Source: Archivesica marissinica (lineage: Eukaryota > Mollusca > Bivalvia > Venerida > Vesicomyidae). From it: a stretch of DNA of 64,000 bases. The notes below the pieces were generated by a model. That model was not told where the DNA came from. It worked only from the letters and a program-made list of their open reading frames with translations, and ran no database searches. This document shows, piece after piece, positions 1 through 64,000 of the stretch. The stretch is taken from assembly GCA_014843695.1 (NCBI GenBank), contig CM026387.1:75704013-75768012 (forward strand), written 5' to 3'. Numbering within the stretch: position 1 is the first letter of the stretch; every line of letters starts with the position of its first letter. The translations under genes and the position numbers were made by a program.

Positions 1-563
1 TTAAGTGGGGTTTTATGGCCCATTGAACATTTTTGTCCACATTTGTCTTGTCTGTGCTTCATCTTGTAACCTTTGTCGGTTTTTAAAAATAAATATATTT
101 CTGTGTTTTATCTCTCCTGAAAAGTTGTAAAAATGCAGGTTTGGCATTTCAGATGGAGAACATTGATATGGTTCTATTACATAATTATTATCTACATACG
201 ACGTTATTGCAATGACCTCATATATTCCCATGCTTGTATTACTCCACTGAAGCAACAGTGCGCAGGGATAAGCTATTTCTAGGTTTCTGCCATATTTAGT
301 CCGAAATGATGATTACGTTTGTTTTGATAGAAAGTGTACCGGTATGTACAAGTCCGCATTTGTGTTCAGTAGCTGTTGTATATTGAATGATTTGATTGGT
401 GAATTGTGATTATTAAGTTACTAGTCAACTTTACTGTAAAATGCAATGATAGATTCCCCCCAGCCTCTCTCTTAAGTCACCTTATTTATTGTACATTATA
501 GATCATATGGTTTAAAATGTTTTTGACTCCATTACTGGTTGAAAAAGTGCCAACTGCCCTAAT

Positions 564-693
564 ATTTCAGTTACGCCTGCAGTTAATTATTCCCTGGTGC
601 ATAGCAGGAGGCGACATAATGTTTCAGTTAAGCCTGCAGTTAATTATTCCCTGGTGCATAGCAGGAGGCGACATAATGTTTCAGTTAAGCCTG
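564..693. repeat. 57-bp duplication, two copies
   Basis: The string cagttaattattccctggtg recurs at 580 and 637, followed by gcaggaggcgacataatg both times. Apart from this, 1-1330 holds AT-rich sequence with no supportable gene. Confidence 0.9.
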
Positions 694-1335
694 TTAAGCC
701 AATTCCACTTGTCCGATTGACAAAATGTACAAATCGGGCATAGAATTTCCACACCCCTGTGTAAACAAATATTTGCTTGTCCGTACGATTTGCTGGCTGA
801 GGGTAAATAGGCTCCCAACATCATCAGAGCAAGCTTATCAGCTTTGTTTCATTTGAAAACAAGATTTCCATGAATGCTGTTAATTTTCAGGGTCGATAAT
901 AGATTCATCAACTCTACTAAAAAAGTTCATTATATTTTACAGTACCGATTTTGGTTTGTGAGAGGAACGTATTGGAATGGTGCTATTACATGTGTTCATA
1001 CAAAATGAGATTGTATTTCACAATTTATATGGTTACTTTAATATTTAAGTTTTATTAATAAAATTGATTAACAAAATATTTTGTTTAGTTGTATATATTG
1101 AGAATTATGTTGTTTCTTGTAAAGAACTATTGACTTCATTTTGTAACTCTTCAAAACCCGTCGACAGTTTACACTGTATATCTCAACCAATGTATTGCTT
1201 ATCTGAACTGTAAGAAAAGTCGTACACCTGAATCTTCAAAAGTATGCAATTGACGATAGTAAGTGAAGTCGTAACATAGTCCATCGGTTTTGATGGTGTG
1301 TCTAGCACAAAGGTGGTTGGGGGACATATTCACTA

Positions 1336-1905
1336 TTTTCTGGATGTTTGTTTCTTCCGTCTGTGGTTTCTGGATGTTTGTCTCTTCCGTCTGTGGTTTC
1401 TGGATGTTTGTCTCTTCCGTCTGTGGTTTCTTGATGTTTGTCTCTCCCGTCTGGTTTCTGGATGTTTGTCTCTTCCGTCTGTGGTTTCTGGATGTTTGTC
1501 TCTTCCGTCTGTGGTTTCTGGATGTTTGTCTATTCCGTCTGTGGTTTCTTGATGTTCGTCTCTCCCGTCTGTGGTTTCTGGATGTTTGTCTATTCCGTCT
1601 GTGGTTTCTTGATGTTCGTCTCTTCCGTCTGTGGTTTCTTGATGTTCGTCTCTCCCGTCTGTGGTTTCTGGATGTTTGTCTCTTCCGTCTGTGGTTTCTG
1701 GATGTTTGTCTCTTCCGTCTGTGGTTTCTGGATGTTTGTCTATTCCGTCTGTGGTTTCTTGATGTTCGTCTCTCCCGTCTGTGGTTTCTGGATGTTTGTC
1801 TATTCCGTCTGTGGTTTCTTGATGTTCGTCTCTCCCGTCTGTGGTTTCTGGATGTTTGTCTATTCCATCTGTGGTTTCTGGATGTTTGTCTCCGGATTAA
1901 TTTTG
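1336..1905. repeat. 30-bp minisatellite, about 19 copies
   Basis: The unit contains tctggatgtttgtctcttcc then gtctgtggtt. Because 30 is a multiple of 3, all three forward frames stay open and give spurious ORFs. Confidence 0.97.
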
Positions 1906-2159
1906 TGCTTTCTGGATGTCACAGTTTGATTGGATTTCAAGAATACTGAGGAAATGATCAGAAGCAAGTCAGTGTAGTTGTACTGTTGTCTTCCCATTCC
2001 GCTTGCTTGAAGGCAAACAAGTTCTGCAAACGGTCCTGCCGAATTAAAAAAAAATCCTCCAAGAAAATGATCTAATGTGAAGGATATTTGTGCATACTTC
2101 CTCATGGTCCTGGAATTGTGCGAGTATTGTAGTGCTTTGAAAATTTCAACAAAAGAACT

Positions 2160-2905
2160 GTATGGTGGTATGGCTCCTGCCTAGCACCACATGCAGTGGA
2201 ATGGAAGCTGTATGGGTGGTATGGCTCCTGCCCAGCACCACGTGCAGTGGCATGGAAGCTGTATGGTGGTATGGTTCCTGCCCAGCACCACATGCAGTGG
2301 AATGGAAGCTGTATGGTGGTATGATTCCTGCCCAGCACCACGTGCAGTGGAATGGAAGCTGTATGGTGGTATGGCTCCTGCCCAGCACCACGTGCAGTGG
2401 AATGGAAGCTGTATGGTGGTATGGCTCCTGCCCGCACACCACGTGCAGTGGCACTATGTGCAGTGGAATGGAAGCTGTATGGTGGTATGATTCCTGCCCA
2501 GCACCACATGCAGTGGAATGGAAGCTGTATGGGTGAAGCTGTATGGGTGGTTATGGCTCCTGCCCAGCACCACGTGCAGTGGCACTATGTGCAGTGGAAT
2601 GGAAGCTGTATGGTGGTATGGTTCCTGCCCAGCACCACATGCAATGGCACTACATGCAGTGGAATGGAAGCTGTATGGTGGTATGGTTCCTGCCCAGCAC
2701 CACATGCAATGGCACTACATGCAGTGGAATGGAAGCTGTATGGTGGTATGGCTCCTGCCCAGCACCACGTGCAATGGCATGGAAGCTGTATGGTGGTATG
2801 GCTCCTGCCCAGCACCACGTGCAGTGGAATGGAAGCTGTATGGTGGTATGGCTCCTGCCCAGCACCACGTGCAATGGCATGGAAGCTGTATGGTTGGCAT
2901 GGTTC
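2160..2905. repeat. 50-bp minisatellite with 18-bp inserts
   Basis: The unit contains gctgtatggtggtatggctc and ctgcccagcaccacgtgcag. Some units carry an extra short block (ggcactatgtgcagt). Open frames on both strands here are by-products of the repeat. Confidence 0.95.
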
Positions 2906-2934
2906 AGCAGGTTCAATTCCTGGGTTGTGTGTGA

Positions 2935-3541
2935 CTGTATATCGATTATACTTGGCATGCTTAAACATCCATAAATTAACTTGAATATCCCACTGAATGT
3001 AGATCAACATTTTATTGTGATAATTATGTTAGCAAAACATTCTGGCGTAACCAATCAAAGTGTGTGTACAATGCGGATCGTCATGGTAAAGTGGAATCTA
3101 GGCAGACTTCCGCTTAGAATCGATGTTGCAAATTTGGTTGGTTCCATTTTGCTTTGCATCGGTTGTGGATAACTGATACATAGATTACCATCTGTGCTTA
3201 CACCAACGATACTGTTTGGGTAACGAGTCCACAGCAACGGAGCATTTATCTGTAGCTTCGTTGTGCCTGTTTTTATACAAGAATAAAGCCAGTCAAGATT
3301 TTTTGCACTTTATACTAAAAATATGACATTATCACAAAGTCATACTGTTGTATTTTTAACATTATTTTGTTTTTTAAAAAAACAAGGCATATAAAACAAA
3401 CTAAAAGTTTCTAATGTACAGAAATAATATGGCATCAAAAGGGCACACAGATTATTTACTACAAGAAAATTGTACTTTCAAAATTCTTTGAGCTACGATA
3501 CATGATTGTGATAAAAAAAACAATTGATCATAGTACGTATA
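2935..3541. other. Unassigned AT-rich spacer
   Basis: I see no gene, RNA gene or repeat family here. The short ORFs have no recognisable protein features. Confidence 0.6.
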
Positions 3542-6500
3542 TTAACCCTTTCCCTCATAGAAGAACTCTTGACGCCATTACCAATATGACATATATTCAC
3601 AATGTAGTAGCCAAACCAATGTTCATAATAAAGGCCAGAATCTCATGTAGTCCCAGTAATATCTATGGAGGTGGGATAGATATGGAGACTACTTATCCAC
3701 TGCATGATAGCTAAATGGTTGTCGTTTGCATGGAGATATAATAGTATATTAACCTAAATCTCTATGTAGTCCCAGTAATATCTATGGAGGTGGGATAGAT
3801 ATGGCGACTACTTATCCACTGCATGATAGCTAAATGGCTGTCGTTTGCATGGAGATATAATAGTATATTAATCTAAATCTCTATGAAGTCCCAGTAATAT
3901 CTATGGAGGTAGGATAGATATGGCGACTACTTATCCACTGCATGATAGCTAATGGCTGTCGTTTGTATGGAGATATAATAGTATATTAACCTAAATATCT
4001 ATGAAGTCCCAGTAATATCTATGGAGGTGGGATAGATATGGCGACTACTTATCCACTGCATGATGGCTAAATGGCTGTCGTTTGTATGGAGATATAATAG
4101 TATATTAACCTAAATCTCTATGAAGTCCCAGTAATATCTATGAAGGTGGGATATATATGGTGACTACTTATCCACTGCATGATAGCTAAATGGCTGTCGT
4201 TTGTATCGAGATAAAATAGTATATTAACCTAAATCTCTATGAAGTCCCAGTAATATCTATGGAGGTGGGATAGATATGGCGACTACTTATCCACTGCATG
4301 ATAGCTAAATGGCTGACGTTTGCATGGAGATATAATAGTATATTAATCTAAATCTCTATGTAGTCCCAGTAATATCTATGGAGGTGGGATAGATATGGCG
4401 ACTACTTATCCACTGCATGATAGCTAAATGGCTGCCATTTGCATGGAGATATAATAGTATATTAACCTAAATCTCTATGAAGTCCCAGTAATATCTATGG
4501 AGGTGGGATAGATATGGTGACTAGTTATCCACTGCATGATAGCTAAATGGCTGTCGTTTGCATGGAGGTATAATAGTATATTAATCTAAATCTCTGGCGA
4601 CTACTTATTCACTGCATGATGGCTAAATGGCTGTCGTTTGTATGGAGATATAATATTATATTAATCTAAATCTCTATGAAGTGCCAGTAATATCTATGGA
4701 GGTGGGATAGATATGGCGACTACTTATCCACTGCATGATAGCTAAATGGCTGTCATTTGCATGGAGATATAATAGTATATTAATCTAAATCTCTATGAAG
4801 TCCCAGTAATATCTATGGAGGTGGGATAGATATGGCAACTACTTATCCACTGCATGATAGCTAAATGGCTGTCGTTTGCATGGAGGTATAATAGTATATT
4901 AATCTAAATCTCTGGCGACTACTTATTCACTGCATGATGGCTAAATGGCTGTCGTTTGCATGGAGATATAATAGTATATTAATCTAAATCTCTATGAAGT
5001 CCCAGTAATATCTATGGAGGTGGGATAGATATGGCAACTACTTATCCACTGCATGATAGCTAAATGGCTGTCGTTTGCATGGAGGTATAATAGTATATTA
5101 ATCTAAATCTCTATGAAGTCCCAGTATTATGAGTGGGATAGTGGCAACTACTTATCCACTGCATGATGGCTAAATGGCTGTTGTTTGCATGGAGATATAA
5201 TAGTATATTAATCTAAATCTCTGGCAACTACTTATCCACTGCATGATGGCTAAATGGCTGTCGTTTGCATGGAGATATAATAGTATATTAACCTAAATCT
5301 CTATGAAGTCCCAGTAATATCTATGGAGGTGGGATAGATATGGCAACTACTTATCCACTGCATGATGGCTAAATGGCTGTCGTTTGCATGGAGATATAAT
5401 AGTATATTAACCTAAATCTCTATGAAGTCCCAGTAATATCTATGGAGGTGGGATAGATATGGCAACTACTTATCCACTGCATGATAGCTAAATGGCTGTC
5501 GTTTGCATGGAGATATAATAGTATATTAATCTAAATCTCTGGCGACTACTTATTCACTGCATGATGGCTAAATGGCTGTCGTTTGCATGGAGATATAATA
5601 GTATATTAATCTAAATCTCTATGAAGTCCCAGTAATATCTATGGAGGTGGGATAGATATGGCAACTACTTATCCACTGCATGATGGCTAAATGGCTGTCG
5701 TTTGCATGGAGATATAATAGTATATTAACCTAAATCTCTGGCGACTACTTATTCACTGCATGATGGCTAAATGGCTGTCGTTTGTATGGAGATATAATAG
5801 TATATTAACCTAAATATCTATGAAGTCCCAGTAATATCTATGGAGGTGGGATAGATATGGCGACTACTTATCCACTGCATGATAGCTAAATGGCTGTCGT
5901 TTGTATGGAGATATAATAGTATATTAACCTAAATCTCTATGAAGTCCCAGTAATATCTATGGAGGTGGGATATATATGGTGACTACTTATCCACTGCATG
6001 ATAGCTAAATGGCTGTCGTTTGTATGGAGATATAATAGTATATTAACCTAAATCTCTATGAGTCCCAGTAATATCTATGGAGGTGGGATAGATATGGCGA
6101 CTACTTATCCACTGCATGATAGCTAAATGGCTGTCGTTTGCATGGAGATATAATAGTATATTAATCTAAATCTCTATGTAGTCCCAGTAATATCTATGGA
6201 GGTGGGATAGATATGGCGACTACTTATCCACTGCATGATAGCTAAATGGCTGTCATTTGCATGGAGATATAATAGTATATTAACCTAAATCTCTATGAAG
6301 TCCCAGTAATATCTATGGAGGTGGGATAGATATGGTGACTACTTATCCACTGCATGATAGCTAAATGGCTGTCGTTTGCATGGAGGTATAATAGTATATT
6401 AATCTAAATCTCTGGCGACTACTTATTCACTGCATGATGGCTAAATGGCTGTCGTTTGTATGGAGATATAATATTATATTAATCTAAATCTCTATGAAGT

Positions 6501-8361
6501 GCCAGTAATATCTATGGAGGTGGGATAGATATGGCGACTACTTATCCACTGCATGATAGCTAAATGGCTGTCATTTGCATGGAGATATAATAGTATATTA
6601 ATCTAAATCTCTATGAAGTCCCAGTAATATCTATGGAGGTGGGATAGATATGGCAACTACTTATCCACTGCATGATAGCTAAATGGCTGTCGTTTGCATG
6701 GAGGTATAATAGTATATTAATCTAAATCTCTGGCGACTACTTATTCACTGCATGATGGCTAAATGGCTGTCGTTTGCATGGAGATATAATAGTATATTAA
6801 TCTAAATCTCTATGAAGTCCCAGTAATATCTATGGAGGTGGGATAGATATGGCAACTACTTATCCACTGCATGATAGCTAAATGGCTGTCGTTTGCATGG
6901 AGGTATAATAGTATATTAATCTAAATCTCTGGCGACTACTTATTCACTGCATGATGGCTAAATGGCTGTCGTTTGCATGGAGATATAATAGTATATTAAT
7001 CTAAATCTCTATGAAGTCCCAGTAATATCTATGGCGGTGGGATAGATATGGCAACTACTTATCCACTGCATGATGGCTAAATGGCTGTCGTTTGCATGGA
7101 GATATAATAGTATATTAACCTAAATCTCTATGAAGTCCCAGTAATATCTATGGAGGTGGGATAGATATGGCAACTACTTATCCACTGCATGATGGCTAAA
7201 TGGCTGTCGTTTGCATGGAGATATAATAGTATATTAACCTAAATCTCTGGCGACTACTTATTCACTGCATGATGGCTAAATGGCTGTCGTTTGCATGGAG
7301 ATATAATAGTATATTAATCTAAATCTCTATGAAGTCCCAGTAATATCTATGGAGGTGGGATAGATATGGCAACTACTTATCCACTGCATGATGGCTAAAT
7401 GGCTGTCGTTTGCATGGAGATATAATAGTATATTAACCTAAATCTCTATGTAGTCCCAGTAATATCTATGGAGGTGGGATAGATATGGCGACTACTTATC
7501 CACTGCATGATAGCTAATGGCTGTCGTTTGCATGGAGATATAATAGTATATTAACCTAAATCTCTATGAAGTCCCAGTAATATCTATGGAGGTGGGATAG
7601 ATATGGCGACTACTTATCCACTGCATGATAGATAATGGCTGTCGTTTGCATGGAGATATAATAGTATATTAACCTAAATCTCTATGAAGTCCCAGTAATA
7701 TCTATGGAGGTGGGATAGATATGGCAACTACTTATCCACTGCATGATAGCTAAATGGCTGTCGTTTGCATGGAGGTATAATAGTATATTAATCTAAATCT
7801 CTGGCGACTACTTATTCACTGCATGATGGCTAAATGGCTGTCGTTTGCATGGAGATATAATAGTATATTAATCTAAATCTCTATGAAGTCCCAGTAATAT
7901 CTATGGAGGTGGGATAGATATGGCAACTACTTATCCACTGCATGATGGCTAAATGGCTGTCGTTTGCATGGAGATATAATAGTATATTAACCTAAATCTC
8001 TGGCGACTACTTATTCACTGCATGATGGCTAAATGGCTGTCGTTTGCATGGAGATATAATAGTATATTAATCTAAATCTCTATGAAGTCCCAGTAATATC
8101 TATGGAGGTGGGATAGATATGGCAACTACTTATCCACTGCATGATGGCTAAATGGCTGTCGTTTGCATGGAGATATAATAGTATATTAACCAAATCTCTG
8201 GCGACTACTTATTCACTGCATGATGGCTAAATGGCTGTCGTTTGCATGGAGATATAATATTATATTAACCTAAATCTCTATGAAGGAAAGGGTTAAATGG
8301 CTATCGTTTGCATGGAGATATAATAGTATATTAACCTAAATCTCTATGAAGGAAAGGGTTA
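3542..8361. repeat. 119-bp satellite (about 40 units) framed by inverted TTAACCCTTTCC ends
   Basis: The unit includes agtcccagtaatatctatgg, actacttatccactgcatga and tggagatataatagtatatt. A second unit type lacks about 42 bp (aatctctggcgactacttat) and is interspersed. The left edge reads TTAACCCTTTCCCTCATAG and the right edge CTATGAAGGAAAGGGTTA, an inverted pair, so the array sits between ends like those of a piggyBac-type MITE. Blocks about 1.8 kb apart repeat in the same order (for example around 4150 and 5970). Confidence 0.95.
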
Positions 8362-8819
8362 TTCTGTGTTGTTGGAAGTTGTGTACACAGACATGTCTTT
8401 GGTTACATGATTTGCTGGTATAATACACACAAGATAACATGACCACAGTACAACAAAGATTGCATTGTGTATACAATGCTGGTATTTGGTGTTCCTTGCG
8501 AATTAATATACTACTATTTACAGCTGCAATTTTAGATGGTGTTCAAATTGGAAGCTGGAAAATTTGTTTACAATGTACAGAAAACAGTTACTATAACAAC
8601 AAGTGATGCACGCAGAAACTTGGGACGTTTTTGGTTGCTGCAGGTAAACGTTGTGCTTAATTGCTGCAGGTAAACGTCGTGCATAAAGCTTTGCATACCA
8701 TACATCAGGTATTCTCTAATTTATACCCCCTACCTTGTTTGGGTTATCAACATGTACTAAAAGAGTATGCCACCATTACCAGGTTACCTTACATGTCGTC
8801 AGGTTGATCGGTTTGTTTA

Positions 8820-9053
8820 AAATTTATTTATTTTACAACGATTACGAAGCAAGTTGTAACAACTTATATTAATCATTCTCGTTGGCGCGGCGTAAATGTG
8901 GTCACGCGTGTGGGAGGAAACCGGAGTACCCGGAGAAAACCCACCTGTCCGATCTGGTGACCATCGTACCATCTCACATACTTACCGGTCCGAGGATCGA
9001 ACCCGGGTCGCATTGGTGAGAAGCGAGCGCGCTAACCACTGCGCTAATCGGAC
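8820..9053 (-). mobile_element. tRNA-headed SINE, family A
   Basis: On the minus strand it starts with a tRNA-like promoter: box A tagcgcagtggttagcgcgc and box B ggttcgatcc. The core is gggttttctccgggtactcc, and the tail contains tgttacaacttgcttcg then ttttacaa-type sequence. Other copies: 9054-9148 (partial), 11117-11358, 22782-22945, 33221-33366, 40090-40325 and 48171-48338. Confidence 0.88.
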
Positions 9054-9148
9054 AGTGTGGGAGGAAACAGGAGTACTCGGAGAAATCCGATCTGACGACC
9101 ACATACTTCCCGGTCCGATGCATGCTAACCACTGTGCTAATCGGACAG
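9054..9148 (-). mobile_element. SINE family A, partial second copy
   Basis: Shortened core (gtgggaggaaacaggagtac) and tRNA-like head (gctaatcggacagcc) immediately after the previous copy. Confidence 0.8.
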
Positions 9149-9297
9149 CCAATCGGTTTGTTTGTGCCACTATATTCATATGACCTCAAAGTGTGACCTT
9201 GACCTTCAATCTATTGTGCTAATCGGACAGCCAATCGGTTTGTTTGTGCCACTATATTCATATGACCTCAAAGTGTGACCTTGACCGTCAATCTATT
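9133..9297. repeat. 82-bp duplication spanning the SINE head and its flank
   Basis: gtgctaatcggacagccaat followed by tgacctcaaagtgtgacctt occurs twice in tandem. The duplicated block starts inside the SINE head and takes in single-copy flank. Confidence 0.9.
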
Positions 9298-9738
9298 GAC
9301 CTGAATCGGAGGTTGTAAACCGTTTTCTCAAATCTCAAGTGATATCTGATTGGTTGTGTCTGAGATTTGCCCTTGACCCAGTCAATCAGAAAGCTCGAGA
9401 TTGGAGAAACAGAATTCTATAACCTCGACGCCAGGTCCTATCGGTCCCTGAAACCGTTTGAACGATAGCGTACTAAACAAAATAAACGTCCAGTGCAAGC
9501 AGCATACATAACAGGGCCATGGAACTGCAGGATATCTAAGTAAATTGAAGTTGCTAATGATTATCAGTGAAATTGAGGTCACAGGTTCGAAATCTACTAC
9601 CATATCTAGCAGTAATATAAATCATGATTTGAGTCGATCTACAACTTTACTGCATCATCGCGAAATATTTATGTTTACTCTGTATATTTAGTATAACGAT
9701 ATTCTTGTTGACAAACGTTTTGATTGAGATATACAAGT

Positions 9739-9810
9739 ATAGTAGGCTACGCATATAGTAGGCTACGCATATAGTAGGCTACGCATATAGTAGGCTACAA
9801 GTGTAGTAGG
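9739..9810. repeat. 16-bp tandem repeat
   Basis: The unit agtaggctacgcatat is repeated about four times. The rest of 9300-10316 has no supportable gene. Confidence 0.9.
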
Positions 9811-10316
9811 CATTAAACTTATAATCCCGATAACCACCCTCAAAAATATAATGCATAACGGGAATGAAATTCTAATAAATAGAAATACACAGAACATACC
9901 CGTGACATGATGTTAAAGGAAATGTTAAAAAAACATGTCCAAACATCTGACACTTAAAAATGGTAATTCCCGTGTTTCACTCCAAAACAAAGCCACCGAC
10001 AGTAAAAGTTTATAAAAAATTGGAAGCATTTAAAATCGGACTAGATAGCCTATTTGAACACTCCGGTATTATAGAGAATTAGAACATTGTAGTTTTACAA
10101 ACAACTATACTTTATAGTGTCTTTAATCAAACCAAATGTCTCCCACCTGCTGCATTCATTTGAATGGTTCCCAAATACTCTTGTTTGAAGGGTTCCCAAA
10201 ATCGTTTCTCACATTTCATAGTGCTGGATGATAAAGTAATAGACTGGCTGTTATTAATCAATTGATGACAGCCAAACATCTCATAGCTTCAAAGCTCATA
10301 TAAACAAAAATAGAAA

Positions 10317-10492
10317 TACAGTCAAATCTGTGTTAGTGGGTACCTCCCTTAAGCAGCCAACCTGTATTAAGCAGCCACTTTACAAATATGTTGTTTTATT
10401 ATACATTTTACCTCTATTAAGCTGCCACCTGTGCTAAGCAGCCACTTTCTGTGATTTTCTTGGCCGCCTGCTTAAGACAGGTTTCACTGTAT
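10317..10492. mobile_element. MITE with ACAGTC...ACTGT ends and TA target (mariner-like)
   Basis: Inverted ends tacagtcaaatctgtgttag and gacaggtttcactgta are flanked by TA. The body has repeated ttaagcagccac motifs. Related copies: 22964-23145, 32440-32629 and a remnant at 14160-14295. Confidence 0.8.
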
Positions 10493-10552
10493 TTTTAGGA
10501 ACATCTGTGATATCCATTTGAAGTTTGATGAAATTGTCAACCAACAAATTAA

Positions 10553-10945
10553 TTAAAATTTCTCATCAAACCATGAACTTTGACCAAGATGGCATGCTGT
10601 CTGTGAGATCAATTTCTCATCAAACCATGAACATTTACCAAGATGGCATGCTGTCTGTGAGATCAATTTCTCATCAAACCATGAACATTTACCAAGATGG
10701 CATGCTGTCTGTGAGATCAATTTCTCATCAAACCATGAACATTTACCAAGATGGCATGCTGGCTGTGAGATCAATTTCTCATCAAACCATGAACATTTAC
10801 CAAGATGGCATGCTGGCTGTGAGATCAATTTCTCATCAAACCATGAACATTTACCAAGATGGCATGCTGGCTGTGAGAACAATTTCTCATCAAACCATGA
10901 ACATTTACCAAAATGGCATGCTGGCTGTCAGATCAATTTCTCATT
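10553..10945. repeat. 54-bp minisatellite, 7 copies
   Basis: The unit contains tttctcatcaaaccatgaac and aagatggcatgctgtctgtg. 54 is divisible by 3, so both strands show long artificial ORFs. Confidence 0.96.
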
Positions 10946-11116
10946 TCGTACAAAAATCAAGTAGCAAGACGACCCGAAAATCAATGGCTAAGAGGTAGAC
11001 AATGGATTGTACATGGATGCAGTCCCAATACTGAAAGATTTTATCATATAAAACCTGTTTCCTAAATGGTTCATTGCGATGCATCTCAAGAGTACATATA
11101 GATCAAAAGTATAAAC

Positions 11117-11358
11117 TTTATTTATTTTACAACGATTGCGAAACAAGCTGTAGCAACTTTTATTAATCACTCTCGTTGGCGAGGATGACAGCGTATTTGT
11201 GGTCATTCGTGTGGGAGGAAACCGGAGTACGCGGAGAAAACCCACCTGTCCGATCTGGCGACCACCGTACCATCTCACATACTTCCCGGTCTGAGAATCG
11301 AACCAGGGTTGCATTGGTGAGAAGCAAGCGCGCTAACCACTGCGCTAATCGGACAGCC
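11117..11358 (-). mobile_element. SINE family A
   Basis: A full copy on the minus strand with a tRNA-like head (tgcgctaatcggacagcc at its 5' end), the cggagtacgcggagaaaacc core and the tttattttacaacgattgcg tail. Confidence 0.9.
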
Positions 11359-11581
11359 ATAGATCTAACATGTGAGGATAACAAACGAGTCTCTGAATTA
11401 ACTAGTATAACTACTAGTCTCTGAATTAACTAGTATAACTACTAGTCGATGAATCAAGTACTCTTATATGAATAGCTATAAACACATGCACTCCACAACG
11501 ATAAGATGTTATCAGGTTAAAAACAGTACGCCTATTATGCCAAACTAGAGAATTATGACAACATAATACATTTGTTTGTTT

Positions 11582-11838
11582 TTAGAGTTTAAAGTCGCAC
11601 CAACAGCTTAGGTCATATGGCGACATTCCAGCTATTATTGGTGGGGGAAGACCCTGGGTGTCTCTCCGAGCATTATTTCAGGCAAGGACGGGCACCAGGG
11701 TAGAACCACCGACCATCTACAAGCCAGCTGGATAGCTTCTCACATGAGATAATTTGACACCCACAGTGGGATTCAAACCTGCAGCGGTGAGGGGCAAGTG
11801 ATTTGAAATATTTCACCACTCAGCCACGGAGGCCCCTC
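11582..11838 (-). mobile_element. SINE family D (tRNA-headed)
   Basis: The minus strand begins gaggggcctccgtggctgag then tggtga, a box A-like head. Box B is ggtttgaatccc. It ends near gtgcgactttaaactct. Related copies: 36668-36990, 42189-42515 and 63360-63603. Confidence 0.8.
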
Positions 11839-11970
11839 TCACACATACTACCACTATCTGGTTGTTAAATATGTCCACAATTGAGGGATAAACACACCTA
11901 GTACGCTGTTCTTCATTCTCACATAAATAAAACAACCATTTTGTTAAAAACTCTACGCTGTGGATCAGTT

Positions 11971-12144
11971 TTATCTATATAATCGAGCAAATTCTCGTAA
12001 AGCGTCTGAAATGGGAGTAACTTTTTCTGCGCTAGTGACTGCTTTATGGAAGTCTGTTAATTGTTTGTGTGTAACTGTTATTGCTCCTCCGGTACTCTCT
12101 GTCGGCAAGGCCTTCAATACATGCTCCAACCATACACAGAATGT
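11971..12144 (-). CDS. TNPO3: TNPO3 in-window exon 22, C-terminus and stop
   Basis: 174 nt including a TAA stop at 11971-11973. It encodes [20 protein letters not shown] then [20 protein letters not shown] and ends LREFARLYR, matching the vertebrate end (WALRDFTRLFR). The acceptor is tttactttgcag. No clear polyadenylation signal follows closely. The first minus-strand AATAAA hexamers seen downstream lie in the SINE at 11117-11165, so the 3' UTR is not defined. Confidence 0.97.
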
Positions 12145-15100
12145 CTGCAAAGTAAAGTTGTACATACAAACATATATTTTGGTTTATAAACTTGCGCTAT
12201 ATGCAATCATATATAACTCGGTATGTGCAGCACAAGTCAATGTATATAATTATACACCAGTAGAGAAAAAAACAACTAAACTGCCCAATATTCATGAAGA
12301 TCTCTTTACAACACTGACAAAACAACAACTGCATGATGCGGATAGGAAGATGGGCCATGTAGAAAGGAAGATAGACCATGTGGAATGGAAGGTGGGTCAT
12401 GTGGAATGGAAGGTGGGTCATGTGGAAAGGAAGGTGGGTTATGTGGAAAGGAAGGTGGGTCATGTGGAATGGAAGATAGACCATGTGGAATGGAAGGTGG
12501 GTCATGTGGAATGGAAGGTGGGTCATGTGGAAAGGAAGATGGGTCATGTGGAAAGGAAGATGGGCCATGTGGAATGGAAGATGGGCCATGTGGAAAGGAA
12601 GGTGGGTCATGTGGAAAGGAAGATGGGCCATGTGGAATGGAAGATGGGCATTGTGGAATGGAAGATGGGCCATGTGGAATGGAAGTTGTGCCATGTGGAA
12701 AGGAAGATGAGTCATGTGGAAAGGAAGATGAGCCATGTGGAAAGGAATATAGACCATGTGGAAAGGAAGATGAGCCATGTGGAAAGTAAGATGAGCCATG
12801 TGAATAGGAAGATGGCGATGTAGAATGGAAGATGCCACCGCCTTATTAACGCTGCAATAATTGTGCTGAGTGGTGGGATGAGATACACTTTATACTTACT
12901 GGTCTATCAACCTGCATGATCTCATACAGCACATCACTGATGTCCGCCGACATGTAAGTAGGTAGACAGAACACGATAGAATGTATGAGGGAATGCACCA
13001 ATGACTGCCCGTGTTCTTGTAATAATGCCTTTACTAGTGTACTTCTTGTTTCAAAATCTGCATGCTCCTGTGGGGAAACACAAGTTGTGAAAAATTCATA
13101 TTTAATGTTGTTCACTGGTACTATTTCAAGACATAGCAGATTAATTCTATAACTGTCCCAAGAATTTTGAAATGTCATGTAATTATTCATGAACTGTTCA
13201 TACAAATGTCATGTAATTATTCATGAACTGTTCATACAAATGTCATGTAATTATTCATGAACTGTTCATACAAATGTCATGTAATTATTCATGAACTGTT
13301 CATACAAATGTCATGCAATTATTCATGAACTGTTCATACAAATGTCATGCAATTATTCATGAACTGTTCATACAGATGTCATGTAATTATTAATGGACTG
13401 TTCATACAAATGTCATGCAATTATTCATGAACTGTTCATACAAATGTCATGCAATTATTCATGAACTGTTCATACAAATGTCATGTAATTATTAATGGAC
13501 TGTTCATACAAATGTCATGTAATTATTCATGAACTGTTCATACAAATGTCATGTAATTATTAATGGACTGTTCATACAAATGTCATGCAATTATTCATGA
13601 ACTGTTCATACAAATGTCATGTAATTATTCATGGACTGTTCATACAAATGTCATGTAATTATTAATGGACTGTTCATACAAATGTCATGTAATTATTCAT
13701 GAACTGTTCATACAAATGTCCTGTAATTATTCATGAACTGTTCATACAAATGTCATGTAATTATTCATGGACTGTTCATACAAATGTCATGTAATTATTC
13801 ATGAACTGTTCATACAAATGTCATGTAATTATTCATGAACTGTTCATACAAATGTCATGTAATTATTCATGGACTGTTCATACAAATGTCATGTAATTAT
13901 TCATGAACTGTTCATACAAATGTCATGTAATTATTCATGAACTGTTCATACAAATGTCATGTAATTATTCATGGACTGTTCATACAAATGTCATGTAATT
14001 ATTCATGGACTGTTCATACAAATGTCATGTAATTATTCATAAACTGTTCATACAAATGTCATGTAATTATTCATGGACTGTTCATACAAATGTCATGTAA
14101 TTATTCATGGACTGTTCATGCAACTGTTTTAGGAATAACATAAAGCCATCATAGTATACTACTGAAGTCGGTGTAAACCTCTATTAACCAACCAGCTTCC
14201 GGGCTACAGTAACTGGCCTTTTATTACAGATTTGTCCTCTGATATGCAGCCTCTTCCTGTAGTTCCCCGGACTGATTGCTTACGACAGGGTTGACCGGTA
14301 CTTACACCCTACGACAGGTTTGACCGGTACTTACACCTTACGACAGGTTTGACCGGTACTTACACCTTACGACAGGGTTGACCGGTACTTACACCTTACG
14401 ACAGGTTTGACCGGTACTTATGGGTTTGACCGGTACTTACACCTTACAACAGGTTTGACCGGTACTTACACCTTACAACAGGTTTGACCGGTACTTACAC
14501 CTTACGACAGGTTTGACCGGTACTTACACCTTACGACAGGTTTGACCGGTACTTACACCTTACGACAGGGTTGACCGGTACTTACACCTTACGACAGGGT
14601 TGACCGGTACTTACACCTTACGACAGGGTTGACCGGTACTTACACCTTACAACAGGTTTGACCGGTACTTACACCTTACGACAGGGTTGACCGGTACTTA
14701 CACCTTACGACAGGGTTGACCGGTACTTACACCTTACGACAGGTTTGACCGGTACTTACACCTTACGACAGGTTTGACCGGTACTTACACCTTACGACAG
14801 GTTTGACCGGTACTTACACCTTACGACAGGTTTGACCGGTACTTACACCTTACGACAGGGTTGACCGGTACTTACATTACACAGGTTTGACCGGTACTTA
14901 CACCCTACGACAGGTTTGACCGGTACTTACACCTTACAACAGGTTTGACCGGTACTTACAACAGGTTTGACCGGTACTTACACCTTACGACAGGTTTGAC
15001 CGGTACTTACACCTTACGACAGGTACTTACACCTTACGACAGGTTTGACCGGTACTTACACCTTACGACAGGTTTGACCGGTACTTACACCTTACGACAG

Positions 15101-18100
15101 GTTTGACCGGTACTTACACCTTACGACAGGTTTGACCGGTACTTACACCTTACGACAGGTTTGACCGGTACTTACACCGTACAACAGGTTTGACCGGTAC
15201 TTACACCTACGACAGGTTTGACCGGTACTTACACCTTACGACAGGTTTGACCGGTACTTACAACAGGTTTGACCGGTACTTACACCTTACGACAGGTTTG
15301 ACCGGTACTTACACCTTACGACAGGGTTGACCGGTACTTACACCTTACAACAGGTTTGACCGGTACTTACAACAGGTTTGACCGGTACTTACACCTTACG
15401 ACAGGTTTGACCGGTACTTACACCTTACGACAGGGTTGACCGGTACTTACACCTTACAACAGGTTTGACCGGTACTTACATCCTTGGAAGATGATGCCTT
15501 AACAAATTCGGTAATAAATTTCATGACAGAAGCGTTGGAATCCTTGTGGTCAAGTGTACATGAAGCTATTGCACACATCAACACGGGTTTCATCACCACA
15601 CTCTGTAGGAACGGTAACGGAGAGCGCTGAATAAATCTGCAATACACAAGAGTAAGTTTGTGTCCAAACCTCCTTAACCTACAATCATTCATCTACAAAT
15701 ACAAACATTCCTCCACAAATACAAACATTCATCCACAAATACAAACATTCCTCCACAAATACAATCATTCATCCACAAATACAAACATTCCTCCACAAAT
15801 ACAAACATTCCTCCACAAATACAATCATTCATCCACAAATACAAACAGTCCTCCACAAATACAAACATTCCTCCACAAATACAAACATTCCTCCACAAAT
15901 ACAAACATTCCTCCACAAATACAAACAGTCCTCTACAAATACAAACATTCATCCACAAATACAAACATTCCTCCACAAATACAAACAGTCCTCTACAAAT
16001 ACAAACATTCCTCTACAAATACAAACATTCCTCTACAAATATTCATCCACAAATACAAACATTCCTCTACAAATACAAACAGCCCTCCACAAATACAAAC
16101 ATTCATCCACAAATACAAACAGTCCTCCACAAATACAAACATTCCTCCACAAATACAAACAAACAGTCCTCCACAAATACAAACAATCATTCCTCCACAA
16201 ATACAAACAATCATTCCTCCACAAATACAAACAGTCCTCCACAAATACAAACATTCATCCACAAATACAAACATTCATCCACAAATACAAACAGTCCTCC
16301 ACAAATACAAACAAACAGTCCTCCACAAATACAAACAATCATTCCTCTACAAATACAAACAATCATTCCTCCACAAATACAAACAGTCCTCCACAAATAC
16401 AAACATTCATCCACAAATACAAACAAACAGTCCTCCACAAATACAAACATTCCTCCACAAATACAAACATTCCTCCACAAATACAAACATTCCTCCACAA
16501 ATACAAACATTCCTCCACAAATACAAACAAACAGTCCTCCACAAATACAAACAAACAGTCCTCCACAAATACAAACATTCCTCCACAAATACAAACAGTC
16601 CTCTACAAATACAAACATTCACCCACAAATACAAACATTCATCCACAAATACAAACATTCCTCCACAAATACAAACATTCCTCCACAAATACAAACAGTC
16701 CTCTACAAATACAAACATTCATCCACAAATACAAACAGCCCTCCACAAATACAAACATTCATCCTAAATACAACAAACATTCCTCCACAAATACAAACAT
16801 TCATCCATAAATACAAACATTCCTCCACAAATACAAACATTCATCCATAAATACAAACACATTCATCCACAAATACAAACATTCCTCTACAAATACAAAC
16901 ATTCATCCACAAATACAAACATTCCTCCACAAATACAAACATTCATCCATAAATACAAACAAACATTCATCCACAAATACAAACATTCCTCTACAAATAC
17001 AAACATTCATCCACAAATACAAACATTCCTCTACAAATATTCACCCACAAATACAAACATTCCTCTACAAATACAAACATTCCTCTACAAATACAAACAT
17101 TCCTCCACAAATACAAACAGTCCTCTACAAATACAAACATTCCTCCACAAATACAAACATTCCTCTACAAATACAAACATTCTTCCACAAAATACAAACA
17201 GTCCTCCACAAATACAAACATTCCTCCACAAATACAAACATTCCTCCACAAATACAAACAATCATTCCTCCACAAATACAAACATTCCTCCACAAATACA
17301 AACATTCCTCCACAAATACAAACAATCATTCCTCCACAAATACAAAACAAACATTCCTCCACAAATACAAACAAACAGTCCTCCACAAAACAAACATTCC
17401 TCCACAAACAAACATTCCTCCACAAATACAAACAAATATTCCTCCACAAATACAAACAAACAGTCCTCCACAAATACAAACAATCATTCCTCCACAAATA
17501 CAAACAATCATTCCTCCACAAATACAAACAGTCCTCCACAAATACAAACATTCATCCACAAATACAAACATTCATCCACAAATACAAACAGTCCTCCACA
17601 AATACAAACAAACAGTCCTCCACAAATACAAACAATCATTCCTCTACAAATACAAACAATCATTCCTCCACAAATACAAACAGTCCTCCACAAATACAAA
17701 CATTCATCCACAAATACAAACAAACAGTCCTCCACAAATACAAACATTCCTCCACAAATACAAACATTCCTCCACAAATACAAACAGTCCTCTACAAATA
17801 CAAACATTCACCCACAAATACAAACATTCATCCACAAATACAAACATTCATCCACAAATACAAACATTCACCCACAAATACAAACATTCCTCCACAAATA
17901 CAAACAGTCCTCTACAAATACAAACATTCATCCACAAATACAAACATTCATCCATAAATACAAACAAACATTCCTCCACAAATACAAACATTCCTCCACA
18001 AATACAAACATTCCTCCACAAATACAAACATTCCTCCATAAATACAAACATTCATTCATAAATACAAACAAACATTCCTCCACAAATACAAACATTCCTC

Positions 18101-21100
18101 CACAAATACAAACATTCCTCCACAAATACAAACATTCCTCCACAAATACAAACATACCTCCACAAATACAAACATTCCTCCATAAATACAAACATTCCTC
18201 CACAAATACAAACATTCCTCCACAAATACAAACATTCATCCATAAATACAACATTCATCCATAAATACAAACATTCATCCATAAATACAAACATTCATCC
18301 ACAAATACAAACATTCATCAATAAATACAAACAATCATTCCTCCACAAATACAAACAAACATTCCTCCACAAATACAAACAAACACTCCTCCACAAATAC
18401 AAACAAACAGTCCTCCACAAATACAAACATTCCTCCACAAATACAAACATTCCCCACAAATACAAACAATATCCACAAATACAAACACAGTCCTCCACAA
18501 ATACAAACAATCATCCTCCAATACAACAATCATCCCCCACAAATACAAACATCCTCCACAAATACAAACATTCATCCACAAATACAAACATTCATCCACA
18601 AATACAAACAGTCCTCCACAAATACAAACAAACAGTCCTCCACAAATACAAACATTCCTACACAAATACAAACAAACAGTCCTCCACAAATACAAACAAA
18701 CATTCCTCCACAAATACAAACAAACAGTCCTCCACAAATACAAACAAACAGTCCTCCACAACCAAACAGTCCTCCACAAATACAAACAATCATTCCTCCA
18801 CAAATACAAACAATCATTCCTCCACAAATACAAACAGTCCTCCACAAATACAAACAGTCCTCCACAAATACAACACAGTCCTCCACAATACAACAAACAG
18901 TCTCACAAAAACAAACATCCTCAAATACAAACAAACATCCTCCACAAACAAACAGTCCTCCACAAATACAAACATTCATCCACAAATACAAACATTCCTC
19001 CACAAATACAAACAAACATTCCTCCACAAATACAAACAAACATTCCTCCACAAATACAAACAAACAGTCCTCCACAAATACAAACAATCATTCCTCTACA
19101 AATACAAACATTCCTCTACAAATACAAACATTCCTCCACAAATACAAACATTCCTCTACAAATACAAACATTCCTCTACAAATACAAACATTCATCCACA
19201 AATACAAACATTCCTCTACAAATACAAACATTCCTCTACAAATACAAACATTCCTCTACAAATACAAACATTCATCCACAAATACAAACATTCCTCTACA
19301 CATACACACATCCCTCTACAAATACAAACATTCATCCACAAATACAAACATTCCTCTACAAATACAAACAGCCCTCTACAAATACAAACATTCATCCACA
19401 AATACAAACATTCCTCTACAAATACAAACATTCCTCTACAAATACAAACAGCCCTCTACAAATACAAACATTCCTCCACAAATACAAACATTCCTCCACA
19501 AATACAAACAAACATCCTCCACAAATACAAACAATCATTCCTCCACAAATACAAACAATCATTCCTCTACAAATACAAACATTCCTCCACAAATACAAAC
19601 ATTCCTCTACAAATACAAACATTCATCCACAAATACAAACATTCATCCACAAATACAAACATTCCTCTACAAATACAAACATTCCTCTACAAATACAAAC
19701 ATTCCTCTACAAATACAAACATTCCTCCACAAATACAAACATTCCTCTACAAATACAAACATTCCTCCACAAATACAAACATTCCTCCACAAATACAAAC
19801 ATTCCTCCACAAATACAAACATTCATCCATAAATACAAACAAACATTCATCCATAAATACAAACAAACATTCATCCACAAATACAAACATTCCTCTACAA
19901 ATACAAACATTCATCCACAAATACAAACATTCCTCTACAAATATTCCACAAATACAAACATTCCTCTACAAATACAAACATTCCTCTACAAATACAAACA
20001 TTCCTCCACAAATACAAACATCCTCTCAAACATTCCTCCACAAATACAAACATTCCTCTACAAATACAAACATTCTTCCACAAATACAAACAGTCCTCCA
20101 CAAATACAAACATCCTCCACAAATACAACATTCCTCTACAAATACAAACATTCCTCCACAAATACAAACATCTTCCTCCACAAATACAAACATTCCTCTA
20201 CAAATACAAACATTCTCCACAAATACAAACATTCCTCCACAAATACAAACATTCCTCCACAAATACAAACATTCCTCCACAAATACAAACATTCCTCCAC
20301 AAATACAAACATTCCTCCACAAATACAAACATTCCTCCACAAATACAAACATCATTCCTCCACAAATACAAACAAACATTCCTCCACAAATACAAACATT
20401 CCTCCACAAATACAAACATTCCTCCACAAATACAAACATTCCTCCACAAATACAAACATTCCTCCACAAATACAAACATTCCTCCACAAATACAAACAAC
20501 TTCCTCCACAAATACAAACAAACATTCCTCCACAAATACAAACATTCCTCACAAATACAAACAAACATTCCTCCACAAATACAAACATTCATCCCCACAA
20601 TACAAACATTCCTCACAATACAAAACAAACATTCTCCACAAATACAAACAAACATCCTCCACAAATACAAAACAAACATTCCTCCACAAACAAACATTCC
20701 TCCACAAATACAAACAAATATCCTCCACAAATACAAACAAACAGTCCTCCACAAATACAAACAATCATTCCTCCACAAATACAAACAATCATTCCTCCAC
20801 AAATACAAACAGTCCTCCACAAATACAAACATTCCTCCACAAATACAAACATTCCTCACAAATACAAACATTCCTCCACAAATACAAACAAACATTCCTC
20901 CACAAACAAACATTCCTCCACAAATACAAACATTCCTCCACAATACAAACAAACATTCCTCCACAAATACAACAAACATTCCTCCACAAATACAAACAAA
21001 CATTCCTCTACAAATACAAACATTCATCCACAAATACAAACATTCATCCACAAATACAAACATTCCTCTACATACAAACAGCCCTCTACAAATACAAACA

Positions 21101-24100
21101 TTCCTCCACAAATACAAACATTCCTCCACAAATACAAACATTCCTCCACAAATACAAACAATCATTCCTCCACAAATACAAACAGCCCTCTACAAATACA
21201 AACATTCCTCTACAAATACAAACATTCCTCTACAAATACAAACATTCATCCACAAATACAAACAGCCCTCCACAAATACAAACATTCATCCATAAATACA
21301 AACAAACATTCATCCATAAATACAAACATTCATCCATAAATACAAACATTCATCCACAAATACAAACATTCCTCTACAAATACAAACATTCATCCACAAA
21401 TACAAACATTCACCCACAAATACAAACATTCCTCTACAAATACAAACATTCCTCTACAAATACAAACATTCATCCACAAATACAAACAGTCCTCTGCAAA
21501 CATTCATCCACACATACAAACATTCCTCTGCAAATACAAACATTCCTCTACAAATACAAACATTCTTCCACAAAATACAAACAGTCCTCCACAAATACAA
21601 ACACTCCTCCACAAATACAAACATTCCTCTACAAATACAAACATTCCTCCACAAATACAAACATTCCTCTACAAATACAAACAGCCCTCCACAAATACAA
21701 ACATTCCTCTACAAATACAAACATTCCTCCACAAATACAAACATTCCTCCACAAATACAAACATTCCTCCACAAATACAAACATTCCTCCACAAATACAA
21801 ACATTCATCTACAAATACAAACATTCATCCACAAATACAAACATTCATCCACAAATACAAACATTCCTCCACAAATACAAACATTCCTCCACAAATACAA
21901 ACATTCATCCACAAATACAAAACATTCATCCACAAATACAAACATTCATCCACAAATACAAACATTCATCCACACATACAAAACATTCATCCACAAATAC
22001 AAAACATTCATCCACAAATACAAACATTCATCCACAAATACAAAATACTAACAAAATACAATAAAAATGTCACAGACGGTTCTGTAGTCCAGTGGTAACA
22101 CGCTGGACTGGTAATCCAGGATTGATCCCCCGTCTGACAATAATAAAATTAACAGTCTTTCATATGTGACTTTAAACCGAGGTCTCGTGTTGGTACTGTG
22201 CACGTAAAAGAACCAGAAGAGACTCTGGAATGGGTCTCTGTCTGTATCATTGCACTATCCTCCAAAAATCTAAAATGACCAATCTCTTCAGGAGGCGTCG
22301 CTCATATGGGCAACCGGTAGCGACAATAAATAAACGTAAAACACACACATATAAATGTCACAACTAATATGTAATAAAGAATAGGATTGAATGTGATAAA
22401 TGACTTCATGACATAACTCGGATAAACATTATGTAAACTTCATAACACAATTACACAGAATATGCAGGTTTATGTTTATTCAGTTTAAAATCATGCTCAC
22501 TTCAGTATAAATCATGCTCACTTCAGTATAAATCATGCTCACTTCAGTATAAATCATGGTTTAGTCAAATCACAAGAACACCCTGTACTGACCTTAAACT
22601 AAGTCTAAATAAATCGTCTACAGTGTCCGGGTGGTTTCTTAGACCGTTCTGTTCTTCTAACAACTTGAAGGTTGGCGGACAGAAAGCCTGTAAGTAAGTG
22701 TTAGACATACAAACTGATTGAAGGATAAAATAACTCCAGCAATACAACAGATGTACAGTAATTGATCTTAATTTGTACAATTAGCACAGTGGCTAACTCA
22801 CTCGCTTCTCACCAATGTAATCCAGGTTCCATGGTTAGGACCTGACAGTGTGTGGATCTCCCACACTTATAACAACATACACGCTTTCATTCGTGCCAAC
22901 AAGAATGATTAATATATGTTGTTAGGGGTTGTTTCACAATCATTGTTAAATTACAATTAAGAATACAGTCAACCCTGTCTTAAGCAGCCAGCCAAGGGAA
23001 TCACAGAAAGTGGCTGCTTAACATAGGTGGCTGCTTAATAGAGCTCAAATGTATAATAAAACAACACATTGGGAAGCTGGAAACTGGCTGCTTAATGCAG
23101 GGTGGTTGCTTAATAGAGGTGACCACTAACACAGGGTTGACTGTAGATTACAATTAAATGGGGTATATTGCCATTTCTACAAAATACTTGTCACAGTCTG
23201 CAGCAAACAACTTACTATACGCTAGCTCAGCCAGCCATTGGAGTGTCCTGATGATTATACCTAAACAGTTACAATACAAGACTGTACACAAAACAGTTAG
23301 CAACTTATTGAATGAAAATGGTCTTTGGGTTCAAGGTCAACCAAGACTTTGACCTACTAACCCCAATTCCATTAGGGGGTCATTTACTGACAATGATCAA
23401 TGTTCTTACAATGTTTGAAGATTATAAATCCAATGGTTTACAAGTGATTCAGCCATTACAGTGTTGAAAACGATGTCACTGTGATCTTTACCTTTGACCC
23501 AATATCAACATGGTTCATCTAGTGCCTATTAAGTTTGTTGACTGTAAGCCCAATGTTTCACACGATATTGACCGGAATCATTTATCAAATGTAAGATGAC
23601 AGTGACCTTGGATCCATATATCAGTCATGGGTAAGGGTCATCTACTGAGAATGGTTAATGTTGCTGTAAAGTGTTATATGTACATCCAATATTTCCACAG
23701 AAGTATGCTTTGTGGCCTCTGCAACAATGACTCACTCACACCCAAACCAACAGGGATCATCTACTCCTTAAGTTCAATGTCCATATCCAAGTTTATACAG
23801 GAGGGCTATGTGGGTTTCAAGTCATCGAGCAGTAACGGTTTTTCATTTGAGGCCCATAACATTGACCTATTGACGCCAGAATCAATAGCGGTAGTCTCTG
23901 CGTAACGTGCAATATGATATATACCTGAAACATATCCAGAAGACCTTGAGTACATTCCTTGTCTGAGCCATATTCGTCCACGAGTATACTGCCAAGGTAC
24001 AGGAAGCACGAGTGTGAATGCAACTGGTACAGAGAAACCATCTATAATAACAATACATTTATAAACACTTTCATTTGCCACTAATGCATGACAGAATTAG

Positions 24101-27100
24101 CTTATGATAATTGTGCATGTGAAATAGGCATTTTAATTATCAACCCCACAATACCTTTTTTCCAAATCTAACAATATTTTCAGGAATCAAGTGCAAAGAA
24201 TTATGAAATATGACCAATATCTCTGTAATTTGTAATCAGTCGACAGACATACCTGAGGCACTAGTGGCTGGAGGAGCGGTGAGGAGCTCTTACCCAGGCA
24301 CCGGATGGCAAACCTAATACACCTGCAGCATCTCTCCACGATCCGTACATCAGACTGGTACTTGGTGCATGCTTGAGATAACACCGGCCATACCTGTAAT
24401 ACCAAGACAACCTGGGATAGAAACAAAACTAGAGCATCCAATAACACCGGCCATACCTGTAATACTTGTATCACACGTGTACACATGGATGGACCTGACC
24501 ATTGGTTACTGTAGGGGGTTTATAAAGGAACATACCTCTTGTATCACGTGTACACATGGATGGACCTGACCATTGGTTACTGTAGGGGGTTTATAAAGGG
24601 AACATACCTCTTGTATTACATGTACACATGGATGGACCTGACCATTGGTTACTGTAGGGGGTTTATAAAGGGAACATACCTCTTGTATTACATGTACACA
24701 TGGATGGACCTGACCATTGGTTACTGTAGGGGGTTTATAAAGGGAACATACCTCTTGTATTACATGTACACATGGATGGACCTGACCATTGGTTACTGTA
24801 GGGGGTTTATAAAGGGAACACACCTCTTGTATTACATGTACACATGGATGGACCTGACCATTGGTTACTGTAGGGGGTTTATAAAGGGAACATACCTCTT
24901 GTATTACATGTACACATGGATGGACCTGACCATTGGTTACTGTAGGGGGTTTATAAAGGGAACATACCACTTGTATTACATGTACACATGGATGGACCTG
25001 ACCATTGGTTACTGTAGGGGGTTTATAAAGGGAACATACCTCTTGTATTACATGTACACATGGATGGACCTGACCATTGGTTACTGTAGGGGGTTTATAA
25101 AGGGAACATACCTCTTGTATTACATGTACACATGGATGGACCTGACCATTGGTTACTGTAGGGGGTTTATAAAGGGAACATACCTCTTGTATTACATGTA
25201 CACATGGATGGACCTGACCATTGGTTACTGTAGGGGGTTTATAAAGGGAACATACCTCTTGTATTACATGTACACATGGATGGACCTGACCATTGGTTAC
25301 TGTAGGGGGTTTATAAAGGGAACATACCTCTTGTATCACGTGTACACATGGATGGACCTGACCATTGGTTACTGTAGGGGGTTTATAAAGGGAACATACC
25401 TCTTGTATTACATGTACACATGGATGGACCTGACCATTGGTTACTGTAGGGGTTTATAAAGGGAACATACCTCTTGTATTACATGTACACATGGATGGAC
25501 CTGACCATTGGTTACTGTAGGGGTTGTATATCTGAAACATAACAAGCAAATTAAATTAATTTATATCCCATGCCAAACAGGTGAGAAAAACACTGCATAC
25601 ATTGTAAACAAAACGAAGTTTGTTTGTATATATAAAACTTGTCTATCATCATGTTTTGATGTGCCTAAATGCATTCCATAATTGTTGAGATATTCTCCGG
25701 ACAAAACTCTCATACCATATTCATAAAATTTCATAGGGCCATAATTCAACAATTACACAAGGCAGGGCTTCTAAAATTTTCAAAACCAAATCACATATCG
25801 TTCCAATATTTTTTTGACCCAACAACGCCCACCCCCCATAAATTCCGTGTTTTTGTATCATTTTTAAAATAAGGCTTTTAACAAGTTTATTGATATTTGA
25901 ACAGTGAAGTGCGGGGCAGTCATTAAAATCGCCGTATACTACGGCCAGGGATACTACGGCGTAAGACGAGGCTGAGTTGACTAGGGTATAGGTTGACCAT
26001 GTACGTGTATATGTCAGAGATGCATGGGTGTATCTATGCAATCGGCTGTCAATGGCATTATCTCGTCCATTAAGTGAGCACTGTGTAGTAAAATCAATTT
26101 CACAGACTTTCCATATCTATTTTTAGACACGCACCTCTGTTTGAAATATTTAATTATTTACATATTTAATGATACTTAATCCTCGCACACTTGGAATCAA
26201 ATGAATCAATCGTCTTTTCATTATTAATCATTCATTACAAATCAAACTTTTCAGCTTTCTGTTTGAAATATTAATTATTTAATTTAATTTTTTTAAATTT
26301 TATTATTTTCCTTTTATAGCATACAGAACATAATTGTCACATGTTAACACTATACATAGTACTTAATGAACATATAATTATAATTCTTATCTATTTAATA
26401 TGACTTTGTGCTGACAGTTACAAATATTTCCTATTTCAAAATTCTTGCATCTGATGCATGGATGCCATAAAAGGTGTCCGTCTTAAATGTGACACTCCCA
26501 TGCTTGACGGATAAATTGTTAAGGTATATAAACATTCATGAAAAGGGGTTTTTGAATACATGTTTAAAAAGATAACTTTATTAAAACTCCCAATGATCAT
26601 AATGTCCCCAATTTAGCACTTAAAGTTCAAATTTCGATGTGTAGTTCTCTTACGACGGTTTAGATAGTTACTGCAGATTAAAAAAAGACCATTTGAACAT
26701 ATGATAATTTACTTTATCATGCATTATTGCAATCTCCTTTTCAAGAGAAATTCTCATTTTCAAGTAGTTTAAGAACTGCTCAATGTTGGGAATATTTTTT
26801 CTGTATTTTATTTGAAATATAAATGATTTCATTAAAAAGATAATGAAATTTATTATTTAATAGCAAATATAATCCTCACACACTTCTTTTTAAAGTTATT
26901 GCAAACAATTTTCAAAATCTTTCATATATAATCGACCGTCAATCATTCGGTCCACTTCAAAAAAACTAAAAACCGTCGGTAGCTTAGCTGTAAACATCAA
27001 ACGATTACCGCGCTAATTTCATGTAATTGACATGACATGCATTGAAAGTTTGATCGTCAAGGATACATACATTGGGGCAAATTCATAGTCCCAGGTGGCA

Positions 27101-30100
27101 ATTAGCTAGTGTTTATTGTGTTAACCCGAAACGGGTGTGAGCAAAGGATTATCGAGGATTATATTAGATTTCTTGGCTTTTTCAATAATTTTCTGGACAG
27201 ATTTTTAATGACTTTTTGGTTGCTACATTTGGTCCGCCAGTTTAAAATTCGGCCCTGCATCGGGAGACCGGCGATTTTAGATTATCAAATTACAATGAAA
27301 TTCCACAAATTGGTTACTGAGAACTGGCTCTGGATGGACCGACTCAAATAAAATAAAAAAATAACATTGTCGCCAAAACAAGAATGTATCTTGTATTACC
27401 TGAATACAGCGGAGAGTCTGTCTAGCCACACAGTAGGATCATCAGTAGCTCCTTGCTTAGGAGTATCTGAGCCTTCCGATATCAACTACAACATAAACAG
27501 CAGCAAAATCTCACATGTGTCTCTAGCAAAATCTCACATGTGTCTCTAGCAAAATCTCACAGGTGTCTATAGCAAAATCTCACATGTGTCTATAGCAAAA
27601 TCTCACAGGTGTCTATAGCAAAATCTCACAGGTGTCTATAGCAAAATCTCACATGTGTCTATAGCAAAATCTCACATGTGTCTATAGCAAAATCTCACAG
27701 GTGTCTATAGCAAAATCTCACAGGTGTCTATAGCAAAATCTCACATGTGTCTATAGCAAAATCTCACAGGTGTCTATAGCAAAATCTCACAGGTGTCTAT
27801 AGCAAAATCTCACAGGTGTCTATAGCAAAATCTCACATGTGTCTATAGCAAAATCTCACAGGTGTCTATAGCAAAATCTCACAGGTGTCTATAGCAAAAT
27901 CTCACAGGTGTCTATAGCAAAATCTCACAGGTGTCTATAGCAAAATCTCACATGTGTCTATAGCAAAATCTCACATGTGTCTATAGCAAAATCTCACAGT
28001 TATATACAACAAAACAATACAAATGTCTACAACAAATTGTCATACAGTTGTCTATAGCAAAACGTCACAGTTGTCTTCAGAACACTGTCACATTTGTCTA
28101 CAGAAAAATGTCACCGTTGTTTATAGCAAATGTCACAGTTGTTTACAGCAAATGTCACAGTTGTTTACAGCAAAATGCAACAAGATGTATTGGTGCTATA
28201 CACTGGGAGTGTAAAATAACTAGGAATGTTCCTGGAACTGTGCTATAAACCAAGGTCCCATGTATTGGTGCTATACACTGGGAATGTAAAATAACTAGGA
28301 ATGTTCCTGGAACTGTGCTATAAACAGAGGTCCTATGTATTGGTGCTATACACAGGTTGCTGGAGTGCTGATACATAAATACTTAACAAACAAACAAACA
28401 AACAAACAAACAAACAAACAAACACAAACAAACAAACAAACACACAAACAAACAAACAAACAAACCTTATTAAGAGATGTGGTTTGGAAACTACAAAGTT
28501 TTCTCATTCCGTCAGAACACTGGTCATGTTGTAATGTTGCTAAAATTGTGGCCACACCTGAATAGATTAGAAGACACTATTATACCGAAATTTGATAAAT
28601 AACTCCACACCTGCATAGATTAGAAGACACTATTATACTGAAACCAGATAAATAACTCCACACCTGCATAGATTAGAAGACACCATTACACGGAAATTTG
28701 ATAAATAACTCCACACCTGCATATATTAGAAGACACCATTACACTGACACTTGATAAATAACTCCACACCTGCATAGATTAGAAGACACCATTACACAAT
28801 AAGAAGGGACACAGAATTCATTAAATTATATCCTGCGGTTTGTGAAATAAATCAATGTTTCTCCTTATAATAAAACTGTCTGCTTTTTAAAGGAAATCCA
28901 GGAAAGTCATATAAAAGTTACTTCCCTTTGATCAAAGCAACATTTGTAAATAGACTAACATAGACCAAAGAAACAGCAACCTAAATATTGACGAAAAACT
29001 ATTCCTGGATGTAGGGATGTATTTTTATTTATTGTCGCTGTCGGTTGCCCATATGAGCGACACCGCCTGAAGAGATTAGTTATTTTAGATTTTGGAGGAT
29101 AGTGCATGATACAGACAGAGACCCATTCCAGAATCTCCTCTGGTTCTTTTACGTGCATGGTGTAAAGCACCGACACGAGACCTCGGTTTAACGTCCCATC
29201 TGAAAGACTGTTAATTTTATTAGGGTCAGACGGGGAATCGAACCTGCGATCCCTGGATTACCAGTCCAGCGTGTTACCACTGGACTACAGATCCGTCTGT
29301 TCTGAGATGTATGACAGTTACAAATGTATTTATAGCATACAAATAGGGCTGCCCCAGGATACAACATGCTTCTCTAAGGGCAACACAACATAAGAGGATA
29401 AGACTACTGTATTGTGCTTCCAGTATCACTGAACAATACGATGAAACTGTTGTAGACAAACCTTTTAAGAGTCCGGTTGCAGCATCGTTTGAGATATTGA
29501 ACGTGTCGACAGCTTGTGCAATTTGTATAAGTCCATCACAGTGAGATTTCATATGGTCTTTGCATGTTGTAGAGATACTTTGTAATGCCGTGGCAGCCAC
29601 CGAGGCCAACCGAGATTCCTGTAACCCTGCCAGCAGGTACTGTAATACTGGATCTGAAATTTAGTCAAACAAATCTACTTTAGATCTATTGCGATATAAT
29701 CACTCTTGAGACCTCAATCCTGATGGAATTCATTACAATGAGGGAGAGAGATAAGGCAATGTGTCCTGCCCAAGAACACCACTATTGTGGATCTGTCGAG
29801 GCTTAATTTATTAACCCCTCGCTAACGAGGCGAACATCGTATCTGTTACACAAAATGAGGATCTAAAATTTCACTCTTAACTTAATTTGGATCACTCTAA
29901 ATATGCTACTTTAGTTCAGTTTGGTCAAACACTTATTACCTTACACATTGTACTTTAATCCAAATATTACAAAAACGTTTACAGTTTTCTTTGGGTGGGG
30001 AAGGTTGTGCAAGGTGAGAGATGTGTTTTCACATTGTCAACCAATGCACAATTTTACCTTCAATCCAAATCCTTCCCTGGTATATATTTGTATTTATCTC

Positions 30101-33100
30101 AGTTCTTGTTTCTGGCTGATTCTCAGTAAATTTCATTGTCTACAAGTGGTGATATATATAAATAGACATTCCAACTTTGGCATCAATATTCTAATACAAT
30201 ATAGTTCTACAAGTACAATACATAACTTACCTATGACTTGTGGGTGACTGTCTATCCATTCACAGAGTTCCCCGAGTAGTTGTAGAGTGGTGTATCGTAC
30301 AGCTATATGTGCTGTGGACGGTATAGACAACACAGCCTCAACAACCATTGGAACTACCTCACTCTCCTCACTGTCAAATAGACAACAGTCTTGTCAGTCA
30401 GTATACGCATCATAAATGGATGACTTCAGGTCATTGGTCACACCTACTAAAGCAGAAGTCTTCACAGTAACCGACTAGCATCAAGTCTGGGGCTAGTCAA
30501 GAAGCCCAGGGCTACCGGTAGTCGATTTCATTTTGGGCCTGTAGAAATTGTTGTAAATTTAGTCTTTGGACGATTACATTTGGTTATTCGGGCTAGCGCT
30601 GTGAAAATGTTACTGTAAATAATGAAGCACACAAGCGACAACCCTCCATTTGATGAATCTGTCAGTTTGTCATCTTTTTTGGCCATATTTTATATAAATT
30701 TATTTGAGCTCGATTGCGAAACAAGTTCTTTCACCTTATATTAATCACTCTCGAGACCTTATTCCTGATGGAATCCATCGCCATGAAGGAGAGAGAATGG
30801 CAATGTGGAATGTTTTGGCCATATAACTTGTCACGTTAAGGCAAAACTTATCACAATTTTGCAAAGACAAAACTCATCACAATTTTGCAAAGACAAAACT
30901 CATCACAATTTTGCAAAGACAAAACTCATCACAATTTTGCAAAGACAAAACTCATCACAATTTTGCAAAGGCAAAACTCATCACAATTTTGCAAAGACAA
31001 AACTCATCACAATTTTGCAAAGGCAAAACTCATCACAATTTTGCAAAGACAAAACTCATCACAATTTTGCAAAGGCAAAACTCATCACAATTTTGCAAAG
31101 ACAAAACTCATCACAATTTTGCAAAGGCAAAACTCATCACAAAACTTATCACAATTTTGCACGTGATGTGGCTATCCTCGTTCTAATATGGCACATCAGT
31201 GTTTAATCACCTGCATATATTGGCAATTGCTGTTGGGTTTGCCGGGTTCGTGCCCAGCCAAAGAGAAGGTGTGATACTTACGGGAGAATATTTTTAGCAA
31301 CAGCTGCCATGATGAAGAGGGAGGCTTCAGAAACATCCCACGTAGTGTCCGACGTCTGGCTTTTTAAATTATGGAACATCTGTAGAAAGTTAAGAAGTAC
31401 ATGTAACTAATTAAGAGAGATTTCGTAAGATTAAGATCAGCAGTGTAATGCAACAAACAACAGGGATCATTCTAGAGGGCGATGTGGCGAAATTGTTGCC
31501 CTAGGGACCCTAACTTCGCCCTCTGGGGGCTCCACTTCTCCCTAACAAAATTTTGTCTAGTAAGATACACTGGCCCATTATAAAGCACTCCTCCTATTCA
31601 AATGCTGTATTTAATGGTTGTACTGTGCATTTTAACCCTATTTTGCAGAAGTATATTAAAGAACACCATTTAAGGAAGCGATCACGCACTTTCTCATGTC
31701 TCCCAAAAATTCTGACCTAGAATGAACCCTGAAACAACATAAATGTTTATTTCCAGAAAATAACATTGTGTAACTGTAGGACATAGACATCACTTTGGAT
31801 TCTGTCAGTGTCCAGAACAAATTGTATCCCTGATGATAGTGCAGAAATATCACCAGCACATGTATATATAGACCAAAACACAATTAAAGCGATACTACAT
31901 CGGTGAAAACGCAATAGTTTGCAGAATGTAATTTCCTATTATATGGTGTAATTTCCCCCCAAATATTTGAGTATTTCAACAAATAAACAAACGTCGTATA
32001 CGCGGTTGTTGACATTACAAAATAATGTACATATGGTCGACATTCATGCGTAATACAACGTATGTATCCTGAATAACACGATTTATGGTACAGATTTATA
32101 TCTCATTTGTGCCTACTTTTAGTTAAATTATCTCTAAACAACAGTATCACGTGATTAGTATTGACTCCAATGAAAACAAGTGTCAATTCAGGATTGTGGA
32201 TATAATGAAATCCTACTTCGACTTTTGAATGTTTGTAGACCACAAAACACTGTTTATTGATTCAATGTTAGTGTTCGAATGTATTCAGAAGAATTTGTAG
32301 TGGCAATGCATTTATAAGTGTAAAAAAAGCATTTTATTGCTTTTTGCGATGTAATGTCGCTTTAAGAATGAAAGTGACAGTGATACAAGTGCATGCTATG
32401 GGATTGTTGAGGAATAACGTAGATTCCCGTCCTACCAATAGAGGTAAACCTGCGTTAGTGGTCACCTCCATTAAGCAGCCAACCCATACTAAACAGCCAG
32501 TTTCCAGATTCCCAATACGCTGTTTTATTATACATATTATACATTTGACCTCTATTAAGCAGCAACATGTGCTAAGCAGCCACATTCTGTGATTCTCCCG
32601 GCTGGCTGCTTACGATAGATTTGACTGTAGACAGACTAATATCCTGCACTGGCATGCTTCCTCACATGTAATACACACAGTATGGGAAACAAATTTATTT
32701 TAGCTCGATTGCGAAACAAGTTCTTTCAACTTATATTAATCACTCTCGAGACCTCATTCCTGATGGAATCCATTGCCATGAAGGAGAGAGAAGAGGAAAT
32801 GTGGAATTTAAACGCCTTGCCTAAGGGCACAATCGTAACGGCTCCAGCGGAGGCTCAAACTCCGGGCCTTTCGCACCTGAAGCGAACCACAAGATGCTTC
32901 TCTGAGCAGTGTTCCACGACCCTCCACAGGTCAATTAATCATTTGATCTCCACACTGCTGATAAGCAATAGGCACACTGTACTACATACTCAATAATCAT
33001 TATATATTGGAATAGTTAACAGTGTGGAACAGCTATATGTGGGGAGGGCTAAAGGTGTTGTATGGTGTTGATGTGGACCAGAAGGTTAAAGTTTCCCACT

Positions 33101-36100
33101 TCTTCAAAAATTATGACCTAGAATGAACCCTGATGTCAACTATTTAAAAGGGTCTATGTCAAAATGTATTGTGCTGCATCATAACAAATGATACCATTGA
33201 ATATTGTTTTTAAAAAAAACTTTAGTTATTTTACAACGATTGCGAAACAAGTTCCCACAACTTATAGTAATCACTTTCGTTGGCGCCGATGAAAGCATGT
33301 ATGTGGTCATTAGTGTGGGAGGAAACCGGAGTACCCGGAGAAAGCTCACCTGTCCGATCTGGCAAAAAGGTTAAAGAATCTGACACGAGTACTGCTGAAA
33401 CTCTCAAGATTCACCTTTCCTCTCATATGTATTGTATAATGCAGGGTTCATTCAAGGTCAGAATTTTTGGGAGAAGTGATAAAGCGCGTGATCGCTTCCT
33501 TAAATGGTGTTCTTTAATATACTTCTGCAAAATAGGGTTAAAATGCACAGTACAACCATTAAATACAAACATTTGAATAGAAGGAGTGCTTTATAATGGG
33601 CCAGTGTATCTTACTAGACACTATTTTGTTTGAAAATCGTAAAAACCAACAAAAAAATTTTTTATTTTGTTTTTGTTTAGGGAGAAGTGGGGCTCCCAGA
33701 GGGCAAAGTCAGGGTCCCTAGGGTGACAAGTTCGCCCACATCACCCTCTAGAATGATCCCTGTATAATATAACAGTCTGTTCATGTTTGAATGGTGCATT
33801 AATTTCATCCATTGAATACATAAGACATATATACCTTCAGGAGAAAGTAAGATACACTTACATGAGTAAAGCATGTTGAAGAACCAACAATAAATATCAC
33901 ATCTTTAATCAGTTCGGATACTCGGATTCGGAAATCTGCAAAATCATCAGATGGGTCAAGGATGCCATCCTGGAAGTGAAACAGCAACAATTATATATCA
34001 CATGTATCAGATGGGTCAAGGACGCCATCCTGGAAGTGAAACAGCAGCAATTATATATCACATGTATCAGAGGGGTCAAAGATTTCATCCTGGAAGTGAA
34101 ACAGCAACAATTGTATATCACATGTATCAGAGGGGTCAAAGATTTCATCCTGGAAGTGAAACAGCAACAATTATATATCACATGTATCAGAGGGGTCAAG
34201 GATTTCATCCTGGAAGTGAAACAGCAACAATTATATATCACATGTATCAGAGGGGTCAAAGATTTCATCCTGGAAGTGAAACAGCAACAATTATATATCA
34301 CATGTATCAGAGGGGTCAAAGATTTCATCCTGGAAGTGAAACAGCAACAATTATATATCACATATATCAGAGGGGTCAAAGATTTCATCCTGGAAGTGAA
34401 ACAGCAACAATTATATATCACATGTATCAGAGGGGTCAAAGATTTCATCCTGGAAGTGACACAGCAACAATTATATATCACATGTATCAGAGGGGTCAAA
34501 TATTTCATCCTGGAAGTGACACAGCAACAATTATATATCACATGTATCAGAGGGGTCAAATATTTCATCCTGGAAGTGAAACAGCAACAATTATATATCA
34601 CATGTATCAGAGGGGTCAAGGATGTCATCCTGGAAGTGAAACAGCAACAGTTATATATCACATGTATCAGAGGGGTCAAGGATGCCATCCTGGAAGTGAA
34701 ACAGCAACAATTATATATCAGAGGAGTCAAGGATGCCATCCTGGAAGTGAAATAGCAACAATTATATATCACATGTATCAGATGGGTCAAGGATGCCATC
34801 CTGGAAGTGAAACAGCAACAATTATATATCAGAGGAGTCAAGGATGCCATCCTGGAAGTGAAACAGCAACAATTATATATCAGAGGAATCAGAGGGGTCA
34901 AGGATGCCATCCTGGAAGTGAAACAGCAACAATTATATATCAGAGGACTCAAGGATGCCATCCTGGAAGTGAAACAGCAACAATTATATATCAGAGGAAT
35001 CAGAGGGGTCAAGGATGCCATCCTGGAAGTGAAACAGCAACAATTATATATCAGAGGAATCAGAGGGGTCAAGGATGTCATCCTGGAAGTGAAACAGCAA
35101 CAATTATATATCACATGTATCAGAGGAATCAGAGGGGTCAAGGAACAGTTTTAACCTTGTGCTCATGCTGACAGTTGGGTTGTATAAAACAGTCAAAAGA
35201 AACATAATTTGTACTTTAAGACCTGTGCTATAGAACAGCAAACACATTTTGGAACGCAATTACTTTTTTTTTGCAACAAAATAGAGATACTCTCCGTGGC
35301 CTAGTGGTTAAGGCGTCCATCTATGGAGCTGGAGGTAGAACGTTCTCGTCAGGGGTTCGTTCTGATATGGCCGGTTGGTGAGCCGCCAGCTAGTTAAATA
35401 ATGGTTACCGATTGCCTACCAGCATGGCACCTGCCATACAAGCATAGGAATCAGGAAGTACTGATGTTCATAAAAAGAGGTGTCTCATAAGTCAGAAATG
35501 GCTGGCCTTTTAAATAGGGGTGACACTATAATAAACAAGCACTTTTATAAGATAAGATAATATGTTCAAATTATGTTAAAGTAATACAAACTGACAGTAG
35601 GCCAGATGCAGGGAAAAGAGCTCAGTAAACACCCTCAGTATTCAATGATCTTAATCATGCTTCACTTAATCATGCTTCACTTAATCATGCTTCACTTAAT
35701 CATACTTCACTTAATCATGCTTCACTGACAAGTATGTACAAGGTAATACCTGTTAATATATGTTATATTTCGGGTTTTACGCCTGCATCAGCACCATTTT
35801 GGGCTATATCGCCGGCGGGCAGTTTACCTAACAACACCTTTCCTGGGCAGGATCCCAGATGTATCTACTATGTGCATGATCCCAGATGTATTTATTATGT
35901 ACATGATACAATATGTACTTACTATGTACTGAGAATGAGTACATACATGATCCGGGTCCATTTGACAGTGCTAACATAAGGCTATGATTGAGTACATACA
36001 TGATCCAGGTCCATTTGACAGTACTAACATAAGGCTATGATTGAGTACATACATGATCCGGGTCCATTTGACAGTACTAACATAAGGCTATGATTGAGTA

Positions 36101-39100
36101 CATACATGATCCAGGTCCATTTGACAGTGCTGCCATAAGGCTATGATTGAGTACATACATGATCCGGGTCCGTTTGACAGTGCTAACATAAGGCTATGAT
36201 TGAGTACATACATGATCCGGGTCCATTTGACAGTACTAACATAAGGCTATGATTGAGTACATACATGATCCAGGTCCATTTGACAGTGCTGCCATAAGGC
36301 TATGATTGAGTACATACATGATCCAGGTCCATTTGACAGTGCTGCCATAAGGCTATGATTGAGTACATACATGATCCGGGTCCGTTTGACAGTGCTAACA
36401 TAAGCTATGATTGAGTACATACATGATCCAGGTCCATTTGACAGTGCTAACATAAGGCTATGATTGAGTACATACATGATCCGGGTCCATTTGACAGTGC
36501 TGACATAAGGCTATGATCAGTCTCTGTATATAAGGCTTGAACACTTCATTTAACTCCGATGTATTTCTGTGGTATAGGTCTTCCGACAATTTGTACCAGT
36601 AGTTAAACGTTACTTCAGCTACCTGTTAAATATAAACAAATTCATATTTTGAGTGTTTGTTGGTTTTGAATTTGGGGTTTAAACTTGCACCAACAGTTTA
36701 GGTTATATGGTGATGCACATGTAGAACCACCAACCTTTCGCCAGCCAACTGGATAACTTCCCTCACTTGAGAATCAACAGCTGTGAGAGGCAAGTGAGTT
36801 GAAGTCACTGACCGTAACCACTTGGCTACGGAGATCCTTCTTGTGACTTTAAAGCATTAAATGGGAGTACGAGCACAGGCACCCATCTAGGCAGTATTTC
36901 AGACTTGGGCGAGTATCTGTGTAGAACCATCAACCTTCACAAGCGAGGTTGGTAACATTTCAACAACATAGGGTTCGAAACAACGATTTTAAACATCTAC
37001 AGGGATCATTCTAGAAGGCGAAATTGTCGCCCTAGGGACCCTGACTTCGCGCTTCTCCCTGAAATAAAAAAAAATTATTTTGGTTTTTATGATTTTCAAA
37101 CAAAATTTTGTCTAGTAAGATACACTGGCCCATTATGAAGCACTCCTATTCAAATGTTGTATTTAATGGTTTGTACTGTGTGCATTTTAATCCTATTTTG
37201 CAGAAGTATATTAAAGAACACTATTTAAGGAAGCGATCATGCGCTTTCTCACTTCTCCCAAAAATTCTGACCTAGAATGAACCCTGCATCTAGTACCGTT
37301 TCACATTAAAGTTCGCTGAGAACAAAGATTACATGAATTATTAAAGTATCACTGTATGTTGGAGCAGACACATATATTTCCTGTGTGGAAATGTCCACCC
37401 TAGTTTTGTTGCTGCTTACTTTCCCATTGTATTGTTCCAAATATACATCATAGTCCAGTAGCCAAACCAAGATTTCAGGCCTACCCGTAAAGTTGAGCAT
37501 AACCACAATTTTGTTTTTGAAATTAGCAAGTGAGGGATGTCCCATTTGAGAATCTGATCCAATTCCACTCTAGTTAGCTTAGATCCACTCTAGTTAGCTT
37601 AGATCCACTCTAGCTTAGATCTACTCTAGTTAGCTTAGATCCACTCTAGTTAGCTTAGATCCACTCTAGTTAGCTTAGATCTCTAGTTAGCTTAGATCCA
37701 CTCTAGCTTAGATCCACTCTAATTAGCTTAGATCCACTCTAGTTAGCTTAGATCCACTCTAGTTAGCTTAGATCCACTCTAGTTAGCTTAGATCCACTCT
37801 AGTTAACTTAGATCCACTCTAGTTAGCTTATTGAAATACATGTACTTGGTGTTCTTTACTATACAAAGAAATTAACAGTTCTGTTTCAATTTAAACTAAA
37901 TGGTAAATAGAAGATAGTTGAGTATTGGAAAGCATAGCATGGTCTGGAGGGGGATTGCATGGTAAGGAGGGGGATGGTATGGAGGGGGATTGCATGGTAT
38001 GGAGGGGGATTGCATGGTATGGAGGGGGATTGCATGGCATGGTATGGAGGGGGATTGCATGGCATGGTATGGAGGGGGATTGCATGGTCTGGAGGGGGAT
38101 TGCATGGTATGGAGGGGGATTGCATGGCATGGTATGGAGGGGGATTGCATGGTATGGAGGGGGATTGCATAGCATGGTCTGGAGGGGGATTGCATAGCAT
38201 GGTCTGGAGGGGGATTGCATGGTCTGGAGGGGGATTGCATGGTCTGGAGGGGGATTGCATGGTATGGAGGGGGATTGCATGGTCTGGAGGGGATTGCATG
38301 GTATAGATGGGGAGAACACCGACACAAGACCTAGGCTTATAGTCTCACACGATAGCATGGTCTGGAGGGTGGATTGCATGGTATAGATGGGGAGAGCACC
38401 GACATAAGACCTAGGTTTATAGTCTCACACAATAGCATGGTATGGAGGGGGATTGCATCGTATAGATGGGGAGAGCACCGACACAAGACCTAGGTTTATA
38501 GTCTTACATGACAGCATGGTATGGAGGGGGATTGCATGGTATAGATGGGGAGAGCACCGACACAAGACCTAGGTTTATAGTCTTACATGATAGCATGGTA
38601 TGGAGGGGATTGCATGGTATAGATGGGGAGAGCACCGACACAAGACCTAGGTCTATAGTCTTACACGATAGTATGGTCTGGAGGGGGGTTGCATGGTATA
38701 GATGGGGAGAGCACCGACACAAGACCTAGGTTTATAGTCTCACACGATAGCATGGTATGGAGGGGGATTGCATGGTATAGATGGGGAGAGCACCGACACA
38801 AGACCTAGGTCTATAGTCTTACACGATAGTATGGTCTGGAGGGGGGTTGCATGGTATAGATGGGGAGAGCACCGACACAAGACCTAGGTTTATAGTCTCA
38901 CACGATAGCATGGTATGGAGGGGGATTGCATGGTATAGATGGGGAGAGCACCGACACAAGACCTAGGTTTATAGTCTTACACGATAGCATGGTATGGAGG
39001 GGGATTGCATGGTATAGATGGGGAGAGCACCGACACAAGACCTAGGTTTATAGTCTTACACGATAGCATGGTATGGAGGGGGATTGCATGGTATATATGG

Positions 39101-42100
39101 GGAGAGCACCGACACAAGACCTAGGTTTATAGTCTCACACGATAGTATGGTATGGAGGGGGATTGCATGGCATAGATGGGGAGAGCACCGACACAAGACC
39201 TAGGTTTATAGTCTCACACGATAGCATGGTATGGAGGGGGATTGCATGGCATAGATGGGGAGAGCACTGACACAATACCTAGGTTTATAGTCTCACACGA
39301 TGGCATGGTATGGAGGGGGATTGCATGGTATAGATGGAGAGAGCACCGACACAAGACCTAGGTCTATAGTCTTACACGATAGCATGGTATGGAGGGGGAT
39401 TGCATGGAATAGATGGGGAGAGCACCGACACAAGACCTAGGTTTATAGTCTTACACGATAGCATGGTCTGGAGGGGGGATTGGACCTAAGATCCCTGGAT
39501 CACGAGACAAGTATCTTAATAACTGATAAACAAACTCCATTAATGTATGTCATGTTTATACATACACAACAGATTGACATCATCACATATTCTACGTGTA
39601 TGTCATGTTTATACATACACAACAGCATGACATCATCACTTGTTCAATGTGTATGTCATGTTTATACATACACAACAGCATGACATCATCACTTGTTCAA
39701 TGTGTATGTCATGTTTATACATACACAACAGCATGACATCATCACTTGTTCAACGCGTATGTCATGTTTATACATACACAAATATTATTTCGATTCTAAC
39801 ATGACCAAAATATCTAAAAAGCTCAAAAATAGTTGATGTTATTTTTTTGGAAAGCATAAATGACGTCACAACACTACAAAGATGCTCGCAGAATGACGTC
39901 ACAACACTACAAAGATGCTCGTAGAATGACTTCATGTTTGACATCACACGCTATGGTTTATTTCAAATTTAAACACGGTAAATTCCTTTTTTGCGTGTCC
40001 AGACAGAATGCCGAGTCATGTTAGAATGAAAGATACAATATCCTGATTTTGACTAACACAGAAAAGTAAGCATATAAGAACATGTGTAACATGGGAAGCA
40101 TGTGAGATGGTACGGTGGTCGCCAGATCTGACAGGTGGGTTTTCTCCGGGTACTCCAGGAAGTATGTGAGATGGTACGGTGGTCGCCAGATCGGACAGGT
40201 GGGTTTTCTCTGGGTACTCCAGTTTCCTCCCACACGAATAACCACATATACGCTTTCATCCGAACCAACGAGAGTGATTAGTATAAGTTGTTAGAACTTG
40301 CTTCGCAATCGTTGTAAAATAAATCAAGTTTAAACATGCGCATAAATCTTACTTCATATTGGTGATGTCCTACGCACATCAGCAGTAATTCTAAAATTTT
40401 AAAATCTCCTAGTCCCTGAAAATATATTGTTCTTGTTGTAAACTGGAGTGAATAAATAGAATCTTAAAAGATATATTCCTTCTAAATAAAAAGAAATCGA
40501 GTGAACATTTTCCTTATACTCCTGTTACAAAGTGAAAATATATTAACATACGATGTTATTAATATCAGATATGTAGCTATATTTCTTCTATTTGTCATAC
40601 AGTTACATAAAACAATTCACATCATATGGCCAATCTGGCTTGAAAAATAAGTTATCTATTTATATTATTTTATATTACTCATGATGGGTTAGTCACAATT
40701 CACAATCCATAGAGTGTCAGGCAGATGTATAAACGACAAGACCAGAGTATCCGGACACATTCAAACTACAAGACCAGAGTATCCGGACACATTCAAACCA
40801 CAAGACCAGAGTATCCAGACACATTCAAACCACAAGACAAGAGTATCCAGACACATTCAAACCACAAGACAAGAGTATCCGGACACATTCAAACCACAAG
40901 ACCAGAGTATCCGGACACATTCAAACCACAAGACCAGAGTATCCGGACACATTCAAACCACCAGACCAGAGTATCCGGACACATTCAAACTACAAGACCA
41001 GAGTATCCGGACACATTCAAACTACAAGACAAGAGTATCCGGACACATTCAAACCACCAGACCAGAGTATCCGGACACATTCAAACTACAAGACAAGAGT
41101 GTCCGGACACATTCAAACCACAAGACCAGAGTGTCCGGACACATTCAAACCACAAGACAAGAGTATCCAGACACATTCAAACCACAAGACCAGAGTATCC
41201 AGACACATTCAAACCACAAGACCAGAGTATCCAGACACATTCAAACCACAAGACCAGAGTATCCAGACACATTCAAAACACAAGACCAGAGTGTCACAAC
41301 ATATTCCAACCACCAGATCATTGTGACCAGACACATCAAAACCATCAAAGCAATGTGTCCTGTCACATTCAAACCACCCGACCAATGTGTCCTGTCACAT
41401 AGAACCACCAGACCATGTGTCCCAACACAACCAAACCAATGTGTCCCGACACAATAAAACCACTAGATCAATGTGTCCCGACACAACAAAACCACTAGAT
41501 CAATGTGTCCCGACACAACAAAACCATTAGATCAATGTGTCCCGACACAACAAAACCACCAGACCAATGTGTCCCAACACAACAAAACCATTAGATCAAT
41601 GTGTCCCGACAAAACAAAACCACCAGATCAATGTGTCCCGACACAAGACCACCAGACCAATGTGTCCCAACACAACAAGACCACCAGACCAATGTGTCCC
41701 AACACAACAAGACCACCAGACCAATGTGTCCCAACACAACAAAACCACTAGATCAATGTGTCCTGACACAACAAAACCATTAGATCAATGTGTCCCGACA
41801 CAACAAAACCACTAGATCAATGTGTCCCGACACAACAAAACCACTAGATCAATGTGTCCCGACACAACAAAACCATTAGATCAATGTGTCCCGACACAAC
41901 AAAACCACCAGATCAATGTGTCCCGACACAACAAAACCACTAGATCAATGTGTCAACAAAATGAGTTCTACCCACCTGATTTGGTTTGTCAACAAGAACT
42001 TCTAAAAATGATTCTGCTAATTCTGTGAATATTCTACAGTAGTTTAAAGATCTGAAACAGCAGAAGAAATCTACATTATTGTTAGCAACAGTGCCTGCTC

Positions 42101-45100
42101 AACAATCATAATCTGATAAATTGTAAATAATTAATTTCAGTAGAGTATAAACTAGGTCTACACTATTCTGATTTAGTTAATTTGTTATTTGGGCTTAAAG
42201 TCGACCAGGCAGCTTAGTTCATATGCTATGGAAACTCTCCATCTGTTATTGATGAAGGAAGATACAAGGCGCCCCAATCAGTAGGTCAGGCACAGCAGGT
42301 AGACCCCCCAACCTTCAGCAAACCAGCTGCTATGTTATGGAAACTCTCCTTCTGTTATTGATGAAGGAAGATACAAGGCGCCCCAATCAGTAGGTCAGGC
42401 ACAGCAGGTAGACCCCCCCAACCTTCAGCAAACCAGCTGCCTCATATGAACAAATTTGACATTCACAGTGGAATTCCAACCTACTGCTGTGATGGGCAAG
42501 AGATTTCAAGTTAGCAACCAAAACAACAGCTTGGATGTAGTAGAGTACAACATTAGTCAGAAGAATTCTGATTGGATGAAGGAGAGTACAAACTCTGCAA
42601 TAATCATAAAGCATTCTGATTGGATGAAGTACAGTACAAACTTTGTTTAAAGCTTTCTGATTGGATGAAGTACAGTACAAACTTTGTTTAAAGCTTTCTG
42701 ATTGGATGAAGGAGAGTACACACTTTGTTTAAAGCTTTCTGATTGGATGCAGTAGAGTACACACTTTGTTCAAAGCTTTCTGATTGGATGAAGGAGAGTA
42801 CACACTTTGTTTAAGGCTTTCTGATTGGATGCAGTAGAGTACAAACTGTGTTCAAAGCTTTCTGATTAGATGCAGTAGAGTACAAACTTTGTTCAAAGCT
42901 TTCTGATTGGATGCAGTAGAGGACAAACTCTGCATAAAGCTTTCTGATTGGATGCAGTAGAGTACAAACTTTGTTCAAAGCTTTCTGATTGGATGCAGTA
43001 GAGTACAAACTTTGTTTAAAGCTTTCTGATTGGATGCAGTAGAGTACAAACTCTGCATAAAGCTTTCTGATTGGATGCAGTAGAGTACAAACTCTGCATA
43101 AAGCTTTCTGATTGGATGCAGTAGAGTACAAACTCTGCATAAAGCTTTCTGATTGGAGTCAGAGCACATACATTGACATGATCAATACACAAATAGGCCC
43201 TTAAAAGAGGTAGTACATGAATAATATGTGTACTTGTCTATGTCTTCCTCTGCGACAGATTGATGGTAGGCCTCGGCTAGTTCCAACACCGACATAAACA
43301 ATGCCTGCGCCATTGCTGGATGAGCATCAAGGTCCTGCAGTGTGTGATAAGATTCAGCATAAAATAAACATTACAACAAATGAATCAGAGGTCCGCCTCC
43401 GTTATCGAGGTCGCTGACTTGCAACCCATCGTCACCGATGGTCATGGGTTCGAGCCCCGATCAGACATTGTCTCTTTATATGAAAAAGTTGGCAGTTTCT
43501 TTCGGAGGTTGGTGCACAAAGTACTGATTAACAGATGGAGCCTGCCCAGGAAAGGTGGTATTAGGTACACTGCCCGTCGCTCACATGGGCAACCGGTAGC
43601 GACGTTATTAAATAAACGTTAAATAAATAAAAGAATCAGAACTTGGGCTTAAGAATGTACAGCATCGAAAGCAAGAACGTGATTCAGTATCCTTGATTGA
43701 CATCTAATCATTTGAATTCTGATTGGATGTAGTATAGTTTGATTCAGGTGCGAAAGGTCCGGATTCGAGCCCCGCTGTAGCCGTTATGATTGTGCCCTTA
43801 GGCAAGGCATTTAAATTCCACGTCGCCTCTTCTCTCTCCCTTGTGGCGATGGATTCCATCAGGAATGAGGTCTCGAGGGTCATTAATATAAGTTGTAAGA
43901 ACTTGTTTCGCAATCAAGCTAAATAAATTTGTATAAACTAATCATTTGAATGGATAAATAATGCTCACTACTAGGCATTAACAGTACACAATGCGACTGT
44001 TTACCGTATAAAACTCCCAACTAATGAGAAACCACCTCTCCGTTACAGGCCATACAACAAACACGCTGTGCAGGTTGGCAGTTTCATTATTGTGAAACCG
44101 TTTTGGGTTTATTTGAACCCCAAGAATATTCTATTAGCTTATCTGTTGTTGCCGAGCTTTAATATTGTCCATGATTGACGAGTGATAACATTTTGTTTGC
44201 TTCGTCTGCTTCTCTATCTTTATGATTTGGGCCCATGCTAAAGAGAGTGTTGCAGACGGAACTAGTCTAGGATAATTTGTTTGAATATGCAAGGGAGGTT
44301 ATCGATTGAAATTCGTCAGACGTGGCCACTGCGGTTACCCTTCTTGAATATACAACGTTTTATATACGTTTCTTAGCTCTAAAAATTATGTCGGTGGAAA
44401 ATATAATAATTGATTATATATTTATACTGTATGCGAAATATGGTTGAGATTGGTTATTAACAGAAACAGTTGTAATGTTGCACATTGGGTAAATAAATAC
44501 CTATGTCATTCTATGGTTTGGGGTCTTACGTTTCATGAGAAGACCCTACGTCCAGTTGTTACAAATTAGGCTACAGAGGGCCATTCCGTTCTACAGCCCT
44601 GGGAGTTTCCCTAGTGGATCCCACTTTTATTACCAGTAAAATAGGGCACGGACGGCTTCCCGTCAAACCCTATAGCATTATTATCTTATTTGACTTAGTT
44701 TGATTGTAAAACCGTTGGACAAATTAGGGTACAGGCGGCACTTCTGTCAAAACCCACTAACGTTGTCCACGGGGAAGGCTTAGTGCTTTAGAACTTTACC
44801 GATAAAACTGTTTGTCTGTTTGAAGTAACTTCATGTATTAGTAAAGTGATTACTTAAACGTGAATTACAGAAAGTAGAAAATGTGTTTACTGACTTATTG
44901 GTTCATTTAGCCCAACTTAAAAGTGTGTCAGGTATACCCAGAGTCGAATCTAGGGGTTGGTAACCACCTCTTTAGTCTCAGTACTATGTGTACGTGTGTG
45001 TCAACCAGACAGGGCTTGAGGTCAACTTCAGGTCTTGTTGGGGTGACACTCTACTGTACACATAACAACTACACACAAAGTGAGAACGGTTACAATTGTA

Positions 45101-48100
45101 AGATTCATCATCTGTTAATAACTACCAAAAAAGTACAGTCATCAAGTGCACTAATTGGTCTTAAAAGGGACAACTTTATGGAACTAAAAAATAAAGATTT
45201 GCAAGTAACATTATGTTAAACATCTTACATTTTTACAATATTGTTTGTGGATAGAAATGTTGACTACAGATACAGTACAGAGAGAAATATCTGAACTATA
45301 TATAATCGGCCAGATAAAAAGTTACAAATGTGTCGCAACCGGGCATGATAGTAACTGCATATTAATGATTTGTAGGCTATATATTTACCTCTACACAGTA
45401 GAGAGCATTGCACACACAATCAGTAGCAGCTTCATGTAAACCGCTTGTACACTCCGTAGATACCTAAAACATGAACATACCACGTATATTGTTTCAGTCT
45501 GTACACCACATTCTACAGCAATAGGTATTACATGAACTTGACAGGTACACTGTTAACAGTCTGTACACCACATTCTACAGCAACAGGCATTACATGCACA
45601 TGACAGGTACACTGTTAACAGTATATACACCAAATACTACAGCAATAGGTACTACATGCACTTGACGGGTACACTGTTAACAGTCTGTACACCAAATACT
45701 ACAGCAATAAGTACTACATGCACTTGACATCACATAACAACATCTTGGACACTCACGAGATACTTAGAGGCCACCCGAGAGTCTTAAAACATCACATAAC
45801 AAAATCCTGGGATACTCACCATAGCTTTAAATGGCGCAGTAAACAGAGTAGACTGTACAACAGTTTCAGGAATGGCGTCTATGTTGTACCAACTACTGAG
45901 ACACTTTAGGATTTTCACTTGAATCTGGATATCTGTCGACACATTATCTATACACACGCCCTGAAATACACACAAACAATGCATTACACATCATGCTGAC
46001 ATATTCTCTGTACACACGCCCTGAAATACACACAAACAATGCATTACACATCATGCCGACATATTCTCTATACACATACCCTAAATACACACAAACAATG
46101 CATTACACATCATGCTGACATATTCTCTATACACATACCCTAAATACACACAAACAATGCATTACACATCATGCTGACATATTCTCTATAAACATACCCT
46201 AAATACACACAAACAATGCATTACACATCATGCTGACATATTCTCTATACACATACCCTAAATACACACAAACAATGCATTACACATCATGCTGACATAT
46301 TCTCTGTACACATACCCTAAATACACACAAACAATGCATTACACATCATGCTGACATATTCTCTATACACATACCCTATATACACACATCAATGCATTAC
46401 ACATCATGCTGACATATTCTCTATACACATACCCTAAACACATGCAAACAATGCATTACACATCATGCTGACATATTCTCTATATTCTCTATACACATGC
46501 CCTGAAATACACACAAATAATGCATTACACAGCATGCTGACATATTCTCTATACACATACCCTAAATACACGCAAACAATGCATTACACATCATGCTGAC
46601 ATATTCTCTATACACATACCCTAAATACACACAAACAATGCATTACACATCATGCTGACATATTCTCTGTACACATACCCTAAATGCACGCAAACAATGC
46701 ATTACACATCATGCTGACATATTCTCTGTACACATACCCTATATACACGCAAACAATGCATTACACATCATGCTGACATATTCTCTGTACACATACCCTA
46801 AAATGCATTATATATTATTTTGACATATTTTTATATATACACACACACCCTGAAATAGTATCAAATACACACAAACAAAATGCATTACAAACACATAATG
46901 TAACATTGTTGACATACACCCCCTAAAATGTCAGGGTTCCCGCTGTCGGTCGCCAATTGCGACAAAAAATAAATAGTGGCGCTAAATTTTGTGAATTCGC
47001 GAAAATATTTGGCGCAAAATTTTTATTTTATTTTGGGCACATGTTTTGTCAAATACATGGCTTCAAATATTTATTTGTGAACTATATAGCTCTTATTTGT
47101 CGCCAAGTTTTTTAAATTGGTTCCAGTGTTTTTCAATTGGCGACAGAAGTGGCGCAGACAAACATTCAGACAGAGGGAACCCTGAATATACACAATACGT
47201 TGACATATTCTCAATTTCCCTACATATATCGAAATGTGCATAAACCTTCAATACGGAGCATTATAAACAGTAGAGGATATCATGTTGCATTTCAACCATA
47301 CGTCATACAGTTCATGCTATATTTTCTATGCAGTAATACAAAAGAATATAATTGTGTACGCTACCAGTAACTGAAGGACAACTTGTGACGATGACTTGAG
47401 ATCTTCCATCACTTCCTGTCGTCTGTTGGCACCGAGACGTAATGAACGACTATTAATCTGAATGATATGACAAGAAATAGTTCATGTGTATATTTTCAAT
47501 AGATAATTAAAGCGACACTGCATCAGTGAAAACAACAATTTTCTACAGAATGTAATTTCCTGTTATATGGTATAAATTTTTTCCAAATATTTTTTCAACT
47601 AATAAACAAACGTCGTATACGTGGTTTGTTGACATAACAAAATAATGTAAATAGGGTCGACATCCATGCGTAATACGACGCGCGTATCTTTAATAACACG
47701 ATTTATGGTACAGATTTACCGCTATTCTAACATTTGTACCCGTGCATATTTATTTGTAGGCTAATCTTAGCTAAATTATATCTAAATGACAGTACCACAC
47801 GTTAAGTATTGACTCCAATGACAAACACATGTCAATTCAGGAGCATGGATGACCATTATATGAAATGCTACTTTCAGATTTTGAAAATTTGTAGACCACA
47901 AACACTGTTTATTGATTCAATGTTATTGTTCAAATGTATTCGGAAGAATTTGTAGTAGCAATGCATTTATACGTGAAAAAATGCATTTTATTTGCTTTTT
48001 GCGATGTAATGTCGCTTTGAAGTGAAAAAGAAAGCTTGGTTCAAACTCATGGTGCTATTACGGGGGAAAGCCTGTACATGCCAAAGGCCCGCTGCGGCAT

Positions 48101-50600
48101 GTACCACATATAGATAACATGTACGAGACATGTGTAAACAAAATAAACATGGAAACCAACATAAAACTTACCAATTATGTGGTCATTTGTGTGGGAGGAA
48201 ACCGGAGTACCCGGAGAAAACCCACCTGTCCGATCTGGCGACCACCGTACCATCTCACATACCTCCCGGTCTGAGGATCGAACCGGGGTCGCATTGGTGA
48301 GAAGCAAGCGCGCTAACCACTGCGCTAATCGGACAGCCATTCCTGATTTCTAGCAGAAGAGGCAATTATTATTTTGCTACTGTTCTGTATTAGTGAGCGT
48401 ATACACTACAGTTATATGTAAATTGAGAAGTCATTCATATAGCACTAGGTACGTTTCTTTGGTACAAATGTAATGAAACAAATAAGTTACGGTATTATGG
48501 GCGCAGTAATTCTGTTTTCGTGGTTATGGGCAATATACACTTGGATTTCGTCCTTTGTGAGAGCTATTCATAAAATCCGGACAAAACGCCGCTCGATCTG
48601 TCAAATGACTTTCTTATTATGGAATAGGATTTTATAGCTTAATCGCATTGGGCTCATGTATCCGTGATTTCTGCAAATACATTTAACGTCTAGAAGAAAA
48701 GCACAATCTATCTATCTATCTGTAACGATTGTGCCCTTAGGCAGGGCATTTAAATTCCACGTTGCCTCTTCTCTCTCGCTTGTGGCGATGGAATCCATCA
48801 GGAATGAGGTCACGAGAGTGATTAATATAAGTTGTAAGAACTTGTTTCGCTAAAATAACTTTGTATAAACTAAATGATGTTTATTTAAATGGTAAGTAAC
48901 AGTGATTTACCTCTTCTGGTAAGACTATAAGCACTTCTAACAGGAATGGAAGTTGTGCAGCATTTGATCCAAATCTGTAACACAGGAAGTCAGAACACAA
49001 TCAATATACAGATGAATGGATGAATACACAGGAAGTTAGAACACAATCAATATACAGACGAATGGATGAATCCACAGGAAGTCTGAACACAATCAATATA
49101 CAGACGAATGGATGAATCCACAGGAAGTCTGAACACAATCAATATACAGACGAATGGATGAATCCACAGGAAGTCGGAACACAATCAATATACAGACGAA
49201 GGGATGAATCCACAGGAAGTCAGAACACAATCAATATACAGATGAATGGATGAATCCACAGGAAGTCAGAACACAATCAATATACAGATGAATGGATGAA
49301 TCCACAGGAAGTCAGAACACAATCAATATACAGATGAATGGATGAATCCACAGGAAGTCGGAACACAATCAATATACAGACGAATGGATGAATCCACAGG
49401 AAGTTAGAACACAATCAATATACAGATGAATGGATGAATCCACAGGAAGTTAGAACACAATCAACATACAGACGAAGGGATGAATCCACAGGAAGTCAGA
49501 ACACAATCAATATACAGACGAATGGATGAATCCACAGGAAGTCAGAACACAATCAATATACAGACGAATGGATGAATCCACAGGAAGTCAGAACACAATC
49601 AATATACAGAGGAATGGATGAATCCACAGGAAGTCAGAACACAATCAATATACAGACGAATGGATGAATCCACAGGAAGTCAGAACACAATCAATATACA
49701 GACGAATGGATGAATCTATGTTTCAGGTTTATATGTAGCTTGCAACACCTGATAGCAGCACTGTACCTGATAACAGCACTGGACCTGAATGCAGCACTGG
49801 GCCTGATAGCAGCACTGGACATGATAGCAGCACTGGACCTGGTAGTAGCACTGGACCTGATAGCAGCACTGGACCTGATAACAGCACTGGACCTGGTAGT
49901 AGCACTGGACCTGAATGCAGCACTGGACCTGGTAGTAGCACTGGACCTGATAGCAGCATTGGACCTGGTAGCAGCACTGGACATGATAGCAGCACTGGAC
50001 CTGGTAGTAGCACTGGACCTGATAGCAGCACTGGACCTGATAACAGCACTGGACCTGGTAGTAGCACTGGACCTGAATGCAGCACTGGACATGATAGCAG
50101 CACTGGACCTGGTAGTAGCACTGTACCTGATAGCAGCACTGGACCTGATAGCAGCACTGTACCTGATAACAGCACTGGACCTGATAACAGCACTGGACCT
50201 GATAGCAGCACTGGACCTGATAGCAGCACTGGACCTGATAACAGCACTGGACCTGAATGCAGCACTGGACCTGAAAGCAGCACTGGACCTGATAACAGCA
50301 CTGGACCTGATAACAGCACTGGACCTGATAACAGCACTGGACAACACACCTCCCCAAGAAAAATATAAACAGTAATGTAATAATACACCTATTAAAATGT
50401 CCCATTCAGGTGCACGGTGTTTCAGGTACCACCATGCTAACTACATGTATATACTGTACAAACTGGGAACTAGCTGCCCTGTCCGACTGAAAGGAAAAAA
50501 CAATCAAAGATGGGAGGAATACTTACTTTTGGATTAGGTCTTGTACTGGATTTTTCCAAGCTAACATCTGTAGGGCAAGGTCAGCTAATGCTAAACTCAA
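11971..50600 (-). CDS. TNPO3: Transportin-3 gene, 22 exons, 5' end missing
   Basis: Importin-beta-family nuclear import receptor. The family binds RanGTP and carries SR-domain splicing factors into the nucleus. Joined exons (5' to 3', minus strand): 50527-50600, 48911-48974, 47365-47457, 45820-45960, 45389-45463, 43234-43334, 41976-42051, 40353-40415, 36476-36622, 33862-33969, 31282-31379, 30231-30370, 29462-29653, 28466-28557, 27400-27485, 25471-25531, 24253-24393, 23925-24041, 22593-22687, 15480-15636, 12900-13067, 11971-12144. They total 2463 nt, i.e. 820 codons plus stop, with every phase consistent and all junctions GT/AG. Diagnostic matches to TNPO3 as I know it: [89 protein letters not shown]. 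The human protein is about 923 residues, so the first ~100 residues are absent and lie upstream of 50600, probably beyond the LINE and outside the window. No stop or frameshift interrupts the joined exons, so the gene looks functional. Confidence 0.96.
12341..12835. repeat. 21-bp purine-rich minisatellite in the last TNPO3 intron, about 23 copies
   Basis: The unit is gtggaaaggaagatgggccat. The plus strand is purine-rich, so the TNPO3 pre-mRNA is pyrimidine-rich here. 21 is a multiple of 3 and all frames stay open on both strands, giving false ORFs up to 287 codons. Confidence 0.96.
12900..13067 (-). CDS. TNPO3: TNPO3 in-window exon 21 (residues 708-763)
   Basis: 168 nt encoding [20 protein letters not shown] through [20 protein letters not shown], ending QVDRP. 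It matches [25 protein letters not shown]. The acceptor is tttccccacag and the donor gtaagtata. Confidence 0.97.
13160..14119. repeat. 34-bp minisatellite, about 28 copies
   Basis: The unit contains aactgttcatacaaatgtca then tgtaattattcatg. It lies in the intron between in-window exons 20 and 21, about 90 bp from exon 21. Confidence 0.97.
14160..14295. mobile_element. Remnant of the TA-type MITE
   Basis: Contains cctctattaaccaaccagct and the right-end-like gcttacgacagggttgac. The terminal ctgta is replaced by ccggtacttaca, the start of the adjacent 29-bp array. Confidence 0.65.
14283..15480. repeat. 29-bp minisatellite (about 40 copies) built on the exon 20 donor site
   Basis: On the minus strand each unit reads gtaagtaccggtcaaacctg then tcgtaaggt. 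The first unit is the authentic exon 20 splice donor (AAGGAT|gtaagtaccggtc), so a near-consensus 5' splice site recurs every 29 bp. The other half of the unit matches the right end of the TA-type MITE (gcttacgacagggttgac). Confidence 0.95.
15480..15636 (-). CDS. TNPO3: TNPO3 in-window exon 20 (residues 655-707)
   Basis: 157 nt encoding [20 protein letters not shown] through [20 protein letters not shown], matching RFIQRSPVTLLRSQVV...ASTTLDHRDANCSVMRF. The acceptor is gtgtattgcag. The donor gtaagtaccggtc is the first of about 40 tandem near-copies in the 29-bp array at 14283-15480. Confidence 0.96.
15681..22048. repeat. 20-bp minisatellite, 6.4 kb, over 300 copies
   Basis: The unit is acaaacattcctccacaaat, with variants in attc/agtc, cctcc/cctct/atcc, and 4-bp acaa additions. 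It fills nearly all of the TNPO3 intron between exons 19 and 20. Stretches at 18440-18960 and 20000-21000 have many one-base losses (for example cctcacaaat) that break the period. These look more like residual long-read error or assembly collapse than ordinary divergence. Confidence 0.97.
22073..22338 (+). mobile_element. SINE family B (Thr-tRNA-like head)
   Basis: The head is tgtagtccagtggtaacacg then ctggactggtaatccag, an anticodon-arm-like stem with GGT in the loop. Box B is decayed (ggattgatccc). The tail is cgctcatatgggcaaccggt then agcgacaataaataaacg. A second copy lies at 29022-29300 on the minus strand. Confidence 0.87.
22480..22562. repeat. 21-bp tandem repeat, 4 copies
   Basis: The unit is ataaatcatgctcacttcag plus one base. 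It ends about 30 bp from the exon 19 donor. Confidence 0.9.
22593..22687 (-). CDS. TNPO3: TNPO3 in-window exon 19 (residues 624-655)
   Basis: 95 nt encoding [20 protein letters not shown] then [11 protein letters not shown], matching [22 protein letters not shown]. The acceptor is acttacttacag and the donor gtcagtac. The following intron is about 7 kb, almost all of it the 20-bp array. Confidence 0.97.
22782..22945 (+). mobile_element. SINE family A, diverged
   Basis: The head tagcacagtggctaactcac and cgcttctcaccaatg are recognisable. The middle is degraded and the tail (tgttgttaggggttgtttca) matches the family end. Confidence 0.75.
22964..23145. mobile_element. TA-type MITE
   Basis: Ends tacagtcaaccctgtcttaa and aacacagggttgactgta form an inverted pair flanked by TA. 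Contains gtggctgcttaacataggtg. Confidence 0.85.
23320..23920. other. Non-coding stretch next to exon 18
   Basis: Contains repeated wording such as aaggtcaaccaagactttga, gtgaccttggatcc and gggtcatctactgagaatgg. It resembles a dispersed repeat, but I cannot define its ends. No gene is seen. Confidence 0.4.
23925..24041 (-). CDS. TNPO3: TNPO3 in-window exon 18 (residues 585-623)
   Basis: 117 nt encoding [20 protein letters not shown] then [19 protein letters not shown], nearly identical to the vertebrate segment [16 protein letters not shown]. The acceptor is gttattatag and the donor gtatatatc. Confidence 0.97.
24253..24393 (-). CDS. TNPO3: TNPO3 in-window exon 17 (residues 538-584)
   Basis: 141 nt encoding [20 protein letters not shown] then [20 protein letters not shown], matching [21 protein letters not shown]. 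The acceptor is ttggtattacag and the donor gtatgtctg. A 25-bp copy of the acceptor plus the first 16 exon bases lies 63 bp upstream in the transcript, at 24441-24465. Confidence 0.97.
24441..24465 (-). repeat. Duplicate of the exon 17 acceptor and first 16 exon bases
   Basis: 25 bp identical to 24378-24402, 63 bp upstream in the transcript. It contains attacag followed by GTATGGCCGGTGTTAT. It joins directly to the last unit of the exon 16 array. Confidence 0.9.
24466..25530. repeat. 72-bp minisatellite (about 14.8 copies) carrying exon 16 and its donor
   Basis: On the minus strand each unit is 44 bp of exon 16 (from TAACCAATGGTCAGG to ATACAAGAG) plus 28 bp of intron (gtatgttccctttataaacc...). 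It therefore has an exon-internal ctacag that could act as an acceptor and an intact gtatgt donor. The most 5' copy at 25471-25531 is the authentic exon. Two one-base deletions (near 25450 and 24526) interrupt the otherwise open frame. The last copy is fused to a duplicate of the exon 17 acceptor. Confidence 0.96.
25471..25531 (-). CDS. TNPO3: TNPO3 in-window exon 16 (residues 517-537), head of an exon-bearing array
   Basis: 61 nt encoding [20 protein letters not shown], matching [20 protein letters not shown]. The acceptor ttatgtttcag is unique to this copy. The donor is gtatgttccc. The last 44 exon bases plus 28 intron bases are repeated about 14 times downstream (24466-25470) as a 72-bp minisatellite. 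Only this first copy has both the unique acceptor and the phase needed to join exon 15 (phase 2) to exon 17 (phase 0). Confidence 0.93.
25532..27399. other. TNPO3 intron, AT-rich and without recognised elements
   Basis: About 1.9 kb with no tandem array, which is unusual for this gene's longer introns. It contains a short GC-rich block near 25910-25990 (gtatactacggccagggata). I see no coding similarity on either strand. Confidence 0.5.
27400..27485 (-). CDS. TNPO3: TNPO3 in-window exon 15 (residues 489-517)
   Basis: 86 nt encoding [20 protein letters not shown] then LDRLSAVF plus two bases of Arg, matching SSDPTVFLDRLAVIFR. The acceptor is tttatgttgtag and the donor gtaatacaag. A 23-bp minisatellite starts about 20 bp upstream of the acceptor. 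Confidence 0.94.
27505..28010. repeat. 23-bp minisatellite, about 21 copies, near the exon 15 acceptor
   Basis: The unit is gtgtctatagcaaaatctca then cag. On the minus strand each unit contains ttttgctatag, which resembles a 3' splice site. The array starts about 20 bp from the authentic acceptor, whose upstream sequence (gtgagattttgctg) is a partial unit. Confidence 0.95.
28180..28350. repeat. 76-bp duplication, about two copies
   Basis: gtattggtgctatacactgg and ctaggaatgttcctggaact occur twice in tandem, with a partial third copy. Confidence 0.9.
28386..28465. repeat. AAAC/GTTT microsatellite containing the exon 14 donor
   Basis: A plus-strand run of acaaacaaacaa ends at 28465. On the minus strand the exon ends AATAAG and the intron begins gtttgtttgtttg, so the splice donor is the first repeat unit. 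Confidence 0.95.
28466..28557 (-). CDS. TNPO3: TNPO3 in-window exon 14 (residues 458-488)
   Basis: 92 nt encoding [20 protein letters not shown] then [10 protein letters not shown], matching [24 protein letters not shown]. Both ends touch repeats. The acceptor ttctaatctattcag is the first member of a 53-bp tandem array, and the donor gtttgtttg lies inside a GTTT microsatellite. Confidence 0.9.
28556..28800. repeat. 53-bp array (about 4.7 copies) carrying the exon 14 acceptor
   Basis: On the minus strand each unit contains gtcttctaatctatgcag followed by GTGTGG. The authentic acceptor is ttctaatctattcag|GTGTGG, and copies recur at 28611, 28664, 28717 and 28770 (approximate). Only about 6 exon bases are included. 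Confidence 0.92.
29022..29300 (-). mobile_element. SINE family B
   Basis: A minus-strand copy with an intact head (tctgtagtccagtggtaaca), box B ggttcgattcccc and the shared tail agcgacaataaat. It lies in the intron between exons 13 and 14. Confidence 0.9.
29462..29653 (-). CDS. TNPO3: TNPO3 in-window exon 13 (residues 394-458)
   Basis: 192 nt, the longest exon. It encodes [20 protein letters not shown] through [20 protein letters not shown] and ends GLLKG, matching [20 protein letters not shown]...[20 protein letters not shown]. The acceptor is aaatttcag and the donor gtttgtct. Confidence 0.96.
30231..30370 (-). CDS. TNPO3: TNPO3 in-window exon 12 (residues 347-394)
   Basis: 140 nt encoding [20 protein letters not shown] through [20 protein letters not shown], matching [21 protein letters not shown]. 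The acceptor is ctatttgacag and the donor gtaagttat. Confidence 0.96.
30699..30810 (-). mobile_element. SINE family E, fragment
   Basis: Contains gctcgattgcgaaacaagtt, ttatattaatcactctcgag and cctgatggaatccatcgcca. Its tail shares the cgattgcgaaacaagtt motif with family A. A similar fragment without the tail lies near 29700-29790. Confidence 0.7.
30835..31150. repeat. 26-bp minisatellite, about 12 copies
   Basis: The unit contains aaaactcatcacaattttgc then aaagac. It lies in the intron between exons 11 and 12. Confidence 0.96.
31282..31379 (-). CDS. TNPO3: TNPO3 in-window exon 11 (residues 315-347)
   Basis: 98 nt encoding [20 protein letters not shown] through [12 protein letters not shown], matching [20 protein letters not shown]. 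The acceptor is ctttctacag and the donor gtaagtatc. It ends after two bases of a Pro codon. Confidence 0.95.
31461..31731 (+). mobile_element. MITE with CAGGGATCATTCTAG ends and 6-bp target duplication
   Basis: The left end CAGGGATCATTCTAG and right end CTAGAATGAACCCTG form imperfect inverted repeats. AAACAA flanks both sides (31455-31460 and 31732-31737). No ORF. Other copies: 33442-33762 (inverted) and 37000-37286. Confidence 0.85.
31884..32365 (+). mobile_element. TTAA-type MITE, copy 1
   Basis: Ends ttaaagcgatactacatc and gcgatgtaatgtcgctttaa are inverted repeats including TTAA, as expected for piggyBac- or Kolobok-type elements. Other copies: 47507-48020 and 63741-64000. Confidence 0.85.
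32440..32629. mobile_element. TA-type MITE, diverged left end
   Basis: Contains gttagtggtcacctccatta, aagcagccaacccatac and the right end gcttacgatagatttgactg. The left terminus is degraded. Confidence 0.75.
32697..32915 (-). mobile_element. SINE family E
   Basis: Contains agctcgattgcgaaacaagt, gagacctcattcctgatgga and cttgcctaagggcacaatcg. Read on the minus strand, the head side carries a box B-like region. Confidence 0.75.
33221..33366 (-). mobile_element. SINE family A, 5'-truncated
   Basis: Tail and core (gtgggaggaaaccggagtac) are present. The tRNA-like head is missing after cacctgtccgatctggc. Confidence 0.85.
33442..33762 (-). mobile_element. CAGGG-ended MITE, inverted copy
   Basis: Ends cagggttcattc and ctagaatgatccctg. 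TATAAT flanks both sides, with one extra G on the left. Confidence 0.8.
33862..33969 (-). CDS. TNPO3: TNPO3 in-window exon 10 (residues 279-314)
   Basis: 108 nt encoding [20 protein letters not shown] then [16 protein letters not shown], matching [25 protein letters not shown]. The acceptor tgtttcacttccag and the first 24 exon bases are iterated about 20 times upstream as a 60-bp minisatellite. I take the copy joined to the rest of the exon. The donor is gtaagtgtat. Confidence 0.95.
33946..35145. repeat. 60-bp minisatellite (about 20 copies) carrying the exon 10 acceptor
   Basis: On the minus strand each unit is 24 exon-like bases (GATGGCATCCTTGACCC...) plus 36 intron bases ending ctgtttcacttccag. 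A strong 3' splice site therefore recurs every 60 bp (or about 36-51 bp in shortened units) before the authentic exon 10. Read in the exon frame, each unit hits a TAA in its intron part. Confidence 0.96.
35284..35530 (+). mobile_element. SINE family F (tRNA-like head)
   Basis: The head is ctccgtggcctagtggttaa then ggcgtccat, with box B-like ggggttcgttctg. It is probably a SINE rather than a working tRNA, because the T-arm region is imperfect and a long non-tRNA body follows. Confidence 0.65.
35638..35722. repeat. 16-bp tandem repeat, 5 copies
   Basis: The unit ttcacttaatcatgct is repeated with one variant (cata). Confidence 0.92.
35935..36520. repeat. 53-bp minisatellite (about 11 copies) carrying the exon 9 donor
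   Basis: On the minus strand each unit is the last 42 bases of exon 9 (ATCATAGCCTTATG...GGATCAT) plus 11 intron bases gtatgtactca. The gtatgt donor recurs every 53 bp. Reading past the authentic donor hits TAG after five codons. Confidence 0.96.
36476..36622 (-). CDS. TNPO3: TNPO3 in-window exon 9 (residues 230-278)
   Basis: 147 nt encoding [20 protein letters not shown] through [20 protein letters not shown], matching FNFWYRLGEHLYK...YIQRLLHALARHCQLEPDH. The acceptor is tatttaacag. The donor gtatgtactc and the last 42 exon bases form the 53-bp minisatellite unit that fills 35935-36520. I take the most 5' donor because it joins in frame to the next exon. Confidence 0.94.
36668..36990 (-). 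mobile_element. SINE family D, two adjacent degraded copies
   Basis: The first copy is about 36668-36842 (aaacttgcaccaacagttta, ggctacggagatcc). The second, shorter copy runs to about 36990 and shares ggcacccatctaggcagtat and gtagaaccatcaacct. Confidence 0.7.
37000..37286 (+). mobile_element. CAGGG-ended MITE, copy 3
   Basis: Starts cagggatcattctag and ends ctagaatgaaccctg. The 6-bp CATCTA is duplicated at 36994-36999 and 37287-37292. Confidence 0.9.
37555..37835. repeat. 20-bp minisatellite, about 13 copies
   Basis: The unit is tagttagcttagatccactc. Confidence 0.95.
37925..38310. repeat. 20-bp G-rich minisatellite
   Basis: The unit is ggtatggagggggattgcat, with 5-bp additions (ggcat). It grades into the next, longer-unit array. 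Confidence 0.95.
38310..39480. repeat. 79-bp minisatellite, about 14 copies, derived from the 20-bp array
   Basis: The unit contains the 20-bp array motif (tatggagggggattgcatgg) plus gggagagcaccgacacaaga and cctaggtttatagt. The longer unit has evidently recruited flanking sequence. The accgacacaagacctaggtt part resembles the ggtctcgtgtcggtg region of SINE family B. Confidence 0.93.
39540..39785. repeat. 53-bp tandem repeat, about 4.5 copies
   Basis: The unit contains gtatgtcatgtttatacata and cagcatgacatcatcacttg. A separate 35-bp pair (gaatgacgtcacaacactac) follows at 39860-39928. Confidence 0.92.
40090..40325 (+). mobile_element. SINE family A, head lost, internal duplication
   Basis: The plus-strand copy lacks the tRNA-like head. 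The block gtgagatggtacggtggtcg to gggtactccag is duplicated (near 40103 and 40163). The tail ends gttgtaaaataaat, close to exon 8. Confidence 0.88.
40353..40415 (-). CDS. TNPO3: TNPO3 in-window exon 8 (residues 209-229)
   Basis: 63 nt encoding [20 protein letters not shown] then E, matching [21 protein letters not shown]. The acceptor is atattttcag and the donor gtaagattt. A plus-strand SINE ends about 30 bp away. Confidence 0.96.
40725..41295. repeat. 32-bp minisatellite, about 18 copies
   Basis: The unit contains acaagaccagagtatccgga then cacattcaaacc. Confidence 0.96.
41296..41957. repeat. Second 32-bp minisatellite, related to the previous one, about 20 copies
   Basis: The unit contains aaaaccactagatcaatgtg then tcccgacacaac. 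It has the same period and a common skeleton (agac/agat-ca-gtgtcc-gacaca), with transitional units between 41280 and 41420. The array ends about 20 bp from the exon 7 donor. Confidence 0.95.
41976..42051 (-). CDS. TNPO3: TNPO3 in-window exon 7 (residues 183-208)
   Basis: 76 nt encoding [20 protein letters not shown] then DKPNQ, nearly identical to [20 protein letters not shown]. The acceptor is ctgtttcag and the donor gtgggtag. A 32-bp minisatellite starts about 20 bp past the donor. Confidence 0.96.
42189..42515 (-). mobile_element. SINE family D with internal duplication
   Basis: Contains cttaaagtcgaccaggcagc at one end. The block gctatggaaactctccatct to aaccagctgc is present twice, about 110 bp apart. 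The head side is degraded. Confidence 0.7.
42540..43160. repeat. 40-bp minisatellite, about 15 copies
   Basis: The unit contains aagctttctgattggatgca then gtagagtacaaactctgcat. It ends about 75 bp from the exon 6 donor. Confidence 0.96.
43234..43334 (-). CDS. TNPO3: TNPO3 in-window exon 6 (residues 150-183)
   Basis: 101 nt encoding [20 protein letters not shown] through SVAEEDID plus two bases of Lys, matching [20 protein letters not shown]. The acceptor is cacactgcag. The donor is gtacac, a weak site. Confidence 0.92.
43381..43630 (+). mobile_element. SINE family C (tRNA-headed, tail shared with family B)
   Basis: The head has gttatcgaggtcgctgactt and box B gggttcgagcccc. The 3' end cgctcacatgggcaaccggt then agcgac matches family B, implying the same partner LINE. 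Confidence 0.82.
43735..43930 (+). mobile_element. SINE family E
   Basis: Contains box B-like ggattcgagccccgctgt, tgcccttaggcaaggcattt, ggattccatcaggaatgagg and the tail ttgtttcgcaatcaagctaa. Confidence 0.8.
43931..45388. other. TNPO3 intron, mostly unassigned
   Basis: No gene seen. Two related blocks occur about 170 bp apart (ttacaaattaggctacagag near 44561 and ggacaaattagggtacaggc near 44727), both followed by a cggcttccc/cggcacttctgtc-type motif. They suggest an old repeat I cannot name. Confidence 0.4.
45389..45463 (-). CDS. TNPO3: TNPO3 in-window exon 5 (residues 125-149)
   Basis: 75 nt encoding [20 protein letters not shown]..., matching [20 protein letters not shown]. The acceptor is catgttttag and the donor gtaaatata. 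It is phase 0 at both ends. Confidence 0.95.
45480..45740. repeat. ~64-bp tandem repeat, about 4 copies, upstream of exon 5
   Basis: Units contain ggtacactgttaacagtctg and caccacattctacagcaata. The array lies in the short intron between exons 4 and 5. Confidence 0.9.
45820..45960 (-). CDS. TNPO3: TNPO3 in-window exon 4 (residues 78-124)
   Basis: 141 nt starting [20 protein letters not shown] and ending LFTAPFKAM, matching the VFRCLGSWFNLGVL region. The acceptor tgtgtatttcag and about the first 23 exon bases form part of the 59-bp minisatellite unit lying immediately upstream in the transcript (45955-46800). The donor is gtgagtatc. A second, diverged copy of the donor region lies near 45745. 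Confidence 0.94.
45955..46800. repeat. 59-bp minisatellite (about 14 copies) carrying the exon 4 acceptor
   Basis: On the minus strand the unit nearest the exon reads gtgtatttcag|GGCGTGTGTA then CAGAGAATATGTC, matching the authentic exon start over about 23 bases with a few mismatches. Most units further away read tttagggtatgtg, keeping an AG. Confidence 0.93.
46931..47187. mobile_element. Small MITE with TCAGGGTTCCC ends
   Basis: Left end tcagggttcccgctgt and right end gagggaaccctga are inverted repeats. The interior is rich in gtggcg/tcgcca motifs. I could not find a clear target duplication. Confidence 0.7.
47365..47457 (-). CDS. TNPO3: TNPO3 in-window exon 3 (residues 47-77)
   Basis: 93 nt encoding [20 protein letters not shown]..., matching [20 protein letters not shown]. 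The acceptor is atatcattcag. The donor GTAGCG is weak compared with the gene's other donors. Confidence 0.95.
47507..48020 (+). mobile_element. TTAA-type MITE, copy 2
   Basis: Left end ttaaagcgacactgcatcag, right end gcgatgtaatgtcgctttga (the last TTAA mutated to TTGA). The interior is collinear with 31884-32365 (acaaacgtcgtatacg, tgtagaccacaaacactgtt). Confidence 0.88.
48171..48338 (-). mobile_element. SINE family A, 3'-truncated
   Basis: The head (ctaatcggacagcc on plus) and core (aaaccggagtacccggagaa) are well conserved. The tail is missing beyond tatgtggtcatttgtg. Confidence 0.88.
48722..48865 (+). mobile_element. SINE family E, 5'-truncated
   Basis: Contains cgattgtgcccttaggcagg, cgatggaatccatcaggaat and aagttgtaagaacttgtttc. 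Confidence 0.8.
48911..48974 (-). CDS. TNPO3: TNPO3 in-window exon 2 (residues 25-46)
   Basis: 64 nt encoding [21 protein letters not shown], matching SLPFLLEILTVLPEE of TNPO3. The acceptor cttcctgtgttacag takes its pyrimidine tract from the edge of the adjacent 46-bp minisatellite. The donor is gtaaatcac. Confidence 0.95.
48978..49715. repeat. 46-bp minisatellite (about 16 copies) starting in the exon 2 polypyrimidine tract
   Basis: The unit contains acaggaagtcagaacacaat and atacagatgaatggatgaat. On the minus strand each unit has tgttctgacttcctgtg, identical to the pyrimidine tract and possible branch point before exon 2. The final AG is not repeated. Confidence 0.94.
49740..50345. repeat. 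18-bp minisatellite, about 33 copies
   Basis: The unit is ctggacctgatagcagca. All frames stay open on both strands, producing spurious ORFs over 200 codons. Confidence 0.96.
50527..50600 (-). CDS. TNPO3: TNPO3 in-window exon 1 (residues 1-25 of the joined product)
   Basis: 74 nt encoding [16 protein letters not shown], equivalent to the LALAIADLALQM helix near residue 100 of TNPO3. The acceptor is gaattgcag and the donor gtaagtatt. It starts in phase 0 and ends after two bases of a Lys codon. This is the most 5' exon I can place. The next exon upstream should end around a SPVIVTQ-like motif and is not seen up to 64000. Confidence 0.93.
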
Positions 50601-51061
50601 CTGCAATTCAAAAATGTTAACAACTGACACTGGGGTTGCAAAGGTGGTTCAGACAAGGTTAATATTTATACAGAGTCATAACCTGGAAGTTTGGGGATTT
50701 CAGCAAATCGGAAAGGAAGTGATTTAACAATATACATGATTGTTCAGACAAAGGACTAATTCAATTTAGAGTAAATATCACAATGTTCATGCATAATACT
50801 CCGTTTCAATAAGAGATCCAATATTGAAGATTGAGACTTCCGGTCTATCAATATGGACGTGTTTTTATGAGCTGGTGAAGGAATTAGCTATTGTTGGGAA
50901 AAAACAGTGTTATTGGAGTTTGTTTTGGATATTTGAATATTGAATCGAATGCACGAATATTGGAGGTATCGATATAAACAATAAAATGTGAGTAAAACTT
51001 GAGGCTTTTGAACAGTGGTTTATTGGGAAATTGGATATGTATTGATTGAGATCACACATTG

Positions 51062-51240
51062 ACCGTGTAATACAAACCGGTTTATCTGGATAATCTATTC
51101 TTATCTGGAATGTCTATTTATAAACTTACACTGTTGTAACCGTCACACGCTAATAATACAAACCGGTTTATCTGGATAGTCTGTTATCATCTGGACTGTC
51201 TATTTATAAACTTACACTGTTGTAACCGACACACGATAAT
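51062..51240 (+). repeat. 86-bp tandem duplication in the LINE 5' region
   Basis: The string acaaaccggtttatctgga occurs twice, 86 bp apart, and is followed both times by similar text ending in acacttgttgtaacc-like sequence. It may be a two-copy 5' UTR monomer, as some L1 elements have. The rest of 50826-51270 shows no other structure. Confidence 0.7.
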
Positions 51241-51272
51241 AACAAATTGAACTACAATACACACGAGGAGAA

Positions 51273-51890
51273 ATGTCAACAAAAAGGAAGACTCATTCTA
51301 AAATGCAAACTAGTTGTATAACAGACGTTATTGTGGGTGAAACAAAAAGTAAAGTAAAATAACAGGTTTAAAACGGACAGCTGAATCAACAAGCAGCGTT
51401 AGCGAACATGACAATTCAACATATGAATTTACTGAAAGGAAAGAATCCAACACTGGAAAGAAAAAGAAAAAAAAAGAAGAAAATGGCAACTGATCAAGAT
51501 ATGAAAGATGATAATATTGAATCGTTTGAAACCACAGAAACGGAAACATTACAGGAAGCATATATAGATATGAAAAGTATAGCAAATCAACTGCAACTGA
51601 TATGTAGCCGCGTTTCAAATGTAGAAAAATCAGTTGAAAAATGTGTTGAAAAATCAGTAAAAAACCTTGAAAGCAGATTATTAAAGGAAAAGGAGAAAGA
51701 CGAATCAAAGTTAAAAGGCATAGTAAAAGATCTGGAAAGCAGGTTGCTAAAGGAGAAAGAGAAGGAGGAATTGAAATTGAGATCCATGGTAAAAACTATT
51801 ATGTCAGAAATGAAAGAAGAGCTTCTAAAATCAGTAAACAAAAAGATAGACATGTTAGAGGGTCAGCTGTACGAAAGCAATGCACAATAG
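51273..51890 (+). pseudogene. LINE ORF1, N-terminal part (frameshifted)
   Basis: An ATG at 51273 opens a short frame (MSTKRKTHSK...) that stops near 51359. Coding similarity continues in another frame (LKRTAESTSSV near 51367), then a long frame runs 51408-51890. That frame is lysine-rich (KRKKKKK) and then heptad-like (VEKSVEKCVEKSV, LESRLLKEKEKDE, twice), a coiled coil expected to trimerise as in L1 ORF1p. It ends in a stop at 51888-51890, overlapping the next piece in a different frame. At least two indels are needed to explain it. Confidence 0.75.
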
Positions 51891-52578
51891 ACTGGAAAAT
51901 GCAGTTGAAAGACTTAAAGAAGAGATAGAAACGGTGAAAGGAAATCACGAGAGACTAAAGTGCGAAGTAGATATAAAATATCAAGAACGATTAGAAAATG
52001 AAAACAGAGCAGAACAGTACACAAGAAGAAACAACCTGCGCATAAGTGGAATACCACTGATCGAGAGAAGACAAACTAGAATACCCGAAGTAGCTGAAGT
52101 CAACCGTGCAGGGAATAGCGTAGCACCAATTGACGGAATAAAACAAGTTTCCATAGATATACAAAAAACAGAAACCGTGGAAGAAACTGCGGAAGAAACC
52201 GCAAAAATCTTAAGCGAGAAATTGAATGCAGTACTGGGGACGCAACTCCATATTGACGACATTGACATTTCACACAGATTGGGGAAAATGAAAAATGGTA
52301 CAAGAGACATAATAGTTAGATTTAAGTCCCGAACAATGCGTGACAATATATATAGGGAGAAGAATCTGTTAAAAAGAACAAATATCTACATTAATGAAGA
52401 TTTAACCTATAAAAACCAGGAGGTATTAGCATGTGTTAGAAGGAAGGCCCAGTATCACAGTGTATGGACACAGAATGGCAGGATTATGTATAGAAGACTG
52501 CACACTAGTGAGACCACAAACGATGTAAAATGGAATGACTACCAGAAATGGATAGATAGGCCATGGCCAACACAATAA
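51880..52578 (+). pseudogene. LINE ORF1, RRM-like and C-terminal part
   Basis: 232 codons. After a short coiled coil it reads ENRAEQYTRRNNLRISGIP, the entry to the RRM-like domain of L1/Tx1-type ORF1 proteins. Then come DIDISHRLGK and DIIVRFKSRTMRDNIYREK, and the typical C-terminal NIYINEDLTYKNQEVL. This is the nucleic-acid-binding chaperone half of ORF1. The ATG at 51880 is internal, and the true start lies in the upstream frame. It is separated from the upstream piece by a one-base-type frameshift near 51880. Confidence 0.85.
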
Positions 52579-52639
52579 GAGACATATTCATCTACTATAT
52601 AATATAGGATTAACAGTGTTACTGTAAAAACTGTATGGG

Positions 52640-55600
52640 TAATGCATTTAAATGTTAAACACTTATAGGGGTAATTAACTTAAATGGAAAATAATTTATA
52701 AACATAATAGATGTATGTGGAAAACAAGTACTGCTAGTGTAATGCTTTTATGTGGTAAACAATTATTACTAGTGAAATGCATTTAGGTGGTAAACAATTA
52801 TTATAAGTGTAATGCATTTATGTGGTAAACAATTATTACTAGTGAAATGCATTTAGGTGGTAAACAATTATTATAAGTGTAATGCATTTATGTGGTAAAC
52901 AATTATTACTAGTGTAATGCATTTAGGTGGTAAACAATTATTATAAGTGTAATGCATTTGTGTGGTAAACAATTATTACTAGTGTAATGCATTTAAGTGG
53001 TAAACAATTATTACTAGTGTAATGCATTTAGGTGGTAAACAATTATTATAAGTGTAATGCATTTGTGTGGTAAACAATTATTATAAATGGAATGCATTTG
53101 TGTGGGAAACAATTATTACTTGTGTAATGCATTTAGGTGGTAAACAGTTATTATAAATGTAATGCATTTGTGTGGGAAACAATTATTACTTGTGTAATGC
53201 ATTTATGTGGTAAACAATTATTATAAGTGTAATGCATTTGTGTGGTAAACAATTATTATAAATGTAATGCATTTGTGTGGGAAACAATTATTACTTGTGT
53301 AATGCATTTGTGTGGAAAACAATTATTATAAGTGTAATGCATTTGTGTGGTAAACAATTATTATTAATGCATTTATGTGGTAAACAATTATTATAAGTGT
53401 AATGCATTTGTGTGGGAAACAATTATTATAAGTGTAATGCATTTGTGTGGTAAACAATTATTATTAATGCATTTATGTGGTAAACAATTATTATAAATGT
53501 AATGCATTTGTGTGGGAAACAATTATTACTTGTGTAATGCATTTATGTGGTAAACAATTATTATAAGTGTAATGCATTTGTGTGGTAAACAATTATTATA
53601 AATGTAATGCATTTGTGTGGGAAACAATTATTACTTGTGTAATGCATTTGTGTGGAAAACAATTATTATAAGTGTAATGCATTTGTGTGGTAAACAATTA
53701 TTATTAATGCATTTATGTGGTAAACAATTATTATAAGTGTAATGCATTTGTGTGGGAAACAATTATTATAAGTGTAATGCATTTGTGTGGTAAACAATTA
53801 TTATTAATGCATTTATGTGGTAAACAATTATTATAAGTGTAATGCATTTGTGTGGGAAACAATTATTATTAATGCATTTATGTGGTAAACAATTATTATA
53901 AGTATAATGCATTTGTGTGGTAAACAATTATTATAAATGGAATGCATTTGTGTGGGAAACAATTATTATAAGTGTAATGCATTTGTGTGGGAAACAATTA
54001 TTACTAATGCATTTATGTGGTAAACAATTATTATAAGTGTAATGCATTTGTGTGGTAAACAATTATTATTAATGCATTTATGTGGTAAACAATTATTATA
54101 AGTGTAATGCATTCGTGTGGTAAACAATTATTATTAATGCATTTATGTGGTAAACAATTATTATAAGTGTAATGCATTTGTGTGGTAAACAATTATTATT
54201 AATGCATTTATGTGGTAAACAATTATTATAAGTGTAATGCATTTGTGTGGGAAACAATTATTAATTGTGTAATGCATTTGTGTGGGAAACAATTATTATA
54301 AGTGTAATGCATTTGTGTGGTAAACAATTATTATTAATGCATTTATGTGGTAAACAATTATTATAAGTGTAATGCATTTGTGTGGTAAACAATTATTATT
54401 AATGTATTTATGTGGTAAACAATTATTATAAGTGTAATGCATTTGTGTGGGAAACAATTATTACTTGTGTAATGCATTTGTGTGGAAAACAATTATTATA
54501 AGTGTAATGCATTTGTGTGGTAAACAATTATTATTAATGCATTTATGTGATAAACAATTACATTTATGTGGTAAACAATTATTATAAGTGTAATGCAATT
54601 GTGTGGTAAACAATTATTATTAATGCATTATGTGGTAAACAATTATTATAAGTGTAATGCATTTGTGTGGTAAACAATTATTATAAGTGTAATGCATTTG
54701 TGTGGTAAACAATTATTATAAGTGTAATGCATTTGTGTGGTAAACAATTATTATAAGTGTAATGCATTTATGTGGTAAACAATTATTATAAGTGTAATGC
54801 ATTTGTGTGGTAAACAATTATTATTAATGCATTATGTGGTAAACAATTATTATAAGTGTAATGCATTTGTGTGGTAAACAATTATTATAAGTGTAATGCA
54901 TTTATGTGGTAAACAATTATTATAAGTGTAATGCATTTGTGTGGTAAACAATTATTATAAGTGTAATGCATTTGTGTGGTAAACAATTATTATAAGTGTA
55001 ATGCATTTATGTGGTAAACAATTATTATAAGTGTAATGCATTTGTGTGGTAAACAATTATTATAAGTGTAATGCATTTGTGTGGTAAACAATTATTATAA
55101 GTGTAATGCATTTGGTGGTAAACAATTATTATAAGTGTAATGCATTTGTGTGGTAAACAATTATTATAAGTGTAATGCATTTATGTGGTAAACAATTATT
55201 ATAAGTGTAATGCATGTGTGTGGAAAACAATTATTATAAGTGTAATGCATTTATGTGGTAAACAATTATTATAAGTGTAATGCATTTATGTGGTAAACAA
55301 TTATTATAAGTGTAATGCATTTGGTGTGGTAAACAATTATTATAAGTGTAATGCATTTGTGGTAAACAATTATTATAAGTGTAATGCATTTGTGTGGAAA
55401 ACAATTATTATAAGTGTAATGCATTTATGTGGTAAACAATTATTATAAGTGTAATGCATTTGTGTGGAAAACAATTATTATAAGTGTAATGCATGTGTGT
55501 GGTAAACAATTATTATAAGTGTAATGCATTTAGGTGGTAAACCATTTGTATATGTGTAATGCATTTATGTGGTAAACAATTAATATAAGTGTAATGCATT

Positions 55601-55750
55601 TGTGTGGTAAACTATTATTATAAGTGTAATGCATTTGTGTGGAAAACAATTATTATAAGTGTAATGCATTTGTGTGGAAAACAATTATTATAAGTGTAAT
55701 GCATTTGTGTGGAAAACAATTATTATAAGTGTAATGCATTTGTGTGTGTA
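52640..55750. repeat. 35-bp minisatellite, about 90 copies, between LINE ORF1 and ORF2
   Basis: The unit contains gtggtaaacaattattataa then gtgtaatgcattt. Shortened units lacking about 6 bp (ttattaatgcattta) recur in a quasi-periodic pattern, which indicates block duplication as well as unit duplication. The array lies wholly inside the LINE, after ORF1. Confidence 0.95.
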
Positions 55751-55825
55751 TATATATGTATATGTATGCGTGTGTATGTGTGTATGTATGTGTATGTGCA
55801 TGTATATATGTATATATATATATGC
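55745..55825. repeat. TG/TA microsatellite
   Basis: A run of gtgtgtatatatatgtatat-like dinucleotides directly abuts the end of the 35-bp array. A similar tgtatgtatg-rich stretch recurs at 56940-57020. Confidence 0.85.
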
Positions 55826-56463
55826 GGAAAAGAATTATTGGGTGTTTATTGATATTATAGAATTTGTTCAATCGTTTGTATGGATGAAGTCGACCCGTGT
55901 ATGGATTGGGTCACTCGAGTAGCATCAGGTTCAAGGTGTTACTCGGTCGACCTAGGTCATCCCCGGGTTGGCACGTGTCTTTAGCACGGGTAATTGAATC
56001 GACCTCATTCACACAGTGAAATATCAACCTACATCATGTACATTATACTAGAATGTAAGTTGAACAGAGTAATATTAGCTAGACACGGTCGCGCTTAAAA
56101 TATTAGGACAGCGTTCATTTACTTCTTTGCAACAAAAGCAAACAATATAAACGTATGTGTAACATAAATATTTTAGTGAAAGAAGTGAAGCAGAAACATG
56201 TCTATGCTGATTATATAGCATTATTTAAAGTATGCATCATGAATGTCCAAAATCTGGATTTAGTTGGCTGTTCTGTTAGACACTTCAGCTGTACAATGCT
56301 GGTATGATGGCAATTGCTAGCGACGACATTGTGTATACATACTCTTTTATTCAGTTTCGTTTTCATAGAATAAAAGATATATATAGAAAAACAGATTACG
56401 ATAATTTCTTTAGATGATATGATGTTGCACTGTGTGAATGTTGAAAGATAAAAATAACTTTAT

Positions 56464-56812
56464 CTTTATTTTTGCTGTGTGCTGTATGCCTAGTGGAAAA
56501 AAGTTATACATTGACGGTTGTATGTAGGATGATGTTATCTGTATGTTATCTGCTTTTCTCTTGCCTAGTTTTCGCTTAAGTGGGTTACTTATAATGAGTG
56601 GGTTGGGGTGGCTGAATTAAGAATCAGACTAATAGTATAATGGAAATTTTTCTGTGCTGTATGCCTAGTGGAAAAAAGTTATACATCGACGGTTGTATGT
56701 AGGATGATGTTATCTGTATGTTACCTGCTTTTCTCTTGCCTAGTTTTCGCTTAAGTGGGTTACTTATAATGAGTGGGTTGGGGTGGCTGAATTAAGAATC
56801 ATACTATATAGA
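56464..56812. repeat. Two-copy direct duplication (~178 bp) in the LINE inter-ORF region
   Basis: The block beginning gtgctgtatgcctagtggaa and ending gtggctgaattaagaatca occurs near 56475 and again near 56653, with few differences. The rest of 55830-57588 is AT-rich and has no convincing ORF. Confidence 0.85.
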
Positions 56813-57588
56813 ATTTTTCTTAGTATCTATCTGTGCATGGTTGTATAGATATACATACAGCCTGTGGCTTCACTGATTTCAGCTATAACAAATATGTTAG
56901 TTTGCCAGATGAAAAAGCTCCACGGATATATTGCGTGCGTGCGTGCGCATATCTACCTTTGCATTTATGAATGTATGTATGTGCGTATGTATGTGGGTAT
57001 GTATGTATTGGTGCATGTATATATGGCAGGGGTATAAATGCTATATGTATGGGTATACATATTTGTGTATATTTAGACGCCTGTGGATTCGTATGTGGCG
57101 TCAGCATACACATATACCATGGCGTAGGGAAGATATAGGATATTCTAATTACGTTATATGTTTATCTATGATGCTTCTTGCGTACGTACACTTCTACGTA
57201 TACTGTAATATACAAGGATCCAAAGCATGTTTGTTTCTAAATATTGTTTGTCTGTATGTATGTCATTGATCTTTGTATTGTACATAATATGGTTGTAATC
57301 TACATATCATTAATATTGTAATAATAATTATAAAATAACTGGAAAGATACTCCAATTAATATTATTCTTAAAAACAACACATTTAAACTGTAAGGATACC
57401 ACTTCTAGTTCATAAGTCTCATTTATTTTATTAACATTTGATAGCATAATGAAATATAATTATGAATTCGGATTAGCTAAGACAAGTGTCAAAACGTAAA
57501 ACAACAAAATATAAACTAGCATATCGATTATTTAATTTATCACGACCCGAGACACTAATAAAGAAGTTAGACTTGGTACATATACTAA

Positions 57589-58227
57589 ATGGTGATTAAA
57601 TTTTGTAGCTTTAATGTTAGAGGATTGTCGTCAGTACAAAAACGGTTACATATGTTTGAATATCTTAAGCAAAGTAAATTCGATATATGTTTTCTTCAAG
57701 AAACACACTATACTGACTCTAATAAAATAAACTGGGATAAGCAATGGGGAACCGAAATATATTGTAGTGGTGATAGTTCAAACAGTAAGGGTGTGGGATT
57801 CTTCATAAATACGAAACATAAATATAACATTCTTGAACATAAGGAAATTATTACTGGAAGATTAAATATATTGAAGCTTGAAATACTGGATACGAAATTG
57901 GTGTTAATTAATATTTATGGACCAAACAATGATGACGTTACCTTCTTTGATACATTGGATAAATTAATTATAGAAAATAGTGATGAAACACTTATTATTG
58001 TTGGAGATTTTAATAGGATATTAAACTTAACATTAGACAAGAATAATGGCAGTATCAACAGAAATAAAAAATCTACAGAAAAACTTCTTCATATTATCGA
58101 AAACAATGACTTGTATGATATATGGCGAAAGTCGCATCCAAAGAAGACATATACATGGTATTCTAACAATAGTCCTCCAATAATGTGCAGACATATACAT
58201 GGTATTCTAACAATAGTCCTCCAATAA
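57589..58227 (+). pseudogene. LINE ORF2, endonuclease domain
   Basis: It starts MVIKFCSFNVRGLSSVQKR, then FDICFLQETHYT, GVGFFI, LVLINIYGPN and LIIVGDFNRIL. These are the AP-endonuclease motifs (N, QE, Y-x-PN, GDFN) that nick the target in L1-type LINEs. The frame is broken by a 44-bp tandem duplication (copies at 58146 and 58190), after which the protein continues in the next frame. Confidence 0.9.
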
Positions 58228-59132
58228 TGTGCAGACTTCACTATTTCTTACTATCTTCTAACATTTTAAACACAATTACAAATTGTGATATAAAACCTGG
58301 ATTTCGATCTGATCATTCAATAGTTACTTTTAATCTTGATATAATAGAACTAAAAAGAGGTCCTGGAATGTTCAAAGTTAATAATAGTATTATTTTAAAT
58401 ACTGAATATCAATCAATTATTCGAAATGCAATATCGGAAGTAACCAATATTAATAAAGAAGCCAATCATAATACTCTCTGGGAACTAATAAAAGGAAGAA
58501 TCAGAGACGAATCAATAACATTTTCAAGTAGAATAAAGAAACAGAAAGACATAACTGAAAATCCAACAAATAATGATGACACATGTGTAAACCTTAAAAA
58601 TGAGAAGGCAAAATACAATAGACTCCAAGAAGATAAAATAAAAGGGATTTTACTGAGAACAAAAGCTGAATGGGTCGAAGGTGCAGAGAAAAACACAAAA
58701 TATTTCTCAAATCTTGAAAATAAAATAGCCGAAGAGAAATCTATCAAATTAATGGAAATCAATGGAAACCTCGACTCGAACCAAACTAACATTTTAAACT
58801 ATGTGAAATCATATTACGAAAAACTCTACACAAATGATAGTACTATACAATTAAATGATGCATACTTTCGTGATAAAAGTATTTTACTAAATAATGAAGA
58901 TAAAAATAGTTGTGAAGGTAAAATAAATGATTATGAATGTTCTATAACACTAAAAGATATGAAAAACAATAAAAGCCCCGGAACCGATGGAATGTCAGTA
59001 GAACTGTATAAGATATTCTGGAATGATATCAAAACGTATCTAATAAATTCCCTTAACTATTCATTCGATATAAACAGTCCTTCGATTTTGAGGCGCGTGA
59101 TCGCGCATGCACACGCCCGAAATCAAGACTAG
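58185..59132 (+). pseudogene. LINE ORF2, endonuclease end and linker to early RT
   Basis: It resumes with LHYFLLSSNILN and GFRSDHSIVTFNL (the conserved SDH of the endonuclease), a long linker, then NNKSPGTDGMSVELYKIFW, an early reverse-transcriptase motif. The native protein is cut at SLNYSFDI (about 59070) by the hAT-like insertion. The codons after 59074 belong to the inserted element. Confidence 0.9.
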
Positions 59133-59823
59133 ATGCGCGACAGACCGAGCGCCTCGAAACATGCGCGCGCTGTTAGCATTGATGTGGTTAAAATTGTTTC
59201 TAAAACGTTGCATATTTCACTGCAACAATGAACTCTCCGATCCGGTTGTCGGCACCTTTGTAGTTTCATTTCAAGCGTGGGTGTCTGCGACGATGTGTTT
59301 GACTTTGTAGTCCACGTGCGGCTTATGACTCAAAGGCTTTGACAGGTACAGTGATGCGGAATTTTTTTTATCGGCATCCTTTGATACGATGCAATGATTG
59401 TCGCATTATATTTTAAGCTGGCATAATACAACCAACTCTCGGAATGATCACACACATTTAATTGTTGTCAATATACATATAGTCAGCTATGGCAGATACT
59501 AAAACAAAGGGGCACTCCGTGCAATTAAAAACATTCCTAAATTGGAACGTCGGGTCGCTAATTGGATTTAAAACTGTTAAAGATAAGCATGGCATTGAAT
59601 ATGTGCATGAAGTATGGTGCAAAACCTGCGCTCGACATGCAGACCACATAAAGAAAAGTGATGTTTCTTGTTTCAGGTAACGATGTATCTTTTATAATAT
59701 ATGCCCTCCTTTGTAATTATAATTAAGTTTTAAGTGGCGCGCGTTCTCACAAACAGCGCTCGCAATCTCCAAACGTGGCGCGCGATCGGCGGTGCGCCTG
59801 GGTTTTCCATAATCGAAGGACTG
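59075..59823 (+). mobile_element. hAT-like DNA transposon, internally deleted, nested in LINE ORF2
   Basis: The terminal inverted repeat CAGTCCTTCGATTTTG at 59075 matches the reverse complement of the right end at 59808-59823 with one mismatch. The 8 bp before the left end are GATATAAA (59067-59074). After the N gap the sequence restarts with ATAAA at the point where LINE coding resumes, as expected for an 8-bp target-site duplication, the hAT hallmark. The ends are GC-rich (ggcgcgtgatcgcgc) within AT-rich LINE sequence. At 749 bp it is too short for a full transposase. Confidence 0.85.
59489..59680 (+). pseudogene. Possible N-terminal exon remnant of a hAT transposase
   Basis: 63 codons inside the hAT-like element: NWNVGSLIGFKTVKDKHG then VWCKTCARHADHIKKS, with a Cys-x2-Cys-like pair. 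A gtaacg donor follows directly after the frame reaches SCF. I do not recognise it firmly. It resembles N-terminal zinc-binding exons of hAT-type proteins, and the catalytic part is missing. Confidence 0.4.
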
Positions 59824-60823
59824 NNNNNNNNNNNNNNNNNNNNNNNNNNNNNNNNNNNNNNNNNNNNNNNNNNNNNNNNNNNNNNNNNNNNNNNNNNNNN
59901 NNNNNNNNNNNNNNNNNNNNNNNNNNNNNNNNNNNNNNNNNNNNNNNNNNNNNNNNNNNNNNNNNNNNNNNNNNNNNNNNNNNNNNNNNNNNNNNNNNNN
60001 NNNNNNNNNNNNNNNNNNNNNNNNNNNNNNNNNNNNNNNNNNNNNNNNNNNNNNNNNNNNNNNNNNNNNNNNNNNNNNNNNNNNNNNNNNNNNNNNNNNN
60101 NNNNNNNNNNNNNNNNNNNNNNNNNNNNNNNNNNNNNNNNNNNNNNNNNNNNNNNNNNNNNNNNNNNNNNNNNNNNNNNNNNNNNNNNNNNNNNNNNNNN
60201 NNNNNNNNNNNNNNNNNNNNNNNNNNNNNNNNNNNNNNNNNNNNNNNNNNNNNNNNNNNNNNNNNNNNNNNNNNNNNNNNNNNNNNNNNNNNNNNNNNNN
60301 NNNNNNNNNNNNNNNNNNNNNNNNNNNNNNNNNNNNNNNNNNNNNNNNNNNNNNNNNNNNNNNNNNNNNNNNNNNNNNNNNNNNNNNNNNNNNNNNNNNN
60401 NNNNNNNNNNNNNNNNNNNNNNNNNNNNNNNNNNNNNNNNNNNNNNNNNNNNNNNNNNNNNNNNNNNNNNNNNNNNNNNNNNNNNNNNNNNNNNNNNNNN
60501 NNNNNNNNNNNNNNNNNNNNNNNNNNNNNNNNNNNNNNNNNNNNNNNNNNNNNNNNNNNNNNNNNNNNNNNNNNNNNNNNNNNNNNNNNNNNNNNNNNNN
60601 NNNNNNNNNNNNNNNNNNNNNNNNNNNNNNNNNNNNNNNNNNNNNNNNNNNNNNNNNNNNNNNNNNNNNNNNNNNNNNNNNNNNNNNNNNNNNNNNNNNN
60701 NNNNNNNNNNNNNNNNNNNNNNNNNNNNNNNNNNNNNNNNNNNNNNNNNNNNNNNNNNNNNNNNNNNNNNNNNNNNNNNNNNNNNNNNNNNNNNNNNNNN
60801 NNNNNNNNNNNNNNNNNNNNNNN
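59824..60823. other. Assembly gap, exactly 1000 N
   Basis: 1000 Ns, a round placeholder length. The left edge coincides with the last base of the hAT-like right terminal repeat and the right edge falls inside its expected target-site duplication. The real missing sequence could be only a few bases. Confidence 1.
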
Positions 60824-62329
60824 ATAAATAAATTAACGGAATTACAAAAGCAAAGTAATATCACATTACTGCCTAAAAAGGATAATGATTTACATCTTGT
60901 TAGTAACTGGAGACCTATTTCGTTACTAAACGTCGATTATAAATTATGTACTAAAGTTATTGCAAATCGTTTGAAATATGTGTTACCAACAATCATTAGT
61001 AGTGACCAAACAGGATTTTTAAAAAACAGATACATTGGGGAGAACATAAGAACTTTGCAAGAAGTTATTGAATATACAAATCAAAACGATAACAACGCAA
61101 TATTATTCTTTGCGGATTTTCAAAAAGCGTTTGATAGTCTGGACCATTCATTCATGTTTAAATGTCTAAACCACTTTAACTTTGGAGATGATATAATAAA
61201 ATGGGTACGGTTGTTTTACAAAGATGCAAACGCCTGTATTAGTATCAATGGACATTCATCACAATTTTTCAAAATAAAAAAAGACGTTAGACAAGGTTGT
61301 CCTCTTTCTCCATACTTATTTTTAATATGCTTGGAAATTCTATCAAGGGAAATCAACAAAAACGATAACATTAGAGGGATCACATTATACAATACAGAAA
61401 TAAAACAAACATTGTTTGCGGATGATGCTACGTATATCACTGACGGCACAAAAAGGTCTTTTGAAACATTAATAGAAACAATAGAAAAATTTGGAAATGT
61501 CTCGGGTCTCAAATTAAATATTAAGAAATGTACAGCTTTAAAAATAGGTTCACTAAAGACAGCCAACATTGAATTTTGTAAAGAGAAACTTTTTTCATGG
61601 TCTTCAACGACTGCTTCAACACTTGGAATCACATTTACAAACAACTTCAGAACCGCAATTGAAATAAATTTAAACCCCAAAATAGCAGCATTAAAACATT
61701 GTCTAAATAAGTGGAAACGTTGGAAACTATCACAGATTGGTAAAATAACAGTTCTAAAAACACATGCCTTTCCTAAACTTGTTTATCCCATAACAGTTCT
61801 AAACAACCCTAGTGCAGTCATTCTCAAGGATATTAACAAAATAATGTTTGATTTTTTATGGGATTCAAAACCGGACAAAATTGCTCGAACTACTATAATA
61901 CAGGATTATGAGAATGGTGGACTAAGAATGATAGACATAGAATCTTTTATAACTTCTTTGAAAATAAATTGGATTAAACGTTTGTTAAACTCTACTAATG
62001 CAAAATGGAAACACATATATAATAAGCAGCTAGAATCCTTCGGAGGAACACTTTTATTTAGAAGCAATATAAATGAAAAAACATGCGAAAACTTAAATAT
62101 AAAATCACGCTTTCTAAAGGAAATGATACAATCATGGTCAAAAGCCAATCTTGACAAAAATAAAATATCCATCTCTAAACAATTGTTATGGAATAATGAA
62201 AACATTAAGGATTCAAGAAAGAAAACCTTCTTTTATAATGATTGGTTTAATAATGGAGTGCAAATCATTGAACATGTGTACGATTTTCGAAATAAAATGT
62301 TTTACAATTTTCCAGACTTTATAATGTAA
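60824..62329 (+). pseudogene. LINE ORF2, reverse transcriptase domain
   Basis: The frame resumes at INKLTELQKQSNITLLPKKD, then WRPISLLNVDYKL, IISSDQTGFLKNRYI, FADFQKAFDSLDH (motif A), VRQGCPLSPYLF (motif B) and LFADDATYI (the FADD catalytic motif C). The thumb region WKRWKLSQIGKITVLKT is typical of L1/Tx1-like LINEs. It stops at 62327-62329, just before the C-terminal part, which continues in another frame. Confidence 0.93.
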
Positions 62330-63090
62330 AAACCAGAGATTATCTTAAGTACCATACATTAATAAACAATATACCAAAGAAATGGAAAGAGGATATGAAA
62401 AATGAAATTATGATGTATAACCCACCAGTGCTATTACTTGATAAAATTCACACAATAAAGAAAGTGAATAAATTTATTTATGATATTTTGATAAAACAAA
62501 GAATACCCGCAAAAAGAAAAAATCACTGCAAATATGAAATTGAAAATTTTAATCCAAACTGGGATGAAATATACACAAATTATTCTAAATATACAATTGA
62601 CACAAAATTACGTGCATTTCAATACAAATACATAATGAGAATTATACCTAACAACTCATTTCTGTTCAAATGTAAAATTATAGCTTCCAATCTCTGCCAA
62701 TTCTGTAACATGTACACTGATTCAAATATACATATGTTTTGGAACTGTATTATAGTACAAGCATTTTGGACAGACTTACAGAACTTTCTGAGCAATATAT
62801 TTAACAATGTGTCAAATTTAACGTATACAAATATTTCGTTTCTAAACTTCATTTCTGGCAGTAAAAGAATTGCAGAAAATATTAATTATATTATCTTGCT
62901 AGCAAAATATTTCATTTTCAAATGTAAATGTGCAAGCTTATTACCAACGTTGATAGATTTTAGACCATACGTTTTATGGAAACTAAATATAGAGGAGACA
63001 ATTTCATTTATGAAAGGAAGCAATCGTAAATTTGAAATCCAATGGAGAGATTTTCTCAACTCCAATAACACTACTAGTGAGCATGCCTAG
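62330..63090 (+). pseudogene. LINE ORF2, C-terminal domain with CCHC knuckle
   Basis: Readable from about 62330 (TRDYLKYHTLINNIPKKWKE) through the formal ATG at 62395. It contains CQFCNMYTDSNIHMFWNC, the C-x2-C-x8-H-x4-C-type knuckle found at the end of Tx1/L1 ORF2. It ends SEHA-stop at 63090. It is offset from the RT frame by a single indel near 62320. Confidence 0.88.
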
Positions 63091-63344
63091 TTTTAACATA
63101 TGTTGTTGTTTTAAGTAGGAATCCTTTCCGTAACACAAAAAAAAATTCATTTGACAATTGTTATAATCCAAATTCAGTCTCGTTGAACAACGCTTTATTG
63201 ATGTAATAGCTAGTCTCAAGCTTATTTATTAAAAAGCAAACTTTGTATTATACCATTGTGTACAATTGTTATTTGTGTATATACCTATGTAATATGTACA
63301 ATTGTTTGAATAAAAAACATCGAAAAAACATCGAAATTCCAAAA
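63091..63344 (+). other. LINE 3' UTR and tail
   Basis: AT-rich and non-coding. It ends with two aacatcgaa motifs separated by adenines, then aattccaaaa, directly before the second target-site copy. The tail is therefore a short oligonucleotide repeat rather than poly(A). Confidence 0.7.
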
Positions 63345-63359
63345 AAGAGATCCAATATT

Positions 63360-63603
63360 TGTAACGAGGTAGTTACTGAGACTGAGTAGTTAGGGTCGTT
63401 ACTTCCATCATTGCTGCAAGTTCGATTCCCACTGCACTGGGAGAGAGGGGTTGAATAATTCCATGAGAGAAAGATATCCAGCTCTTTGTAGAAGGTCAGT
63501 GGTTCTACCTAGATGCATGCCTGTGCTGCCTGAAATACTGGTCAGAGAGGCACCCATGTTTTTCTTCCACCAATAACAGCTGGCAGCACAATATCTGCTT
63601 TCA
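63360..63603 (+). mobile_element. SINE family D, at the LINE insertion site
   Basis: Contains box B-like aagttcgattcccactgc, gtggttctacctagatgcat and cccatgtttttcttccacca. It starts directly after the second LINE target copy, so the LINE inserted at or near its 5' edge. Confidence 0.75.
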
Positions 63604-63740
63604 TTAACCATTAGCATGTTGTAGGCGAAATGAGCAGATAACAAATGTATAATATTCATGAATGAAATGTCAAATCCTACTTTCTAGGAAAAATATTACA
63701 CATTTCTTATCTGTTCATTTCGCCTACAGGTTGCTAAATG

Positions 63741-64000
63741 TTAAAGCGACATTACATCGCAAAAAGCAAATAAAATGCATTTTTCACGTATAAATGCATT
63801 GCTACTACAAATTCTTCCGAATACATTCGAACACTAACATTGAATTAATAAATAGTGTTTTTGTGGTCTACAAACTTTCAAAATTGAAAATAGGATTTCA
63901 TATAATGGTCATCCATGCTCCTGAATTGACGTTTAGTGATAATTTAACTAAGATTAGTCTACTAATAAATACGCATAGGCACAAATGTGAGATACAGCGG
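63741..64000 (-). mobile_element. TTAA-type MITE, copy 3, cut by the window end
   Basis: Starts ttaaagcgacattacatcgc and is the reverse complement of the right half of copies 1 and 2 (tttttcacgtataaatgc, tgtggtctacaaactttc). The other end is outside the window. Confidence 0.88.

Follow-up and report, generated by a model that had tools for sequence, protein, structure and literature searches.

Minisatellite arrays across exon–intron junctions of the transportin-3 gene in the clam Archivesica marissinica

Six exon–intron junctions of the transportin-3 gene (TNPO3) of A. marissinica lie within the repeat units of minisatellite arrays, so that copies in the intron carry a stretch of exon along with its splice site. 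We describe these arrays in a stretch of 64,000 nucleotides (the window) from an assembly of 1.54 Gb. Junction-spanning arrays are a known type of structure, the "mirages" of amphioxus, and what is new here is their dense occurrence in a bivalve. A single intron of TNPO3 or of XPO1 can hold its own splice site dozens of times over. This amounts to a natural experiment in splice-site choice, with as many as 42 similar sites lined up for the spliceosome, and to a route of intron growth. As to origin, we lean towards random local tandem duplication combined with tolerance at junctions, in a genome rich in repeats.

Junction-spanning arrays in TNPO3

We identified the host gene by a query of joined window translations, which matched the human structure PDB 4c0p_A (E 5e-83). 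A protein search had its best hits in Mactra antiquata (87% identity) and in Dreissena polymorpha (81%), as fits a bivalve host, probably a relative of Mactra. Spliced alignment with three templates, human TNPO3, Mactra antiquata P0001 and Dreissena P0002, gave 22 exons in the window, with internal boundaries identical for all three, and 21 introns, all GT-AG. The model tracks the 927-aa Mactra protein and contains no repeat insertion. Four earlier exons fall beyond the window (window-scale positions 64932–71922), and what an earlier note on this DNA took for exon 1 is in fact exon 5 of the gene; the junctions below keep that note's numbering (its exon 1 being gene exon 5). In the 5' model an empty exon was removed and the end of the first exon was set by hand, its donor being uncertain. 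Arrays were called with Tandem Repeats Finder (TRF) and then merged.

11974..50600, minus strand: TNPO3 exons 5 to 26 (22 exons) by spliced alignment; the first exon in the window starts at 50600
35936..36517, minus strand: array at the donor of exon 9; 53 bp, 11 copies, 42 exonic bases; junction between 36476 and 36475; GT kept in 10/10 intronic copies
24465..25530, minus strand: array at the donor of exon 16; 72 bp, 14.8 copies; junction between 25471 and 25470; GT kept in 14/14 intronic copies
14279..15485, minus strand: array at the donor of exon 20; 29 bp, 6 exonic bases; junction between 15480 and 15479; GT kept in 41/42 intronic copies
45938..46802, minus strand: array at the acceptor of exon 4; 59 bp, 14.5 copies, 23 exonic bases; junction between 45961 and 45960; AG kept in 13/13 intronic copies
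33946..35126, minus strand: array at the acceptor of exon 10; 60 bp, 20 copies, 24 exonic bases; junction between 33970 and 33969; AG kept in 19/19 intronic copies
28552..28797, minus strand: array at the acceptor of exon 14; 53 bp, 4.6 copies, 6 exonic bases; junction between 28558 and 28557
28385..28465, minus strand: GTTT microsatellite forming or abutting the donor of exon 14 (TRF and gene model)
48981..49716, minus strand: 46-bp array edging the polypyrimidine tract of exon 2; stops 6 bases before the exon 2 acceptor
64793..64951 (window scale), upstream of the window: seventh spanning array of TNPO3, at the donor of the exon at 65003–64932; 49 bp, 3.2 copies

The earlier note had placed six junctions inside tandem-repeat units, the exon 14 donor at a GTTT microsatellite and the exon 2 polypyrimidine tract at the edge of an array. 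TRF and the spliced alignments bear out all of this: the GTTT run adjoins the donor, the 46-bp array ends where described, and each period given (29, 46, 53, 53, 59, 60 and 72 bp) matches TRF, the exon 20 donor array being listed at 29 bp and its best-scoring row having a period of 58. The 72-bp array takes in exon 16 except for one base (60 of 61) and, with it, the donor. All four intronic copies in the exon 14 acceptor array retain both AG and the six bases that open the exon, and the donor of the same exon, GTTTGT, is the first unit of the microsatellite and is weak by score. In the seventh array the splice site survives in only one of two further copies.

Copy-by-copy alignment of the window's six arrays showed the intronic copies to be pieces of exon with their splice site, the copies within an array differing by scattered substitutions and indels. 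Comparison of the seven units in the window, those of the six spanning arrays and of the 46-bp array, showed almost no relatedness: the local score exceeded that of all 60 shuffles in 2 of 21 pairs, and the highest was 20. Unit content and this near-lack of relatedness support independent expansions seeded on junction sequence, as had been proposed. Over the whole gene, TNPO3 has seven junction-spanning arrays (four donors, three acceptors) and XPO1, a second gene that we analyzed, has nine (four donors, five acceptors), with units of 24–72 bp.

Decoy splice sites and the reading frame

We asked of each copied splice site whether it is intact and what its use would do to the protein. Of the 102 intronic copies in the window's six arrays, 101 keep GT or AG. 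None of these intact decoys would leave the reading frame open if used (0/101), each bringing in a premature stop, so that normal TNPO3 protein needs the exon-most copy. The exon-most sites are probably used exclusively. A coding role in frame for the 72-bp exon 16 array was rejected, since its first intronic copy, at 71 bp, breaks the frame and all decoys run into a stop. At exons 9 and 16 most decoys score, on a simple measure, as high as the real site; at exon 20 most score lower. Across the 16 arrays of TNPO3 and XPO1 the site is kept in 263 of 271 intronic copies. Nineteen decoys leave the frame open, all of them in XPO1, where they sit in four arrays with units of 33, 45, 45 and 69 bp, all multiples of 3; inner sites of XPO1 could thus give in-frame repeat isoforms.

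Only one of 204 dinucleotide cells has changed in the window's arrays (P = 0.07; 0.11 and 0.16 by two other measures), and over the 16 arrays the splice cores are slightly less variable than random unit positions (P = 0.03–0.07). Selection may keep decoy sites intact, although these figures are suggestive only because the copies share history. Low variation of the splice core could also arise through occasional replacement of the functional copy by another, to which the same data point weakly. Fourteen of the 16 arrays have six or more copies. In these, the functional copy resembles the adjacent one (0.937) as closely as interior neighbors resemble each other (0.932; P = 0.81), so the functional copy joins in homogenization. 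No significant degradation of coding sequence by the arrays was seen: array-covered exon residues are not significantly more diverged than those elsewhere, compared either with Mactra (10/54 vs 94/766, P = 0.20) or with Dreissena (15/54 vs 137/766, P = 0.10).

Junction overlap against chance

The 28 merged arrays make up 52.8% of positions 11974–50600. The repeat share is 48.8% in the window, 41.1% in the whole 60-kb TNPO3 gene and 36.9% in the surrounding 264 kb. With repeats filling 53% of the exon-rich part of TNPO3, chance overlap with junctions matters, and it bears on the earlier claim that so many coincidences would be unexpected if array edges fell at random. We therefore compared the observed overlaps with three null models, excluding the GTTT run from minisatellite counts.

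When arrays were shuffled inside present-day introns (null 1), eight arrays lay over a junction or at most 7 bases from one, against an expectation of 1.9 (P = 5e-5). We rejected this null as too lenient: present intron length is owed largely to the arrays themselves, which biases it. Permutation, the obvious test for repeats near junctions, is misleading if the arrays have not first been collapsed. We then collapsed each array to one unit and dropped the units at random on the collapsed gene (null 2), which gave six spanning arrays in the window's part of TNPO3 against 2.3–2.8 expected (P = 0.02–0.05). P ranged from 0.005 to 0.09 over stricter overlap rules and from 0.005 to 0.05 over score cut-offs. 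Dropping each collapsed unit at random in its own collapsed intron (null 3) raised the expectation to 5.0–5.3 (P = 0.37–0.45). Restricting null 3 to strong arrays (score 400 or more) gave six against 3.4–3.7 (P = 0.08–0.12), and restricting it to introns of at least 400 collapsed bases gave four against 1.7–1.9 (P = 0.07–0.10). With both restrictions the expectation fell to 1.3–1.5 (P = 0.03–0.05), a result that counts against purely random duplication. Arrays lie mainly in introns that become short on collapsing, while six of the 21 introns are array-free and hold 50% of the non-array intron sequence; null 3 may therefore hide some of a genuine junction effect.

We also analyzed further genes of the same genome. 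XPO1 and CLTC were named, as long conserved proteins, before their sequence was inspected, and FMO was the one gene modelled from the neighborhood of the window; the gene-wide expectation in these tests comes from a formula, unlike the simulation of null 2 used for TNPO3 in the window. The XPO1 model, on another chromosome-size contig, has 20 exons with 81% identity to the human template. Junctions are spanned by nine of its 21 arrays, where 3.0 would be expected within introns (P = 0.0007) and 2.1 gene-wide (P = 0.0001), which again counts against random duplication. In CLTC (part of the gene, 23 introns) none of 21 arrays lies on a junction, against 2.6 expected, and in FMO (a partial model) none of 14, against 0.3. 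A spurious last exon of the CLTC model (45 bp after a 39-bp intron) was dropped before the combined test, and the FMO model keeps a last exon of 12 bp that is probably spurious. Full TNPO3 has seven of 38 on junctions, against 5.5 within introns (P = 0.28) and 2.4 gene-wide (P = 0.007).

The four genes together hold 16 junction-spanning arrays among 140 junctions. These are 16 of 94 arrays, against 11.4 expected within introns (P = 0.08) and 7.4 gene-wide (P = 0.002); for strong arrays the figures are 13 of 55, against 7.8 (P = 0.03) and 5.1 (P = 0.0009), and for the three genes other than TNPO3 nine of 56, against 5.95 (P = 0.12) and 5.0 (P = 0.05). The share of arrays on junctions differs between XPO1 and CLTC (Fisher P = 0.001). 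Over these four genes a junction excess is present in some and absent in others, so that attraction of arrays to junctions is partly supported. The claim of more hits than chance therefore stands in part, with the biased null 1, the gene-wide collapsed null and XPO1 in its favor, and the within-intron collapsed null and CLTC against it.

Origin of the arrays and related structures

Mirage-type minisatellites arising by random local tandem duplication and tolerated at junctions are, on balance, the reading we favor. The process would begin with tandem duplication of a short stretch at a roughly random position. Duplications inside an exon would be removed by selection, while those in an intron or across a junction would be tolerated, because the exon-most copy would still yield the same mRNA; the other copies would become intron, as the anatomy of the arrays shows. 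The array would then grow and homogenize by slippage or unequal exchange, each copy carrying its exon piece and splice site; the order of these events is our reconstruction. Junctions would often be hit, as many introns measured just a few hundred bases before array growth. Any extra pull of junctions on arrays is modest and gene-dependent.

Array density supports this account, as the exon-rich part has 1.43 arrays per collapsed kb, no more than the left flank outside the gene (1.57). The same figure argues against the possible but less probable alternative that exon–intron junctions are true birth hot spots of minisatellites, through sequence, chromatin or transcription, although the density does exceed that right of 50600 (1.00), which is TNPO3's own large upstream intron. 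Hot spots find their best support in XPO1, chosen before looking, and in the four genes combined (P = 0.002–0.08), but CLTC and FMO show nothing of the kind. The 21 non-spanning arrays of TNPO3 in the window also lie nearer to junctions than the gene-wide null 2 predicts (median 82.5 vs 250.5, P = 0.001), but this nearness fades and is not clear within introns (82 vs 111, P = 0.14). The earlier suggestion that junction sequence itself promotes duplication found no motif support, since no excess of donor-like motifs was seen in 36 non-junction arrays (P = 0.37–0.39). Were junctions nonetheless preferred birthplaces, more so in some genes than in others, which we regard as a tentative possibility, mutation coupled to exon ends would lengthen introns and build ladders of dozens of near-identical splice sites in competition, of which the outermost alone gives normal protein.

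It is unlikely that the arrays were born within introns and crept outwards, recruiting or replacing their flanks until a splice site was included and coding selection halted them. Unique sequence is indeed shorter in the array-bearing introns of TNPO3 and XPO1 (median 462, n = 28) than in those free of arrays (1064, n = 16; P = 0.005), but this difference could equally reflect transposon growth of array-free introns, and nothing marks the functional copy as a late arrival or an outlier in its array (14 arrays). The earlier proposal that arrays are kept up to the limit set by coding constraint agrees with the anatomy, in which coding sequence has to be preserved in the outermost copy, though simple tolerance may account for it as well.

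That some arrays made the introns themselves, by tandem duplication of AGGT-like exon sequence, is very improbable. Tandem genomic duplication of AGGT sequence is a described route of intron gain (PMC3443670) and has been proposed for amphioxus mirages (PMC3087553), and in the clam, too, tandem duplication copies splice-site sequence. However, the introns whose junctions carry the clam duplications may well be old, the opposite intron end lies in no array at four of the six spanned window junctions, and the remaining two junctions are both ends of intron 9, with two different arrays. Least probable of all is an assembly artefact, since long arrays are hard to assemble but no positive sign of one was seen, copies differ in a scattered manner and XPO1 shows the same pattern on a different contig.

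The closest counterparts are the amphioxus mirages, tandem repeats spanning exon–intron boundaries in Adh3, globin (BflGb6, BflGb9), PGBD5 and troponin C, in which many, but not all, copies are described as carrying AG/GT (PMC3087553, PMC3902484). Their clusters vary in length, and globin RT-PCR and Adh3 data are reported to suggest that regular splicing is undisturbed (PMC3087553). The clam units likewise span 5' or 3' boundaries with copies that carry AG or GT, and their lengths fall within those published for mirages (10–72 bp in Adh3, 150–160 bp in globins). In BflGb6 the copy at the cluster boundary is reported to be excluded from homogenization, unlike the functional copy in the clam; as that exclusion is reported for this one gene, we do not treat it as required for membership. 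The clam differs further in being a bivalve, in having up to 42 intronic copies and in having seven and nine arrays in single genes, as seen in genomic sequence alone. In human segmental duplications, internal tandem repeats at exon–intron boundaries are reported to alter gene structure in some cases (PMC2812944); those are recent paralogues with variable repeats, whereas the clam has a set of arrays at such boundaries within one conserved gene. A length-variable intronic 27-bp minisatellite is reported in an abalone gene and is not said there to span a junction (PMC6905558). Among the matches listed in our literature search, which left most subscription journals outside, there was no report of junction-spanning arrays in bivalves.

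Other repeats are conspicuous in the region. One intron contains a 6.4-kb array of a 20-bp unit (15680–22044) with extreme strand asymmetry (GC skew −0.94 over 16001–20000), and a long array at 3639–8361 mixes 119- and 80-bp units, with longer combined periods. Dispersed repeats recur across introns in 11971–50600 (107 self-matches in the window after array masking; 4273 bases in the part with the gene), some of which we take to be SINE-like. The ORFs at 57589–63087, presumably LINE-like, lie within the large TNPO3 intron upstream of 50600, with a gap of 1000 N at 59824–60823. Other ORFs near TNPO3 resemble, as we read them, FMO, a TBK1-like kinase, FOXO and several mobile elements.
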